Source: Amphibalanus amphitrite
Taxonomy: Eukaryota > Arthropoda > Thecostraca > Balanomorpha > Balanidae
Assembly (NCBI RefSeq): GCF_019059575.1
Contig: NW_024882317.1
Span: 1 to 64,000, forward strand
Direction of reading: 5' to 3'
Length of the DNA stretch: 64,000 nt
Shown here piece after piece: positions 1 to 64,000 of the stretch; within the stretch, counting starts at the first letter, position 1; each line of letters opens with the position of its first letter. The notes under the pieces are model-generated. The model was not told the origin of the DNA, made no database searches, and saw nothing but the letters and a program-made list of their open reading frames with translations. The translations under genes were made by a program, and so were the position numbers.

Positions 1-2252
<2,252 letters not shown>

Positions 2253-2831
2253 TCCACCGTGGGAAGTGAACCCAGCGCACACCGCACCTGAGTGAGCTGT
2301 CTCCCGGCTACAGTCGAAGCCACTGAATCACTGTCAGAGGTGTGCATAGTGATACTCCTCGTCACCCGATACTCCCCGGCTGTGCCGCACACATTATACG
2401 GTAGGGTGAGGATCCGGTCACTGGTAAACCCATTTTGCATTTGTATTGGTGGCCTAAGAAAGATGGGCTGAAATGGTATCCTCAAAGGTCTTCATTAAAA
2501 AGATGGATAACGAAAACTAGACGATTGTTAACAGATCTGTCAAAAATGAGGTTGATGTGACATAATTCAAAAGAAGTACAGACCCGACACCCTCGGGTTG
2601 TGGCGTTATCCGAAATCCCAGGCCAACCCAACGTCCGGAAATTGACTGCCATGTGGCAAGAGTCGGATGTAGCGGTGGGGTTTGACGAAAGGACATGACC
2701 GATTAATCTTTTTATGGCCTATCTACTCCATTAGCTTGTCCGTACCACCAAGTCCTCTAGCCGTCGTGCTGTGCTCATTACAACGTTCATTCCGATGCTT
2801 GTCTCTCTACTCAATCCAACGGTCCATTTCA

Positions 2832-2905
2832 TTGACCATCCTACTATCCATCCCTCTGACCATTCCTATCCATCCCACTGACCATTCCTTCCCATCCCTC
2901 TCCCC
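2832..2905. repeat. Imperfect 21-22-bp tandem repeat (CCATCCCNCTGACCATTCC)
   Basis: About 2.5-3 copies of a unit with CTGACCATTCC in each. Confidence 0.55.
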
Positions 2906-5608
2906 AGCCCACCCCGCCACCCAGCTCCTAATGACACAATTTGGATGCGCGTCTGTCTGTGAGCCCTCTGGCGAACACAGTCTACCTGCCCATCACTGAC
3001 GGGGCAGACGTCCGACGCCTTTTTATACACGCTCCAGATCACCTGTGAAATGGTCGGATAGCGCCCAGGGGTTTTATCGGAGAGAACATAATGACTATGA
3101 GCATGGAGCATGTGGTGCACAGCAGGTATGCAATATGCTTGCATGAATATTTGTAATTCTGACATTCTTTCAAGTATTCAGCGGTCTGGAAGATTGTGCG
3201 GTCTCAGAGCTGAGGCCTAAACAAAATATATGATACCCTGTGCGTTCGAACGTATAGACGGCCAAAGTCGAATCGGGTGGCAGTGAAGTCCGATAGAAAG
3301 CATACTGCAATTTGCGATGCCATTGACACGACGAAATGAATGAGCTCCGTACCGGTCACGAGAACAACGAAAATCTGTTGTGGCCGCCGCAGCTACATCA
3401 CCCATTTCTGTTACAATCACTCTCGCTACAGCCCCACTTCTCAGGGTTGTGCATTGTTGTGGTCTCGGTTAGCGAATGACGGCCACTGTTCAGTGTCGAC
3501 AGACACTAGACAGCCCTCTGGCCATGCCCAAGAGCGAGCAACTGGGATGAGCCGGGCAGACAGTCTAGCTAGACAGACACAGGGACATTGAGGCAGTCAA
3601 AGTTAAACTCTCTGCCCAAAACTGGTCGGTTGGCTCAGGTAAATGCTGTGTTCAGATGTAACTCAATAGCAACAAGAGCGCAACAGGATGTTAACAGATA
3701 TCTTGTTCAATGTGAAGCCTAAACGCCTGCGTCTAGACTTCAGTATGCATACCTTCTAAATCTATTTCATTTCGACGATCCTATCTCGCCGTAGGCCTAC
3801 AAAACGCTTCCTGCCGTCACTCCAAATTTTCCACGCCAACCGCTAGTGATAGTCTCAAATTCGATTCGGCGCACGCACCACCCGACTCGACTTTGCATAT
3901 GGCCGTCGTCTTCACTGCCCACAAAGCCACAGCCGCGGGCCACCCCAATGCGGGCCGAGTCGGGCGAGTGTAGAGTTTTTCTCTGATGTTCGCCGATAGT
4001 CCGTCGACCGCCGGAGCAATGGCGGCGAGCGGTGGTGGTCTTCCGACAAAAACTCGCCGAAAAAGACGCAGCAAACATAGACACCGATTTGTTGTCTTTA
4101 GAAATCCACTGTCGGGAGGAGGCTGATTATGCTCGGGCACGTTTGGTGGAGGACGAGGCTTCGCTGAGGGTCGGCTAGTGTCAACAGGGAGAGGAGACGC
4201 GGATGGAAGAATGGCGACGGTGGGAGAGAGACAGGGCACGACTCACGATATCCTGACAGTCATGTTCGACCTGGGCTGGCCAGCCTTCCTAGTTCCTTTG
4301 ACATAAAGCTGTTATTATCAAGAAAAAAAGTCGCCGATTTGGGGAGGAGTTTATTTTTATCGTAAGTGTTGTACCCGCACGATAGTCAAAGGAAAAACGA
4401 ACTTCCTAAACCGACGTTAATGCAAGAAAATTTACTCCTCATAATGTAAAATATCGTTAGTGTACCCTGACTGTAACTGATTTCGATTGAAATTATTCAT
4501 ATGTCATAGAAATATGACATGGGTCAACAGTGACAACGACGCAGGGACACGAGATTTCCAATTCATTCTACGAGGAAATCCCCAATGGTTCAAAACTATA
4601 AAGGCGATCCAAATATGATACCCACTCTAAATGGGCTCACTCATTGTGGTTCAGCTATCAAACAACCCAGAAAATGACCGCAAACTAGCTAAAATCACGC
4701 AAGGTGCAAGTCGGTCCAGTACGGAATGATCACAATAAAAGTCGTTTCCGAAATCAGGATTGTCGGTCTACCATCGTTCTCGTATTGCGCAAAAGGAAGG
4801 ACTCTCTTAAAATGATTGTTTTGCTCAGACAAACCTCCCGCCAGCGGCTGACTGATCACTTTAGCACCTTTGTTAAAATGAACTTCGCCCTGTCAACCTA
4901 GCTGCTTGCAACATCTAAATGATGCGTTGTTATGTTCGAGCAGAATGCATTTGAAATGACTGGTGCACTAACCCTTTTACAGAGGCTCGCTTCCATCCAA
5001 TCCCGTTCACAGATGGCACCACTAGGCCGCATGCCGCGCTCGTCATTGATGCCGCGTTGATAGTCTACAATTATTCACCACCAACTATGCCGCTGGTCGT
5101 TAGCGAGCATCCAGCACGCGGCGCCGACGGCCGCACGTGCAGCTATGACGAACTGACGGCACGTGCCGATATGAACCTCTAGCACGTGCGCTGTGCCAGC
5201 TCACCAAGCCAATCGGCACCACTAAAACAAGCGGGAGCTTTCAGCACTGGTGGTGGTGCCAAGTAGATCACCAACAGGTCATTAACCGTTGGCTCATTCT
5301 GTGTACGTAATAGCCCTGCAGCATCGCAGCCAATAGAGGTCGGTAGTGATTTTATGGGTTCGTCTAGTTCTAGTTTAGTTTATGTCCTAGTTCTGGGATG
5401 GTAGTTCAACATTCAGCAGATCTGCGATGTTCAGGCTCTATCGCGCACGCTGCGAGCGAGAGCATAACTCGGCCAATGGAAAGCTGTTCTTCACACGGTG
5501 AGCAATAAATGTCCGGTGGAAATCCATTGGGCGGTAAAGATGTGGTCGTTTTTGATTAGTTACGGCCGTTTCATGTGTGATTCGAAACACCTGTTCGAAA
5601 CGCCGACG

Positions 5609-5870
5609 GTGGGATGTATCACGGGTGGGATGTGGGGAGGTGGGAGGGTGGGATGGTGGGATATGGGGAGGTGGGATAAATCAAGGTTGAAATATAGGAA
5701 GTGGGATATGGGGATTGAGGAAGGACGATAGAGGGATGGACACTCGGATAATGTGGAGCTGAGACGAGAATAGGGTGGGATATGGCGTAGGGTAAGGTGA
5801 TACACCTCAGTTGTTTGGCATGGGAGCGTAGAATAGGAAGTGGTTGGGATATAGGGAAGGTGGGTCGCGA
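5609..5870 (+). repeat. GGGAT-rich repeat with G-quadruplex motif
   Basis: Repeated GTGGGATATGGGGAGG-like units. 5623-5660 contains seven runs of three or more G with short spacers, satisfying the usual G4 pattern on the plus strand. Confidence 0.7.
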
Positions 5871-6597
5871 AAAAACAGCCGGCGTTAGATGAGGATTGAG
5901 ACAGATAGTGAGCGTCTAATATTGAGTTTTTTACTTTGAATGGGAGACAGCGTCTCTAGTTCAGAAACAGCGTCTTTCTGGTCGAATAGAGCACCCAATG
6001 CGGTGAATGCATCAGTGCCCACTATAGCTCCACTGTGATGGGGTAGATGACACGATACCGCCCTAGAGATAACGTCAAATACATCGAAACCAACATCGAT
6101 CACGTGATGCAAACTCAGCGCGGCTGAGGGCGAGGTTCGGGCAGTTCAACATAGAAAACCAGACGTTAGAAGTCACCGGGCGTCTTCTGAAAAATTGGTG
6201 CAATCGGATCCCTCCCTGTGTTGAATGGAAGGTCGGATTTCGAAAGAGGTTGTATGATAAGTTGGTTTGATTGTACAAGCGGATACTTTATAGTCGAAAT
6301 CTGATAAGTGATAGCGAACTAGTTTTTCTTCCAGTGCGGTGGTTACAAGAAAATTATTGTGAAATAAAAGAAAAGGGAACAAAACTATGACAAGGGTCTG
6401 AGTCTCTTAGATGCGTGATGAGTTTGTTTGATGTTGGATTGTAAAAAGTAGGTACAATTTAGGTTAGAAGAATATATTTGCATGGACTGAAAATCCTTTC
6501 GTACTGCAATCCCCCATTTGTCTTTATTTGGACAAATAATGATGATAAAATTTCATCATTTTAGGACGGCAGCGGTGCTCTCACGTTCCGTTTCCTT

Positions 6598-6675
6598 CCT
6601 CCCTCCTCTCCCTCCCTCTTTCTTTCTTTATTTTTTTTTCTCTCTCTCTCTCTTCACCTCCCTCTCCCTCCCGCT
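6598..6675. repeat. Pyrimidine-rich (CT) low-complexity tract
   Basis: C/T-only runs broken by a T10 stretch. No gene. Confidence 0.8.
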
Positions 6676-6938
6676 CAGAGATCTGCAAATTGCCAGGCGG
6701 CACGGAGCGAAAATAAACTGTCGACGTGTGTAGATTGAAATTGGGAGGAAATGACACATATCTGGTAACTCCCGTGCAACAAATCACCGCAGAAATGAGG
6801 TCGCCGACAGAGATATCTTGGGAAAATTCACAATGGATATGAGCTAAATTCAGTTCTGTCTAAGCAGAATTTCTTGGAGAATTTATCGGCTGCTCGGATG
6901 ATGTTGTTCATCTAGCAGGTTGATGCTATGTTCTCGGA

Positions 6939-7030
6939 TGGTCAGACCATTGGCGGTACGACCAGACCAACGTTAATTGGTCAGACCAGCGCTGATTGGT
7001 CAGACCAAACTACCGTCAGTTGGTCAGACT
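6939..7030. repeat. Cluster of palindromic TTGGTCAGACCAA units
   Basis: Copies at 6940-6949, 6977-6988, 6996-7008 and 7020-7029, plus a related CGACCAGACC near 6959. The core TGGTC-A-GACCA is self-complementary. Confidence 0.65.
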
Positions 7031-8183
7031 ACGAGTAGACCGTTTTGGGCTTAGCAATTTGACCACTGACCAATTCACAATACTGCAGCATGCAAGCAAG
7101 CGAACAGCAAATGTGGGCAAGTCCTTTCCAGAATTAAATATCCCGCTAGGATCTACGACTGTCTCAGCACGAGCCGACGACAGCCCACAAGATGGTGAGC
7201 GTTTTGATTGAAAGCGTAACGCCGCGGAAATGAAGGTTCCGTCTCTTGAAGACTTCAACACATTACGATGAGCAGCATAAGTCACCCAGCCAGTTTTCAA
7301 ACAGACCATTTCTCTGCTTCATATTTGATGAGTCAATTAACTTTAACCAGCTGCGATTCGATTTGGCCAGACATCGTAGTTACTTGACAGACAGATGTCG
7401 ATCAAAGATGGCGGTCGGGTCGGAGGGTGGGGGAGGGGGGTGACGGCTCGGCAGCTGACCTTTGACCCCTTGAAGCGTTCCGGCGCCTGGCGCGTTGGGT
7501 CGCTAGCTAACAGCTGCCAGAACAATTAAGTTGTGGACGGCGGGAAAGGGAAGGGAGCAGGTGGGGGAGGAACGCACGTGCCACCCACGACGGTATGGTA
7601 GGAAAGAGGGAAGGGTGGAGAGAGGGAATGATGAATGGTTCGGGAGCGGACCCAGCGAAGGCGGGAGACCGGAAATTGGGATACGCTGGTAACCGGTAGC
7701 TAATCACGAGAAAATGAGAGTAGTTCACAGGAATAATCTCACAGATTGTGTGTCATCCATGGTTACAACATTCTTTGCAAATCATACCGATGGAAAATAT
7801 ACGGACACTACCTAGTGATAAAGTCACCACACGAATCAGTAACATTTTGGGTGATGTAGTTATTTGAGTCACCACCATTTCGCAACATCTCCACGATAAA
7901 TGTCACCACAACAGCCCCTTGGACAAGGCTGTTTTGTTTATTTATGCAGCTCCTCGACAGCAACATCGCTGTCATTTGTGTTCACCCAACAGGTGAGAAT
8001 TCAACATTTAACCCGCGCCCCGCTGGGGGTCCTGGATTTCCACGCCCTGCTGGGGGGGGGGGGGGGGTGTTTGAACACCCCCCCTTGTAACTCGGCTCCT
8101 GGGCCACGTAGCGATACGCGGAAGGCGGCGTTCGAAAGAGCGTAAAAAATAATGACGAAATCACTTCGGTCAATTTTTTGGTC

Positions 8184-8211
8184 AGGTCAAAGGTCAGGTC
8201 ACCAGAGGTCA
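8184..8211 (+). promoter_or_regulatory. AGGTCA half-site cluster with DR1 (in TTAA element copy 1)
   Basis: AGGTCA occurs at 8184, 8191, 8196 and 8206. The first two are separated by one base, forming a perfect DR1, the arrangement bound by RXR/USP- and HNF4-type nuclear receptors. Binding is inferred, not shown. Confidence 0.4.
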
Positions 8212-8550
8212 TTGAAGGCAAAATTTCGCCGATTTCCAGGTCGAATGTCGAAAATTTCCAAGAAGCTAACGCATAACTCGGGAACCAATAGAGCTACAGC
8301 GCCGCGGAAAAGTGCATTCGATAGCCCTATTAACGCCCTTTCTGAGTAATTCTCTCAGATTTGACCTAACGTCAACGGTTTTGCCTGCAGGGTGCAAAAA
8401 CTGCAAAAATAGCCGATTTTTTTGGAAACAGTTTTTCTGCAATAACTTTTGACCCAAGCCTTGTACGAGCTTACTTTTACCGGCATCGTGTTCCTCTCGT
8501 CAAGACGAATCGAATGAACTATAACTTGACCTTGAAAGGTCAACTTGAAA

Positions 8551-8580
8551 ATTTGACCTCAGGTCAAGGTCATGACCTGA
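8551..8580 (+). promoter_or_regulatory. Extended half-site and palindromic AGGTCATGACCT (in copy 1)
   Basis: TCAAGGTCA at 8564-8572 matches the FTZ-F1/ERR-type extended half-site, and AGGTCATGACCT at 8567-8578 is a perfect zero-spaced inverted repeat (the classic synthetic thyroid-type palindrome). The match is direct; function is speculative. Confidence 0.35.
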
Positions 8581-9209
8581 CCGGAAAGGGTCATGTTGCA
8601 TATCAGTCGATCCGTATCGTCGAGCTGAACACATATAAGGCGTTTTTATCGCTCTAGCATGCCTCTATCAAAAGTTATTTGCGAAAAACTGTTAGATACC
8701 ATTCGTGACCTAAGATGACCTCAGGGCACAAACAAGGGTCACGGACACCATTTTCATGTTCAGTGTGTCTAAACCACTTGTAATTCGGTGTTTGGGAGTG
8801 TTTATAATGTCTTTCGTCCAAAAGAGGCGCATTTCAATTTTCTCCCATTGACTTATAATGGGGAGGTCGCAAAATTGACCTGACCTTAGGTCATCGGTAT
8901 CAAAATTCTGAGATATACATTTTGTACATGCTATTGCTCTTAGCAATCGCTGAAAGTTTCAAAGCGATCGGTCACTCGGTGTAGCTATGACAGACATTGA
9001 AACTTTTTATGAGGTGAGGTCACTTCAAGTGACCTGGTGACCTGACCTTGAATGACCTTGGTCTGAAATTTTCACAACATGTGTAAAATTGATGTATGAT
9101 AAGGTGTACCAAAAACGGCGGCGCTCCGCGCCGCCGTTTTTGAGATATTCGCGAAAAACCACAAGGGGGGGGTGTTCAAACACCCCCCCCCCAGCAGGGC
9201 GCGGGTTAA

Positions 9210-12200
9210 AGTTCAAACGCTGTCCAATGTAAACTTCCGGCTGTTCTTCAGAGGACGAATGACAGTACCTCTGCTCAGTCGGTTACCCAGTTCACCAAAA
9301 CCACCGCTGGTGTATTCCCGTACTGAAGACCGATCCAGACCCGTGCCTCGCCAGTGCAGTCTTGTTGTGGCGCTCTCCTCCCCCCCCCCCTCGGCGGTGG
9401 ACCAATCATTAGCATACCACAGCCGGGCCAGGGCCGCCACCGCCCGGCGGGACGGAGGTAACGTAATTAACCCGTTTATTGGTAATGAGTTTTAATAGCT
9501 ACCTACACGGCTCGGGCTACGCAGGCGGCACTGGGGGAAGTGGTTCACGGAGGCACTGGTAATGCTCGGTGGACCGACCACCGGGCTGGGTAAAAGGTAA
9601 CGCAAAACGCCTGGGCTCGTGGCTGGCGGCGATTACGATACTGGTAATCGCTGCTGAATTGATGGGTCGAGTCTCGCCCAAGTGCGTGTGGTCCTCCTCG
9701 AATTGACAATGCTTAAGTTTATCTGGCTTAAGTTGAAGATGAAATCAATCAGGCGCATTAGTTGTCCCATTGGGAGCAAACGGGAGAAAATACTGCGTAC
9801 CATTTCCCCCCAAATTTGTTTCAATATGTCCTGATAGGAACAAATAGTGCGCCTGGTTGATATATTAAATATGGGTTAAATTACCACTTGTTAATGCCTA
9901 AAGTCGTTAAAAACTCCTTACACTGGTAGATCATTACTGTCTTCAGGCGGAAGGGCACCAGCAACAATATGGTCGCCATTGACCTAGCTTGGAAGCGTCA
10001 GAGTAGCGTGTCGAGAGCTGCCAGCCTGGCTTACCGGGATTTGAGATAATTCCGGAAGGCTACGCGAGACCGCAAGATGGCTTATTGAACGCAGTAACGG
10101 AATATTGCGTCGCACTTCGTCAAAGGTAATCACTCAACCTTGGCAAAACTTCATGTGTGAGAGCAAATGGGAAGAAATTCGTGTGGAATCTGACGTTTAC
10201 AGATGACAAGGAGTAGTTAGTAAAGACATGGTTTTCTTGTGTAAAACATATCAAAACCTCTAGCATTTCAGATACAAACGAGAAACTCACTCCAGAACTG
10301 AAGCTAGCCATTCCAGCGCCACATTTTTAGACACCTCTCACGCCAGGAATCCATCCACCCCAGGCATGCTCTCCGTCTATACAAAACGAATAAATAACCT
10401 TCCTACCCTCGGTAAATCACGATCACCAGCCACGTGGGCACCAGGAAACTGTGCCGGTTGGCGAGCCCACCGCCCCGCTACTTCCTTTTACGGGCCGCGT
10501 CGTCCGCTGTCCCGCCGGTCACGTTCCTCACAGGCTCACAATGTCAACCGGATTGTGAAAAGTGTTGCATGCGCATGCCGTCATTAGTAATTAACTGGCA
10601 TCGCTAGAGAAGCCATACTATACGCGACATGGCCCGTGTCGTGAGGTAAATTCCAGGCGTCAAGTTTAGCATCAGACGAGCGTGAATAACTCTCAGCAGA
10701 CGATGGGGGCACGGCTGCCAAAGACGCGTCAGAATCGATACTTTCCTGGATGCCGGAGGTTGATGACGTGAAATTCTTCTGTCAACAGCAACAAAGTGGC
10801 CTGGAAGACACGCTGGCGTCATAGCAAACACAGGGAGTCATGACGAGCTATAAGGAAAATAAGCGTAACCCTACTGATCATTGCGCTGGAAATACAAAAC
10901 AAAATATTTTCTTATTCATACGCGCACTGTAATTAGGAGAACGTTTACCAAATAAATACAACGAAAAAGGCTGGTTGAGATGATGACTCAGTGCAGTTTT
11001 CAAAGCAGATAGCGCACATCGCGAAACAATCACAAGAGTCGCATCGGCAAAAAGTGCAAAACGTCACACTGACACGTTCAGTCACGTTCCAAAACCACCG
11101 AGTCATTGACAAATCATCACTCACTATCATTAAGTATAGAGCTGGCAGCGGTATGAAGAACAGCACGTTAGCAGGTCCACCGCAACGTCAGATGAGATAC
11201 ACGCCATCTGATTGAGATCTATAAGACTATTAACATTCTGTCGTACATGTATCAGCCAGCATTAGCGAGACGTATACGTCTTACTTTAAATTGTAAGTCC
11301 ATTAGTGGGTTAGCACTGCTTCACGCTCAACCAGGCATGATAGATTGCACCATAATACTCGTCAGCGCTTCTGAAGTTTATGCTAAGCGCTTGAGGACTT
11401 AATTCCGACGTCGTCCATACCTTGACAGCCTACTTTTTGTGAAGAGATTTATTAAATACTGCATTCTTAACATTTCGATTAATTAGAGAACTTAGCGTAC
11501 TTACAAAGTGAGGCCACATGCAAAGTGATAATGAGCTATGTTTTACACACTTCCTTTAGAGGGTCAAATAGTACGTACAGTTCGAACGAACTGTGCATCT
11601 CTCGAGTATGGAATCGACTTACAAAGGTACATAAAATACCAAAAAAAAAAACATGAACCATAAAAATGTACAATAAAAACAGAACATGCGACGTGAAAAA
11701 GCATAACTTAGAAAATACTCTTCAGAAAGTGAATAAGAAGGTGCAACAAAATGCGAATGCGAGAAAAATGCCAACTTTGAGTTACATGACCTCCCATCCG
11801 GGCAAGAGCTGTCCACAATGTTCCATGACCGACACATGAGGCCACGTGCGCATCACCCCAAAGCAAAGGCGCCGATGGTGTGATGAGTGCTCCGAGCTCG
11901 CGGCCAGTGCGCGTGCCAGACTCAGCGTCAGCCAGAGATGGAGGCACCCGATAGGAGACGATCCCCGCTGGTCGGATGATGCGCACAATCAGGACTCTGG
12001 TGTGAGGCAGAGGGGAACGAGAGGCGAACGAGAGTGGCCGAGAAAACGGAGGGAGAGAGGAGAGAGCGAGACGTAAAAGGTAAAGACTCGGATGGAAAGA
12101 TGGCGAAGGATGAGAGGAATGAGGTCAACTTTAAAGAGGATGATGTTGATAAGTTATTAACGTTTGTAGTCATATACGCAAAAGACTAAAATAAAAGGAT

Positions 12201-14339
12201 TTCACCCATCGCCCTTCGACGACATCCAACGCTGCGCACTCCAAATCAGTGGCGAGATATGGCGCTTTGTGGTGAACTATGAAACAGAATGCCTTACACT
12301 TTCAAACCTATATAGCAGATGCTTTACGAGAGCTGCAAGAAAAATATGCGATGGTTTAGACTCCGACCAACTGTGTTTTTTAGCTGTGGATGTGGTGCGA
12401 CCTAGCCAGTAAATCCAGACTCAGAGGAGTGAAAGGGCGAATCACACACAAACATTTACATTTCTGAAAAGAAACATGATTTGCATACCAAAGCGTCTGG
12501 AATTTCACTTCTCCTGACCACCTCGGACTCACCGGAAGGTGACCATTTCCGCCGCGCCATTTCCGGCGCACCCGCGTCCCTTCTCCTCCGTCCTTGTTCT
12601 ATGGCGAGTCGCTCGTAAACCTGTCCATTGGTCTGTCACCTGGTCTTCAGGCAGCCGCCAGCGAACAGTGTAAACCCGGCTTTATGGCCAGCTTTGCCAC
12701 ACCGAGCGTCAGTCACGCTTAGAATGTGCTGACTGCTGACGGTCGGACGGTCACTGCCTTAGTCTCCACGGGCCCAGTTCGTGTCCGGGCATTGGATTTC
12801 GGTCTTTGGGATTGGTCACCAAACAGATATTTGTTTACCGCTGAAGGTCGCAATAATATCATACACAGCGTATACACAGCGTATACACTATGTATAATAA
12901 TATGTATACACAGCGCGGTCGCCTCCCTTGGGAGAAAAATGCCGTTGTCACTAATTTTCGCACCAGAAATACAATGTGAAAACGCACTACGTCGCAAACG
13001 GAAACTAACCGACCTCGTTATCTAATGAAACAATGAAGCGTAAATGCGTGCCCTGTTCTCTAGTCTACCCGATTCTGTTTTGTAACCTAGGGATAAAGAA
13101 GGACATAATCCTGCGGCTACCGATTCAACTATGTCCAGAGGTAACCATACTCCTGACCATACTCTGGGACGAGGCGAGTTTCAGCCGCTTGCGTGAAACG
13201 TCTCCCTTTTTACATCTTCGTACGACATTCCTGTGGGAAATGCCTGTTTAAGTTTTATAGGTACTGCTGCTGCACGAAAATTACGTCAGACATGCACCGC
13301 ATATTTTATATTGGCTGTTTTCCTGAAATAAATTGACATGTAAAAGACGACTAAGGATTAGTAGAACAGTGAATAGAACTTCAGATCGGCTTATTACCTG
13401 TCAAGTGCAAGGAAAGAATTAATTTAGAATGAAATATTTTTAAATAGGTATTGTTCTACATTTTCAATACCAAAATACCTCACAGCTCACGGGGAACAGC
13501 ATCGCCCTAAAAATGGAATGCTATTTGCACTGTTTGACGTTTCGTTTACAAGAACATCTTCTTAGAGCGACCCATTTTAGGATACCAGTGCTGTTCAAAA
13601 TGCCTCAATTGCTAATGCGCGATCGTAAGGCATAAGTAGCAAAATATACACTTGCAGCATAGCAAAACATGCATGCTTGGAATGTTCTTCCACAAATATG
13701 GAAAAAGCTATGGCATGTGAAACAATTCACAAGCTGTCAAAACACTAGAACATCTCATTTCTTACGACAACTTTATCACCAAAGCTTATTGACATATTCA
13801 TTCACGATGGAACAAAACATTCACAATTCACTGTAACTCTATCGCAAATATCTAAATAAACCGACTCGACTACAACATAGACACTTTCATCTCTGCACGA
13901 AATCCATCATCAAACAAGCAGTTCAGCATACCAGTCGCTACAATTCGGCCAGTCGCTCTCATATCCAACGCAAATCACGGGGGCTTGAATTCCTCGACGC
14001 ACATCAAAACCGTCCCGGCGAGCAGCTCCAGGTGTTTTCCTCCGCTCGGCCTCTCCCCTTAGCGGCGCCGCTGCGCGTTCCTGCCGGCTCTCGTGCCGGG
14101 GTGTGAAAGCGTTTCTTGCCGGCCGAAGCGATATGTCGCCAAAGAGCTGGAGCGACAGGTTAGCCAGGTAAGACCCCGCTGAGATCCTACAGGGGACAAT
14201 TGAGCGGACGCCTCCACGCAGGCTGGCGACCGCGGGGGGGGGGGGGATAGGGGTAGGGCGGTCGCATTCCTGCCGCTCCAATCGTTTGTCCACACGGACG
14301 GTCGTTGGTCGATCGAGACGATCCGGTCGCTGGTTCAGC
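9210..14339. other. No gene recognised
   Basis: Probably netrin intron. Small TATAC/GTATA inverted repeats near 12853-12917 and a G-run at 14233 are the only structure noted. Confidence 0.6.
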
Positions 14340-14590
14340 CAGACTGTCAACTATCCGCCCAGACAGAAGTCTGTCCACCGAGACAGTTAGTCTGTCCAAC
14401 CAGACTGTCAACTGTCCACCCAGAGGCCAGACTGTCTGTCCACCAACACAAGTCTTCCGTCCACCTAGAAGATCGCATGTCCATCTGTCTATCCACCGAG
14501 AAGGCCGTATGAGTTCCCACGGCCTTATGAGTATGAGTCAACCGTCTTTCCACCGAAACAACCATCTTTCCATCCGGACGGCTGCGCGCA
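14340..14590. repeat. Degenerate minisatellite (GTCCACC / AGACTGTC units)
   Basis: Repeated CTGTCCACC(G)AGAC and CCAGACTGTC segments of irregular period. It creates overlapping spurious open frames on both strands. Confidence 0.6.
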
Positions 14591-15073
14591 CAGTCTCGAC
14601 CAAGCGGCTATCCAGACGTCAACCGGGTCGAATATTGCCACTAATGAAGTCCACGCCACCTAATCAAAATGATTCAACTGCACGCTCCAATTGATAGGAT
14701 AACCTCATTTCCCTGAAAATTACCCACGCCTCCACGTTCATCATTTCACTTGCGACAATATTGCTTTAAATGCCGACAAACAGTGAGGCTTCCAAACGCC
14801 TAAGCATCCCTCACTTCCAAAAGCGCTCGCTCAGAAGTGAATCTAACTGCTCATAAGCAGCCACCCGACCCCTCCAGGCCTCCCTATTCCCTCCTGGCTT
14901 CCTGGCGCGTTCCTGTCATGGTTCGGTCGTGTCGGACATACGTGGGCCGCCGCGGGGACTCGTCCAATTATCACGAGGACACCTTTCCAATTAATGTCGT
15001 CCACTCGGCTGCCGATAAGCTAATCTGAATTGGGCTCCGACAGGCGAACGGCAACCGGCTGACGGTGGCTTCT

Positions 15074-15270
15074 AGATGAGTCCTCTCACACCATACCGGG
15101 GTGAGAGATAGATCCTCTTACACTACGGAGGTGAGAGACGGAGCTTCTCACGCCATCAAGGTGAGAGACGGGTGCTCTCGCACTATACCGGGGTGAGAGA
15201 CGAGTCCTCACACAACACCGGGGTGACAGTTCGGTCTTCTCACACTATACTGGGGCGAGAAGCGAGTGCT
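15074..15270. repeat. About 32-bp minisatellite (TCTCACACCATACCGGGGTGAGA)
   Basis: About six diverged copies, each with a TCTCAC start and GGTGAGAGACG end, so each unit is itself a small inverted repeat (TCTCAC/GTGAGA). A weak further copy is at 15306-15350. Confidence 0.75.
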
Positions 15271-15350
15271 GTAAGTTGCCTACCCCTCAATCAAACGGAG
15301 ACATGTCCTCTCATACCATTGCACTGAGGTGAGAAACAGAGCCTCTCACG

Positions 15351-15860
15351 TCATTCCTCGGACAAAACCCTGTCACCTCAAGACGATCATCTCACAGACA
15401 ATCCTCTCACAGCCAGTCAATAGGTTCGTCTCTGAGCGCGCACCAGACATCACAGAAAGTCGCATATGTCTCTCAGACCTTGCGGCTAGCATTGGATCCA
15501 CATCGATCAGCCCAGTCGTCCGATGATCAGTATTCCCGTTTCGAATTCCTCCGGACGTGACGAGAGACTGGCTGAAGGCAGAGAGACCCTGCGATTGGCG
15601 AGGTCCCCGTGCGAGACGATTGTCCGCAGCAGGGTCCGCAGCCTTCGTCACCGCGCTGGTGGACAGTGGATGGGACGGAAGCCGTGGAAAGACAGACTCT
15701 GACTCCGACAGTAACCGTGGAGACACGGGCTCCGACTTTAAACGACTCAACAGTCATGGATCATCGCTTCGCGTTCATTTGGTAATGAACTCGTGCTCGT
15801 ACGCTTCATCTTCTTTTAATCCTTCTCTTCCTCATCCTCCTCTCTTTCTCTCCCTCCCTC

Positions 15861-15898
<38 letters not shown>

Positions 15899-18800
15899 TC
15901 TATCCCCTTCTCTCTCTCTCCCTCTCCCCTCGGCTGCGTACGTGGCCGGTTTCAGGGGATCGGAATTACCTGATAGGAGTCCTGGGACAGATGGAAAGAT
16001 AACACCCAAACAAATGACCCAGTCGTCAGAACAAATATGAGCGGCATGCTCTGGTCAGGACAGGCCCTCGTCTGGAGCGCTCGCTTTCCCCGAAGGTGTC
16101 CGCCTGGCGCTTCCCCTGACTCAGCAAGCGGACACGGGACAGAAGAGGTTGTAAGACTTGGACATTGGACAAGGAGGTAGAGTTAACAATGTCGGGGATA
16201 TGTCAGTCATAGGTCAGGATAAGAAACGTCTGTTTAGATTTTCCGATGGTGCTGTGGCGATCTTCGAATTCGAGTTCTAAACCCAACACAAATTTGCTGT
16301 ATATAAAGTCAATCAAAAAAGCATAAAAAGCGTGCGAATTCATCGGTCGACGTATAGGTATACTCTACAATAAGCTAAATGCATTTGATGCAAATTTAAA
16401 AGCCAATAAATGTGCAAATAAAGCTTTTGGATGTCACGATTCACCTGAAGTTGCCACTAGTCAGCATTCAATAAGCGTTGGATGTCTCAATGACGGATAA
16501 ACCCGGGTAAAAACGCTTATTTAGGGAAATAAAGATGCGCTTTTCACATACCTTCTGACGAGATCCTATCCGCTTCAATGTATTGGCACATTCTTTCGTA
16601 ATTTCCAGTGCTAATAGTAAAATGTTAGCCAAATCCTCGACAATGGAATCCCCATCAACTCATCAGTAAAAATAGGCAAGCAGTTATTTGCAGCATTGAC
16701 AGCAAAAAGCCGTAGCATATCTGCCTATAAAGCATATCTCACACCTCTCATGCCTCGTCTCGAATCGTCCAGTGCCCGTAGTCACATCCCATCAAGGCCC
16801 TATAAACTACGAATACCAGTTTCGCATCCCATGCGAATGAAAACTCACGGATTTGGAGAGTTGATAATGCTCATGTGGTTAACTGTGGGCGTACCTCCAA
16901 GAAAGCCCTCCTATTACAGCATCAATCGGTGATGCGATGACATGACCGGTCTCCGTTGCAGGCACTGGTTTGTGGTTCTGCGCTTCAGAGCTCGACCTCC
17001 CGCAGCTCGGCGCCGATATTCGCCGCAAAGTGACATATATGGCGCGTCTCCGAAAACCGCGACCGCAAGAACGCGCCAACAAAGTCGCGCGAGTTTTTTA
17101 TTCGATGCTGCTCAATGTCAGTCAAAGCCGTAGTTCGTTTTCAATCAATCACAGAGGAAAAAGGATTGCAGGTAAGCACAGATATTCACAAGAATGCAGG
17201 GTTCTCATAGGATGATAGTTGCACGCCGTCTTCACGTAAGCACTCGGGAATGTACCCACCTATGACTTATCTTCCGTTCCAGAATAAATTCAAAGTCAAG
17301 AGCATTTCAGGTGTCCGTAAAGCGCTTTCAGCATCAGCTCAGCAATACCAGAAATGCTCCGGCTGCTTTTCAATGAAAAACACAATTCCAACGAATAGTG
17401 TTTGTCTATTTCAAGCAGCCTGCGGTTATCAAAAGAGACAGCCGGATTCCGTTCACGGCCGCCATTGTTTGAACTATTCACAGCTCGAGATAACTCCACC
17501 GAACAGTTGAGGGCGTGCTGAGGGAGTGATCGGCACTGACCGCAATCACCCGCCTCAACTGAGGGTGTGTTCGATCGGCGTCTCTGACAGCACAATCAAG
17601 CCCAATCAGTCGAGCACTGTATGCAGCCGGGCCGCGCCGCCATCGCCCCAGCGCCATATTAAGTGCACCATGAAAAATGGGCTCTCTTATAACGACCGAC
17701 AGACCGCCGGCAGCTGCACTGGAGCCGCCGATTTACTGCCAACGAGACCGGACTGTTACATGTAGACCTTCCAGATTTTTATACATACAAAACCATCGCG
17801 CTTTGGAAGATCTGTAGATCCACCAAAGCGTGATTTTCTTATCCCACGAAATTACGAATCACGAGTAACCCATGTCGGCAGATCAAGGAGACCCTCCATT
17901 GCGATCAGCGGCAGCCCGAGATCATATCACGGGTGTGATCCAACCACCTCGCTCCACCCACTGCTCTGAGCCCATCGACCACACCCGTCTAGTGATCTGT
18001 GCACTGTGCATTGTGCACCACCGCGCACCGTGAGCACCTCAGTAGGCAGGCAGGGCCACTTCCTGAGGCGAGCGGTACATACAAACGGGGGAATTAGGCA
18101 AATATCCCCCAGCTGACCCCGAGCGGGACGATTGCAAGGCGGGTCCCCAGGCAACAGAGATGTCGAAATAAACGGGCCGAGCAACGGGCTGGGCTGTGAC
18201 TGCTGTCAACTCTAAAGGAAGAATCGGGATCTTTACGGAGCCTGACTTCCAGCACTTAAAACAGTAGTTGTGCGTGTTAAAATGTGGCAGCCAAGCGTCC
18301 GCCTGCATAGCGCAGCGCAAAAAAATGATACGCATAGAAAACGCAAAAACCTCACGACTGGTATGTAGTGCATTTGATGAGCGCATGGGCACTTCGCGTG
18401 TTCCTTTCATGAATAATTAAATATTCGTAATATATGCTACCCTTGTAACTTCGCAAGGTGGTAAAGCTTCTTTTTCGGTGATATATGGAAAATGGGGTGC
18501 CTCAATCGGGTTACAAGGTCATGTCACGGTCAACCCACGCAATAGCTGTGTGGTCGAATTCCCAGGCTGCATGATGTTCCACAGCCATTGGCAGCTTTTC
18601 ACAAAAGGAAAAGCGGAAAAAGGGTAGCGGAACAATAGCTGTGTCTTACATCGACAGTGTCCGCTAGTTTTGGAGTTGAGGCTGATGCAAAAATAAATAA
18701 ATAAAATCACTGGCCATAGGGCAGAAAGAGATGTAAGGAGCCATATCAGACGCAGAACTAAATGCGTCTAGATGGCTTTCTCATGAGAAGACCACCCAGA

Positions 18801-19879
18801 GTGATCAGAACTTGCTGAAAAATAGCGATGGATGCCCAAAAACAGATTCATGTTTCATTCACGACAGTAGCAACCCATTTACCGAAACTTGTAATTCATA
18901 CAAAAATAAGACGTCTATGGCCTACATTATCATCCGCTAATTCGCATACAACGACGCAAAATGAATATCCATCGTATCGTCAGGACAAAAGAAATCGGAA
19001 ACCGATTTACCCCAATCAAATAAAGGCACAGGACCAATCAGAGTAGCACGCAACCCATTTGATATGCATGCGCATCATCATCTAAGGCAGCGACGCAAAC
19101 GAAATGGTGCTCTGAGCCATTACTTGTCATCATTATTGGCCATGTAATAACCGTAGATGCATTATTACGGCACAGGCACGGGCGGTGGGTGCGGCGAATA
19201 TGCCGCGGCCGCTGCCGAGTGCGCCACCCACAATCGAGGACGTTCTGGACTCTGGTACTGCTGTTCTGGAGATTTGTATTTATTTCGGTGCAATTAACGA
19301 TAGGAATTTTTCGCCCGATGCATTCAAATTAAAATTAAGTTGAGCTGGCACGTGTTTTTGTCATTGATTTTGATACTTTTTTTGTCGGTGCTCATTCTTG
19401 TGATTTTTTTTTAATCTGATACAGACCTGAAAAGACAAAAAGTGGATGGAATCATGAGCAACGAGACGTTTTAAGACGGCACAGTTTGCTGCATTAACAA
19501 GCTATTTGGCAGCAATTGCATGGGAGGTCACGTTGTTGTGCATGACCCTCAATAATTGACGAACATTAGCAGATAGTGAAGATAATGCTACAGGAACAAT
19601 GCTGATAAGGCACAACCAAACTAATCAGTGATGAATCCGTCTAGCCAGGTGCATAAGGGACATAAAGCAACAAATCATTTGCCGTAATTAATGTAAGCAT
19701 GCGGTGTTTGTAATCAAATTGCAATTTTCGTGCAGTGCATTGTTTTGTCACTTAATGACATACTGCTTCGCCCGATTTATATGCATACACGCTGCACGGT
19801 ATGCTGTTTGGTATGTACCTCTACCGTCTCGAGTAGTATTAGGTGTAAACAGGCAACAGCGTCCCCACGAATGAGCCGC
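15351..19879. other. No gene recognised
   Basis: Probably netrin intron. Apart from the CT tract at 15837, no repeat or conserved coding signal was seen. Confidence 0.6.
15837..15932. repeat. (CT)-rich microsatellite
   Basis: Interrupted CTCTCT/CCCTCC runs. Confidence 0.9.
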
Positions 19880-20125
19880 CAGGGGTTAACTCCGGTGTAC
19901 AGTCCAGTGTGTCGTGTATCATCCGGTGAACTGGAGTAAAGGGGCCCATATCAGCCAGCGTTAACTCCGGTGTACCGTTTAGTGTCCCACTGTACCGCAC
20001 ATCCTCCAGTGTACCAGCGTACCGTATACCGTCGCATACGCATCGCCCACTATGCTGGTTGAAGGGTACCGTACCGCGTACTATCCAGTGCACCTATGTA
20101 CCCCATACCATCCTGTACCGTACCA
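19880..20125. repeat. GTAC-rich degenerate repeat
   Basis: GTTAACTCCGGTGTAC occurs at 19885-19900 and again at 19960-19975 (75-base period). Further CCAGTG and GTACCG units continue to 20125. Confidence 0.6.
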
Positions 20126-20269
20126 CCACTCCACGGACCTCAGCCGCGACTCGGCGGCGCCCGTTGCTCACCTCGTACATCACTATAGCACATGCAAGGC
20201 GCCGCCGGCGTGAGTCTGGCTCGAGCCGGTCATTAGCATACCTCACCCGGTTCACCCGTCCTACGGCGC

Positions 20270-20570
20270 TAGAGAACGGGATCGGCATCGGCATCGGGAA
20301 CTGGAACGAAGACTGGAACGGGGGCTAGAACGGGAGCTGGGATTGGGACAGATACTTGGGCTGAATTTGGAACGAAGACTGGAGCGGTAGATGAGACTGG
20401 AATGGAACGAAAACGTGTACTGGAAAAGGGGTGGGCATTGGAATAAGGGCCCGGAACTGGAACGAAGACTGGAACGAAAACAGAGACCAGAATATGAACT
20501 GGTACGTGGAACGACAACTCAAGCCGATATTGGAAAGGGGACTTAAACGGGTACTGGCACGGCGACAAAC
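20270..20570. repeat. Degenerate hexamer-type repeat (GGAACT/GGAACG/AAGACT)
   Basis: GGAACGAAGACTGGA recurs at about 20302, 20369 and 20459, with many variant GGNACN hexamers between. Explains the PVFVPVP-like frames on the minus strand. Confidence 0.7.
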
Positions 20571-23450
20571 CAACTTGACGAGTGACGTGCTAGCTAGCAT
20601 GCACCCGATGTCACCCGTCCGTCCAACGACGGCGACACTGGCAGACAAAATGAATTGACAAACTGACATATTCACAGACTAACAGACTGGCACACTGACA
20701 CCCAATGAGACCCCACCTGTCTAAACCGAAGATAACCCGGGCGTCTTAGGAAGCGGCTGTCTGAGCGTCAGTACAACATTGAAGCCAGTCAAGTGATTCC
20801 CTCTGCCAGCCAACTCAAGGTATCGATTACAGATACTGAAGCCGGACTCTTGGGCCAAACGTTGCCAGCAGTATGCAATGTGCATGCACATCCCGATTCA
20901 GTTGCAGAGGATTATGGTGATTTAAATGACTCCGAAGTCCGGCGTGATTCGAGTTGTCCGTCTTTCTTGCATGATTACGTGGTGTCAAGTGTGACAAAGA
21001 TCTAGCCAGAGGCGGCCATGCAAATACATACCGAGCTATTGGACTGGAGAGCCGTGAGGTTTAGTGCATCCGTGTTTATTCCATGAAGAGGGAGCTTGGA
21101 AGACATGTCCTTAAATTGTCGTAGCGTGTTGTGACTCATCTTTACAGTATTGCATAGCGTGTATGAATGACTTCACGACAATGACATTCGAAAAAATTGA
21201 GGTCGACTGAAGGCTTCGACTGCCCTTTTTAGATTTTTATGACTGTCCACCTGACAACGTCATTTATTCAGGAATAATGTTTCGATGCTCGATATACCAC
21301 AAACAGCGTAAACACTAGCATCATCTGTGAACATGTCAGAACATTCATCAATAACTGGCGACCTCACGTGATAGAGGCCATAGGAGGCGCCATTGGCATT
21401 CCAGTCTTGTGATTTGTGATGGTCCGATTCGTCAGCGTTTGAAATAGCTGGAATTGTCGTGCAGGACAGATGGTTCAGACAGAGACAATTTTTCTAAAAA
21501 AAGATACAGACGAACGGTCGGCAAAAGGCAGAGGCATGTTGAATCACCAATGACCAGTATGATATAGCTTTAGAGCACATTAACGGTAGAGATGCTAGAA
21601 ATGCCAATCGGATACCATCATTTTGGTATACCAAGGAATTTCACAATTCACATCCTTCCTAATTTCACCTGAAACCATTTTCGGCCAACCCACCTTCCTT
21701 TCAGCCTGGGAGAGTCCTGTCTGAATTGAGTCCCAGTATGCACTGCCCTCTGCAACCAGCAAACACCCCAGCCCGGCCCTGCTGCACCTCGACGCATCGC
21801 CTGCCTATCGTCTCTCCTTGCTCTGTGTGCGTGCCGTGCGTACAACAACACCTCGCATAATACCCGACCGAGATTGGCCTGCGACCGGGTACAACACAAC
21901 ACCTCCTCCGGAGAAGCGAGCCAACAACACGGAGATATCGCGCTAGAACGCTGACATGTCGGAGTGAATGGGTGCCTGATAGCTCGCAACGAGCTCAGCA
22001 GTCTTGAAGGGATGGCGTGCAGCTTTATCGTTAGTATTCCGCTCGCGTGGCGAACAGTCACAAGTGAAATCGTCTGCCAAAAATTAGGCGACATATGGTG
22101 GAGATATGTGGATGTATGTGTGCTAAGACACCTGATTTTTTTCGGCACGGAATTTGTAATGGGGTATTAATTTGGACAGTGGACCCTGTGATAATACTCT
22201 TGTTATGACTGCCAATGGCGGCAAGGACAGTGCTCAGACACCAGCAGGTCATTTATAATGTTCTCGGTCACGTGATCTCATTGGGGGACAGGGTTAAAGT
22301 TAGAACCCGGACGTTGCTCGACTTTGGGAGCCAATAGTTCCGTGGAAGAGGCAACACGCATCACCTTTTACAACATCCTATCGACAGCAGTTTGTCGTAT
22401 AATGCAATAACACATTGACCAAGTGCAACCAAATACCCTACGGGGTGTATAAATGCATAGTGCATGCAATGTGAGCACGGTTTCGACCGCGGTAGAATCG
22501 AGCAGTGAATCGTCACGGGACACGGGTACGACCGAATCGAGCACACCGTGAGTTCGCGACGCAGAATACCGTGACAGGGATTCTCTCACGACAGCTGACG
22601 TGCTTTTTCACAAATAGAACGTGTCCTAATGGCGGCCTTTTTTAACCGCATCCGCTTCAGCCTACGTGTCATCATATCATGAACAGCACTAAGTAATATA
22701 CGCATCAGGATGTCAATATCAGCCCATATTTATCCACTTTATATAACCGTCGCTACTTTTCCAGATAGTAAGCAAACCTAATCTTTCTCACATCCGGTAA
22801 CACCATCCGGTCTGCTTCTTACTCCACCACAATTTGGAATCCTATACATCAGATAGTGACTCGCCGTTGCCAATTAGCGTCAAAAGGCTGCGTAGTGCGC
22901 ACCACCCAGCGCACTGTGGAGATCATATCAGCGCTGCCGGTTTATAAGCTGTGAAACGTTTACAATTATCAGCTGGGTGGTCAACCGTAAGGAGCGAGAC
23001 TGGTTAGTGGGGTCAGGCTTCGTCGTACAGGTCCGGACAGCACGTGGGTACACGGTGACAAAGGAGCGGTGAGTGGAAATGGCAAAGGAAAAGTTTCAAT
23101 GTATCCACTCACCTCTGCACGCGCTGAAAGTTTGTGATGGGAAATACAAACCAGAAGTTGCATGATACACAATTGCTGTTAACAACGAATACGGCTCACT
23201 ATTCAGTATTCTTTTGCTAAACATTTTAGTAAAATAGCCACAGTCCAATAGTTGAAAATATAAAAAGGACCATGTAGCCGTAAAAAAACATCCACCACCA
23301 ATGTGCCTGTCGCAGCGAACAAGCGGCGTGGTTCAGAAAGGCTACCGTTTCTGCTACTACCTGGCGCACACAAGAAGTGCACTGTGCAAGCCACAAAGCC
23401 TCCAAGATTGCCTCCACGGAGAAGGCAATCTCCACGAAGATTACCTCAAC
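20571..23450. other. No gene recognised
   Basis: Probably netrin intron. The 166-residue minus frame at 21648-22148 has no recognisable domain. Confidence 0.6.
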
Positions 23451-23550
23451 GTTGCCAGAGAGCACCCAGCATTGTCAAAGAGCACCCAAGATTGCCATAG
23501 AGCACCCAGCATTTCCAGAGAGCACCCAGCATTGCCATAAAGCGCCAATA
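23451..23550. repeat. 20-bp tandem repeat (AGAGCACCCAGCATTGCCAT)
   Basis: Five consecutive copies at a strict 20-base period, with one to three changes each. Confidence 0.85.
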
Positions 23551-23799
23551 ATTACCATGGCGTGTCTTCAGTTCCAATTGCCTCGATCACCAGCTAGAGC
23601 CACCCGATACTGTGTGTCTGAACATTTCAGTTGCGGCTAGCTTCTGCACGCTGGCGAGGAAGTCACGCACCGCATACGCTACTTTATGGTCCGTGCAAGC
23701 TCGGCTACCGGGCCGCGGCTGTGCTGGTCTGCTGAGCGACAGACAGCGGCCGAGTTCACAGGTGGGGGAGCGGACCGCGACGGGCACTGGGAGCATTAT

Positions 23800-24470
23800 G
23801 GATGCGGGATGGAAGTGTTGGGGTACGGGATGGGAGTGCTGGAGTATAGGGATGGTACTGGTAGTGTCAGGTATACCATCCCTATACTCTAACACTATAG
23901 TGTTGGAGTACCTACGGGGTGGGAGTGTATGTAGGAGTGTCAGGATGGGAGTGTTGGGGTACGGGATGGGAGTGCTAGGGTACGGGATGGGTGTGTTGGG
24001 GTACCGGATGGGAGTGTTGGGGTACGGGATGGGAGTTTGTAGGAGTGTCAGGATGGGAGTGTTGGAGCAAGAGATGGAAGTGTCGGTGTACGGGATGGAA
24101 GTGTCAGGGTACGGGATGGGAGTGTTGGAATACGGGATGGGAGTGTCGGGGTATGGGATGGGAGTGTTGGAGTACGGGATAGGAGTGTTGGGGTACGGGA
24201 TGGGAGTGCTGGAGTATATAGGGATGGTAGTGTTAGAGTACGGGATGGGAGTGTTGGGGTCCGTGATGGGAGTGTCGGAGTAGGTATAGGGTGATATTGT
24301 CGGAGTACGGTGCGAGCATTGGGAGCATCGGCCATCGGGGCATGTGTACGATGCAATGGTTGGAGTACGGGATGGGAGAGTTGGAGTACAGGATGGGAGC
24401 TTCGAATGCTGGGAGCTGTAGAATACAGAATGCAAACATAAGAGCACGAGATGGGAGCGTAGGAGTTCTG
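23800..24470. repeat. 21-bp minisatellite (TACGGGATGGGAGTGTTGGGG), about 25+ copies
   Basis: Unit GTACGGGATGGGAGTGTTGG, mostly at a 21-base period, with decay after about 24300. Being a multiple of three it stays open in several frames and generates 200-300-residue spurious open frames on both strands. Two palindromes are embedded (23842-23889 and 23891-23904). Confidence 0.9.
23842..23904. repeat. Inverted repeat (16-bp arms) plus adjacent 14-bp palindrome
   Basis: 23842-23857 pairs perfectly with 23874-23889 (loop 16). Immediately after, AACACTATAGTGTT (23891-23904) is a perfect palindrome. This breaks the minisatellite register. Confidence 0.8.
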
Positions 24471-27429
24471 GATGGGGGTATCGGAGCACCGACTTTGAGC
24501 CAGACTTCCGCGGATAGATGCTTCAACATCAAGTTTCCATAGTTACTGCAGTTACATGTAGGTGATCTAATAAAACATCAGTTGCTTTTTACGAAGGTCT
24601 CACGGCATCGCTTCCATATGGTCGGTGAAGCGACAAATACCAACATGCCATAAGAAATTGGAAGCAAGAATGCTATTTGTACCCACCAGCTCAGTTCTAA
24701 AAATCAAAATATCCAATTTGGAGCAGCATCATTAATGTCACTTATGAATACAATTAAATGCAGATAATACATCTTAATCGCTTCATGCATGCAAAGCCCA
24801 AGTTCGGCACGCTGTCATTCCAGCTTCGTGTCAGAATCGACGTAAAAACGTGCAGGCTGCTGCTGCGTGTCTTCGGTGCACGTGTCGCGGAAAAAGGATA
24901 CGCGCGCGCGACAAACGCGTCCCACCCGGCTAAGACATGGAGCTCGATATCAATCAGCGCACGCGCTGCCGGAAAACGTACCCAACCGGCCACCTAACCG
25001 AGCGGGCAGACGAGCGAGCGGGCGAGCGGGCGAACGACTGAGCCTTGCACAGCACCAGGCTGCATTCCAACACACGTGCCATAAATTACTAGAAGCGGCC
25101 TCTGCGCCCAAATACAAGCGTTTCGGCGAATACGAGCGGCCTAAACGGTGCTTCGACGGTCACAGTGCAGAAAGAAGACAATGAGGCGATTCATGTAGCC
25201 AGCAGTGGCATGTCGGACTGTCGCCAAATCGGCAGGGCATGCGGCAGCTCGCATTAGCCGATATTAGAAGATAAGCATTTGTGTCGCTATCGCATGATGT
25301 GGTTCGAAAAAAAGGAACAGGGGGATGTATTTCAGAGTGAAGCGTCAGGGCAGTGGTGCGCTCGGCAGGTCCGCCATTGGTGAGTATAGCAGCACTCGGA
25401 TGAATTTCGAACGCAGAAACAAGGTTTTCTATCGAGCCAACTTGTCATGTAAACAAGCTTAAGTCGCTGTTGAAAACGAATTTAGGGAAGAAAAACATTG
25501 CAAAAACGTGTACTCGTTGTCGGAATTACATGTGTTGCGCATAAATTTTGTTGTGTACACGTGTAGTTTTATACAACCAGCAGGCGGCGGTGTGGCGAAA
25601 CTAATCAAGGGGCGACTTGACTTGGTTGTTCATTTTTACGATAAATACATTCTTCCATAGACTATGATTCTTCTATGATTCAGGTCTTCTTCAGGTCTAT
25701 GATTCTTCATTGTACTTATTTTGCAAATCAAAACGTACTCTGTAAAGTGTTCGATGTTTTAGTTAGAGACGACACACTTACTTTTATGATCTGTCAGCGT
25801 GCCCAGCATTCCTCCGAGAACTCACCTGAAACAAGACAAAACAAGGGTTAGTCCCAATCAGACACATGTAATTATTGCATGCTGGCTTTGTGCACGTGCT
25901 GTCAATGGTTATTCTTTTTGCCGGTATAGTATGCAACAAAAACGTTCCTCAATCGGGCAGCTCATTTCAAAATTATGCTTTATCTGTCATAGCTCATTTC
26001 GCGAAAAAATCAAATCGCTTACAGAACTTCGCGATCAATATATTGCAATTTGCTATCAAACTTCAATTTTGCACATTCTCAAGGGCCAAGGCATTATTGT
26101 GGAAAGTGCATTTTCCGTGTTCTACAAGGGCAAAAACCAATTACTACCAGCAAGATCTATACGACACGAGTCGCTGTCTCTGCCCCGCGTTCTTCCAATA
26201 CCGACACACAGGCCGAGGACCACCACTCGTATGTCTCGCCAGTTACCGGGTCGGTGACTGGGTCATCCGTCTCACCCCAGGCAGTATTGACAGGTCAAGA
26301 GACGCGGACGTAAAAGGACATGGACGTCCGGACAGCGACAGACGAGGAACGATGCAGGACGACTGGGTGTAGAGAGGAGGCTGGAGGAAGTTTGGGGAAG
26401 TTTGGACATTCGGGCACTAGCCACAGAGACCGGAGATATAGCGTGGGTGAGAAAAAAACGCAGCGTATTAATACTTTATAGCACTTGAAGAAGGCTAAGA
26501 GATAAGCAATAAAATATCCTAGAAAAAAATAGATTAAGGTGAAGAAAGTTTGCAAATAATTCAAAAAGCAACGATATAAAATGCAATAAGTAGCATTCGT
26601 TTTTTTCATCGATGTGTCGGACAATGGTTTCGCTTTCAAAGCTCAAAAAGGCAGCTGATGGCTCAGCTTGGCGAAAAATGTGACTTCAGGTTGAGTCCGC
26701 CCCACGTTGACATTTATCACATGTCACCCATTCATTCATCTCACATTTCGTCCTTTAACAGCCTACACCCATTCAATAGCTCTATTCCCAGCCCGGTCTA
26801 TTTCAAAGGACCACATCTGTCACCACCGTACAGTGCTAGCCAAGAGGGCACGGTCAGAGAAGGGCGGCGGCCGGCGCAAACACGCTCTCCGTCCGACCCA
26901 TTCATCATGTATGTAAATGTTCGCATCATTACAGCGACGCGACCGGGAAGGCGACACGACGCCTCACCGCCCGCACCGGGTCTCGCCTTATCCGGTGGTG
27001 GACCTACTTGGGCATTCGGCACGCATCGTAACGCGGACTCGTAACGACTTCACACTTGGTGTGTGTAGTTACACGCTATACAGTTATACGATTATATGAT
27101 GTCGAATCAGTAGGCATGGACGCTAGTTGTCTGGTCATAGGCAGGGAATAGATGAACTAAGCGAAAACGTGCGGAAAACTGTTTTCGGATACAGTTACTG
27201 GCAGATAAATCAATGTATGTATGAATTTACCACGAATTTACTACGTTATGCACATCTTTACGGTTTCTACTCAGTCTTTACATGTTTAGTGGTTTATGCT
27301 TCACGGTGTCTTTTTAATGCTTCACATATTTCACAGCTTCACGTATGAGGACAGGTCACAGCGCGGCGCTCAGAAACTCACGCAAAATACTAGTATTTTG
27401 GCATCGGCGTGACCAGCCGTCTAACAATC
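24471..27429. other. No gene recognised
   Basis: Probably netrin intron. A GAGCGGGC-type short repeat occurs at about 25001-25036. Overlapping plus frames at 25799-26372 show no domain or consistent codon use. Confidence 0.6.
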
Positions 27430-27840
27430 CAGTGCGTCAAGCTTTGCGACCACCGCCTGTTGCTTACCGACCAGCACCTTATGAGCTACCCGTCGGCATC
27501 TTTGGACCGTTGACCAATACCCCCAGGTCGATGATCAACGCGTCTAGCCTGGTCGACCAAACGGCACTTTGTGGGCTGTTGACCGAACAGGAACTTTTTG
27601 ACCAGCGATCGCACGACCTTTGGGGCCTCTGATCAGCACCTTTGGGCATCTGACTAGTACTTTGGGCCTCTTGGTCACCACTCACCACCTTTTGACCACC
27701 GACCACCACCTTTGGGATCAGGTAACCACCACCTTTGGACCTCTGACCAGAGCCACCTTTTGAACGCTGAACACCACCTTAGGACCACCTTTGGGCCTCT
27801 TGGTCACCACCTTTTGACCACAGACCACCTCTAACCAGCC
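27430..27840. repeat. Degenerate minisatellite (GACCACCACCTTTGGGCCTCT)
   Basis: Many copies of ACCACCTTTGG/GACCA/GGGCCTCT of about 18-25 bases. Overlapping open frames here are artefacts. Confidence 0.7.
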
Positions 27841-28059
27841 CTGAACGGCAGTGCCACCCGGCCTTCGTCGGACCACCGGACCATAGCGGGCCACGCGGGG
27901 CCACCCGCAGTCCCATTTAGGCAGTCTGCTAATCAGACCAGTTTTTGGAGCGGGCCCGCTTGGCGGACAAACAGGGGCAGACAACCGACTGGCGTTTTTT
28001 CACCCAGTTGATTGTATCGCCGGTGAACGGGTAATACCGATCAATTGGCACTATCAGTG

Positions 28060-28300
28060 ACAGTGTGAGACAGTGATGGAGGCGAAGACGGTGACCACAG
28101 AGACACCGTGGCGGCGGAGACGTGCCAGGACGGTGACAGAGACGACAGGCAGTGACCACAGAGACACCGTGGCGGCGGCAGAGACGCGCCAGAGACGGTG
28201 ACCATAGAGAGACAGTGATAGAGGCGAAGACGGTGAGCACAGAGACAGCGGTGGTCGCGACAGAACGACGGTGAATACAGAGACACAGAGACACAGCGAT
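28060..28300. repeat. Minisatellite (GGTGACCACAGAGACACCGTGGCGGCG)
   Basis: The tract GTGACCACAGAGACACCGTG occurs at about 28090 and 28151, with shorter GACGGTGA and CAGAGACA units around it. Confidence 0.7.
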
Positions 28301-31300
28301 AGGACGTCAGGAGGGCGGAGCTGCTGTGTAGGCCTAAGGAAGGGATTACCGGACGCTTGAGCCTGACAGCCATGCGTCATAACTCAGCAAGAAGAAGGCC
28401 AAGGCATGGAGGGGGCGCGGGGGGAGACAGAGGTTGGATATAAAGGGATGATGGGATAAAGACGCAGACGAGAGGGGTAGGGCATAGACCTCTGTATACA
28501 GAGTTCTATGGGTAGGGAAATGGGATGATTGGGGAAATGCTGGTTGGGATATCAGTAAGACCATCTTTCACTGACTGCACGCTAGTATCAGGAAGAGACA
28601 ATAATGCTGAAAATGTAGGTATTTTTCATCTTCATTTAAATATTACTATTGGACGAGCTTTTTACTTTTTTCTAGGATTCTGAACTTTGAAATTCGCGGG
28701 AAATAAATTCGGGTGAAATGTAAAGCTTCCGATGACCAGTGTTATCTCTCGATAAATCAGTCATCCACACCATTGACATCCATTATAAATTGTGTGTCAA
28801 AACAAAGTGTGGCAATTCAAATAAATGAAGCAGCTATAACCAGCCATGAAGGGTAATTTACATATAAACCAAGACGACCACATGACCATGAAACTACACC
28901 GAGAAATTACCATCATTGTAACACCCATTACGTCATTTACCACCTCCGAGCTAGCACCGTTGCGACACCTAATGAGTGAGTGCCAGTGGCGTACCAACTA
29001 CCAGCTACCCAGCCCCAACCCGCCTGCACTAGACGGGTGCAATTGGGGCAGTAAGGTGCCTCATCGGGGGGGGGGGGGCTCGGATCCAGCCCCTGGGGCA
29101 AGCGTGGACTTCAGGTCACGTGAGAGACCATACAGCATCTAGCGCTCGGGGGCATAGGTCACGTGACTCAGTATAACACATCCAGCGCCTTGGGGGCTCA
29201 CCTCGACTCCAAAGTCACGTGACTCAGTATACAACATCCAGTGCCTACGGCCACGCTCATACTCCAGGTCACGTGAGAGAGCGTACTGCATCAGGTGTTT
29301 CTGGGCTAACAGCTCTCTGTGAGTCGCTGTGGCGACCGGTCTGTTTCCCGCTGGCCTTGTGAGAGATGTGGGCCTGCCGCGAGGTGTAAGGTGAATATGT
29401 GGGACTTGAGAGAGGTGCTGTTGACGGTGGACGGTAGACAGTGGATAGACGGGGTGGACAGTGGAGAAAATGACCCAGTAGCGGCGCAACACCTATAATT
29501 TAGGGGGGGGGGGGCACTGCCGACTTTTGGTCCCATTCTTTCCCTGCAACGCCCATAGGGCTAATGTTAAAATGCCAAAATCAAAGGGGGGCACGGTGCC
29601 CCGGTACCCTCCCCGTTCCGCCGCCTATGAACTGACCGAATAACTAGTCGACAATTCATCATTGATTTCAGATTGAATTGACGATTTTTTTTTATATAAC
29701 ATTCGGTATTGAGCTGATACTGATATGTACGTAGCTGTTTATAACTTCAGTGCCTTGAGCGACGCGTCAAACCTTACATATATAAAATGAAAAATTAACA
29801 ATTAGACGTTTTCCTGCAATACGTGTAATACGCAGCTCAACACGACAATGCTAAAAATAAATAAATAAGCCTACTTCAACCATTAACCAGTTTCAAAGTG
29901 TCTAACGCATAAAATCCATGACAGCAGCCCGTTAGACACTATCGCAAAATCCGAGCTAAAATTCAACCCAGCCTTATGATAGACGTCTCATTAATAAGCA
30001 TCAATCAGTATCGTTTGTAATGAACCAAGTCCATGCAAGTTTACGAAGGACTGGCGATCAGTTTATCAACAGCTTAGAATGTTGATAAAGCTCTGATCGC
30101 AGAGATGATTTAGCTCAGAAATGTTTGTGTGTGTTGTTGGCTGCAGTAGGGATGACCGAATGCCGATCTGAGAGGCCCTGATCTGTGGCAAGGCGTTATT
30201 CGATGGACTAAAAAATCCCTAGTCAGTGGATCAAATAGGTACTGAATACCATCTTATAGAAGTAAACATGCTGTCTGCCAAGGACTGCCACCAGAAACTG
30301 TGGCGAACGTACGACTCATGTGTTACGAAATACAAATGCATTGCGTCACGGACGCACATCCACAAAATTTGCTTCATCCTATGCCAAGAAATCAATCGTA
30401 ACATCTCATGCTCATTCCTTACACACCTCGGGAAACTTTCGCAGCAGGAAAAGCCACTCACTCATAATTAGCCCAGGAAGTTACAAGATGGCGCCACACC
30501 TCAGCCCGGCCGGCAATTAAAGCGTTAGTTACACCACTCGTATGAGCTGCGGGGGTGCTGTTAATTAGCGTTTTAGTGACACTGAGACGGACTAATTTCG
30601 GCCCTGCTCACACCGGTGTCGGCTCGTCCGAGGCACGCGCGGGCGGTGGAACCGAAGAGCAGCTCACGGTCAATTTGGAGGGCTTGAGGTTGACTGAAAC
30701 TGGATCTGGATGAGGGGTGGACATATGCATACTTAGAAAGACAGTGAACTATGAGTGGGAAGCACACTTGCTTACTTCACCATATGCCGGTTGCTGAGTA
30801 TAATATCGCAATACGTTGAAAAGGGGACGTTGCAGTGCCGCGTCTTGTCACGAACTTAAACTTCCCCTTTGGGCAGACAGTAGCATAACACTTCACCGCA
30901 AGACACGATCCTCATCTATTGCGATCTGAGACTATCTCGCCTGACGCAGTCCACAAGACACAAGTCTTGAGTTGAAGTTGAAACCCACATCGACCTGCCA
31001 GGACAGATTTGGTTCAATCCACCTACTTGAAAGCAGTCCCGCATACTGCATGATGATATTACAAGTACCGAATTCAATACAAACTTCTTCAATCCTTTGA
31101 TGCAGGACGGCATTGGAAGGACCGACAGTCGCTCAGTAAACCATTTTGCTCGCCGCTCAGCCAGGGGTGACCGATCCGGCCAGACTACAGGGTGCTGAAT
31201 TGTGAGCGGAAGGGACCAGAGGTACCCCGGTCCACCCGCCTACCTCCCCCACACCTCTGCTCGACACACCTGCCCAGGAAGATGAATAACCCGACCATCC

Positions 31301-33966
31301 GGCTAGGGAGAGAGGTGGCGAGCGCAGGCCATTTCTGCGCCCCTCCTCCCGGGTCATTGTGACCGTCCCGGCCGGCCCGGCAGGATCAGGCGCCGTCTGA
31401 ACTGCGCTTTGTCCGTCCCGCCGGAGCCGATCTGAATACAAAGTCGGCAAAGGTCAGATTGGTGTGTCGGCCGGTGACAGTATGAGCCGTATTGACGACG
31501 TGAACGGTGACACCACAATGGGTGCCGCGGATCGCGGCCAGACACCTGCTACGGTTATTTTTGTTTACGATCCTCAGGACTGCGCCCGAGCGCGGTGCGA
31601 GGCTGGCGCTATGCGACAGATCTGATCTCGGTTTGGTGTCATGAATGACACGAAAGCGATCGTGTCTTTTCAACTAATAAGCACGTGTCTGCAGTGCAGC
31701 CCGTGCTACCAAGCTTGCCATTTTTCGGATTCTATCACTCGTTCCGGAGAAAAATAGCCCGGTGATTGAAAGCCAATGCATGTCTGGTTTACGCAATGAA
31801 TACCAAACGAGGCAACAATGTCGATCATATCGCCACTTCCGACGCGCGAAGCAGGCGACTTAAACCGGCCGATCGATTCAATGCGGGATTCCAATACGGA
31901 TAATACTAACTGTATCGATGACACTGAGCTAATCTTCAGAAACGTGTCTGTTGAAGACTGACAGCCGACCAATAATCCTTTCATTCTGGAAACGGATATG
32001 CTGGTAATTAGAATTTTACGATGGAAAAGTCCACTATGGCATGCCATTAGGTCGGCTGAAAGATCAATGGTAAATATATGAATGGGATTAGTATGCAGGG
32101 ACTAGAAATATAAGCAAAGTAAAGTCCAAAGCGGTGCAAATGTTTCCCCGAATGAAAGCACCGTTGGTCGATTGCCGTCTGCCACCTGGCCAAGGTACTT
32201 ACATGCAATGTGCAACATCAACGGACTTAAAAAAGTACGGTGTAGAATCCGGAAAGGTTTCTCGAATTTCTAAATATATACTCCTCTCTTTGCCTCCTTT
32301 GTGATGTTCTGCCATTCAAAGCTTTGTAAAGGAGCATTGGCTAGTTTTCTGCGCGGGAAACGGCGACTTTTATCAACTATACAGACGCGGCTGGACATTT
32401 GTCTCTAATGCCCCCTGAATCCACCGGTCTTTCATGCACTAACTCACGGCCAGCTCACCGTATCTCTACCCCTGTACTGTGTGATGGTTCGAAATCCCTT
32501 GCCACGGGGCTAGCATTGGACTAGCATCAGGTTTTACATGGCCGAACATGGCTGAACAAGCGATTACAAGCCTACCTCCCGCGGATATTTCTCAGCCAAC
32601 ATCTTCATAGCGGACACTCAACGTTACTACTCAGACGTCTTTGGTACTTCTCAATGCATTGGACTTGCAATGCTCAGTGCTCACTGACTGCACAATGCAC
32701 AGTGATCATACATAACACTGAACGTAACGGATAGATCGCAAAGATAGCAATCATCTCAAGCTTATCGTCGTAGACATTTATTGACAGGAATCTGCTTCGG
32801 CAATTTTATTGGCGACATTTATTGATAGAGGAACATGAGGTGTCTGATGCACCCGCAAACTTGGTCATCGAAACTCGTATCGATCGGTTTAGTGTTTGTG
32901 ATACTGAATGGATGTCGGTGACTGAGAAAGTCACCCGTCAGGATCTGAGGGTGCAAGGGAACACCGCTTGCAGGGGGCTAATCCGAGGCTGGTTTGACCA
33001 GAAAGGTACCTGTACCGCCCCGCAGCGCGAATGACCTGGGTAGAGCCCGTGGTGGCGCGGGTGCACAAATCTGCTTGGAGACCTATATAACTTCTGACAT
33101 GAGATACCTTGACATGGACACCAGTGTGTGTAAGTTTTAAAAGGATAGCCATTTATAGGAACACTGTAAAAATCCAAAGTACGACTACCTATATTTTAGC
33201 TCAGTTGCTACACAACAAAAAGTGAGCCAAAAACAAAAGTCACGAAATATTCGTTGTTACAAAAAAATGAAAATAAAAAACGCACCCCTTTACCTCTGGC
33301 ACGAGCCAACTACTGTCGGTCTCCAGAAAAGCGTCCAAGTTTTCCTTATATGGACAAAAACGAGTCGTCCGTATAATATGCATGGCACGTGGAAAAATGG
33401 GCCTGTCGCCACATTTACCTAGATTGACTGCTGTCATTCGGCGACACTTTGACACGCGATGGCACGAGCCTTCCCAAATACGGACTTATTTTTAATGTAG
33501 AAAATGAATGCGGACGTCAACGGAAAGCCCGGGTCATACAAAACCTTGCCTTGTTGCTGGAAATTAAGGCGCTTCATAAGAAATCAGTGTCTTAAATGAA
33601 GATTGGTCATCGGTTATAGACTTCGTATGATGACAATATTGCTTAGTTAAGTGCCATGTTAAAAGGCTAAGTATGATTGCGAATTTTCATGATCATGAAT
33701 GTTACCACTTGTTATTTGGAATTAAAATAAATGAACACAAGCTGAGACGATGCATAATAAATCAGCTTCTTCAGATCGATAATCTCTCAGCCACAAGATA
33801 TTTGTGATAAAGGAGCCGTCAAATCTGCCCCCAGAAAACTTAGTCCGATGACTAAACCATAACGTTATGTAAAAGTTCGTCAACACAAATACTCTTCGGG
33901 TAAGCGTCGTCACCGTCCTCTGATACCTTGGCCTCACTATACTCGTATATCCACCGCACCAACCCC
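28301..33966. other. No gene recognised apart from the E-box repeat
   Basis: Probably netrin intron. Poly-G runs near 29068 and 29503 and a G/C-rich stretch at 29500-29630 look like repeat debris. The remainder is unstructured. Confidence 0.55.
29111..29290. repeat. Tandem repeat carrying four GTCACGTGA E-boxes
   Basis: GTCACGTGA starts at 29115, 29158, 29214 and 29268 (spacings 43, 56, 54) within units that also share GACTCAGTATA and ACATCCAG(T/C)GCCT. GTCACGTGAC is a perfect palindrome of the bHLH-ZIP (MITF/TFE, USF) type. Confidence 0.75.
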
Positions 33967-34065
33967 ATCCGGTCCCACACATCACAAACCCACCACTCCC
34001 CGTCCCACCATTCCCAACCCATCAACATTCTCCCGTCCCATCATTCCAAACCCATCAGCATTCTC
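33967..34065. repeat. 33-bp tandem repeat, three copies
   Basis: 33999-34031 and 34032-34064 match closely (CCCGTCCCA, ATTCC, ACCCATCA, CATTCT), with a weaker copy before them. Confidence 0.75.
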
Positions 34066-36596
34066 AGTGGTACGATTGGCACAACTCCACCAAAATCTGG
34101 CACGACCGATCACCAACCCGGTGTAAATGTGCCTGCCTGACAGTCATTGACGACTGGCAAAAGATGGCCGACTGATTTGTAGAGCCGCTGACACCAGTGG
34201 CTGAGGCCCACACCTGGTTCAACATATCACTACCGGGCGAATGATGTTCAACACTGTATCGGCGCCAAGATAAGTGGTAAATTGCTAATTGTTTGAAGTA
34301 TTTTTATGATTGTTTTGTCTAAGAAATAAGCGGTTGGTAAATATACGATCGGTAAGCAATAGACTGTTTGTTTGGGTATAATTTGCAAGCTTAGTTAAAA
34401 TAAATTTGACGCACATTCTGGGTAGGTAATGCAATTCGAATCGTGCCAGTCAATACCGCAACCAGAAACAGCAAATTGTCACCAATTATTTTGTCCCGCG
34501 ACCAATCAGGGTTTCAGCAATTTCTTGTTTGTTCCAGAAATGCATCTCTGCTGCAAAAAATATTTTGTCAATCTTCTTTTTTAAATATATGAGACATTTT
34601 AGCAGTCTGTTCCTCCCCAATCCTGCGGAAGGCGGCCACGTTTTCTGCCTCATTCGATGTGGAATGTTTTAGTGACCGTAGCCTTCTTAATTAGGTTGCG
34701 TGAGGACGGCGTTTCAACACGTCACGAAGGAACTTCAAAAAATTGAACCGTCTACCTGGGAGTTGAAACGTCAAAAGCTATTCTCCCTTTGTATTCATTG
34801 TCACTGAAAAACAATGGAAACACAAAAGGACACGACCTGAGCAAATTCTAGGACATGTTTTTCAAACATATTGAAGGCGTCATTTCAAGATAAAATCCAA
34901 TGTTATGCTGATCCATTACGTACTTACAGATCATGCCATATCCCTAAATAGGCCGGTGTTCTTATAAGTTCCATTATTTACCCAGTTTTTCAACACATGC
35001 CTTCAATGGAGTGAATAAATATAACATCAGTTTTACATCGTATTCCTATACTCCCCTGATCATTCATTACCTATACCTTTCCTTTACGTGTTGTACATTG
35101 CATACCATGCACTTGTTTATGGACGAAGTTGCTTCCACCAAAATACAATGATTTTCCTGGTGCTGAAGGAATTTGTGTGATGTAAAAAGCCGCTCTCGTC
35201 ATGTGTTTCGTAACGAGAGTAAAAAAACAATGAAGCTGAACATTGAAATGAAGACGATTGATTTGGTTACGAAGACGATGTAATGAATAACACAAATCCA
35301 GTAGATGAATGATAAGTGTACGTCAACTTCATTCAATCCACGCATATTCATGCTTTGTCTGGCTTATCGTAAATTACGATTGAACTAAGCCGTACGATTC
35401 GTAATATTCTTAGGTGATATGCTTCAACATAACAAAGCAGCCTATGCTCTGGGACGGAATAATGCTAAATGGATAAAATTAATCCCTTGAGGCATAATAT
35501 TATGCCATGAAATTCGCAGCTTCCATGTTAAAATGTTTAATTTTTGTCGACGGCTCTGATAAACACAAATTTCAGCTTTCTGCGATTTTATTAGCACGAA
35601 GGTAAAAAATAATAAAACATGAGGGGATGCGTCTAAACAGGCGTCTAAACAGTCTACTTTCTGGCAGCGAAAGTGCAAGCAGAAGGCTCTCAAACATCCC
35701 GAAACAGCCAGGCCACGCCCCGACAGACCGCCATCCAACGCCACGTGCACCAGCAAGGTCACGTCTGAGACCCAATCAGCCGAACGAAGAGCCAGTCCCA
35801 CAATCGACGCTTCATTGACAGCCAATCCCCGGTGCTCAGATTGTATTCACAGCCCGGCCCGAGAACTCGGCACATAAATCGTACGCGGCTCGAGACATAA
35901 ATGGTCGACGTCTTTCGCGTCGGCTCATTCCCGATTCGGACGGTCATTATTCACAGCGCCGCCACGATGTATGTAGGTACGAGCTGACATAGACAAGGAG
36001 CAGACGTGTTCTGTGCTAGGCTAGAGGTAAGAGAAGAAGGCAAAGGGAGATAGGTGCGAAGCAGAAGCACACACGCTCTGTGTTGGGAGAAGGACCTTAC
36101 GGTCGGAGACGGTTGGTGGGGATCCTAAATAACATCTGTTCCAAGAGTTCAAACGGATGTAACTGGGACTGAATGAGTGCCAGATCTAATTGTTTTTAAG
36201 CGGTCGATAGCTTTTATTTTGCACACGTCACATGTGCACAACGCAATGAAGACGGTTCATAGGAGACATGGTACAATGTGCAAGCATTCGTGCTATTTTG
36301 ACTTGTGGAAGTGACCATATTATTCAAACCTACTGCCCCCTAATGGCATCGCAAGCTTGAATGCAATCAGGGCAGCAGCTCTAAGAATAGAGCGCTGAAC
36401 CGTGCACGTGCGCACCGCACAAGCTGCCCCTGTGCCCAACGCTGACGCATTAGCATGCGTTCCATGAAGGCGCTTCACCTCAGACAGAAATTCGGTGTTA
36501 TCAGTCAACATGGAGTCAGTTGAAGACACGACGTACGCGGAATTACATATTCTGACACTACTGACCCAGCAGTCTGACAGCAATGATCAGTCACTA

Positions 36597-36635
36597 CACG
36601 TGTCATGACACGTGACATTACAAGTGTCATGACAC
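36597..36635. repeat. 18-bp perfect palindrome and partial second copy
   Basis: CACGTGTCATGACACGTG (36597-36614) is fully self-complementary. GTGTCATGACAC recurs at 36624-36635. Each half of the first palindrome contains a CACGTG E-box. Confidence 0.8.
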
Positions 36636-37389
36636 GTAGAGTGACCTCACCCTGATGTACCGACAGTAGTCGGTAAAAGGGATAAGACCAGCCTACACAG
36701 ATGATCACTTGTTAAACAGATGTATAGGTACGATTGAGGATGGTTCAGACATCAAAAACCACTATAAGCTGGTCAGGCCGGGATAAGAGTCCCGCTTTTC
36801 AAAAGTTCATTCCCGACCTTTAGGGGTGATTTCAGTTGAATATATGATATGCATACAATGTACATTCTTATGAAATTTTAATAATTTGGTACACACAAAT
36901 TTATGTGTGATGAATTTCAGTAAACCTGTTAAACGTGGGCAGCACGTCCAATATGTATAATATTTTCGACTTCCAATTCCAACACATACAATAAAATGTA
37001 TAATGAGGCGAAACTTAACTACAGTCGGCACAGCACAGGTGTGCAATTCAATTCAATATTCATCCAGATAGGTCGTGATTCCCAGCCAGGTGCAAATATG
37101 CATGATTTTAGAGGCCGACACGAATTCCAATAGGGACCGAACATAAATTATTATCCGTAACAATGTCAAGCTATAAAATGCTAGAAGGCGAAACTAGTGT
37201 TTCAGCGTGTTTCAATGTGTACAGCACGTCTATATGCTTGATAAAATCACGCAAGCAATGTGTAATTTCGTAGAAATACCTACACATATGCGGAATAACA
37301 AATGCTCGAACATACGAAGCAAAGTGTTCACAAATATTCAGCACCTATTGTTGATGCTATTTGCACTTTTTGACACCACAAAATGCGCA

Positions 37390-37465
37390 AATTTAGATAT
37401 CCGGATAGCAGGATAATCCGGATCCACTATCCCGGATAACCCACGGATAGTTCACGGATGATTGC
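37390..37465. repeat. GGATA/ATCCGG-rich short repeat
   Basis: Repeated CCGGATA, GGATAATCCGGAT and CACGGATAG motifs over about 75 bases. Confidence 0.5.
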
Positions 37466-39474
37466 ACCTGTCTTGGACCGACTGATGTGAATCACTGTCC
37501 AGCCAAACCCCTGACGGCGTCACTCGACAGCAGCAACAGCTTCCTGCAGCATGCAACGCGATTCCCGCTTGTTGCATTAGCAAGCACCGACGAAAAGATG
37601 CATAAAAGTGTATCCTGTGGAACATGTTTTTCCATGATACATGATCGTTCCTTCACAACTAGTGGCTGGTTAACATTTATTGCGCCTGCCACACAAGCGT
37701 CCGATACATGATCACCGGTTTTGCAACCGGCAACAGGTGTTCAGGGCACGGTTGACACGCGGTTCGCGTTAACGCGCCGCATTTTTGATCCATGAAAAAG
37801 AATTAAAACGCGAATGGGAATGCACACACCCAGCATTAACAGCTTTTCATGCAGCGCGGGGATGTCAGTGACAACCGATTCGTTTGTTTGTGTCACTTTG
37901 ATTTATTATTAACATCACAGCCGGAACTGGAAGGCTGTGGCATTGCACACCTCTCGCTATGAGCAATGAGCATCACCGTTGGTCATTGACCAGTGTCTAC
38001 CGGTCAAGCACCACCTGCAGGAGGCGAGCCCTCCTTCCCAGTCGCTCTCTCACGCTCTCATACTGCACACACCATGGCACCTGGCAGGGCCGGAAGCCGA
38101 CAGACAACCGATCAGGCACGACACAGCCCCTCACCATGGCGAGTTGGTAGATGGAATCATCACGGCGCTGCATCTGCATATAGGCTAGGTAGCGTGAGAG
38201 CCGGTGAAAGACAGGCTCTCGTGGCTGTCGGCAGGGAGCGACAGCGTGCAACAGTGAGCTGCTACAGCGCTGAACAAGAAGTCCGTACAGTGAACAGATC
38301 GGGGTTGACGCCTGTAGACGCCATAGTTTTCTTTGCATCGGATGTACATGAATACATATTTGTTTGTGTATGCACTTTTTATAGCCGTCAATCGGCATTG
38401 CAAGAATTGCAGCATGTGAGACTTCATAATGCCCTCGGTAGACTTGACTGAGGAAGCATTCCTTGAAAGTTGAAAACAAGCCAAATAAAATCAAGAAGCG
38501 GGAAACGCCCTTTCCCATGAACGAAGCTACCTAGCTCTTGACGGGATGAGATGTTCGAAGGTCCCGAGTCGAGCACACCCCTAATTAAGCTGTTAAGGAA
38601 CTCTCATAGCCGTCATTTTCGTAGCAATATGTAGAAGTTGCATAGTTTGTGCTAAAGTCTGGAGCTAAAATTTGCTTAATTAAAGCATAACGGTCTCCGT
38701 TCCATGCAGCATTGCTGATCATCAGCCTGCCGCTGAGCATTGGCCAAGTTCTCAGAGATGCCAAGCTGACGTATAGACTCAGCTGTTTGTCACATATTTT
38801 CACCACAGACTATTGCCGCACCCCTCCGCCATCCTGTTCGTCGTTAATCGTTCCGTTTTTGGAACCAACCGGATATTATCCCGGTAGCCAAATGTCATTT
38901 GCGCGAGCTGAGGAAGCCAGCTTAAATCAGACACAGGGTCTGCCCAGACGAGACGATCACTAACTCTGAGGGAAATGTCGCAATGTAACCCACCGGAAAT
39001 GAAGAGCGAAAAATAAAAAGAAGCTAAGTTCAAGCTGGGTCAGTTAGTGAACGCCAGACGCCGGGCAAGGTTGTCTTTCAGGATAGGTTTGTTTAGAGAT
39101 AATCTTCGCCTAAGAATGGTTCTCGAGATCCAGTGTTCAGGTCTTATGTATTTTAGGATGACGTTCATTCCAAAAAAATACAAAAATATGTATGGTTAAT
39201 TAATAAAATCAAAATCAAACACAGACAGCGGAAACGTGATGCTAATACAAAAACATGTATAAGAGTAAAGAAAAGGCCATCGCAAACCGTTTAGACGCAT
39301 GCCCGTGTGTTTGACGAACTTCAAAGCGGCAGTGTCGGGGTTTACAAAGACAGGTATGCCAAACGGGGATTGTGATCACTGAGGACTGAGCAGGCACCCG
39401 AGCGACGGTCTGTCTTGTCGGAATCTCTAGTCGTATTGAGACGCGTCGCCCGTCGGTCGCACCGGACGCTGTTT

Positions 39475-39550
39475 GAAGAACACAGAGGACCACAGGGGAC
39501 CGCACAGGACCACTGAGGACCGCACAGGACCGCACAGGACCACAGAGGCA
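39475..39550. repeat. Short tandem repeat (ACCGCACAGG / ACCACAGAGG)
   Basis: Seven or more 10-13-base units of GGACC(A/G)CA. It opens artefactual frames on both strands. Confidence 0.75.
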
Positions 39551-39995
39551 CGGGGTAAGCGCAGGTGGCCCATACAGGGGCGACTTGGTCCGCCCGGTCG
39601 TCCGCGCCGTCCGCGCCGGCCGGAACGCGCCGGACCGAACCTTTCGCCGGGACCGGCCCGGCCAGTAACAAAAGGGCCGCGTAGACCGGTGATCAAGGGA
39701 AAAGGGGGGAGTGTGGGTGGCCGGCCGGCGGAAACGAACACCTGGGACTGCCACCGTCCCAGCAGGGGGGGGGGGGACGGAGCGAGGGTGCCCGACCCGA
39801 GACGGATTGTCTCACAGACCGCGCGGCGGCGACGGAGGCGGCGGCGGTGGCGGCGGGGCTCTGAGGTGTCGTTTTCACACCCCGGTGACGGTGGCTACCT
39901 GAGAGGACGGACGGTGCCTCACAGCGGGAGGGCGAGGGGTTCGGTGATCAGGACCCACGAGGAATGTGTGTCTGTCTGTCTGTACCTCGGTACAT
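39551..39995. other. GC-rich stretch, no gene
   Basis: Very GC-rich with a GGCGGCGGTGG run (39835-39860) and a poly-G at 39766-39775, next to the MULE. Frames here are compositional artefacts. Confidence 0.6.
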
Positions 39996-40004
39996 GCCTG
40001 ACAG

Positions 40005-41382
40005 GGTTCTGCGACACCTGAGCGAGCGCCATTTCAGCGAACGATATTTGAGCGAAACATTTTCAGCGATTATCAATTCAAGCGATTGACTTTTTCAGCG
40101 ATTGTCAAATCGGCGAATTCAATCACAGCGATTAGCAACTTTAGCGAGGACCAGAATCACCGAAACCAGATTGAGCGAATATATGGTGGTCAATGGGAAA
40201 CCAATTGAGCGAATACAGTTACAGCGAAACCGAACGCGACGAAATTCAATAACTTGCTACTTTCCGGAAATTCTTGCCCCATGGGATACCCGTTTGGTAT
40301 GTGTCACGGCTAAAACAAGGATTCTTTATAACAAAATGTGGGACAAGGTTTTAACATTTACTCCAAATTTGCAGCCAGTATCTTGTACCACTGATTTTGA
40401 AGTCGCGGCACATTAGTCGATGAGACACCTTTTTCCTGGGATTCAAATAAGAGCATGTTTTTTTCATTTTGGGCAAGCAATTTCGAGGAGGGTTTGTGAT
40501 TTGGGGCTTAGAATGTCATGCATTCAGGACGAAAATTTCCGTCCTGATTATGCATTTGTCGTCCTGAAATTGGCATTACTTTCGTCTCAGATTGTGGTCA
40601 ATAGTTTTGAGTAGCTGGATGAACTTCGGGAACAAAGTAATTTGGAAATTCTTGCACCTCTTTACGCATCATTTGAAGACACATACATCGGACGACCAAC
40701 AAGGGGTGGGAGGAGAAGAAGGCGGGCAAAATTTTGAATCGAAAATGTGGAACGTGAGAGATAAAGACGACGGAAGGAATGCCAAGGACCAATATTAAAC
40801 TCGAGGGATGGCACAGGGGAATCCAGTCTATGTTTCAGGGACCTCACCAAAATATCTTATTCGTACGGTGCTTCATGGGACAAAAACAAATTTTACAACA
40901 TGGGGAACTGATCCAAATTCAAGCAGGGAATTTCTCGAAAAACGGCGCAAGCAATATGAATCCCTGAACAAACGTTTGGTCACCATTATTGGCAAAGGGC
41001 AGGGGTGCGAAATTGAACCGTTGGAATTTTTGAGAAATGTAGCATTGGAGCTCAATGCCTGACCTTTGAACGTGGCATCCGCCATCCAGTTCCGGATAAC
41101 CATGAGAAAATTCCGGAAATATTCGCACGTATAAGCTCGCAAAAGTTAAAAAAAAAACACACACACACACCGTTACAGGACGATAAAGTGATTCGCTGAA
41201 CCGACAGTCGCTCAAATTGTAGTCGACGAAATAGATGTCGCTGAAACATAGCTTTCGCTAAAATTGATAATCGCTATATCTGATAATCGCTGAACTTGAT
41301 AATCGCTGAATTGTCATTCGCTGAAAATGGTTCGCTCAAATGACGTTCGCTCAAATGACACTCGCTAAAGTCGCTCGCACCG
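40005..41382 (+). mobile_element. Mutator-like (MULE) DNA transposon, decayed
   Basis: A 9-base direct repeat GCCTGACAG flanks the element (39996-40004 and 41383-41391), the target-duplication length typical of MULEs. Each end carries about 130-200 bases of inverted terminal repeat built from short units containing AGCGA (left, to about 40215) or TCGCT (right, from about 41180). The interior encodes a broken MULE transposase. At 1378 bases it is shorter than a full MULE, so it is internally deleted as well as mutated. Confidence 0.85.
40240..41062 (+). pseudogene. MULE transposase remnant
   Basis: Recognisable MULE segments occur in order: PNLQPVSCTTDFEVAA with the conserved acidic DFE (about 40360-40410), then FPGIQIRACFFHFGQAISR (40430-40487), IGRPTRGGRRRR (about 40671-40720), PRTNIKLEGWHRGIQSMF (about 40780-40835) and a C-terminal LEKRRKQYESLNKRL (about 40932-40978). 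Stops interrupt the first frame at 40414 and 40612, another follows near 40733, and the frame then shifts at least twice. The upstream part of the catalytic domain (first aspartate region) is not visible. It is non-functional as it stands. Confidence 0.85.
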
Positions 41383-41391
41383 GCCTGACAG

Positions 41392-41795
41392 ATCCACCGG
41401 CCTGGGATCTTCGCGAGTAGCCATTTCGCATGAGCGCGCTCATTAGTTCCAGATGTTTACGAAGGAGGACGCTGCTTCGGTGCCACGTTTTGAACTGATA
41501 ATTCAAGCAATTATTTCTCATTATATCAGCTAGTCGAAGCTATTGTCACTGGTCAGGGAGAACGAGTGTGGTTATAACTAGTCCTTATAACATGCAGCCT
41601 CTAGATTGAAGCCTGCAACACATCCACAAAGTGATAACGGAAGGTTGCTATTCATTTGTTAGAAGCACTGTTCGTTGAAATGGTGCCTTTCTACTGAGAA
41701 ATAAAACTGAGTTCTCGGGCAACTTTGCAAAAGATGCCGGAGTATCCCGGGATCGGCTGCTGGCGGCCGACATTTGCGTGTACGGCCGAACTCAC
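41392..41795 (-). other. 5' part of netrin intron
   Basis: Begins at the GTGAGT donor (41795 downward). No further exon is recognisable. Confidence 0.75.
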
Positions 41796-42921
41796 CTTTA
41801 CATTCGTTGGCCGCCTGGTCGGTCGCGCGTCCCCAGGGCCGGTCAAAGTGGAACGGTTTGCATCTCTCGCAGTCTCTTCCCGCCGTGTTGTGCTTACACT
41901 CACAGACTAGCTCTCCGGAGCCGTCTCGAATGCAGCGCGATGCGTGTCCGTTGCACTTGCAGCGGCCGCCGACGGAGAGGTCGGATACGGCGTAGAAGTC
42001 GCTGCCCGTCTCGGAGGTCGTCTCTGAAGTGTAGGAGTCCAACAAGGAGATGGTGTTGTCGGCAACTGAGTCAGGACCGGAGCGGGGAGTCGTGCTCATA
42101 ACCGACGGAAGCAGGTTCAGAGACCCGGCTGAAGATGGTGTCGGGTGAGGTCGGGTTAGCTCAACGCGGATATCCGTAGCAGTAATCCAGTCTTGGAGAA
42201 TAGGACTGTGTTCTAGCTGGTAGGCGCTTGGACGGCCTTCTAACGTGCTGAACGCAACCCTTCCTCCAGCGCGACCTCCAGACATTGGCGTTGGCTCGCA
42301 GAGAGGCTCCTGTTCGTTAGCACGCGTGATAGCCGCTCTTTCAGGTCGACCATACACCCCACGACAATCCGAGCTGTAGTACTGAAACGGCTGCCACGAG
42401 CGACCATAATCCATCGACTTGAAGATCGCCAGTGAGTCAGGTCGCCTCCCGCAAAACTGAAGGCTGATGTATGTCAGTTCGTACTTCTTTCCGAGCGAGA
42501 GAGTAAGCGTGACGGCTGAGTCGTTTACCGGCAGCGCGGCGCTTTGCCAACAGGTTAGGTTACTCGGGTTGTTGAGGTCGGTCAGATGTGAAGGAGGGTG
42601 AGCACGTGCTGGTGTGGACGCGTCACAGATTTGACATTCCGCTGGCTCGCCGTCAGCTCTTGTACACAGTTGCTCGGGAGGTGAGCCGCAAGTAGAAGAT
42701 ACGCTGAGTTGTTGTCCAAACGCGGCGTTTACGAAGTCGGGAACGCATCTCTGAGGCTGGCGAACTGTTTCATCCATGCAGGCATCGGCCGGCGGTGGGG
42801 GCATCTTTGGAGAGAAGAGCATGAAAGAGCGACCACCTCGTGCGGGCTCGGAGAAACCGGGAGAGACGAGGAAGGCCAGAAGAAGTAGCTCCGACAGACG
42901 AAGCGGTGGAGAAGCCTTCAT
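41796..42921 (-). CDS. Net: Netrin, first coding exon (signal peptide + laminin N-terminal domain + first LE module)
   Basis: Netrins are secreted axon-guidance and cell-migration cues that bind DCC/Frazzled and UNC5 receptors. The exon encodes 375 residues plus one base. It begins with an ATG in a good context (CACC before it) and a hydrophobic signal peptide (about residues 1-24, LLLLAFLVS core). The laminin N-terminal domain VI follows (about 32-320), with netrin hallmarks such as [10 protein letters not shown] (167-176), NEQEPLC (202-208), [11 protein letters not shown] (223-233), [12 protein letters not shown] (242-253) and DFYAVSDL (308-315). A complete eight-cysteine laminin-EGF module follows (C321, C323, C330, C340, C342, C351, C354, C374). 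N-glycosylation sequons are NLT (121) and NDS (133). The exon ends AAAG/GTGAGT; the frame beyond is intronic read-through. Vertebrate netrin-1 has a similarly large first coding exon ending at the same module. LE2, LE3 and the C-terminal NTR domain were not found in the window. A Ser/Thr-rich insert at about 258-307 is longer than in vertebrate netrins. Confidence 0.96.
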
Positions 42922-43122
42922 GGTGAGAAGGATAAGCGCACGTCTCGATAGTCCGTATTCACTGAGTCTGGCCAGAGAAGGTCCGCTAAGTTCGCAAATG
43001 ACGGTGATAGTTTAATGCCGCACGTTTAGAGTTTAGTATACACAGTTTTTAGATAATACGGCTCAATGGATTCCGAAGAAGATCGTCTTTGAATCACTGA
43101 TAACCACACTAGATGCTCAGTC

Positions 43123-43157
43123 TGAGAGTTGGGATAGCACTCTCCGTAAAGTTTATA
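43123..43157 (-). promoter_or_regulatory. Candidate netrin core promoter (TATA box + initiator)
   Basis: On the minus strand a TATAAA box (43157 down to 43152) is followed about 34 bases later by TCAGACT, which matches the YYANWYY initiator with its A at 43123. This would give an unspliced 5' UTR of about 200 bases before the netrin ATG at 42921. The motifs and spacing are seen directly. Promoter function is inferred, and an upstream non-coding exon cannot be excluded. Confidence 0.35.
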
Positions 43158-44151
43158 AACGGGCACTCGTATCACTGTCCTTTGCCTCCGCTTCTCACTC
43201 AATCATCTCACCGTCCTTCTCACACCAAGTCCACCGTATCACCTTCGGTCCGCACTTCTCACCAGTCCTTGTCCGAGCTGACTCGCGAAAAACCACCCGA
43301 CGAGCCGCCGTCGGCCCCGCCGACCGACCGTCGCAATCGACGATACCCTACCGCACGCGGCGATGCCCCGGAGCGTATCGTCGACGTGCCCCCCTCGCGG
43401 ACACTAATCCCGAACTGACACCGCGCCGTCTCGGAGGCAGACAGGCCGCCACGCGACCTCAGCGCCGCCCAGCGGCAGGAGAGAGAACTACCCCACCCGC
43501 CGCCTCGGCTGGGGCTAATTGGGTTTTTGTTGCGTTGAAGGTGTGAGCCTGATAGGCATGGAGGCAGGGTGGTGTGGCATGCGATGCCTTTCCTCTTTGT
43601 GCCCAGAGGGGACGGGAGGCGTGGTCCTACCGGTGTAATGTGATTGGACTGTAGCCTGAAGTAGAGTGGTTTGAACGGCCTACCTTGAAGCGACCCTTCC
43701 GATGTCAGATGAATTAGTTTACATGTAGGTATGTAACATAAATAGTTCATCTTTTTATATAATTTGCCATGTCGATTGGCATCACTGGTAAACCATCCCT
43801 GTCTGGTGTTTTCCCTTCCCTTTCACCAGGCAGCCAGTGAAGGACATTTAGCGCTCTCATTAAGAGCGTTACTCTCCGGGTTGACCGTTTGAGCGGCTGA
43901 TTGGCCGTCCTGCAGGACGGGGTCTACCCCTGCGGCGCAGTAGTCGGTGGTCGCATCATTCCAAATGTCTCCCTCTTTTGCTTTGGAATGATCCAATATG
44001 CTTTGTGTTGTGAACCGTGGTAGTGGTAGCAGTAAGCCAGGCCAGGTAAAATCGTTGAGATGAGCGGGCTAATCGTTGAGTTTCTGGCAATATAATATGG
44101 CGATGCGTTGAATATTTTATTTTAATTCATCCCATCTACATTTGCTTTGTA
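43158..44151. other. Intergenic, upstream of netrin
   Basis: 43200-43500 is CpG-rich and may hold netrin regulatory sequence. The inverted pair TTTAGCGCTC/GAGCG near 43849-43870 is the only other structure seen. Confidence 0.5.
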
Positions 44152-45097
44152 TAGGGGAAAGTGGGGTAAGACGGTCAAGGTAGGTAAGACGGGCACCCCC
44201 TCTGCAGACCAAACCAATAGCGCTACGAGCGAGAAAAATTAGGACCAGAATAGCCTTTCCCACTACACACCGCCATTGAAGTCTGGTGAATTTGTGTTCG
44301 GTCAATAATCTTTTATTTTGATTTCTTTAAAACACTCATTTCATTGAAAACATTCATAATGTATTGTGCAAGCTTTTGTGTGCAGCACTATAGAGTTAAA
44401 AACTGGCAATCACTTGTGGCACACTCATATGCCTCCAGTGTTCATTCACCGCGGATTTGCTTTGTCTGCATCAAATTGTCCACAGAGAAAAATCGTGCTG
44501 AACTTCTGACATTGAGTTTGGGGTAAGACGGGCAACTATGAATCCGATGGGTCTGTAATGGTAAAAATATTTTTGTTGCTGTAGGAAAAAAGAAGCATTT
44601 CTGATAAGAATATGTTCGATTCCGATACTCACAGACATGTTAGCAATATTCCTTCGGCACAGTTTATTCTCGAATAATGAATGTGAAAAACGGCTCTACA
44701 TGGCTTCTGAACTAGGGCCTATATACGAGTATACGCCTTCTGCACGAATCTCGTATACTGCCATTTCCGAAGCACTTGAGACCAACGAGCGACTGTATCA
44801 ATGCGGCTAATCTCGGGCATTTGCTGCGAGCTGTGCTGGTCGGTGAAAGAAGCTGGCCGTCTTGCCCTACCCATGTGACCGTCTTACCCCATGGAGTGGG
44901 GTAAGATGGGTTTTTGCAAGGTTTTGCAAAAATAGCTGCAGTTTATTTGTTGAGTCAGGTCTAAGTCTCATCTTCTGGCAAATGGAAGTAAAATGTCTGT
45001 AAAAGGTTTTCACTCAGTTTCCCGTTTCTATGATGTTTCTAACCGGCCGAAAAATGGCTCCAAAGTTAAGGTGCCCGTCTTACCCCACTTTCCCCTA
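44152..45097. mobile_element. Element bounded by inverted GGGGAAAGTGGGGTAAGACG
   Basis: The left end (44152-44175) and the complement of the right end (45076-45097) share TAGGGGAAAGTGGGGTAAGA and continue GACGG. Further GGGGTAAGA(C/T)GG copies lie at 44520-44532 and as a hairpin at about 44879-44910 (CCGTCTTACCCCA, then TGGGGTAAGATGG). TA may be the target duplication. About 946 bases with no gene. The superfamily is not assigned. Confidence 0.65.
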
Positions 45098-46246
45098 CCT
45101 ATCTCAATCTGGCGTAAGAAGTCAGACCTGCACAACAAACTCCGCTTTGTGGGAGTTCTCGCAGTGGGAGAATCGTCCGTGCCAAATCATACTATATCAT
45201 ATGAAATGACTGTCGCCTACCCAATTCACCTGGAAAAAAGGTGAAAAATTGTCTTGACTGGTTGACGACTATTTCACTCCAAGCACAGTGTCTGTGGGAT
45301 TTGTAAGTAAAGTATTTTCTATCCATTGATAAGGGCACTGGAAAAATCACTTAGGATTTTTACATCGGTGATCTAAGGTCAAGTCAATGATCAGCTCTTC
45401 CCGGTACCCACGACAGGCGGGGAGAGGGGGGGGGGGGAGTCGGTCGAATCAGACCCCCCTCTCATCTCGAGACCAATGGCCGTATAGAGTCCCGCGAGGC
45501 GGCGGCGGCTTTTGCTCGGTTCACCGTTTCAGAAGGCAGGAAGATCTGGGGCCATTCGTAAATTATCAGCTAAAAAAAAAAAAACAGCTCAACCACCTCA
45601 CTCGTCACTCAAATACTTACATCGGGAACTAGCGAAGTTTATCCAATATAAACCTTCCACACATGCTTGTGCATGGCTCTTGGGATGCAGGAGCTGAAAA
45701 AGGAGAAAGGAATTTTAGGACAAATGTAGGTGACATGAATCAGTCGGGTGCATCGGATGCGGATGCGAGTATGCTACCGTATTAAGGGGCGCGAGAGTGG
45801 AGCAATTTGAGGGACTTTATGCCAAGCACAAATTTAAGGAATTTAAGCAGCTGTCGACTGAATTGTAGAGGCTCATACCGGGGCTCATTTACCCCGCCTT
45901 ACAAATAAGCTACGTCAGTATTTCTGCAAGCGAAATCAAGCTGAATAAATTGTGGGCGTCAGGGTCAGGCAGAATATATATTGAGCACATCGGTTCACAG
46001 AAGAGTGATCACAGGTGACTAAAGGCAGGAATACACGCATGAAGTTCTTTGCGTCTTCCATTAATATCTGTATATCACGAATATCAGCTTCCTATCAGGC
46101 CGCTTGATAAAACAATCACAAACAAAATGAATCCTGCTTACAAAAATAACTTAAGACAGCCTTATTATTCTCACACTGAGAGATCAATCACAGGCAAAGT
46201 TTTGGCATCCTTTCCCACACACATACCTTATTCATTTACTGAAGCT
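45098..46246. other. Intergenic, downstream of the zinc-finger gene
   Basis: Should include the zinc-finger 3' UTR. No canonical AATAAA was found on the minus strand close to the stop. A poly-G (45424-45437) and poly-A (45571-45583) lie here. Confidence 0.5.
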
Positions 46247-46588
46247 TTAGCTATCCTGAGAGCATGACTCCGACGCACCCAGCTCAACTCGAGGAGACTC
46301 TGGCTTGAATATAATCTGTTCATCATCCAACTGCACAATTCTGGGCGAGTCCAAATAACGCTGAGGGGAGTCCCTGAAGACAATCTGCTCGGTGGTTACA
46401 GCGCGGGGCGAGTCCACGTCTTCAGACTGAGGGGAGGCAGTTTTGAAGAGTATTTGTTGGTCGTCACGGACCAGTCCCACGGGACGTCCTGTTACTGTGT
46501 TGGGTGTGATGGTTTTCACGAAGATGCGAGTCAGGTTGGGGTCGGTAGTGGCTAGTTGAGATCCGTTGGGCTGTACGACATTCACCAT
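46247..46588 (-). CDS. ZAD-zinc-finger gene, exon 13 (C-terminal tail and stop)
   Basis: Residues 637-749 plus stop. The acceptor is TCCACAG. The tail carries three spaced motifs of the form QI(L/V/I)F(K/R) followed by SP (QQILFK, EQIVFR, EQIIFK), with DSPR preceding two of them. Such Ser-Pro sites are typical proline-directed kinase targets, but function is unknown. The same frame continues 5' of the acceptor as intronic read-through. Confidence 0.85.
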   Translation of the reverse strand: MVNVVQPNGSQLATTDPNLTRIFVKTITPNTVTGRPVGLVRDDQQILFKTASPQSEDVDSPRAVTTEQIVFRDSPQRYLDSPRIVQLDDEQIIFKPESPRVELGASESCSQDS

Positions 46589-49500
46589 CTGTGGAAAGTA
46601 AGCATGTAACAGCGAAAGAAAGCATGTAACAGAAAGAACAAACAGCGAAGCATGTAACAAAAAAAACATGCAGCTATATATGTTTTCAAATATAACCTTA
46701 TGTTCAATGATTGCGAAATGCAAAAGGTTCCAAAATTAATATCTTTATAAAATATATTTATATGAAAGGGTACCTTGTGAACATTTCAACTGTAAGATGG
46801 TTGTCTATTTTGCGCGAGAATTTACCAATGTGAGACTTCCTAACTTAGCTGTTATCGACATATTCTGGCGCTGTTGTGACTAAATGATTTAATTTGAATT
46901 CTGAACTGAAGAAGGACAGTGTCCGAAATATATTCATTTTGTAATTAATTTTGGAACCTTTTGCATTTCGCAATCATTGAACATAAGGTTATATTTGAAA
47001 ACATATATATGTCATAATGCTGTTCATACAAGTACTTCGCCATTTACTTGAAACATGCAGCTATGCAAATTAGAAAACACTGCTAACATAGTGCAACATA
47101 ATGCAAACATTGCTATACGGAATAACCGAAGGTTTGTTGTCAATAGTTAAAACACTATTCTTTAGAATTGTGTTTTTCTATTGAAAAACAAATCTGAGTT
47201 CCCTGACAATTTGGCAAAAGCTGCCTGAGATCATATGACAATACGATCACGTTAGACAACAGAGGACGCTACGGTAAAAATACCACTGAACAGACTGTGA
47301 AAGAGCCAGCACCGCCTTACATATATCCTCAGTCGGCTCGAGACGGATCAACTTATCCATCTTAGCTAGAGGTTATCCCAGTGTCGTGGGTCTCATGACC
47401 GAGCAAATCATGAGTTGGCCAGGACAGGCAAACTCATCTGACTCCATCAGAACTCAGGGCGCCAGACTAAATCAACTGAGTTGAGCCAGAGGGACGGGTC
47501 AGCTTAGTGGCGTGCGTCACAGTGTCTCACCTGAGTGGGTCGTGCTGATATGAGTCGCACCGATCGCTGCTCTGAAGCCTCCTGAGCCTCGTTCATCACA
47601 AACACGGCCTGAAAGCGAGACAAATGGTTCAGTAGGTCATCATAAACATCCTAACACACTTACACATGACTCGACCGTTACAACATAATCATTGTAACGA
47701 ACGAAAGAAATCAGACCACAATTCGTCTCTCGTAAAACGTAACATGATGAGACAGACAGGTCGCATTAACGACAAGCGGGTGCCTTATTGGTTACTTGAA
47801 TGGTACATGCCTACACCGTTCAGAACCAAAGACGTAGCCACTAATCCCATCAACCGGCGTCAAAGTGCACATATATCCCACAGTAATAAGTTTTTGTTGT
47901 TGTTTATTGGGGCTTTAGGGCGCTGTCAGTTTCTCCCCAATCCCGTTCCTCACCTCATTGATGATGTAGTCGGATACCCCCTCGCCATGGCCCAGTGCCT
48001 GCATGTGCGCACGTAGCTGCGACCGACGCACAAAGCCCAGACCACAGACGCGACACTCGAAGGGCTTCTTCTCTGAGTGGATGAACATGTGAGTCCTGAG
48101 GGTAAAGACGTAGGTATTCAGTGCAAGTCTACGGTCGCCTTCGCTCGGATCCTGCACTTATAGTAAGTTTAGGCTATAGTAAGTTTAGGCTGGTCGTATG
48201 TTGTTGAAAATGTTTTGTTATAGAAAAGCCCACGAATAAAATGTGAATTCATTATTGGATACTAGGAAACATATTATGATGAGTGAAAGAATACCTACAT
48301 GCAGATTGACTGTTTCATAAAAAGCGCAATGAAATGAGCGGACCATGTTGAGATAAAAAGGAAAAAATCAAACATGGAATCGAAGTTTATGATTCACATT
48401 TCCTGAAACGTTCGCTCTGCAGTCAAGCCAATCGCTATTCTTGTGATCACACATGACAAAACCAGCCTCCCATTGACGTGCCCATCCCAGAATCTCACCT
48501 GAGGTTGTCCAGTCGCAGGAACGCTCGATAACATATCGAACACTTGTACTGTTTGGTGAGTGGAGTCCGTCGGGTGGACGCAGTAGTAGCCGGGGCGGCG
48601 GGCGGTGCATCAGAGTTGGACTGGCAGCTGCTGCGGTGGGTCTCTAGTTGTCCGGGTTTACGGAATGTGCGGCCACAGTCGGGGCAGCGGTGGTTCCGCT
48701 CCTGGGGAAGGAAGAGCTTGGGAATCGATACACACTTTAGTCGATTGTCAGATCGATAGTCAATGATAGTCAGGAGTCGATCTCGATAGTCAGCTCCTTA
48801 CGTTCTGCATGCATCATAATTCCTTCTCTCCTTGCACCCAGCATATTTCACCCACCACCCGTTCTTAATTTTTCCCTTCCCTTAATATCCTCTCTTCGCT
48901 CCATCCATCTCTCATCTTCCTCTCTCTAATCATCTCCCTTTTTCCCCTTTCCCCGTTTCTCTCCTCCATCCCTTTCTCCCTCTTTCCCTCTACCTCTTCT
49001 CTCGCTCACTCTCCCTTCCCATCCATTGATCTTTATTTTCTTTCCCTTTCTCTCCTTCCTTCCTCTATCACCCTCACCGTCTGTTGGTGTGCAATGTTGT
49101 GCTGTAGCAGGTTGGACTTGTACCGAAACTGTCGGCCACACTGGGCGCACTGGTACGGACGCTCTCCCGTGTGAATTCTGTAACGCAATAACACAGCAGC
49201 GTTAGACGCTGGACGACAGGTCGCGGTAGGTGGCGATCAACTTCACAGATGGAACATGTTTTATAGGAACACAAGCTTAGCAGAAATCTTAGCTGAGACA
49301 CCGGCTAGTGTACTGGCAACATATTTAAACAGATGGGTCCTGTTTCCGCTTTACAAAACGAAGTGAAGCGTGGAACTTTGCGCACCGTCAAGAGCTGCGG
49401 TTTACTGGCTAACTTGTTGCTCTAAGCGACTTTGTCTAACCGCTCTATGTGTAATCGCCAATATTATGCAACATAGGCCACATTGGCTAAAAACGACTAC

Positions 49501-52500
49501 AAGTCGCCCATTAATAAACCATCACACAATGCAGTTAGTGCAGTTTTGCGCTGCCACTCTCATCGAAACCGACCTGAAGTGCGCCTTCAGCCTGTGCTTG
49601 GTGACGAACCGCTTGCCACACTGCTGGCAGCTGAACGGCCGCTCTCCCGTGTGTTGGACCGAGTGAACCTCCAGAGCCGCGCTCGACTTGAACGATTTGG
49701 TACAGCCCTCTGCCTCACATCTGGCGGGAAAATATTGAAAGTGAATGTTTGGGATAAGCTTATGGGGAAAGGAATAAGAATACGGGACAAGGGGCAGTGC
49801 TAGGGGGTCAGCTAAAGATCAAAAGTTAGGCAAAGAAGGTCATGATTAAGCTGGTCCGCCACCGCGGCCGCAGGGGACCAGCTTTCAGCTAATAGGTTTC
49901 GGTTAATATTATTTTCGGGCTTTGGTATCTCCAGGGTTATTATGTGGCAAGGGACAACAGGACAACACGCATACACAAGTCAAGTGCGAGTTTCCGCTCT
50001 GGTACGTGAGAGCACACAGCCAGCCTGGTGAATCCATCAAGGTGACCGAAATGTAGGTATTATGTATTACGACCCATACAGATGATCGACCTCTCCGATA
50101 AAAAATACTATAATGCATTCAAGGTTCAGTCGGGGTAGGGGGAGCCGTAGTACGCACCTCCAGGGCTTCTCTACACCATCATGGTCCTAGCTATAAACTG
50201 TATCGTCCCCAGGTCTTATCAAGGTGTAAATACTGAGCCAATACGCACCTCCAGGGCTGTTCCACACCGTGCTCCCGCATCTCATGCGTCCTCAGTCGTC
50301 CCACAGTGGCAAACTTCCCATCACACTGGTCACAGGAGTGGACCCTGCCGTGCTTTCGGTGTACCTGATTGCAGAGGAGCAGGAAGACATCAATGTTTAT
50401 CTGGTCCCAGAGGACGGAGAGATATCAGCATGTGTCTGACCTAAATGTACAGGCTGATAAAGGTAATGTGCTGAGGCCGATGCCTGGAACACTTAACCTT
50501 CCAGGCGGTGGGGGGGGGCAATTTTTTGCCCCCCCTTTAGTTTTTTCGATATATCTCGAGAACCGCTGCGCCGATCGTCACCAAACTTTCAGTACCCTCC
50601 CGGGAGCAGCTAGCGCACATGGTGACCAAAAATTTTTCCAAAGGCTGCGATAGGTTGGCCGCTAATGACGTCAGAGTGACGTCATTTTTGCCATTTTCGA
50701 CCCAAAAAAAGGTTTCGCGGGAAGAGCTGTCAGGCCTACAGCTTTAGAGATACAGAAAAATGTTTTTGACATAAAAGGTGTGGAATTAAAAGAGCTACAA
50801 AACTGCTATTTCGGTTTTTCGAATTTTTTGGATTTTGACCCCCAAAAATCAAAAAATAGATTTTTTTGAATATAATAGCCAAAAAATCCAAAAAGTTTTT
50901 TGAATTTCGAAAAAACCGGAATATATGTGATAGCCCCTACCGCCTTCTATCTACATACCAAATTTGAGATCGATACCTCTTTTTTTGGCCAAGTTATAGC
51001 GAAAAAACTGTTCAAAATTGATGACGTCAAATTTTCAAATTCAATTTTTAGCCATTCTAGACCTCGTAGCGCAAAACAAAGACCACCATTAGACTCCCCG
51101 TGACGAGCTGCATCGAATCGATACCCATTTTATCCAAAAATATCAACTTTGAAATTTGACCTTTTTTGACCTGACCTTGACCTGACCTCCACCAGAAAGT
51201 GACCTAAACCGTACCTGATGGTTTTATAACCAACACCATTGAGTTGGAAATGAAAAACTGGCCATAAAACATGCATCGCATAACCTTAGTAAAGTTGGGC
51301 TCATGTGGTGACCCTTGGTGACCTTTGGTGACCTGACCTGTGACCTGACCTGGTATGACCAGTGACCTCTAATAGCAACATATGTACTAGACAACTGGCG
51401 CCTTATCGCTGATTTTCGACAAAATGCGTTTTACTCGGTGTTATAGCGCTTTCCCTAGAAGCACCGTGAACGGTGAAACATTTTATCTTTGACCTGACCT
51501 GTGACGTCATCGGTGACCCCGAGGTCAATGAAATTTGGTTTCTTTCGACAAATTTGACAGGGCTATCGAACGCCGTTTGAATTTTCCGGATCCGTCCAGT
51601 AGTTTCGGAGATACGGGGGGGGGGGCAAAAAAGTGCCCCCCCCCCCACCGCGCGGAAGGTGGCTGGTAGGCCCACCGCCTGCCGGGTTAACGAGACATAG
51701 CCAAGTGCATAACCGACGAAATGTCTCACCACTATCAAAGTGGTGTCATATAGAAATTCAAACTTGTCAACCGAACGAAAACGTAACAAAAGATAACTTG
51801 TTGCTATCCTAATTCCTTGAGCCTAATTTTATTAGCCTTTTCAGTCTACCTACCTATTTTCAGTCTACCTGTTTCCCCATATTAGCAGTTTCTACTGGTA
51901 ATGCAGCACCCCAGCGCGAGTCAGACCACACTCACCAGTCTGTGTTGGTTGAGGCAGGCTCTGGTTCGGAACTTTTCACTGCATACAGGACAGTCGATCA
52001 TATTCTGACCGTTGTGTTTGGTCTGGTGCTCCAGGTACGCATTACGAGACCTGAAAAGGTGATGGAATTATACCTTAGATGGCGGTGTGGGCGGCATGGA
52101 AATTCAACGGGGGCGGCATCAGTAACGGCACATACAGCAAATGACGATTGAGATTCTTATAGACATTTGTGATCGGTCTATGGTGGGAAAAACAGCGGAT
52201 ATTGAAAGTGGGGGACACTGATGTAGACGGAATAGTGAATACCGACACAGACGGTGGACATGTGATAAAAAAACGGTGAAGAGAGGACGGAAAATGATAT
52301 AGTTTATGAAGGAAATAGAATATGTGAGCGGACGGCGGACGGTAGACGGTGCAAGTTTTCGTCAATGGCAGACAGAAGAGGGTGGGCAGACAAAGTGACA
52401 CAAAGGGCGAATCAGTTGACGAAATAACAAACCATGCGTACCGCTCAGGGCGCTTTACATGAACATACAGCCGATCATAGTGCTATTACTAACTACAAGC

Positions 52501-55500
52501 ACGCACTGCTTGGTCCGCCCGGTTCGAATACGAAAGCAACTCGTACCTGAAAGTCTTGCGGCAGTGGCGACACCTGATGATTCGTTGCTTTTCATGTTCG
52601 CTCCTTTGATGTTGCTTTAGCTCCGACTCCAGATGGAAGTGTTCATCACACTCGCCACAACTGTACTGCGCGGCGCCCGCCTTGTGCACCGCCTGCAATC
52701 AAAGACTGTGATGAGTTAGAAGGGGAGCTGTTTAGCGCTAATTTAGCATCTCAGTGAACCGGGAGCGATAAATAACATAGAAAAACATAGGAATAGTCAA
52801 CTCCCAAGTCCTAACTCGTAACTAAAATAGGAATAATTCCTATAACATGAGATACTTGACATATGAAAACTGCCTGCCGTAAACCGTTGAGTGGCCGAAA
52901 ATTACTCAACACGGGAACACAGTATGTCAGAGTAGAGAACATCTACATAGAGTATCATGTCCTTCTGCTGCAAAACTGGTAGCGGTGACATAAAAAGTCT
53001 CTCATTGTCATTTCGCAACGTACTGAGCAGTGAACACCAAGCGGAACACACCAGCCCCACGCCACTACTCCTCCCCTCCCCACTTCATCATCATCTTCTT
53101 AGCTAACGCTGAAGTCATGTGCGCTGAAGTCATGTGTGAAGTCCCCGACGCTGAAGTCATGTGCGCTGTCAAGAACTGGGTGAAAAAGACGGAAAACGCG
53201 TTTTTCCGGGCGAAATTCCGGCGTTGGCCGGAACGCTGGGAGAAGTGTGTGCAGGCGGGCGGCGGCTGGTTTGAGGCATAGGCTGCATTCAGAAATGTCT
53301 GATCTATAATCTGTGAAATTTTGAAAGTGTTAAATAAAGAAATAAAGAAGTTATGACCGATTGTTCGTTACTTATTGAACGACCTAATATATCTAATGTA
53401 TTGCGAAAAAAACGACCACTCGACCACAGACTCACCGCCACGTGTTTCTCCATCTCCTGTTCCGTGTCAAACACGAGTGTACACTCTGGACACCGGGGTC
53501 CAGGTGGGCCGTGCCACCTGTGAACGTGTTCCTCCAGCACAGAGCGGCTGGGGAAGGAGCGACCACAGCCCGGCTCCAGACAGGGTAGAGGAGGCCGGGT
53601 GCCCGTCGGGCGTACCACCTGGAAAGTGTGGGACAAAGGTTAGCGATAGTCAGATGGGGACGGAGCCGAGAGGAGGTGTTCGTTTGTTGGGGGTTAGGGG
53701 CGCGCCGACTGCGAGGTCATTTTGCGCCCCAGAGAGGTCGAGATGTGCCTACGTGGAGGCGTGGAGGAGTAAGAGAGCGAGCGAGGACGTAGAAGAAGTC
53801 GCGGCCAGAATAGGCTGGATGCTTCAACAGAGCGAGAACATAAAAGCCGAGAGCGCAGACGCTTACATACCACAGATTCAAAGTCACGCTAGATCTTCCG
53901 TAATTCTCACGCTAGTAATTGATCGGCACCAGCACACGGTTTACCAAAGCGATCTACTGTTAACGCCAGACCTCTTGAGACCCTATTTTTTCGCGATTAT
54001 TTTTGAATGCACGGAATAATTTCAACAAAGCTCAGGACATGGCCGTTTCAAGACCTGCCGAAACTTTTACAATTTAGATATTTTGTCGCCATTTCAATAT
54101 TTCAGGCACTTCTCATTGACTCGTAATGTTAAATTTCGAGCAAGACTTTCACCCGGCGTGTAGAGGCTATCACCAGTCAGTCTGTGATACGTTATGACGT
54201 CACAGCTAAGCCCCGCCTCTGTGGTCTTGGCCTGCGGCGGTTTCGGGCCGGCGCGCGGTCACTCGCGCTGTGGCGGGGAGCGGGGACGGTCGAGCGGTGC
54301 CGAGAGCCGGCGGAGTTGTGCGTAACGTCTTGTCTGACAGTGCCCAAAGAGCGACATGATGACTGAGGAGCCATAAATGGTCAATGCGCATTGCTTGTAC
54401 AATGCTGAAATGTTCGCTGATATTTGTTTTATTTTTTTATAAGCTGCAAATGACGAGCAGATGGCATATAACTGACATAAGGTTAGGAAATATTCACCTG
54501 TATTTAAAGCCTATGGCGTTGCAGGTAATGCGATAATGGGATGTCGGATGTCATCAAGTAGCTCCTGATTTGTACATCGTTATGCAACCATCGAACAACG
54601 CAATAATTAGCTAATTGCGTTTGCTTCACATCATAAGGCTCGCTCGTATTTCACCCAACAGATATCCTACATCGAAAATCGTATTTGTTAGGTCGAATCG
54701 TTAACGTTTTTTCGAAGCATGTGTGAGTAGTAGATTGAGGAGTGATGGTCCTCTTGGTCCCATATACCTACAAGAGTCAACAAGAGCCTAACATTTACTT
54801 GACGGTCTGCTGCAATTGATTCATAGCACGTGAAAGGTCAGCGAAATTCATAGTCCTTTACAGATGGCAGGGATGTCGTTTGTACAGAGGTCGCTGATGA
54901 GCACGGGTCAATGCCGCAGTCGTGGGCGGAGCCTAATGTCATATGACGTATGAAAGCCTCTATCCAGGATGGGAAAACAGTTAACATTACGAGTCAATGA
55001 CAAGTGCCACAAATATTTAAGTGACAACAAAATGTATTTGAAGAAAAAGTTTCGGCAGGTCTTGAAACAGCTATTTCCTAAATATGGTTGAAATTATTCC
55101 ACGCATTTCAAAATAATCGCGAAAAATTAGGGTCTCAAGGCGTCTGGCGTTAACAGTAGTCGAGCATACACTCGTCCTTAACTACTATGGACGTCAAACC
55201 CCTTGAGACCCCACTTTTTTGCGATAATTTTCAAATGCTTCAACTCTCGTTGACGATATTCTGGCAATGTGTGTTTCAGAACCTGCCGAAACTTTTATTA
55301 CTAAGGTATTTTGACGCCAAACGATTATGAAAGGTACTTCTCATTCACTCGTAATGTTAAATTTCACGGAACGAATCTCCTGTTTGGGTAGAGGCTACGC
55401 GCTCATGGGGCGGAGCCACGTAATGACGTCAGCGCTAAGCTCCGCCCTACCCCTCCGGCGCTTCTTGCCCGGCGACCGGTCACTCGCTTCTCGCGCTCCG

Positions 55501-57303
55501 TCCAGGCTTGATGGTGGGCGGTAGCTGGTAGCTGTAGCGGGCGCTGGTAGATGACATTAAGAGCAGATGGCGCTGGTGGCGGGGATCGAGTATGGCCGAA
55601 CGCAAGCCTCTGCCCGGGCCTGAATTGACCTTAGCATTACGAGTGAATGAGAAGTACCTTTCTTAATCGTTTGGCGTCAAAATACCTTAGTAATAAAAGT
55701 TTCGGCAGGCTTTGAAACACACATTGCCAGAATATCGTCAACGAAAGTTCACGCATTTAAAAATTATCGCAAAAAAGTGGGGTCTCAAGGGGTTTGACGT
55801 CCATAGTAAGCTGCAATTTCCATCCCGCACACCCCAACCTACCGGCTGCGCTGACTCGACCGGCGGTGGCGGCGGCTGCAGTACTTGGATGCTTATGTTG
55901 AGCTCTGCCCCAGCCGGATCTTCCTTTACAGACTCACTAACAACGGTCTCCGCATATACCACATCGCCACCAGCGAGATCAGGTTTTTCCTCACGTTCAG
56001 GACTTCTATCATCCCGAGATGATGACAGTGGAGGAGGTGGGGATGTTGAAATGGGAGGACATGATGGGGCAGGAGGAGAGGGAAGAGGAGGGGAAGGGAG
56101 GGCAGAGGGTGGGGAAGACGGAGCGTCCAGGAGAATCATTGGTGATGACTCAGCGGGCGTCTTCGATGAGCGCTGAAACAGAAGAGAGTGGTCGTTAATT
56201 CATATGAAGACGCACATGGATTACCAATGTCAAACAATGGAATCCAATTGAATCGAATCGAAATTGGCCCACGGACCTTCGAAAGCGATCGTGATTCAAT
56301 CCCTTATCATGCACACTACATAATAAGCAGCACATTTGCAAACAAACAGCCATGGCAAATACGTGACGGTAGCGGTGGCACCGTACATTTAAATCTTAGC
56401 TGGCAACTGTAATGTATGTTATTTTAGTGAGAATGAACTTCACAACAAAGTCTATGCCATTTAGTAGCCAGCAGGCATACAGGCACACCTACCAGTCCTC
56501 TGGCGGCGGTCACTTCCAGAAAAGTACTCCGCATCTGTCTCTCTAACTGCCTGAGCGCCTCACAAAGCTGGTGGTATCGCAGAACCCGAGCTAGGCAGTG
56601 ACGGCAGAGACGGGAGCTTGGTGGGATGTCGGCGCACGCCAGCAGCTCCTGCGGGGAAAACATGATGAGGAGCTAAGCCAGGGGGGTGTCGTTGATGAGG
56701 TGATCGAGTTGCGGTATGATAGGGTGAGCGACAAATCGCGGGCAACAAATCGCAAGCGACACATTACGTAAATAAAAATACGTGAAAATGTGCGGGTCAG
56801 TGAAAAAAATTGTGGGGACCAATGCGATCAACAAAAAGCAGAAGAAGAAGTTACAATATCAAAGAAGTGCACGGCAGTCATTTGCACTCAGAAGAAATGT
56901 AAAACCCAGTAACACATAAGACGTTTATAATTGGTTTCACATTTCTTCTAAGTTCAAAATCCGTATTATCGTCCTAACTTTCGTAACTTTCTGTGTCTTT
57001 TGATTCCATCAAATGATGAATTTTCAGTGTCCGCCACAAGCTCATACCTAACAAATCAAAGAAAGACTCTCCTCATCTCAACTCACCACACATTATTCAA
57101 ACGACCCTCACCTGTAGCACTTCTAGAACCGGACGTTCCTCGCTCTCCAGTACCAAATCGGAGAGAGTGACCAGCTCACTGTCAACGGGACCGTCACAGC
57201 ACACACAGGAGCCAAGCTCATCCTCAGGAGAGGGCATGCCATCTGGCGCCTTTATGGAGACCGAGTCATCCTCTGGCTCCATTGAAACTGGATCATCCAT
57301 CAT
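46247..57303 (-). CDS. ZAD / C2H2 zinc-finger protein, whole gene (13 coding exons, 749 aa)
   Basis: This is a complete reconstructed gene. Coding exons in transcript order are 57303-57112, 56648-56493, 56172-55843, 53618-53436, 52692-52547, 52050-51936, 50364-50249, 49720-49574, 49177-49078, 48701-48499, 48095-47954, 47608-47531 and 46588-46247. Together they make 2250 coding bases with matching phases at every junction and a terminal stop. Layout: ZAD (C33, C36, C79, C82), a Pro/Ser-rich linker (117-226), 12 zinc fingers (239-599) and a Ser-Pro-rich acidic tail (637-749). ZAD domains usually mediate dimerisation, and C2H2 arrays usually bind DNA, so a nuclear DNA-binding regulator is likely; its targets are unknown. 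The start at 57303 is preceded directly by an in-frame TAA, which supports ATG ATG as the start unless an upstream coding exon is spliced in. A TTAA element and two TA fold-back elements sit in its introns. I do not recognise a named orthologue. Confidence 0.93.
46675..47009. repeat. 66-bp perfect inverted repeat with about 200-bp spacer
   Basis: 46675-46740 is the exact reverse complement of 46944-47009. It lies in the last intron of the zinc-finger gene, about 90 bases upstream of the exon 13 acceptor on the transcript. A transcript through it could form a long hairpin. It could be a short MITE, but no clear target duplication is seen. Confidence 0.8.
47531..47608 (-). CDS. ZAD-zinc-finger gene, exon 12 (short linker exon)
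   Basis: Residues 611-636, beginning [11 protein letters not shown]. 78 bases, phase 0 at both ends, with acceptor CTTTCAG and donor CAG/GTGAGA. It could be skipped without shifting the frame. Confidence 0.8.
47954..48095 (-). CDS. ZAD-zinc-finger gene, exon 11 (end of finger 11, finger 12)
   Basis: Residues 563-610. It completes finger 11 (H565-x3-H569) and encodes finger 12 (C577-x2-C580-x12-H593-x5-H599). Acceptor CCCTCAG, donor GAG/GTGAGG. Confidence 0.9.
48499..48701 (-). CDS. ZAD-zinc-finger gene, exon 10 (C2HC finger 10, Ala/Thr spacer, start of finger 11)
   Basis: Residues 496-563. Finger 10 is C501-x2-C504-x12-H517-x3-C521, a C2HC variant. An Ala/Pro/Thr spacer follows, then C549-x2-C552 of finger 11. 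Acceptor CCCCAG, donor CTCAG/GTGAGA, phase 2. Confidence 0.9.
48820..49070. repeat. Pyrimidine-rich intronic tract
   Basis: C/T-rich plus strand (TCTCC, TTTCCC runs) filling most of the intron between exons 9 and 10 of the zinc-finger gene. Confidence 0.75.
49078..49177 (-). CDS. ZAD-zinc-finger gene, exon 9 (end of finger 8, finger 9)
   Basis: Residues 462-495. It gives H464 of finger 8, linker TGERPY and finger 9 (C472-x2-C475-x12-H488-x3-H492). Acceptor TTACAG, donor ACG/GTGAGG. Confidence 0.9.
49574..49720 (-). CDS. ZAD-zinc-finger gene, exon 8 (finger 7, most of finger 8)
   Basis: Residues 413-462. Finger 7 is C414-x4-C419-x12-H432-x3-H436. The classic linker TGERPF follows, then finger 8 (C444-x2-C447-x12-H460). 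Acceptor CGCCAG, donor TTCAG/GTCGGT, phase 2. Confidence 0.9.
50249..50364 (-). CDS. ZAD-zinc-finger gene, exon 7 (end of finger 5, finger 6)
   Basis: Residues 375-413. It supplies H376 of finger 5 and a complete finger 6 (C385-x2-C388-x12-H401-x4-H406). Acceptor AATCAG, donor TGGAG/GTGCGT, phase 2. A degenerate copy of this exon's last bases and donor lies at about 50151-50180. Confidence 0.9.
50497..51686. mobile_element. TTAA-flanked non-autonomous element, copy 2 (diverged subfamily)
   Basis: 1190 bases in the intron between exons 6 and 7 of the zinc-finger gene, flanked by TTAA at 50493-50496 and 51687-51690. The ends share CAGGCGGTGGG in inverted orientation and carry fold-backs of a G-run, a short T-rich centre and a C-run (about 50509-50537 and 51616-51652). 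The interior is AT-rich with AGGTCA clusters at 51168-51192, 51307-51367 and 51491-51532. Same size and plan as the other two copies, but different interior sequence, so a separate subfamily. Confidence 0.75.
51329..51351 (-). promoter_or_regulatory. AGGTCA half-site cluster with DR1 (in TTAA element copy 2)
   Basis: TGACCT (minus-strand AGGTCA) starts at 51329, 51334, 51341 and 51346. The 51334/51341 pair has one spacer base, making a DR1. A TGACCTTGA extended half-site is at 51172-51180. Confidence 0.35.
51936..52050 (-). CDS. ZAD-zinc-finger gene, exon 6 (end of finger 4, most of finger 5)
   Basis: Residues 336-374. It completes finger 4 (H344-x3-H348) and opens finger 5 (C356-x2-C359-x12-H372). 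Acceptor TTTTCAG, donor CTG/GTGAGT. The following intron contains a TTAA-flanked element. Confidence 0.9.
52547..52692 (-). CDS. ZAD-zinc-finger gene, exon 5 (end of finger 2, finger 3, start of finger 4)
   Basis: Residues 288-336. It supplies H290 to finger 2, then finger 3 (C299-x2-C302-x12-H315-x4-H320) and the first half of finger 4 (C328, C331). Acceptor TTGCAG, donor TTCAG/GTACGA, phase 2. Confidence 0.9.
53107..53166. repeat. Short direct repeat GCTGAAGTCATGTG, three copies
   Basis: Copies at about 53107, 53121 and 53150. In the intron between exons 4 and 5. Confidence 0.7.
53436..53618 (-). CDS. ZAD-zinc-finger gene, exon 4 (finger 1 and most of finger 2)
   Basis: Residues 227-287. 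Finger 1 is C239-x4-C244-x12-H257-x4-H262. Finger 2 starts C269-x2-C272-x12-H285, and its last histidine (H290) comes from the next exon. Acceptor TTTCCAG, donor GCG/GTGAGT. Confidence 0.9.
53957..55156. mobile_element. TA-flanked fold-back element 1 (176-bp inverted termini)
   Basis: 1200 bases in the intron between exons 3 and 4 of the zinc-finger gene. The inverted termini (53957-54132 and 54981-55156) start CTGTTAACGCCAGAC and contain GCCGAAACTTTTA and a GTAATGTTAA inner end. TA flanks both ends (53955-53956, 55157-55158), as for Tc1/mariner-type insertion. The core carries TGACGTCA and GGGCGGAGC motifs. No coding sequence is seen, so it is non-autonomous. Confidence 0.8.
55185..55806. 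mobile_element. TA-flanked fold-back element 2 (same family, short core)
   Basis: 622 bases, only 28 bases from element 1. The inverted termini (55185-55360 and 55631-55806) begin CTATGGACGTCAAACC, with a perfect outer match of at least 27 bases, and TA flanks both ends (55183-55184, 55807-55808). The termini share length and motifs with element 1 (TTGAGACCC near the tip, GCCGAAACTTTTA, CTCGTAATGTTAA) but differ at the tips. The core has GGGGCGGAGC and TGACGTCA. It ends 36 bases from exon 3. Confidence 0.82.
55843..56172 (-). CDS. ZAD-zinc-finger gene, exon 3 (Pro/Ser-rich linker)
   Basis: Residues 117-226. Low-complexity Pro/Ser runs ([17 protein letters not shown]) with an acidic middle, joining the ZAD to the fingers. 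Acceptor TTTCAG, donor CCG/GTAGGT. The end of a fold-back element lies only 36 bases beyond the donor. Confidence 0.88.
56493..56648 (-). CDS. ZAD-zinc-finger gene, exon 2 (second half of ZAD)
   Basis: Residues 65-116. The second ZAD cysteine pair LCRHC (C79, C82) is followed by an amphipathic helix ([12 protein letters not shown]), the usual ZAD layout. The acceptor is CCCCGCAG and the donor is CTG/GTAGGT; both junctions are phase 0. Confidence 0.9.
57112..57303 (-). CDS. ZAD-zinc-finger gene, exon 1 (start codon, first half of ZAD)
   Basis: Residues 1-64. An acidic N-terminus leads into the first ZAD cysteine pair (CVCC: C33, C36). The exon ends CTACAG/GTGAGG at a codon boundary, splitting the ZAD by an intron. 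Confidence 0.85.
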
Positions 57304-57892
57304 TTATGAACAATTAGTGTCTGCAACAGAGAATATGGGTACCTATTCCAAACTTACAAACACCCTTGATATGCTCTTTTACTTTGAAGCTTTTCAGTAA
57401 GTTAGGTCATGACTGCATTTGCAAAGCATGTCTGCAGTGCAAAGCACTGCAACAGTGTCAAAAATGAACAAAATACACAAGCTAGGGTAACAAAGCATTG
57501 GTGCCTTTAAACTTGTTTGTGCCATGAATAATTATCAGATATGAAACCAAGAGGTCAAAGGACATCATGTGATTTGCTTCTTACTTGGGGATTGCACTGA
57601 AAGCAAATTGGTGATCAGTCCAAAAGTAAATAAGGTGAGGTGAACAGGTGAGTTGAAATAAATACTGACAAAGCCACATCAGTCCAACTCCACAATAAAC
57701 AAGGCCCAGAACTGTTGATATATAATTGACAAACCAAGGCTCATTTTCACAAGGTTCATTTCATAATTGTTGAGACTCTGCCAATGGAAATGGGGAACCA
57801 ATTGACCTAGCCTTCTTTTGAGCCAAGGTAGGGGCATAAAATGCATACATATTAATATGAAAATATTATTTCAATCTTTCTTATCACCTTTC
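57304..57892 (-). other. Upstream region of the zinc-finger gene
   Basis: An in-frame TAA directly precedes the ATG. No clear TATA box or upstream exon was recognised before TTAA element copy 3 begins. Confidence 0.5.
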
Positions 57893-58044
57893 TTAACCCG
57901 CGCCGGGCCGGGGGGGGGGGGTGTTTGAACACCCCCCCCCTGCGGTTTTTCGCAGATATCTCAAAACGGCGGCGCGGATCGCCGCCATTTTTGGCACACC
58001 TGTTCGTGCATCTTTTCCGCACATGTTGTGAAAATTTCAGACCC

Positions 58045-58073
58045 AGGTCACCTTAGGTCAGGTCACCAGGTCA
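58045..58073 (+). promoter_or_regulatory. AGGTCA half-site cluster (in TTAA element copy 3)
   Basis: AGGTCA starts at 58045, 58055, 58060 and 58068, four in 29 bases. Confidence 0.35.
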
Positions 58074-58899
58074 CGCCAAGTGACCTCACCTCAGAAAAAA
58101 TAAGAATGCTCGTCATAGCTACACCGATTGATCGATTGCCTTGAAACTTTCAGCGATTGATAAGAGCAACATTATCTATAAAATGCATATCTCGGAATTT
58201 TGATATCGGTGACCTAAGGTCAGGTCAATTTTGCGACCTCTCCATTATAAGTCAATGGGAGAAAATTGAAAAGCGTCTGTTTTGCACGAACGTTATTCTA
58301 GACACTCTCAAACATCGAGATGTAGGTAAAATGGACTCACTGAACCGGAAAATGGCAACTGTGACCCCTCGTTATGTCCCCGAGGTCATCTCAATTCTCA
58401 GGTCACGAACAGAATCTAACAGTTTTTCGCTAATAACTTCTGATAGAGACGTGCTAGAGCGCTGAAAACGCCTTAGATGTGTTCGGCTCGACGTTGCGGA
58501 TCGACTGATATGCAACATGACCTTTTCCGGTCAGGTCATGGCCTTGACCTGAGGTCAAATTTTCAAGTTGACCTTTCAAGGTCGTCAAATTATAGTTCAT
58601 TCGACGCGTCTCGACGAGAGGAACACGATGGTGGCAAAAGTAATGTCATGACTCTTTTGAGTCAAAAGTTATTGCCGAAAAAACGTTTTTCGTAAAAACA
58701 GCTATTTTTGGAGTTTTTGCCCCCTGGAGGCTAAACCGTTGACCTGAGGTCAAATCTGAGAACATTACTCAGAAAGGTCTGTAAAAGGGCTATCGAATGC
58801 GCTTTTCCGCGGCGCTGTAGCTCTATCGGTTCCCGAGATAGCCGTTGGCAGTTTCCAAAATGTTGAAATAGTGGACATTTGACCTTTGGTGACCTCTGG

Positions 58900-58917
58900 T
58901 GACCTGACCTTTGACCT
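58900..58917 (-). promoter_or_regulatory. DR1-type half-site pair (in TTAA element copy 3)
   Basis: TGACCT starts at 58900, 58905 and 58912. The last two form a perfect DR1 with one T spacer, at the position equivalent to the DR1 of copy 1. Confidence 0.4.
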
Positions 58918-59602
58918 GACCCAAAAAATGACCGAAGTGTTTTCGTCCTTATTTTGGACGTTCTTTCGATTGCCGCTTACCGCGTGTCGCTACGTGGCCC
59001 AGGAGCCAAGTTAGAAGGGGGGGTGTTCAGACCCCCCCCGGCCCGGTGCGGAATCCCAGAGCACCGGCCCGGCGCAGGTTAACATGCGTTTAGAGCTAAT
59101 TATCTGGGATCACCTGTAATAATTTGATACTTTGCAATAATAATAGTAATAATTTGCAAACTTGCAGGAACTATTGATGCAATTAGTCCTATTTTCTAAT
59201 TGTTTTTGATTAACTAATGGCTCTCATAGGTACTAGTCATGTCTGTTGTACACGGTGTCAGCTTAAAACACTGAATGATCCTGGTGATCCTGGAAAATTA
59301 TCCCTGATTATCCAGATGCCATATGCACGCTTGTAGTGGAAACCAGCCAAGTGCAACATAACCTAAGTCACGTTTACTTTACACAGCATTTTTGACTAGG
59401 CTCTAGCGAACTTATTTTATGATAGTTTTGATCTCGTAATCTTTGTATGTTTAGAGGGAATGATTTTGTAAATTGGCATCTCCTGCAACATAACAGGCGG
59501 AGCTCAAGCTATAATGATAATCTTGCAGCCACTTGCAGCAATCCCTAAGCAAACGCGGCTACTCATGTAATTCAAATTTGTGTATGTGAATTGCTCATGA
59601 AG

Positions 59603-59938
59603 TTTTTTTTTTTTTTTATTAAATTTAGCTCGAATGTTTGAATGGACGGATTGACAGAGCCGGAGCCCACGCTAAGCAGAGCTTGTTGCGTAGACCCCGA
59701 CCCCTACCGTCCGATCGCGCAATTCCGGGTAACGGGAGAATTTAGATGCCAAAGTTTAACGTGCCCTTCAAAGCCGGACACGGCCTGTCCCACTCAACTG
59801 ACTTCAACTGGCTGCGGCTGCTCCCACCAACCGCAGACCATCCCCGTCAGGAGTCTCAAATATCGAGCGCCGGAGCGTCTCGAACCCGGGCTCTCACTAC
59901 CGGGAGTCCAATGCTCTACCAACTGAGCTACGGGACAG
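59603..59938 (-). repeat. tRNA-derived SINE
   Basis: On the minus strand a tRNA-like head (59938 down to about 59862) has an A box TAGCTCAGTTGGTAGAGCA and a B box GGGTTCGAGAC. Its anticodon and T stems do not pair properly, so it is not a working tRNA. About 240 bases of unrelated body follow, then a 15-base poly(A) (plus-strand T run 59603-59617). Order and tail fit a SINE. Flanking duplications were not found. Confidence 0.6.
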
Positions 59939-60177
59939 GCTTTTCTAAGTTTTCTATGTACCGTGGCTCATGATTGTACAATGTAATGCACAGTATTAAC
60001 GAGCAGGTATATAGGACCTTGGTACAATATTTCTCTGTATATGGTGTTGTATTGTATTAAATATACCGCCACAACACTGATACAAATGCAACCAAGGCCA
60101 TAGAACTCTCCATGCAACGAATGCAACCAACGCTTGTACATTTCACTAGCCGGGTTCACAACGGCATAAACCTGACC

Positions 60178-60213
60178 GGGCCAGCTAAGCCCTCTAGAGG
60201 GCCAGCGAGGCCC
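60178..60213. repeat. GGGCCAGC palindromic block, shared with 62.9-63.2 kb
   Basis: GCCCTCTAGAGGGC (60189-60202) is a perfect palindrome. GGGCCAGCTAAGCC (60178-60191) is the exact complement of 62903-62916, and GGGCCAGCGAGGCCC (60199-60213) the exact complement of 63141-63155. Confidence 0.6.
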
Positions 60214-61210
60214 GTTTCAGTAGGAAGAAATCTAGTCTAAACTTAGTTGTGTTCAGTTCCTCCTATATTATTCAAAATAAAAGTGAAATGCAAACAAAAT
60301 ACGCATCAATATTGTGCAAACGAGTGTTTACAGATGAAATCATATTCTAAAATATCATTTTTACTTGATAAATCATAAGGAAAAAAGCGAAAACATTAGT
60401 ATGTATTTCCTACTATTTGTAAACCTAACTTCAGACTAAATACACCACATCAGGCAACTTTCCTATTAGAGATGCATAACGAGGTAACTGTTTTGCCGTC
60501 TGTAATACCTATAAGGCCAAATTTTGGCGTTCAGATGCGAACAATTCATTAATTCTACTAATAAATGTACGTCGTATAAGCCACGACAACGTCAAATCTC
60601 CCGTTATACACGGAAACTCACAATGCACCATTAACACACGGCAACCTGCATCTCTAATCTTCGTTCAGCATGCTTGGCTGTGACTTCTAGGGACTGGGGT
60701 CCGTATGGCTGTGCTGGGACCTCAAACATGGGTCGAAAACTGAGGTCCCTGGACTACTGCGGGCCTTTGGCTACTGGTGGATGAAGGAGAATGCAGAATT
60801 ATCCTCTGAATATACCCCATTTCTAAGCAGTGTAACACGTGGAATGAATTGAAGAGTACCTACCACCTGATCTGAGCAGCGAAGTTTGTTGCTGCTCCCC
60901 CAACCTCAGCTAGATCTTGACCCTGGCCAGTCGGCTGGTGCTCTTTGCTGACCCCAGTTTGGTTTGAAAGCATACATGTCCAAATGTTTTTCATGAACCC
61001 TTTTCAGCTGAGTGACTCCAACTGCCATGTGCTCTAATTGAATATCTTAAAAAGTAAGCTGTTGGGTCCTGACCTTTCCATCTTGGTTCTCACCTTACAT
61101 GTACACATGCACCAAACATGTAGATATAATTTATCAAGTTCTATATATTTTTTTCTGAAATTGCACAAGCAACAATTAACCATAGGCACCGCTAGCAAAT
61201 AATACTAGTG

Positions 61211-61640
61211 TTAAACAACATGCAACACTCTGCAGGCAAATGTTTCCACTAATCCAACCAGCTCACAACCCATCCTTGGAACATGAACACAGTACAAACA
61301 GGAAGAAAATTGAAGAAACTTAAACCTTTTGAAAAATTAGCAGACTAGGGATGAATCTGAATTTAAGCAAAGTTGCTTCAACACTTCGCACAACTATGCA
61401 CAAAGTCCAACACAGCACATACCATAAGCATTGCCAGCAGTGCTTAACAACATGCAACACTTTGTAGGCAAATGTTTCCACTAATCCAACCAACTCGCAA
61501 TCCATCCTTGCAACGTGAACACAGTACAATCAGGAAGAAAATTTAAGAACTTTTTTTTTAGAAATTAGGAGAGTAGGGATGAATCTAAATTCAAGCCAAG
61601 TTACTTCACCACTTCGCACAACTATGCACAAAGTCCAACA
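61211..61640. repeat. Tandem duplication of about 200 bp
   Basis: 61211-61412 and 61444-61640 are copies at roughly 85-90% identity, sharing CAACATGCAACACT at the start and CACAAAGTCCAACA at the end. No coding potential. Confidence 0.85.
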
Positions 61641-63407
61641 TATCCATTCACTGATCACTCTATAGTAGTTCACTTCCCAAACTCATGGCTTGATGCATTT
61701 AATGAACATGCTATTTCCTGAAATTATGTCAATTGAAGAGTCTTAAATCAAAATAAAGAAGAAAACAATGTTATGAACAATCTTCAGACATTTCTGTTGA
61801 AGGATTATTCTTCACCACTCTCCAGCCTGGAATAGAAGAAGACAAAAATACTTGTTGATGCATATTAATATAAATACAGACAACACACAATTTAATACTT
61901 TTTCAAGCCAGAAACTAACCTGCAACAGATGTCCAACAAAGGGAAATACACTGACGCATCTACTGCGTTTTAAGAGTCCACAAACCACAGGCGAGTTCAG
62001 AAAGATGGAACAAGAACAGCATAATCAATCTACAAAAGTTCTTCTTTATCATTTTCCTATATTGATATGCAGTTTCCTTAATCTAAATCAGATTTCAGAG
62101 CAAGATGCTGGACACAGCGGTATCGGTTACGCTGGCGTCACGGTCAGCAATAGGAAGGCAGGTAGGTAGGTAAGGTGTAGGTATGTAGGTTGGTAGGTTG
62201 TAAGTTTGTAGGTAAGGTTAGGTCAGGTTAGATTATGTTTTATTATACCCAGTATAAAATATAAATTAAATTGACACATTCGCCGGCTAGCGTCGACAGA
62301 GACGCCAGCTTTACCAATACCGCGGCGCCAGGCGCCACAGCCTGCACACAAATACCTATATGTATTTTTAATAGAATAAACAGCCTATTTCATTTCATTC
62401 AATAGGTAATACAGAATTGCAGCAATATTATTGAATGCATATAAGCACCCAGTATTTCCATGCACTGGCATTACATGGAAATTAGAGACAATATAAATAT
62501 ATTGCATATTTATAAATGCCTTATCAGGTAGAAATTTAGCAGGGAAAAATTCAAAACGAAAGAGCAAGAAAGTAGGTAAGTAAGAGCAGCCAGCAAGCAA
62601 ACGAACCAGCACATTCATTAAAAACATAAATTCATAACACCTACCTTAGCCACAGGCCGTCAAAATACAAAAAACAGCTTTAGAAACGTTCCATACTTAC
62701 CTATCTCCCTCTTCTTGACAATAAAATTGTCCTAGATGCGATATACGCGCATGCGCCCAGGTTCTCATTTTGAGGCCGGTAGCCCACCGTAGGTGACAAA
62801 TTCAGTGAAAAGGTGCTGAGTCAGTAAATCAGCGTGACATCTGCATATTTTTTTCTCCGTGGAAATTCGCAGTGGGCCAGCCTGGCCATCTCCGCGGCAG
62901 GTGGCTTAGCTGGCCCACTCCGATGCCAGGTAAAGGCAGGCTCACATCGGCGCATAGCTGCTGAGGAAATATTGTTTGTAAGTGAGTATTATAGGCTTTT
63001 TTGGATTGAATGACTTTTTATTCGTCATAAAAATCGAAGTAGGGCATTTAATTACTGGTAACCATTTATCGCAGGCGTGTGTAGTGAGACGTTGGGTAGG
63101 CATGTGGAGTGTGGTGTGAACCGCATGTTAGCCCACTACCGGGCCTCGCTGGCCCCAGGCCCATGTCGTCCCCTATCTCCGCGTGTGTCCACTAACACGA
63201 ATGACGTCACGCATGTGGGCGGAGCTATGGGCGGAGCCTAACGCACGCGGCAGTCCAAGCCGCCATATTTGAATTTATATTTTGATAGAATGTTGCCGAT
63301 ATTTTGGGTGAAGTCAATTTATATGGATAGCTTGGTGACAATTTAGCTATACGAATAATAATTTATTATGGATGTGCGTATATTCAGCTTGGAATTGCAA
63401 TTAAAGT
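61641..63407. other. No gene; repeat debris
   Basis: Contains the 62117-62323 element, a hairpin with AGTGGGCCAGC/GCTGGCCCACT arms (about 62871-62918), a TGACGTCA at 63202-63209 and two GGGCGGAGC boxes (63219-63238). Confidence 0.5.
62117..62323. mobile_element. Short element with imperfect 23-bp inverted ends
   Basis: 62117-62139 (GCGGTATCGGTTACGCTGGCGTC) pairs with 62301-62323 with about four mismatches. Between them are GGTAGG/TAGGTT-type runs (62160-62235). A MITE is possible; no target duplication was resolved. Confidence 0.4.
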
Positions 63408-63497
63408 TCCGCACCGCATAGATTCGAACTCGGGACCTTTGGAATACTGCGCGGGCACGCTAACCACTACACTACCGCGACCGCGCGGCGGCCGGCG
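63408..63497 (-). repeat. tRNA-like sequence (tRNA-Val-related head; SINE or tRNA pseudogene)
   Basis: Minus strand carries GTAGTGTAGTGGTTAGCGTG (A box region) and AAAGGTCCCGAGTTCGAATC (B box), resembling metazoan tRNA-Val. The acceptor, anticodon and T stems are not complementary, so a functional tRNA is unlikely. Confidence 0.5.
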
Positions 63498-63716
63498 GCA
63501 GGGAGGCTGCGGAGACATGGGGGGACATTTTACGCTTTTGTGAAAAAAGCAAAAGATTTAGCGAAAAACACGTAAAAGATAACTTGCAGAAAATTGTCTG
63601 CTCTTTCAGGTAAGATACTTAGGTTTGATATATCTTATGCAGACTTCATTCTACAGTGCTTCGAAAATCGCTTATTTACATGGGGATTGAACGGGGCTTC
63701 GAGACTTGACTCCAAA

Positions 63717-63870
63717 TGACGTCACGAGCTGACGTCACGAAAAGGTAGAATCGCCGGACGACCCTACCTGGTATATAGGGCCTTGGCTGGCCCGCTCCGA
63801 TTTGTGTCGTTGTGTACCCGGCTACTGACTTCACTGTAATCCACTGCTACCCTAAAATCACGAGGTATGT
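63717..63870 (+). promoter_or_regulatory. Promoter-like block: two CREs, TATA box, splice-donor-like end
   Basis: TGACGTCA (CREB/ATF site) occurs at 63717-63724 and 63730-63737. A TATATAGG box is at 63772-63779. About 85 bases further on is GAG/GTATGT (donor-like GT at 63865). This could be the promoter and non-coding first exon of a plus-strand gene beyond the window. The GCTGGCCC(G/A)CTCCGAT tract is shared with 62909-62925, so it may instead belong to a repeat. Confidence 0.3.
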
Positions 63871-64000
63871 GCGCAAGCTGAAAATTAAATATGCTTTTGA
63901 CCTAATTGCTCAGTTAAAACTTATTGATAATTTTTTGTTACGATAATTACGATTAATTTTTGTGTTATAAGATGAATTTTTTATATCTACAATAACAAAG

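Follow-up and report, generated by a model that had tools for sequence, protein, structure and literature searches.

Inward AGGTCA clusters at about 175-bp steps in TTAA elements of Amphibalanus amphitrite as probable transposition-promoting sites of a piggyBac-like group

The analysed window, the first 64,000 nucleotides of Amphibalanus amphitrite contig NW_024882317.1, contains three TTAA elements designated c1, c2 and c3 (Table 1). As judged by eye, element c2 is apparently intronic, within a C2H2 zinc-finger gene. The sequence-only reading of this DNA had treated c2 as a divergent c1 copy; in blastn, however, the two match only at their ends, in the half-site arrays and in short scattered pieces. 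A central palindrome is present in c1. Only two stop-to-stop frames of at least 110 aa touch the elements, both overrunning an end and neither with a Pfam match, and a protein-coding relic was rejected. Neither Rfam nor a tRNA search gave a hit in the window. Like MITEs, the elements combine the absence of coding capacity with inverted ends, homogeneous size and high copy number, but at 1.2 kb they exceed the usual MITE length. A first look at the genome gave 2738, 3560 and 5748 candidates for c1, c2 and c3, respectively. The 40 candidates scored per family showed identities of 96-100% (98-100% for c1), and among the fetched copies, i.e. the best-scoring 30 c1, 30 c3 and 5 c2 of these 40, both ends are TTAA in 27, 24 and 4, respectively.

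Table 1. Elements and half-site clusters in the window
Feature	Positions	Strand	Remarks
Element c1	8008-9209	+	TTAA element, 1202 bp, no recognised gene, G-run/C-run palindromes at both ends
c1 slot 1 cluster	8184-8211	+	contains DR1 8184-8196
c1 slot 2 half-site	8362-8367	-	
c1 slot 3 cluster	8527-8578	.	contains AGGTCATGACCT palindrome
c1 slot 4 cluster	8706-8721	-	
c1 slot 5 cluster	8876-8893	.	
c1 slot 6 cluster	9017-9058	.	equals slot 1 from right end
Element c2	50493-51690	-	1198 bp, family different from c1, architecture alike
c2 slot 1 cluster	51490-51527	.	
c2 slot 2 cluster	51319-51368	-	contains DR1 51334-51346
c2 slot 3 cluster	51157-51205	-	
c2 right end	50666-50684	.	TGACGTCA pair 50666-50673 and 50677-50684; slot holds AGGTCA in most other ends
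Element c3	57893-59082	-	1190 bp, sister family of c1, 83.6% identity
c3 slot 1 cluster	58880-58917	-	contains DR1 58905-58917
c3 slot 2 cluster	58740-58752	.	
c3 slot 3 cluster	58518-58574	.	
c3 slot 4 cluster	58383-58405	+	
c3 slot 5 cluster	58210-58227	.	
c3 slot 6 cluster	58045-58086	.	equals slot 1 from right end

All six motifs that the sequence-only reading had quoted were confirmed in place. AGGTCA occurs 58 times in the three elements against 1.54 expected from dinucleotide shuffles and is the top-ranked 6-mer by excess. There are 21 copies in c1, 15 in c2 and 22 in c3, with shuffle maxima of 4, 3 and 3, respectively (1000 shuffles each); in the remaining 60.4 kb of the window there are 32, about the chance number. 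The arrays, found family-wide, are thus not a product of composition, although simple tandem repetition may be the source of the DR1s. The GGTCA core is preceded by A in 58 of 74 cases and by a purine in 66.

Each window element contains one DR1, compared with three, five and three overlapping AGGTCAGGTCA and three, two and three DR4 in c1, c2 and c3, respectively, so DR1 is not the favoured arrangement. A DR1 is present in every window element and in 27/30 c1, 30/30 c3 and 5/5 c2 fetched copies (the best of 40 scored each), but DR1 is found in only 3 of 14 family representatives, namely c1, c2 and c3. Nor does it persist in c2 as proposed: its consensus position there is 345, a different slot that is not homologous to 173 in c1 or 169 in c3, and hence DR1 is not kept at a homologous place. 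The c1 and c3 consensus sequences both have TCAAGGTCA and the AGGTCATGACCT palindrome; the window copy of c3 has lost both.

Across the 808-Mb genome, the end structure of the window elements has 36,189 forward matches against 5 for the control. The reverse-strand count (121,498, control 3) was set aside as probably inflated by multiple start points in G-runs. Perfect DR1 sites number 47,085 (control 650), DR4 sites 150,840 (control 532; many are three overlapping units) and overlapping AGGTCAGGTCA 258,952 (control 1,178). In prokaryote genomes there were 6 matches, which we attribute to chance; those loci have 6-11 half-sites per 8 kb. In viral contigs two DNA patterns had no match, and a netrin exon had no confirmed relative.

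Counted from the TTAA, the clusters lie about 175 bp apart across families with dissimilar interiors, as grouped on 134 of 143 ends (those with a C-run and 420 bp or more of sequence). The best period in a scan was 175 bp (R=0.74), and 2000 random placements, scanned over an equal range but at every second period, reached at most 0.55. Because neighbouring half-sites of one array, like the ends of kindred families, are not independent observations, the p-values of the comb analysis and of the two-slot polarity and gap-nucleosome analyses are too small. Contig C1, a separate sample, showed bands as in the first set of ends among the matches listed (forward-strand ends and sites only), and for 6 of its 26 listed ends no motif pair was listed within 1000 bp. 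The comb is absent from the first 620 bp in three of the 20 end types, one of them being interrupted by another transposon. Over whole ends, a 10.3-bp signal was traced to the arrays, and its nucleosome reading was rejected; in the gaps between clusters the peak is at 11.2 bp and 8 of 200 shuffles are equally strong, i.e. there is no clear nucleosome signature.

Within the bands, whose limits for the k-mer tally, spacing and polarity counts were drawn after the bands were visible (the period scan and the contig C1 lists are independent of them), AGGTCA points predominantly inward. The inward and outward counts are 36 and 9 in slot 1, 37 and 8 in slot 2 (73 vs 17 together) and 23 and 12 in slot 3, tallied over 17 of the 20 end types after L064, L072 and L076, with no AGGTCA in the bands, were dropped. 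Slot 1 has an inward majority in 12 of the 14 end types with AGGTCA there, plus one tie and one outward case. The second motif, TGACGTCA, occupies the slots used by AGGTCA, and ACGTCA occurs 41 times within bands and once in gaps. Terminal address sequences vary among families (31 end sequences, picked as distinct by eye), whereas AGGTCA is constant.

Steps of 5 and 10 bp dominate half-site spacing. In the 14 representatives, which include the sisters c1 and c3 and omit several end types of the comb analysis, we counted 27 overlaps of 5 bp, 20 DR4, 9 DR5, 9 DR0, 3 DR1, 3 DR2 and no DR3, with ER1 (8) as the commonest inverted type. Receptor spacings (DR1-DR5, IR, ER) were therefore not preferred over others, though DR4 is one of them. 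The receptor variant AGTTCA is rare in the same set (3 vs 112) and ACGTCA is common (23). Together with the shared TGACGTCA slots and the inward polarity, these spacings give no support to a nuclear-receptor grammar.

A piggyBac-type DDE transposase was found in an element with ends of the c1-c3 kind. This element, C44, measures 3975 bp from TTAA to TTAA, has hairpin-type ends and a 667-codon stop-to-stop frame, and is the only coding element with such ends that was read; among the eight loci read, no coding element has ends identical to those of c1, c2 or c3. Its transposase matches PF13843 over the cut-off and aligns with 6x67 (T. ni piggyBac) at 252 bits (E 1.2e-73), and more weakly with piggyBat (110 bits). 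The frame stops short of a cysteine-rich stretch that sits in another frame, and the copy may therefore be inactive. From its Cys/His pattern this stretch is a putative zinc domain; the search gave no solved relative for it. C44 shares the comb layout, and none of its 12 half-sites falls inside the transposase frame; clusters lie both upstream and downstream of the gene, and TGACGTCA occurs 186, 374, 561 and 754 bp from the right end. The element also contains tandem 188-bp modules. Five ordinary piggyBac copies, of which two are nearly the same, contain 0-4 half-sites and lack TGACGTCA. The Kolobok superfamily also uses TTAA. Terminal CC[C/T]T is given as a piggyBac superfamily hallmark in PMC2872659; C44 and many other ends start with CCCT and the right end of c2 with CCTT, while c1, the c3 consensus and the left end of c2 start with CCCG.

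The arrays appear to have been kept by selection, which was analysed with one filter set excluding ends, CpG and homopolymers. The consensus of c1 departs from that of c3 in 3 of 139 columns within half-sites and in 116 of 725 others; for the c1 sites alone the count is 0 of 123 (p=3.5e-5 allowing for ascertainment). All 21 c1-consensus half-sites align with half-sites in c3, and none of 1025 circular shifts matches the half-site identity of the c1 and c3 window copies. Variants shared by at least two copies show the same avoidance, with 1 in half-sites and 54 elsewhere. Private changes number 25 in half-sites and 188 elsewhere (ratio 0.81, 95% interval 0.53-1.22, p=0.37), and the private class differs from the fixed (p=0.0033) and the shared (p=0.022) classes. 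With CpG columns the fixed counts are 4/141 vs 154/898; a mixed-filter private-vs-fixed p=0.0008 is superseded by p=0.0033. Before the private/shared split, half-sites varied less than the remaining columns inside families as well, with ratios of 0.30 for c1, 0.60 for c3 and 0 for c2. Other blocks outside half-sites are also conserved between c1 and c3. Half-sites thus seem constrained between source lineages with no significant constraint in resident copies, where the private-class interval leaves mild constraint compatible.

On balance, we consider it rather more likely than not that the half-site clusters promote the transposition of piggyBac-like elements, with the transposase as their most likely binder. 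The window elements would belong, as non-autonomous members, to a large group of piggyBac-like elements that target TTAA and have G-run/C-run palindromic ends, and we infer that C44-type enzymes move them. Clusters of AGGTCA or TGACGTCA, set in steps of about 175 bp inward from the ends, would raise the chance of mobilisation in cis, most likely through a short TGAC[C/G] unit read by the C-terminal zinc-binding domain of the transposase. Avidity could come from the 5-bp units in tandem and polarity for assembling the complex from the inward orientation, while the even spacing of the clusters would place complexes about one nucleosome apart; the receptor-like DR1 and DR4 would then be a by-product of tandem units. 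Against this stand the TGACCT of the half-site, one base off the TGACG of the moth sites, and the likeness of the sharp AGGTCA to a receptor half-site.

The constancy of AGGTCA beside variable end addresses is also compatible with a conserved factor of the host. One candidate is a nuclear receptor (HNF4, RXR/USP, FTZ-F1 or a COUP-like orphan), which might bind the half-sites and be exploited for mobilisation, for example in elements open in germ cells, with hormone-responsive sites spreading as a result. The sharp hexamer with its purine first, unchanged across families with changing ends, the genome-wide DR1 and DR4 numbers and the TCAAGGTCA and AGGTCATGACCT kept in the c1 and c3 consensus all favour such a receptor. 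We nevertheless consider it unlikely, given the dominance of overlapping 5-bp units, the scarcity of DR1, DR2, DR3 and AGTTCA beside common ACGTCA, the TGACGTCA in the same slots, the end-directed polarity and the lack of significant constraint in resident copies. The spread of receptor-type sites that had been suggested is real in number, but the private ratio counts against selection for host hormone response, with weak constraint still possible. Against the suggestion that receptors serve the element's own expression, every one of the 21 c1-consensus sites is retained in c1 and c3, two elements in which no gene was recognised. Overall, our results suggest that the motifs help elements jump rather than confer hormone response on genes.

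The sharing of slots by both motifs could alternatively reflect a pair of host proteins: TGACGTCA would be bound by a bZIP of the CREB/ATF type and GGTCA by a receptor or some other factor, each cluster being an enhancer-like or nucleosome-phasing unit that makes elements accessible to any piggyBac enzyme. The period near a nucleosome repeat and the C44 clusters on both sides of the gene agree with this, but a single protein binding TGAC[C/G] would make the second one superfluous, the gaps have no clear nucleosome signature and end polarity is unexpected for enhancers; we regard it as quite improbable. A last possibility is that the arrays serve no binding function and are remnants left by pentamer slippage, tandem modules and palindromes, retained by chance or for the sake of DNA or RNA folding; this seems to us very improbable indeed. 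The tandem modules of C44 and the central palindrome of c1 would suit it, as would the folds of c1 (z -7.7) and c3 (z -5.2; 15 shuffles each), of which a c1 part as DNA reaches z -8.65 and which half-site scrambling weakens more than scrambling of other positions. However, the c2 fold is weak (z -2.0) and is stabilised by scrambled half-sites, circular shifts do not reproduce the c1-c3 half-site identity, and shared and fixed differences avoid half-sites whereas private ones do not significantly. A fold or hairpin as common cause was rejected, as c1 and c3 fold well and c2 does not.

Among known systems, the elements resemble piggyBac of Trichoplusia ni in the TTAA target, asymmetric ends and, in C44, transposase core. 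The zinc-domain sites described for it have a TGACG core, TGACGCATG and cryptic TGACGTACG (PMC7351741), or a pentamer TGCGT (PMC8086355), the described sites lying in minimal ends of 35 and 63 bp (PMC7351741, PMC8086355). In contrast, the elements studied here have inward clusters every ~175 bp over more than 500 bp, G-run/C-run palindromes and an end address that is often duplicated. The piggyBat of Myotis lucifugus likewise has repeated transposase-binding motifs near its left end that control activity, but with a GCGGGA motif plus palindrome, 44-bp spacing and a zinc-domain fold unlike that of T. ni (PMC11707139). Coral CMITEs are TTAA MITEs tied to piggyBac whose interior, better conserved between families than the ends, was suggested to help transposition; their conserved internal sequence is another one, and the excerpts describe no half-site comb (PMC2872659). 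CERP2 and CELE2 MITEs carry m1m2 motif pairs in inverted repeats, bound by HIM-17, a host protein related to a transposase, and co-opted as germline promoters (PMC9757741). Here, by contrast, the combs are long and resident copies show no significant constraint. Alu elements are retroelements. Those with DR2 or HNF4 sites exemplify repeats that spread receptor-type sites, with no comb or end polarity described in the excerpts (PMC1785376, PMC3252374).

Source-lineage constraint comparable site by site with private changes in resident copies makes an unusually clear case, in which this contrast points to cis-function of a short motif without experiment. It offers a testable model of how piggyBac-type ends are read in chromatin, and a caution that hormone control does not follow from AGGTCA being enriched in a repeat. 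In a bolder and quite improbable version, a piggyBac lineage evolved a nucleosome-length comb of inward TGAC[C/G] sites on which a transposition complex extending across several nucleosomes is assembled. Its spread would have placed tens of thousands of perfect DR1 and DR4 sites in a single animal genome, where nuclear receptors would find a sink or a substrate for rewiring on the scale of the whole genome. The genome has about 200,000 perfect matches to DR1 or DR4, with overlapping GGTCA units making up many of the DR4s, a load that could be measured. On contig C1, 12 of 65 DR1s sit 715-730 bp from a listed end, so that DR1s exist in other families as well.

Within the window, AGGTCA half-sites are concentrated in three TTAA-bounded elements designated c1, c2 and c3 (see the table). 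In the c1-c3 set, AGGTCA ranks first among 6-mers in its excess over composition (58 occurrences as compared to 1.54 expected), and its frequency in the window outside these elements is at the chance level. All motifs quoted by the sequence-only reading, which had described nuclear-receptor-like arrays here, are present in the window sequence, and this observation is real and bigger than first reported. Elements c1 and c3 can be aligned over their full length with 83.6% identity across ungapped columns, while the similarity of c2 to both of them is confined to the ends, the half-site arrays and short scattered pieces. Only two stop-to-stop frames of at least 110 aa touch the three elements, and neither has a Pfam match. 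As judged by eye, c2 appears to lie within an intron of a C2H2 zinc-finger gene, an exon of which was also found in the window. Together with a netrin exon, it identifies the window as animal DNA. The centre of c1 (window 8427-8693) forms a 270-bp imperfect palindrome (63%) that is weaker in c3 (55%), and none like it was seen in c2. Further inverted repeats with arms of ~180 bp at window 53954-55808 are apparently unrelated to the half-site elements.

Features located in the window and among the genome loci read
Feature	Position or extent	Strand	Description
c1	window 8008-9209		TTAA-bounded element, ~1.2 kb
c2	window 50493-51690	minus	TTAA-bounded element, ~1.2 kb
c3	window 57893-59082	minus	TTAA-bounded element, ~1.2 kb
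Netrin exon	window 41659-43011	minus	Laminin N-terminal domain and EGF start
C44	L074 and neighbour L080; TTAA to TTAA, 3975 bp		Palindromic ends of the same kind as in half-site elements

A first look across the assembly (807,550,619 bases) gave 2738, 5748 and 3560 candidates for c1, c3 and c2, respectively, in sets that may overlap. Each family contains young copies, since the 40 scored candidates per family are 96-100% identical to the query. The pattern of the end structure (TTAACCC, G-run, short centre and C-run) has 36,189 forward matches as compared to 5 for its reversed control. At one forward end or so per element, this count suggests ~36,000 elements, or roughly 5% of the genome provided that most of them are 1.2 kb long. 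Motif pairs counted on both strands against reversed-sequence controls were likewise abundant, including the overlapping pair AGGTCAGGTCA (258,952 vs 1,178) and direct repeats of the half-site with 4 bp (DR4; 150,840 vs 532), 1 bp (DR1; 47,085 vs 650) and 3 bp (DR3; 14,700 vs 276) in between. Many DR4s among the matches listed are accounted for by AGGTCAGGTCAGGTCA, which consists of three overlapping units.

The fetched loci contain 143 hairpin-type ends. Of these, 134 had enough sequence and were reduced to 20 end types, in which half-site clusters mostly lie at distances from the TTAA of ~150-205, 315-390 and 475-570 bp. The best period of this comb is 175 bp with R=0.74, the maximum over 2000 random placements scanned across the same range being 0.55, although the ends of one element and of related families are not independent in these statistics. 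This period is close to the nucleosome repeat, which is suggestive only, and the gaps between clusters show no clear nucleosome signature. Contig C1 served as a separate sample, for which the first listed forward places were used. Here 28 of the 65 listed DR1s fall in the 1300 bp on the downstream side of listed forward ends, in stretches that make up 7.4% of the sequence, and their distances among the matches listed were 167-201, 335-341 and 715-730 bp. Similarly, 40 of 100 listed AGGTCAGGTCA and 39 of 100 listed DR4 matches are in such 1300-bp stretches (7.1% and 6.7% of the sequence, respectively). For six of the 26 ends listed in the first 474 kb of C1, the nearest listed motif pair, if any, is more than 1000 bp away, and the comb is missing from the first 620 bp of three of the 20 end types (L064, L076 and L072), that of L072 being interrupted by another transposon. 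Ordinary piggyBacs with ends TTAACCCATTAG (L072 253-3296 and L068 3335-3549) have apparently inserted into, or adjoin, half-site elements as nested TTAA insertions.

The clusters are also oriented. In the remaining 17 end types, AGGTCA points away from the TTAA into the element in 36/45, 37/45 and 23/35 cases in bands 1, 2 and 3, the bands for this and the motif tallies having been set after the cluster positions had been seen. For bands 1 and 2 pooled p is about 2e-9, a value that is too small because sites within one array are not independent. When counted by end type, the first slot has an inward majority in 12 of the 14 types with AGGTCA, the other two being a tie and an outward majority. 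The same slots are used by TGACGTCA. At three ends where AGGTCA is absent from the slot, one of them the c2 right end, TGACGTCA is found at 173-189 bp. ACGTCA occurs 41 times in bands and once in gaps, and AGGTCA 122 and 9 times, respectively. Among 14 representatives (c1, c2, c3, the coding piggyBac element C44 and ten other ends), the commonest same-strand steps are 5 bp (27), 10 bp (20), 15 bp (10), 6 bp (9) and 11 bp (9). There were only three DR1s, three DR2s and no DR3; these DR1s all come from c1, c2 and c3, and DR1s also occur in other families of the genome. In-band hexamers ending in GTCA include 112 AGGTCA, 23 ACGTCA, 10 GGGTCA and 7 CGGTCA, and the receptor variant AGTTCA was counted three times in bands. 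This content looks like a tandem 5-bp unit that tolerates C at the second hexamer position rather than a receptor-dimer grammar.

Sequence constraint was analyzed in 30 copies of c1, 30 of c3 and 5 of c2, with CpG, homopolymers and ends excluded. Private changes, which are restricted to one copy, arise mainly after insertion. We counted 25 of them in half-sites (32.5 expected from base-matched positions) and 188 elsewhere, which corresponds to a rate ratio of 0.81 (95% interval 0.53-1.22, p=0.37). Variants common to at least two copies numbered 1 in half-sites and 54 elsewhere (ratio 0.13), and the same ratio was obtained under the same filters for columns at which the consensus sequences of c1 and c3 differ (3/139 half-site columns and 116/725 others). 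Private changes differ from fixed (p=0.0033) and shared ones (p=0.022). For c1 sites alone, 0/123 columns differ (p=3.5e-5 even with the expected divergence halved for ascertainment), and for c3 sites 3/139 (p=0.0035); all 21 half-sites of c1 are retained at aligned positions in c3. Before the private and shared variants were split, within-family ratios were also low (0.30, 0.60 and 0 for c1, c3 and c2), and when the half-site mask was shifted circularly along the window copies of c1 and c3 alone, none of the 1025 shifts reached the observed identity. The simplest reading is a constraint in the source lineages with none detectable in resident copies, where mild constraint is possible. Given that c1 and c3 are collinear and that no gene was recognised in either, their common ancestor was probably already non-coding, and the constraint would therefore fall on being mobilised and not on gene expression. 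The half-sites are not the sole conserved part, as c1 (8288-8328) has blocks of 25 and 15 columns without half-sites that are identical in the corresponding stretch of c3.

We propose that the clusters are candidate transposase-binding sites composed of a tandem short TGAC[C/G] unit. Transposase binding would be the best fit because these units are tandem, end-oriented and conserved between source lineages. Passages of PMC7351741 describe binding of the C-terminal zinc domain of T. ni piggyBac to TGACGCATG and a cryptic site TGACGTACG, the recognised pentamer is given as TGCGT in part of PMC8086355, and piggyBat activity is tuned by repeated subterminal sites according to a portion of PMC11707139. 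Alternatively, the clusters may be bound by a host receptor or by a bZIP protein paired with a receptor; the main argument for this is that the hexamer stays the same in families whose end addresses differ. However, the receptor reading fits poorly with the spacing, the polarity, the slots shared with TGACGTCA and the place where selection acts. The arrays themselves extend beyond those of the sequence-only reading; its proposal that they spread hormone-responsive sites through nuclear receptors is not needed to explain the half-sites, and binding in vivo is a possibility. The closest precedent that we found for internal conservation past the ends is the coral CMITEs, as outlined in sections of PMC2872659, and among the papers listed by searches of an open library, no title or abstract opening described half-site combs in TTAA elements.

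Eight loci were read from 116 scored piggyBac-transposase matches. The transposase of C44, a 667-codon stop-to-stop frame on the minus strand, scores 252 bits to T. ni piggyBac vs 110 bits to piggyBat. None of the 12 half-sites of C44 is inside this frame; all flank it, with the first 179 bp inside the left end and most of those on the right side in tandem modules. Measured from the right TTAA, TGACGTCA occurs at 186, 374, 561 and 754 bp. A cysteine-rich stretch in a different frame is taken for the putative C-terminal zinc domain of the transposase, and it gave no solved relative when searched alone. Locus L081 has a stretch with the same tandem modules, and at its position 215 one TTAA joins two C44-type right ends back to back. 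In the same genome, five ordinary piggyBac copies, including a near-identical pair, have 0-4 internal half-sites and no TGACGTCA, and the remaining two loci have no recognised end pair. Left ends often duplicate a short 'address' before the G-run, as was noted in C1 ends and at window 8008-8060 and 59030-59082. In 10 of 16 distinct left-type ends, at least 6 of the 7 nt of the inner address are repeated in the outer one, and some left-end addresses match a right-type end. Different families have different addresses, as though these were co-evolving with the transposase.
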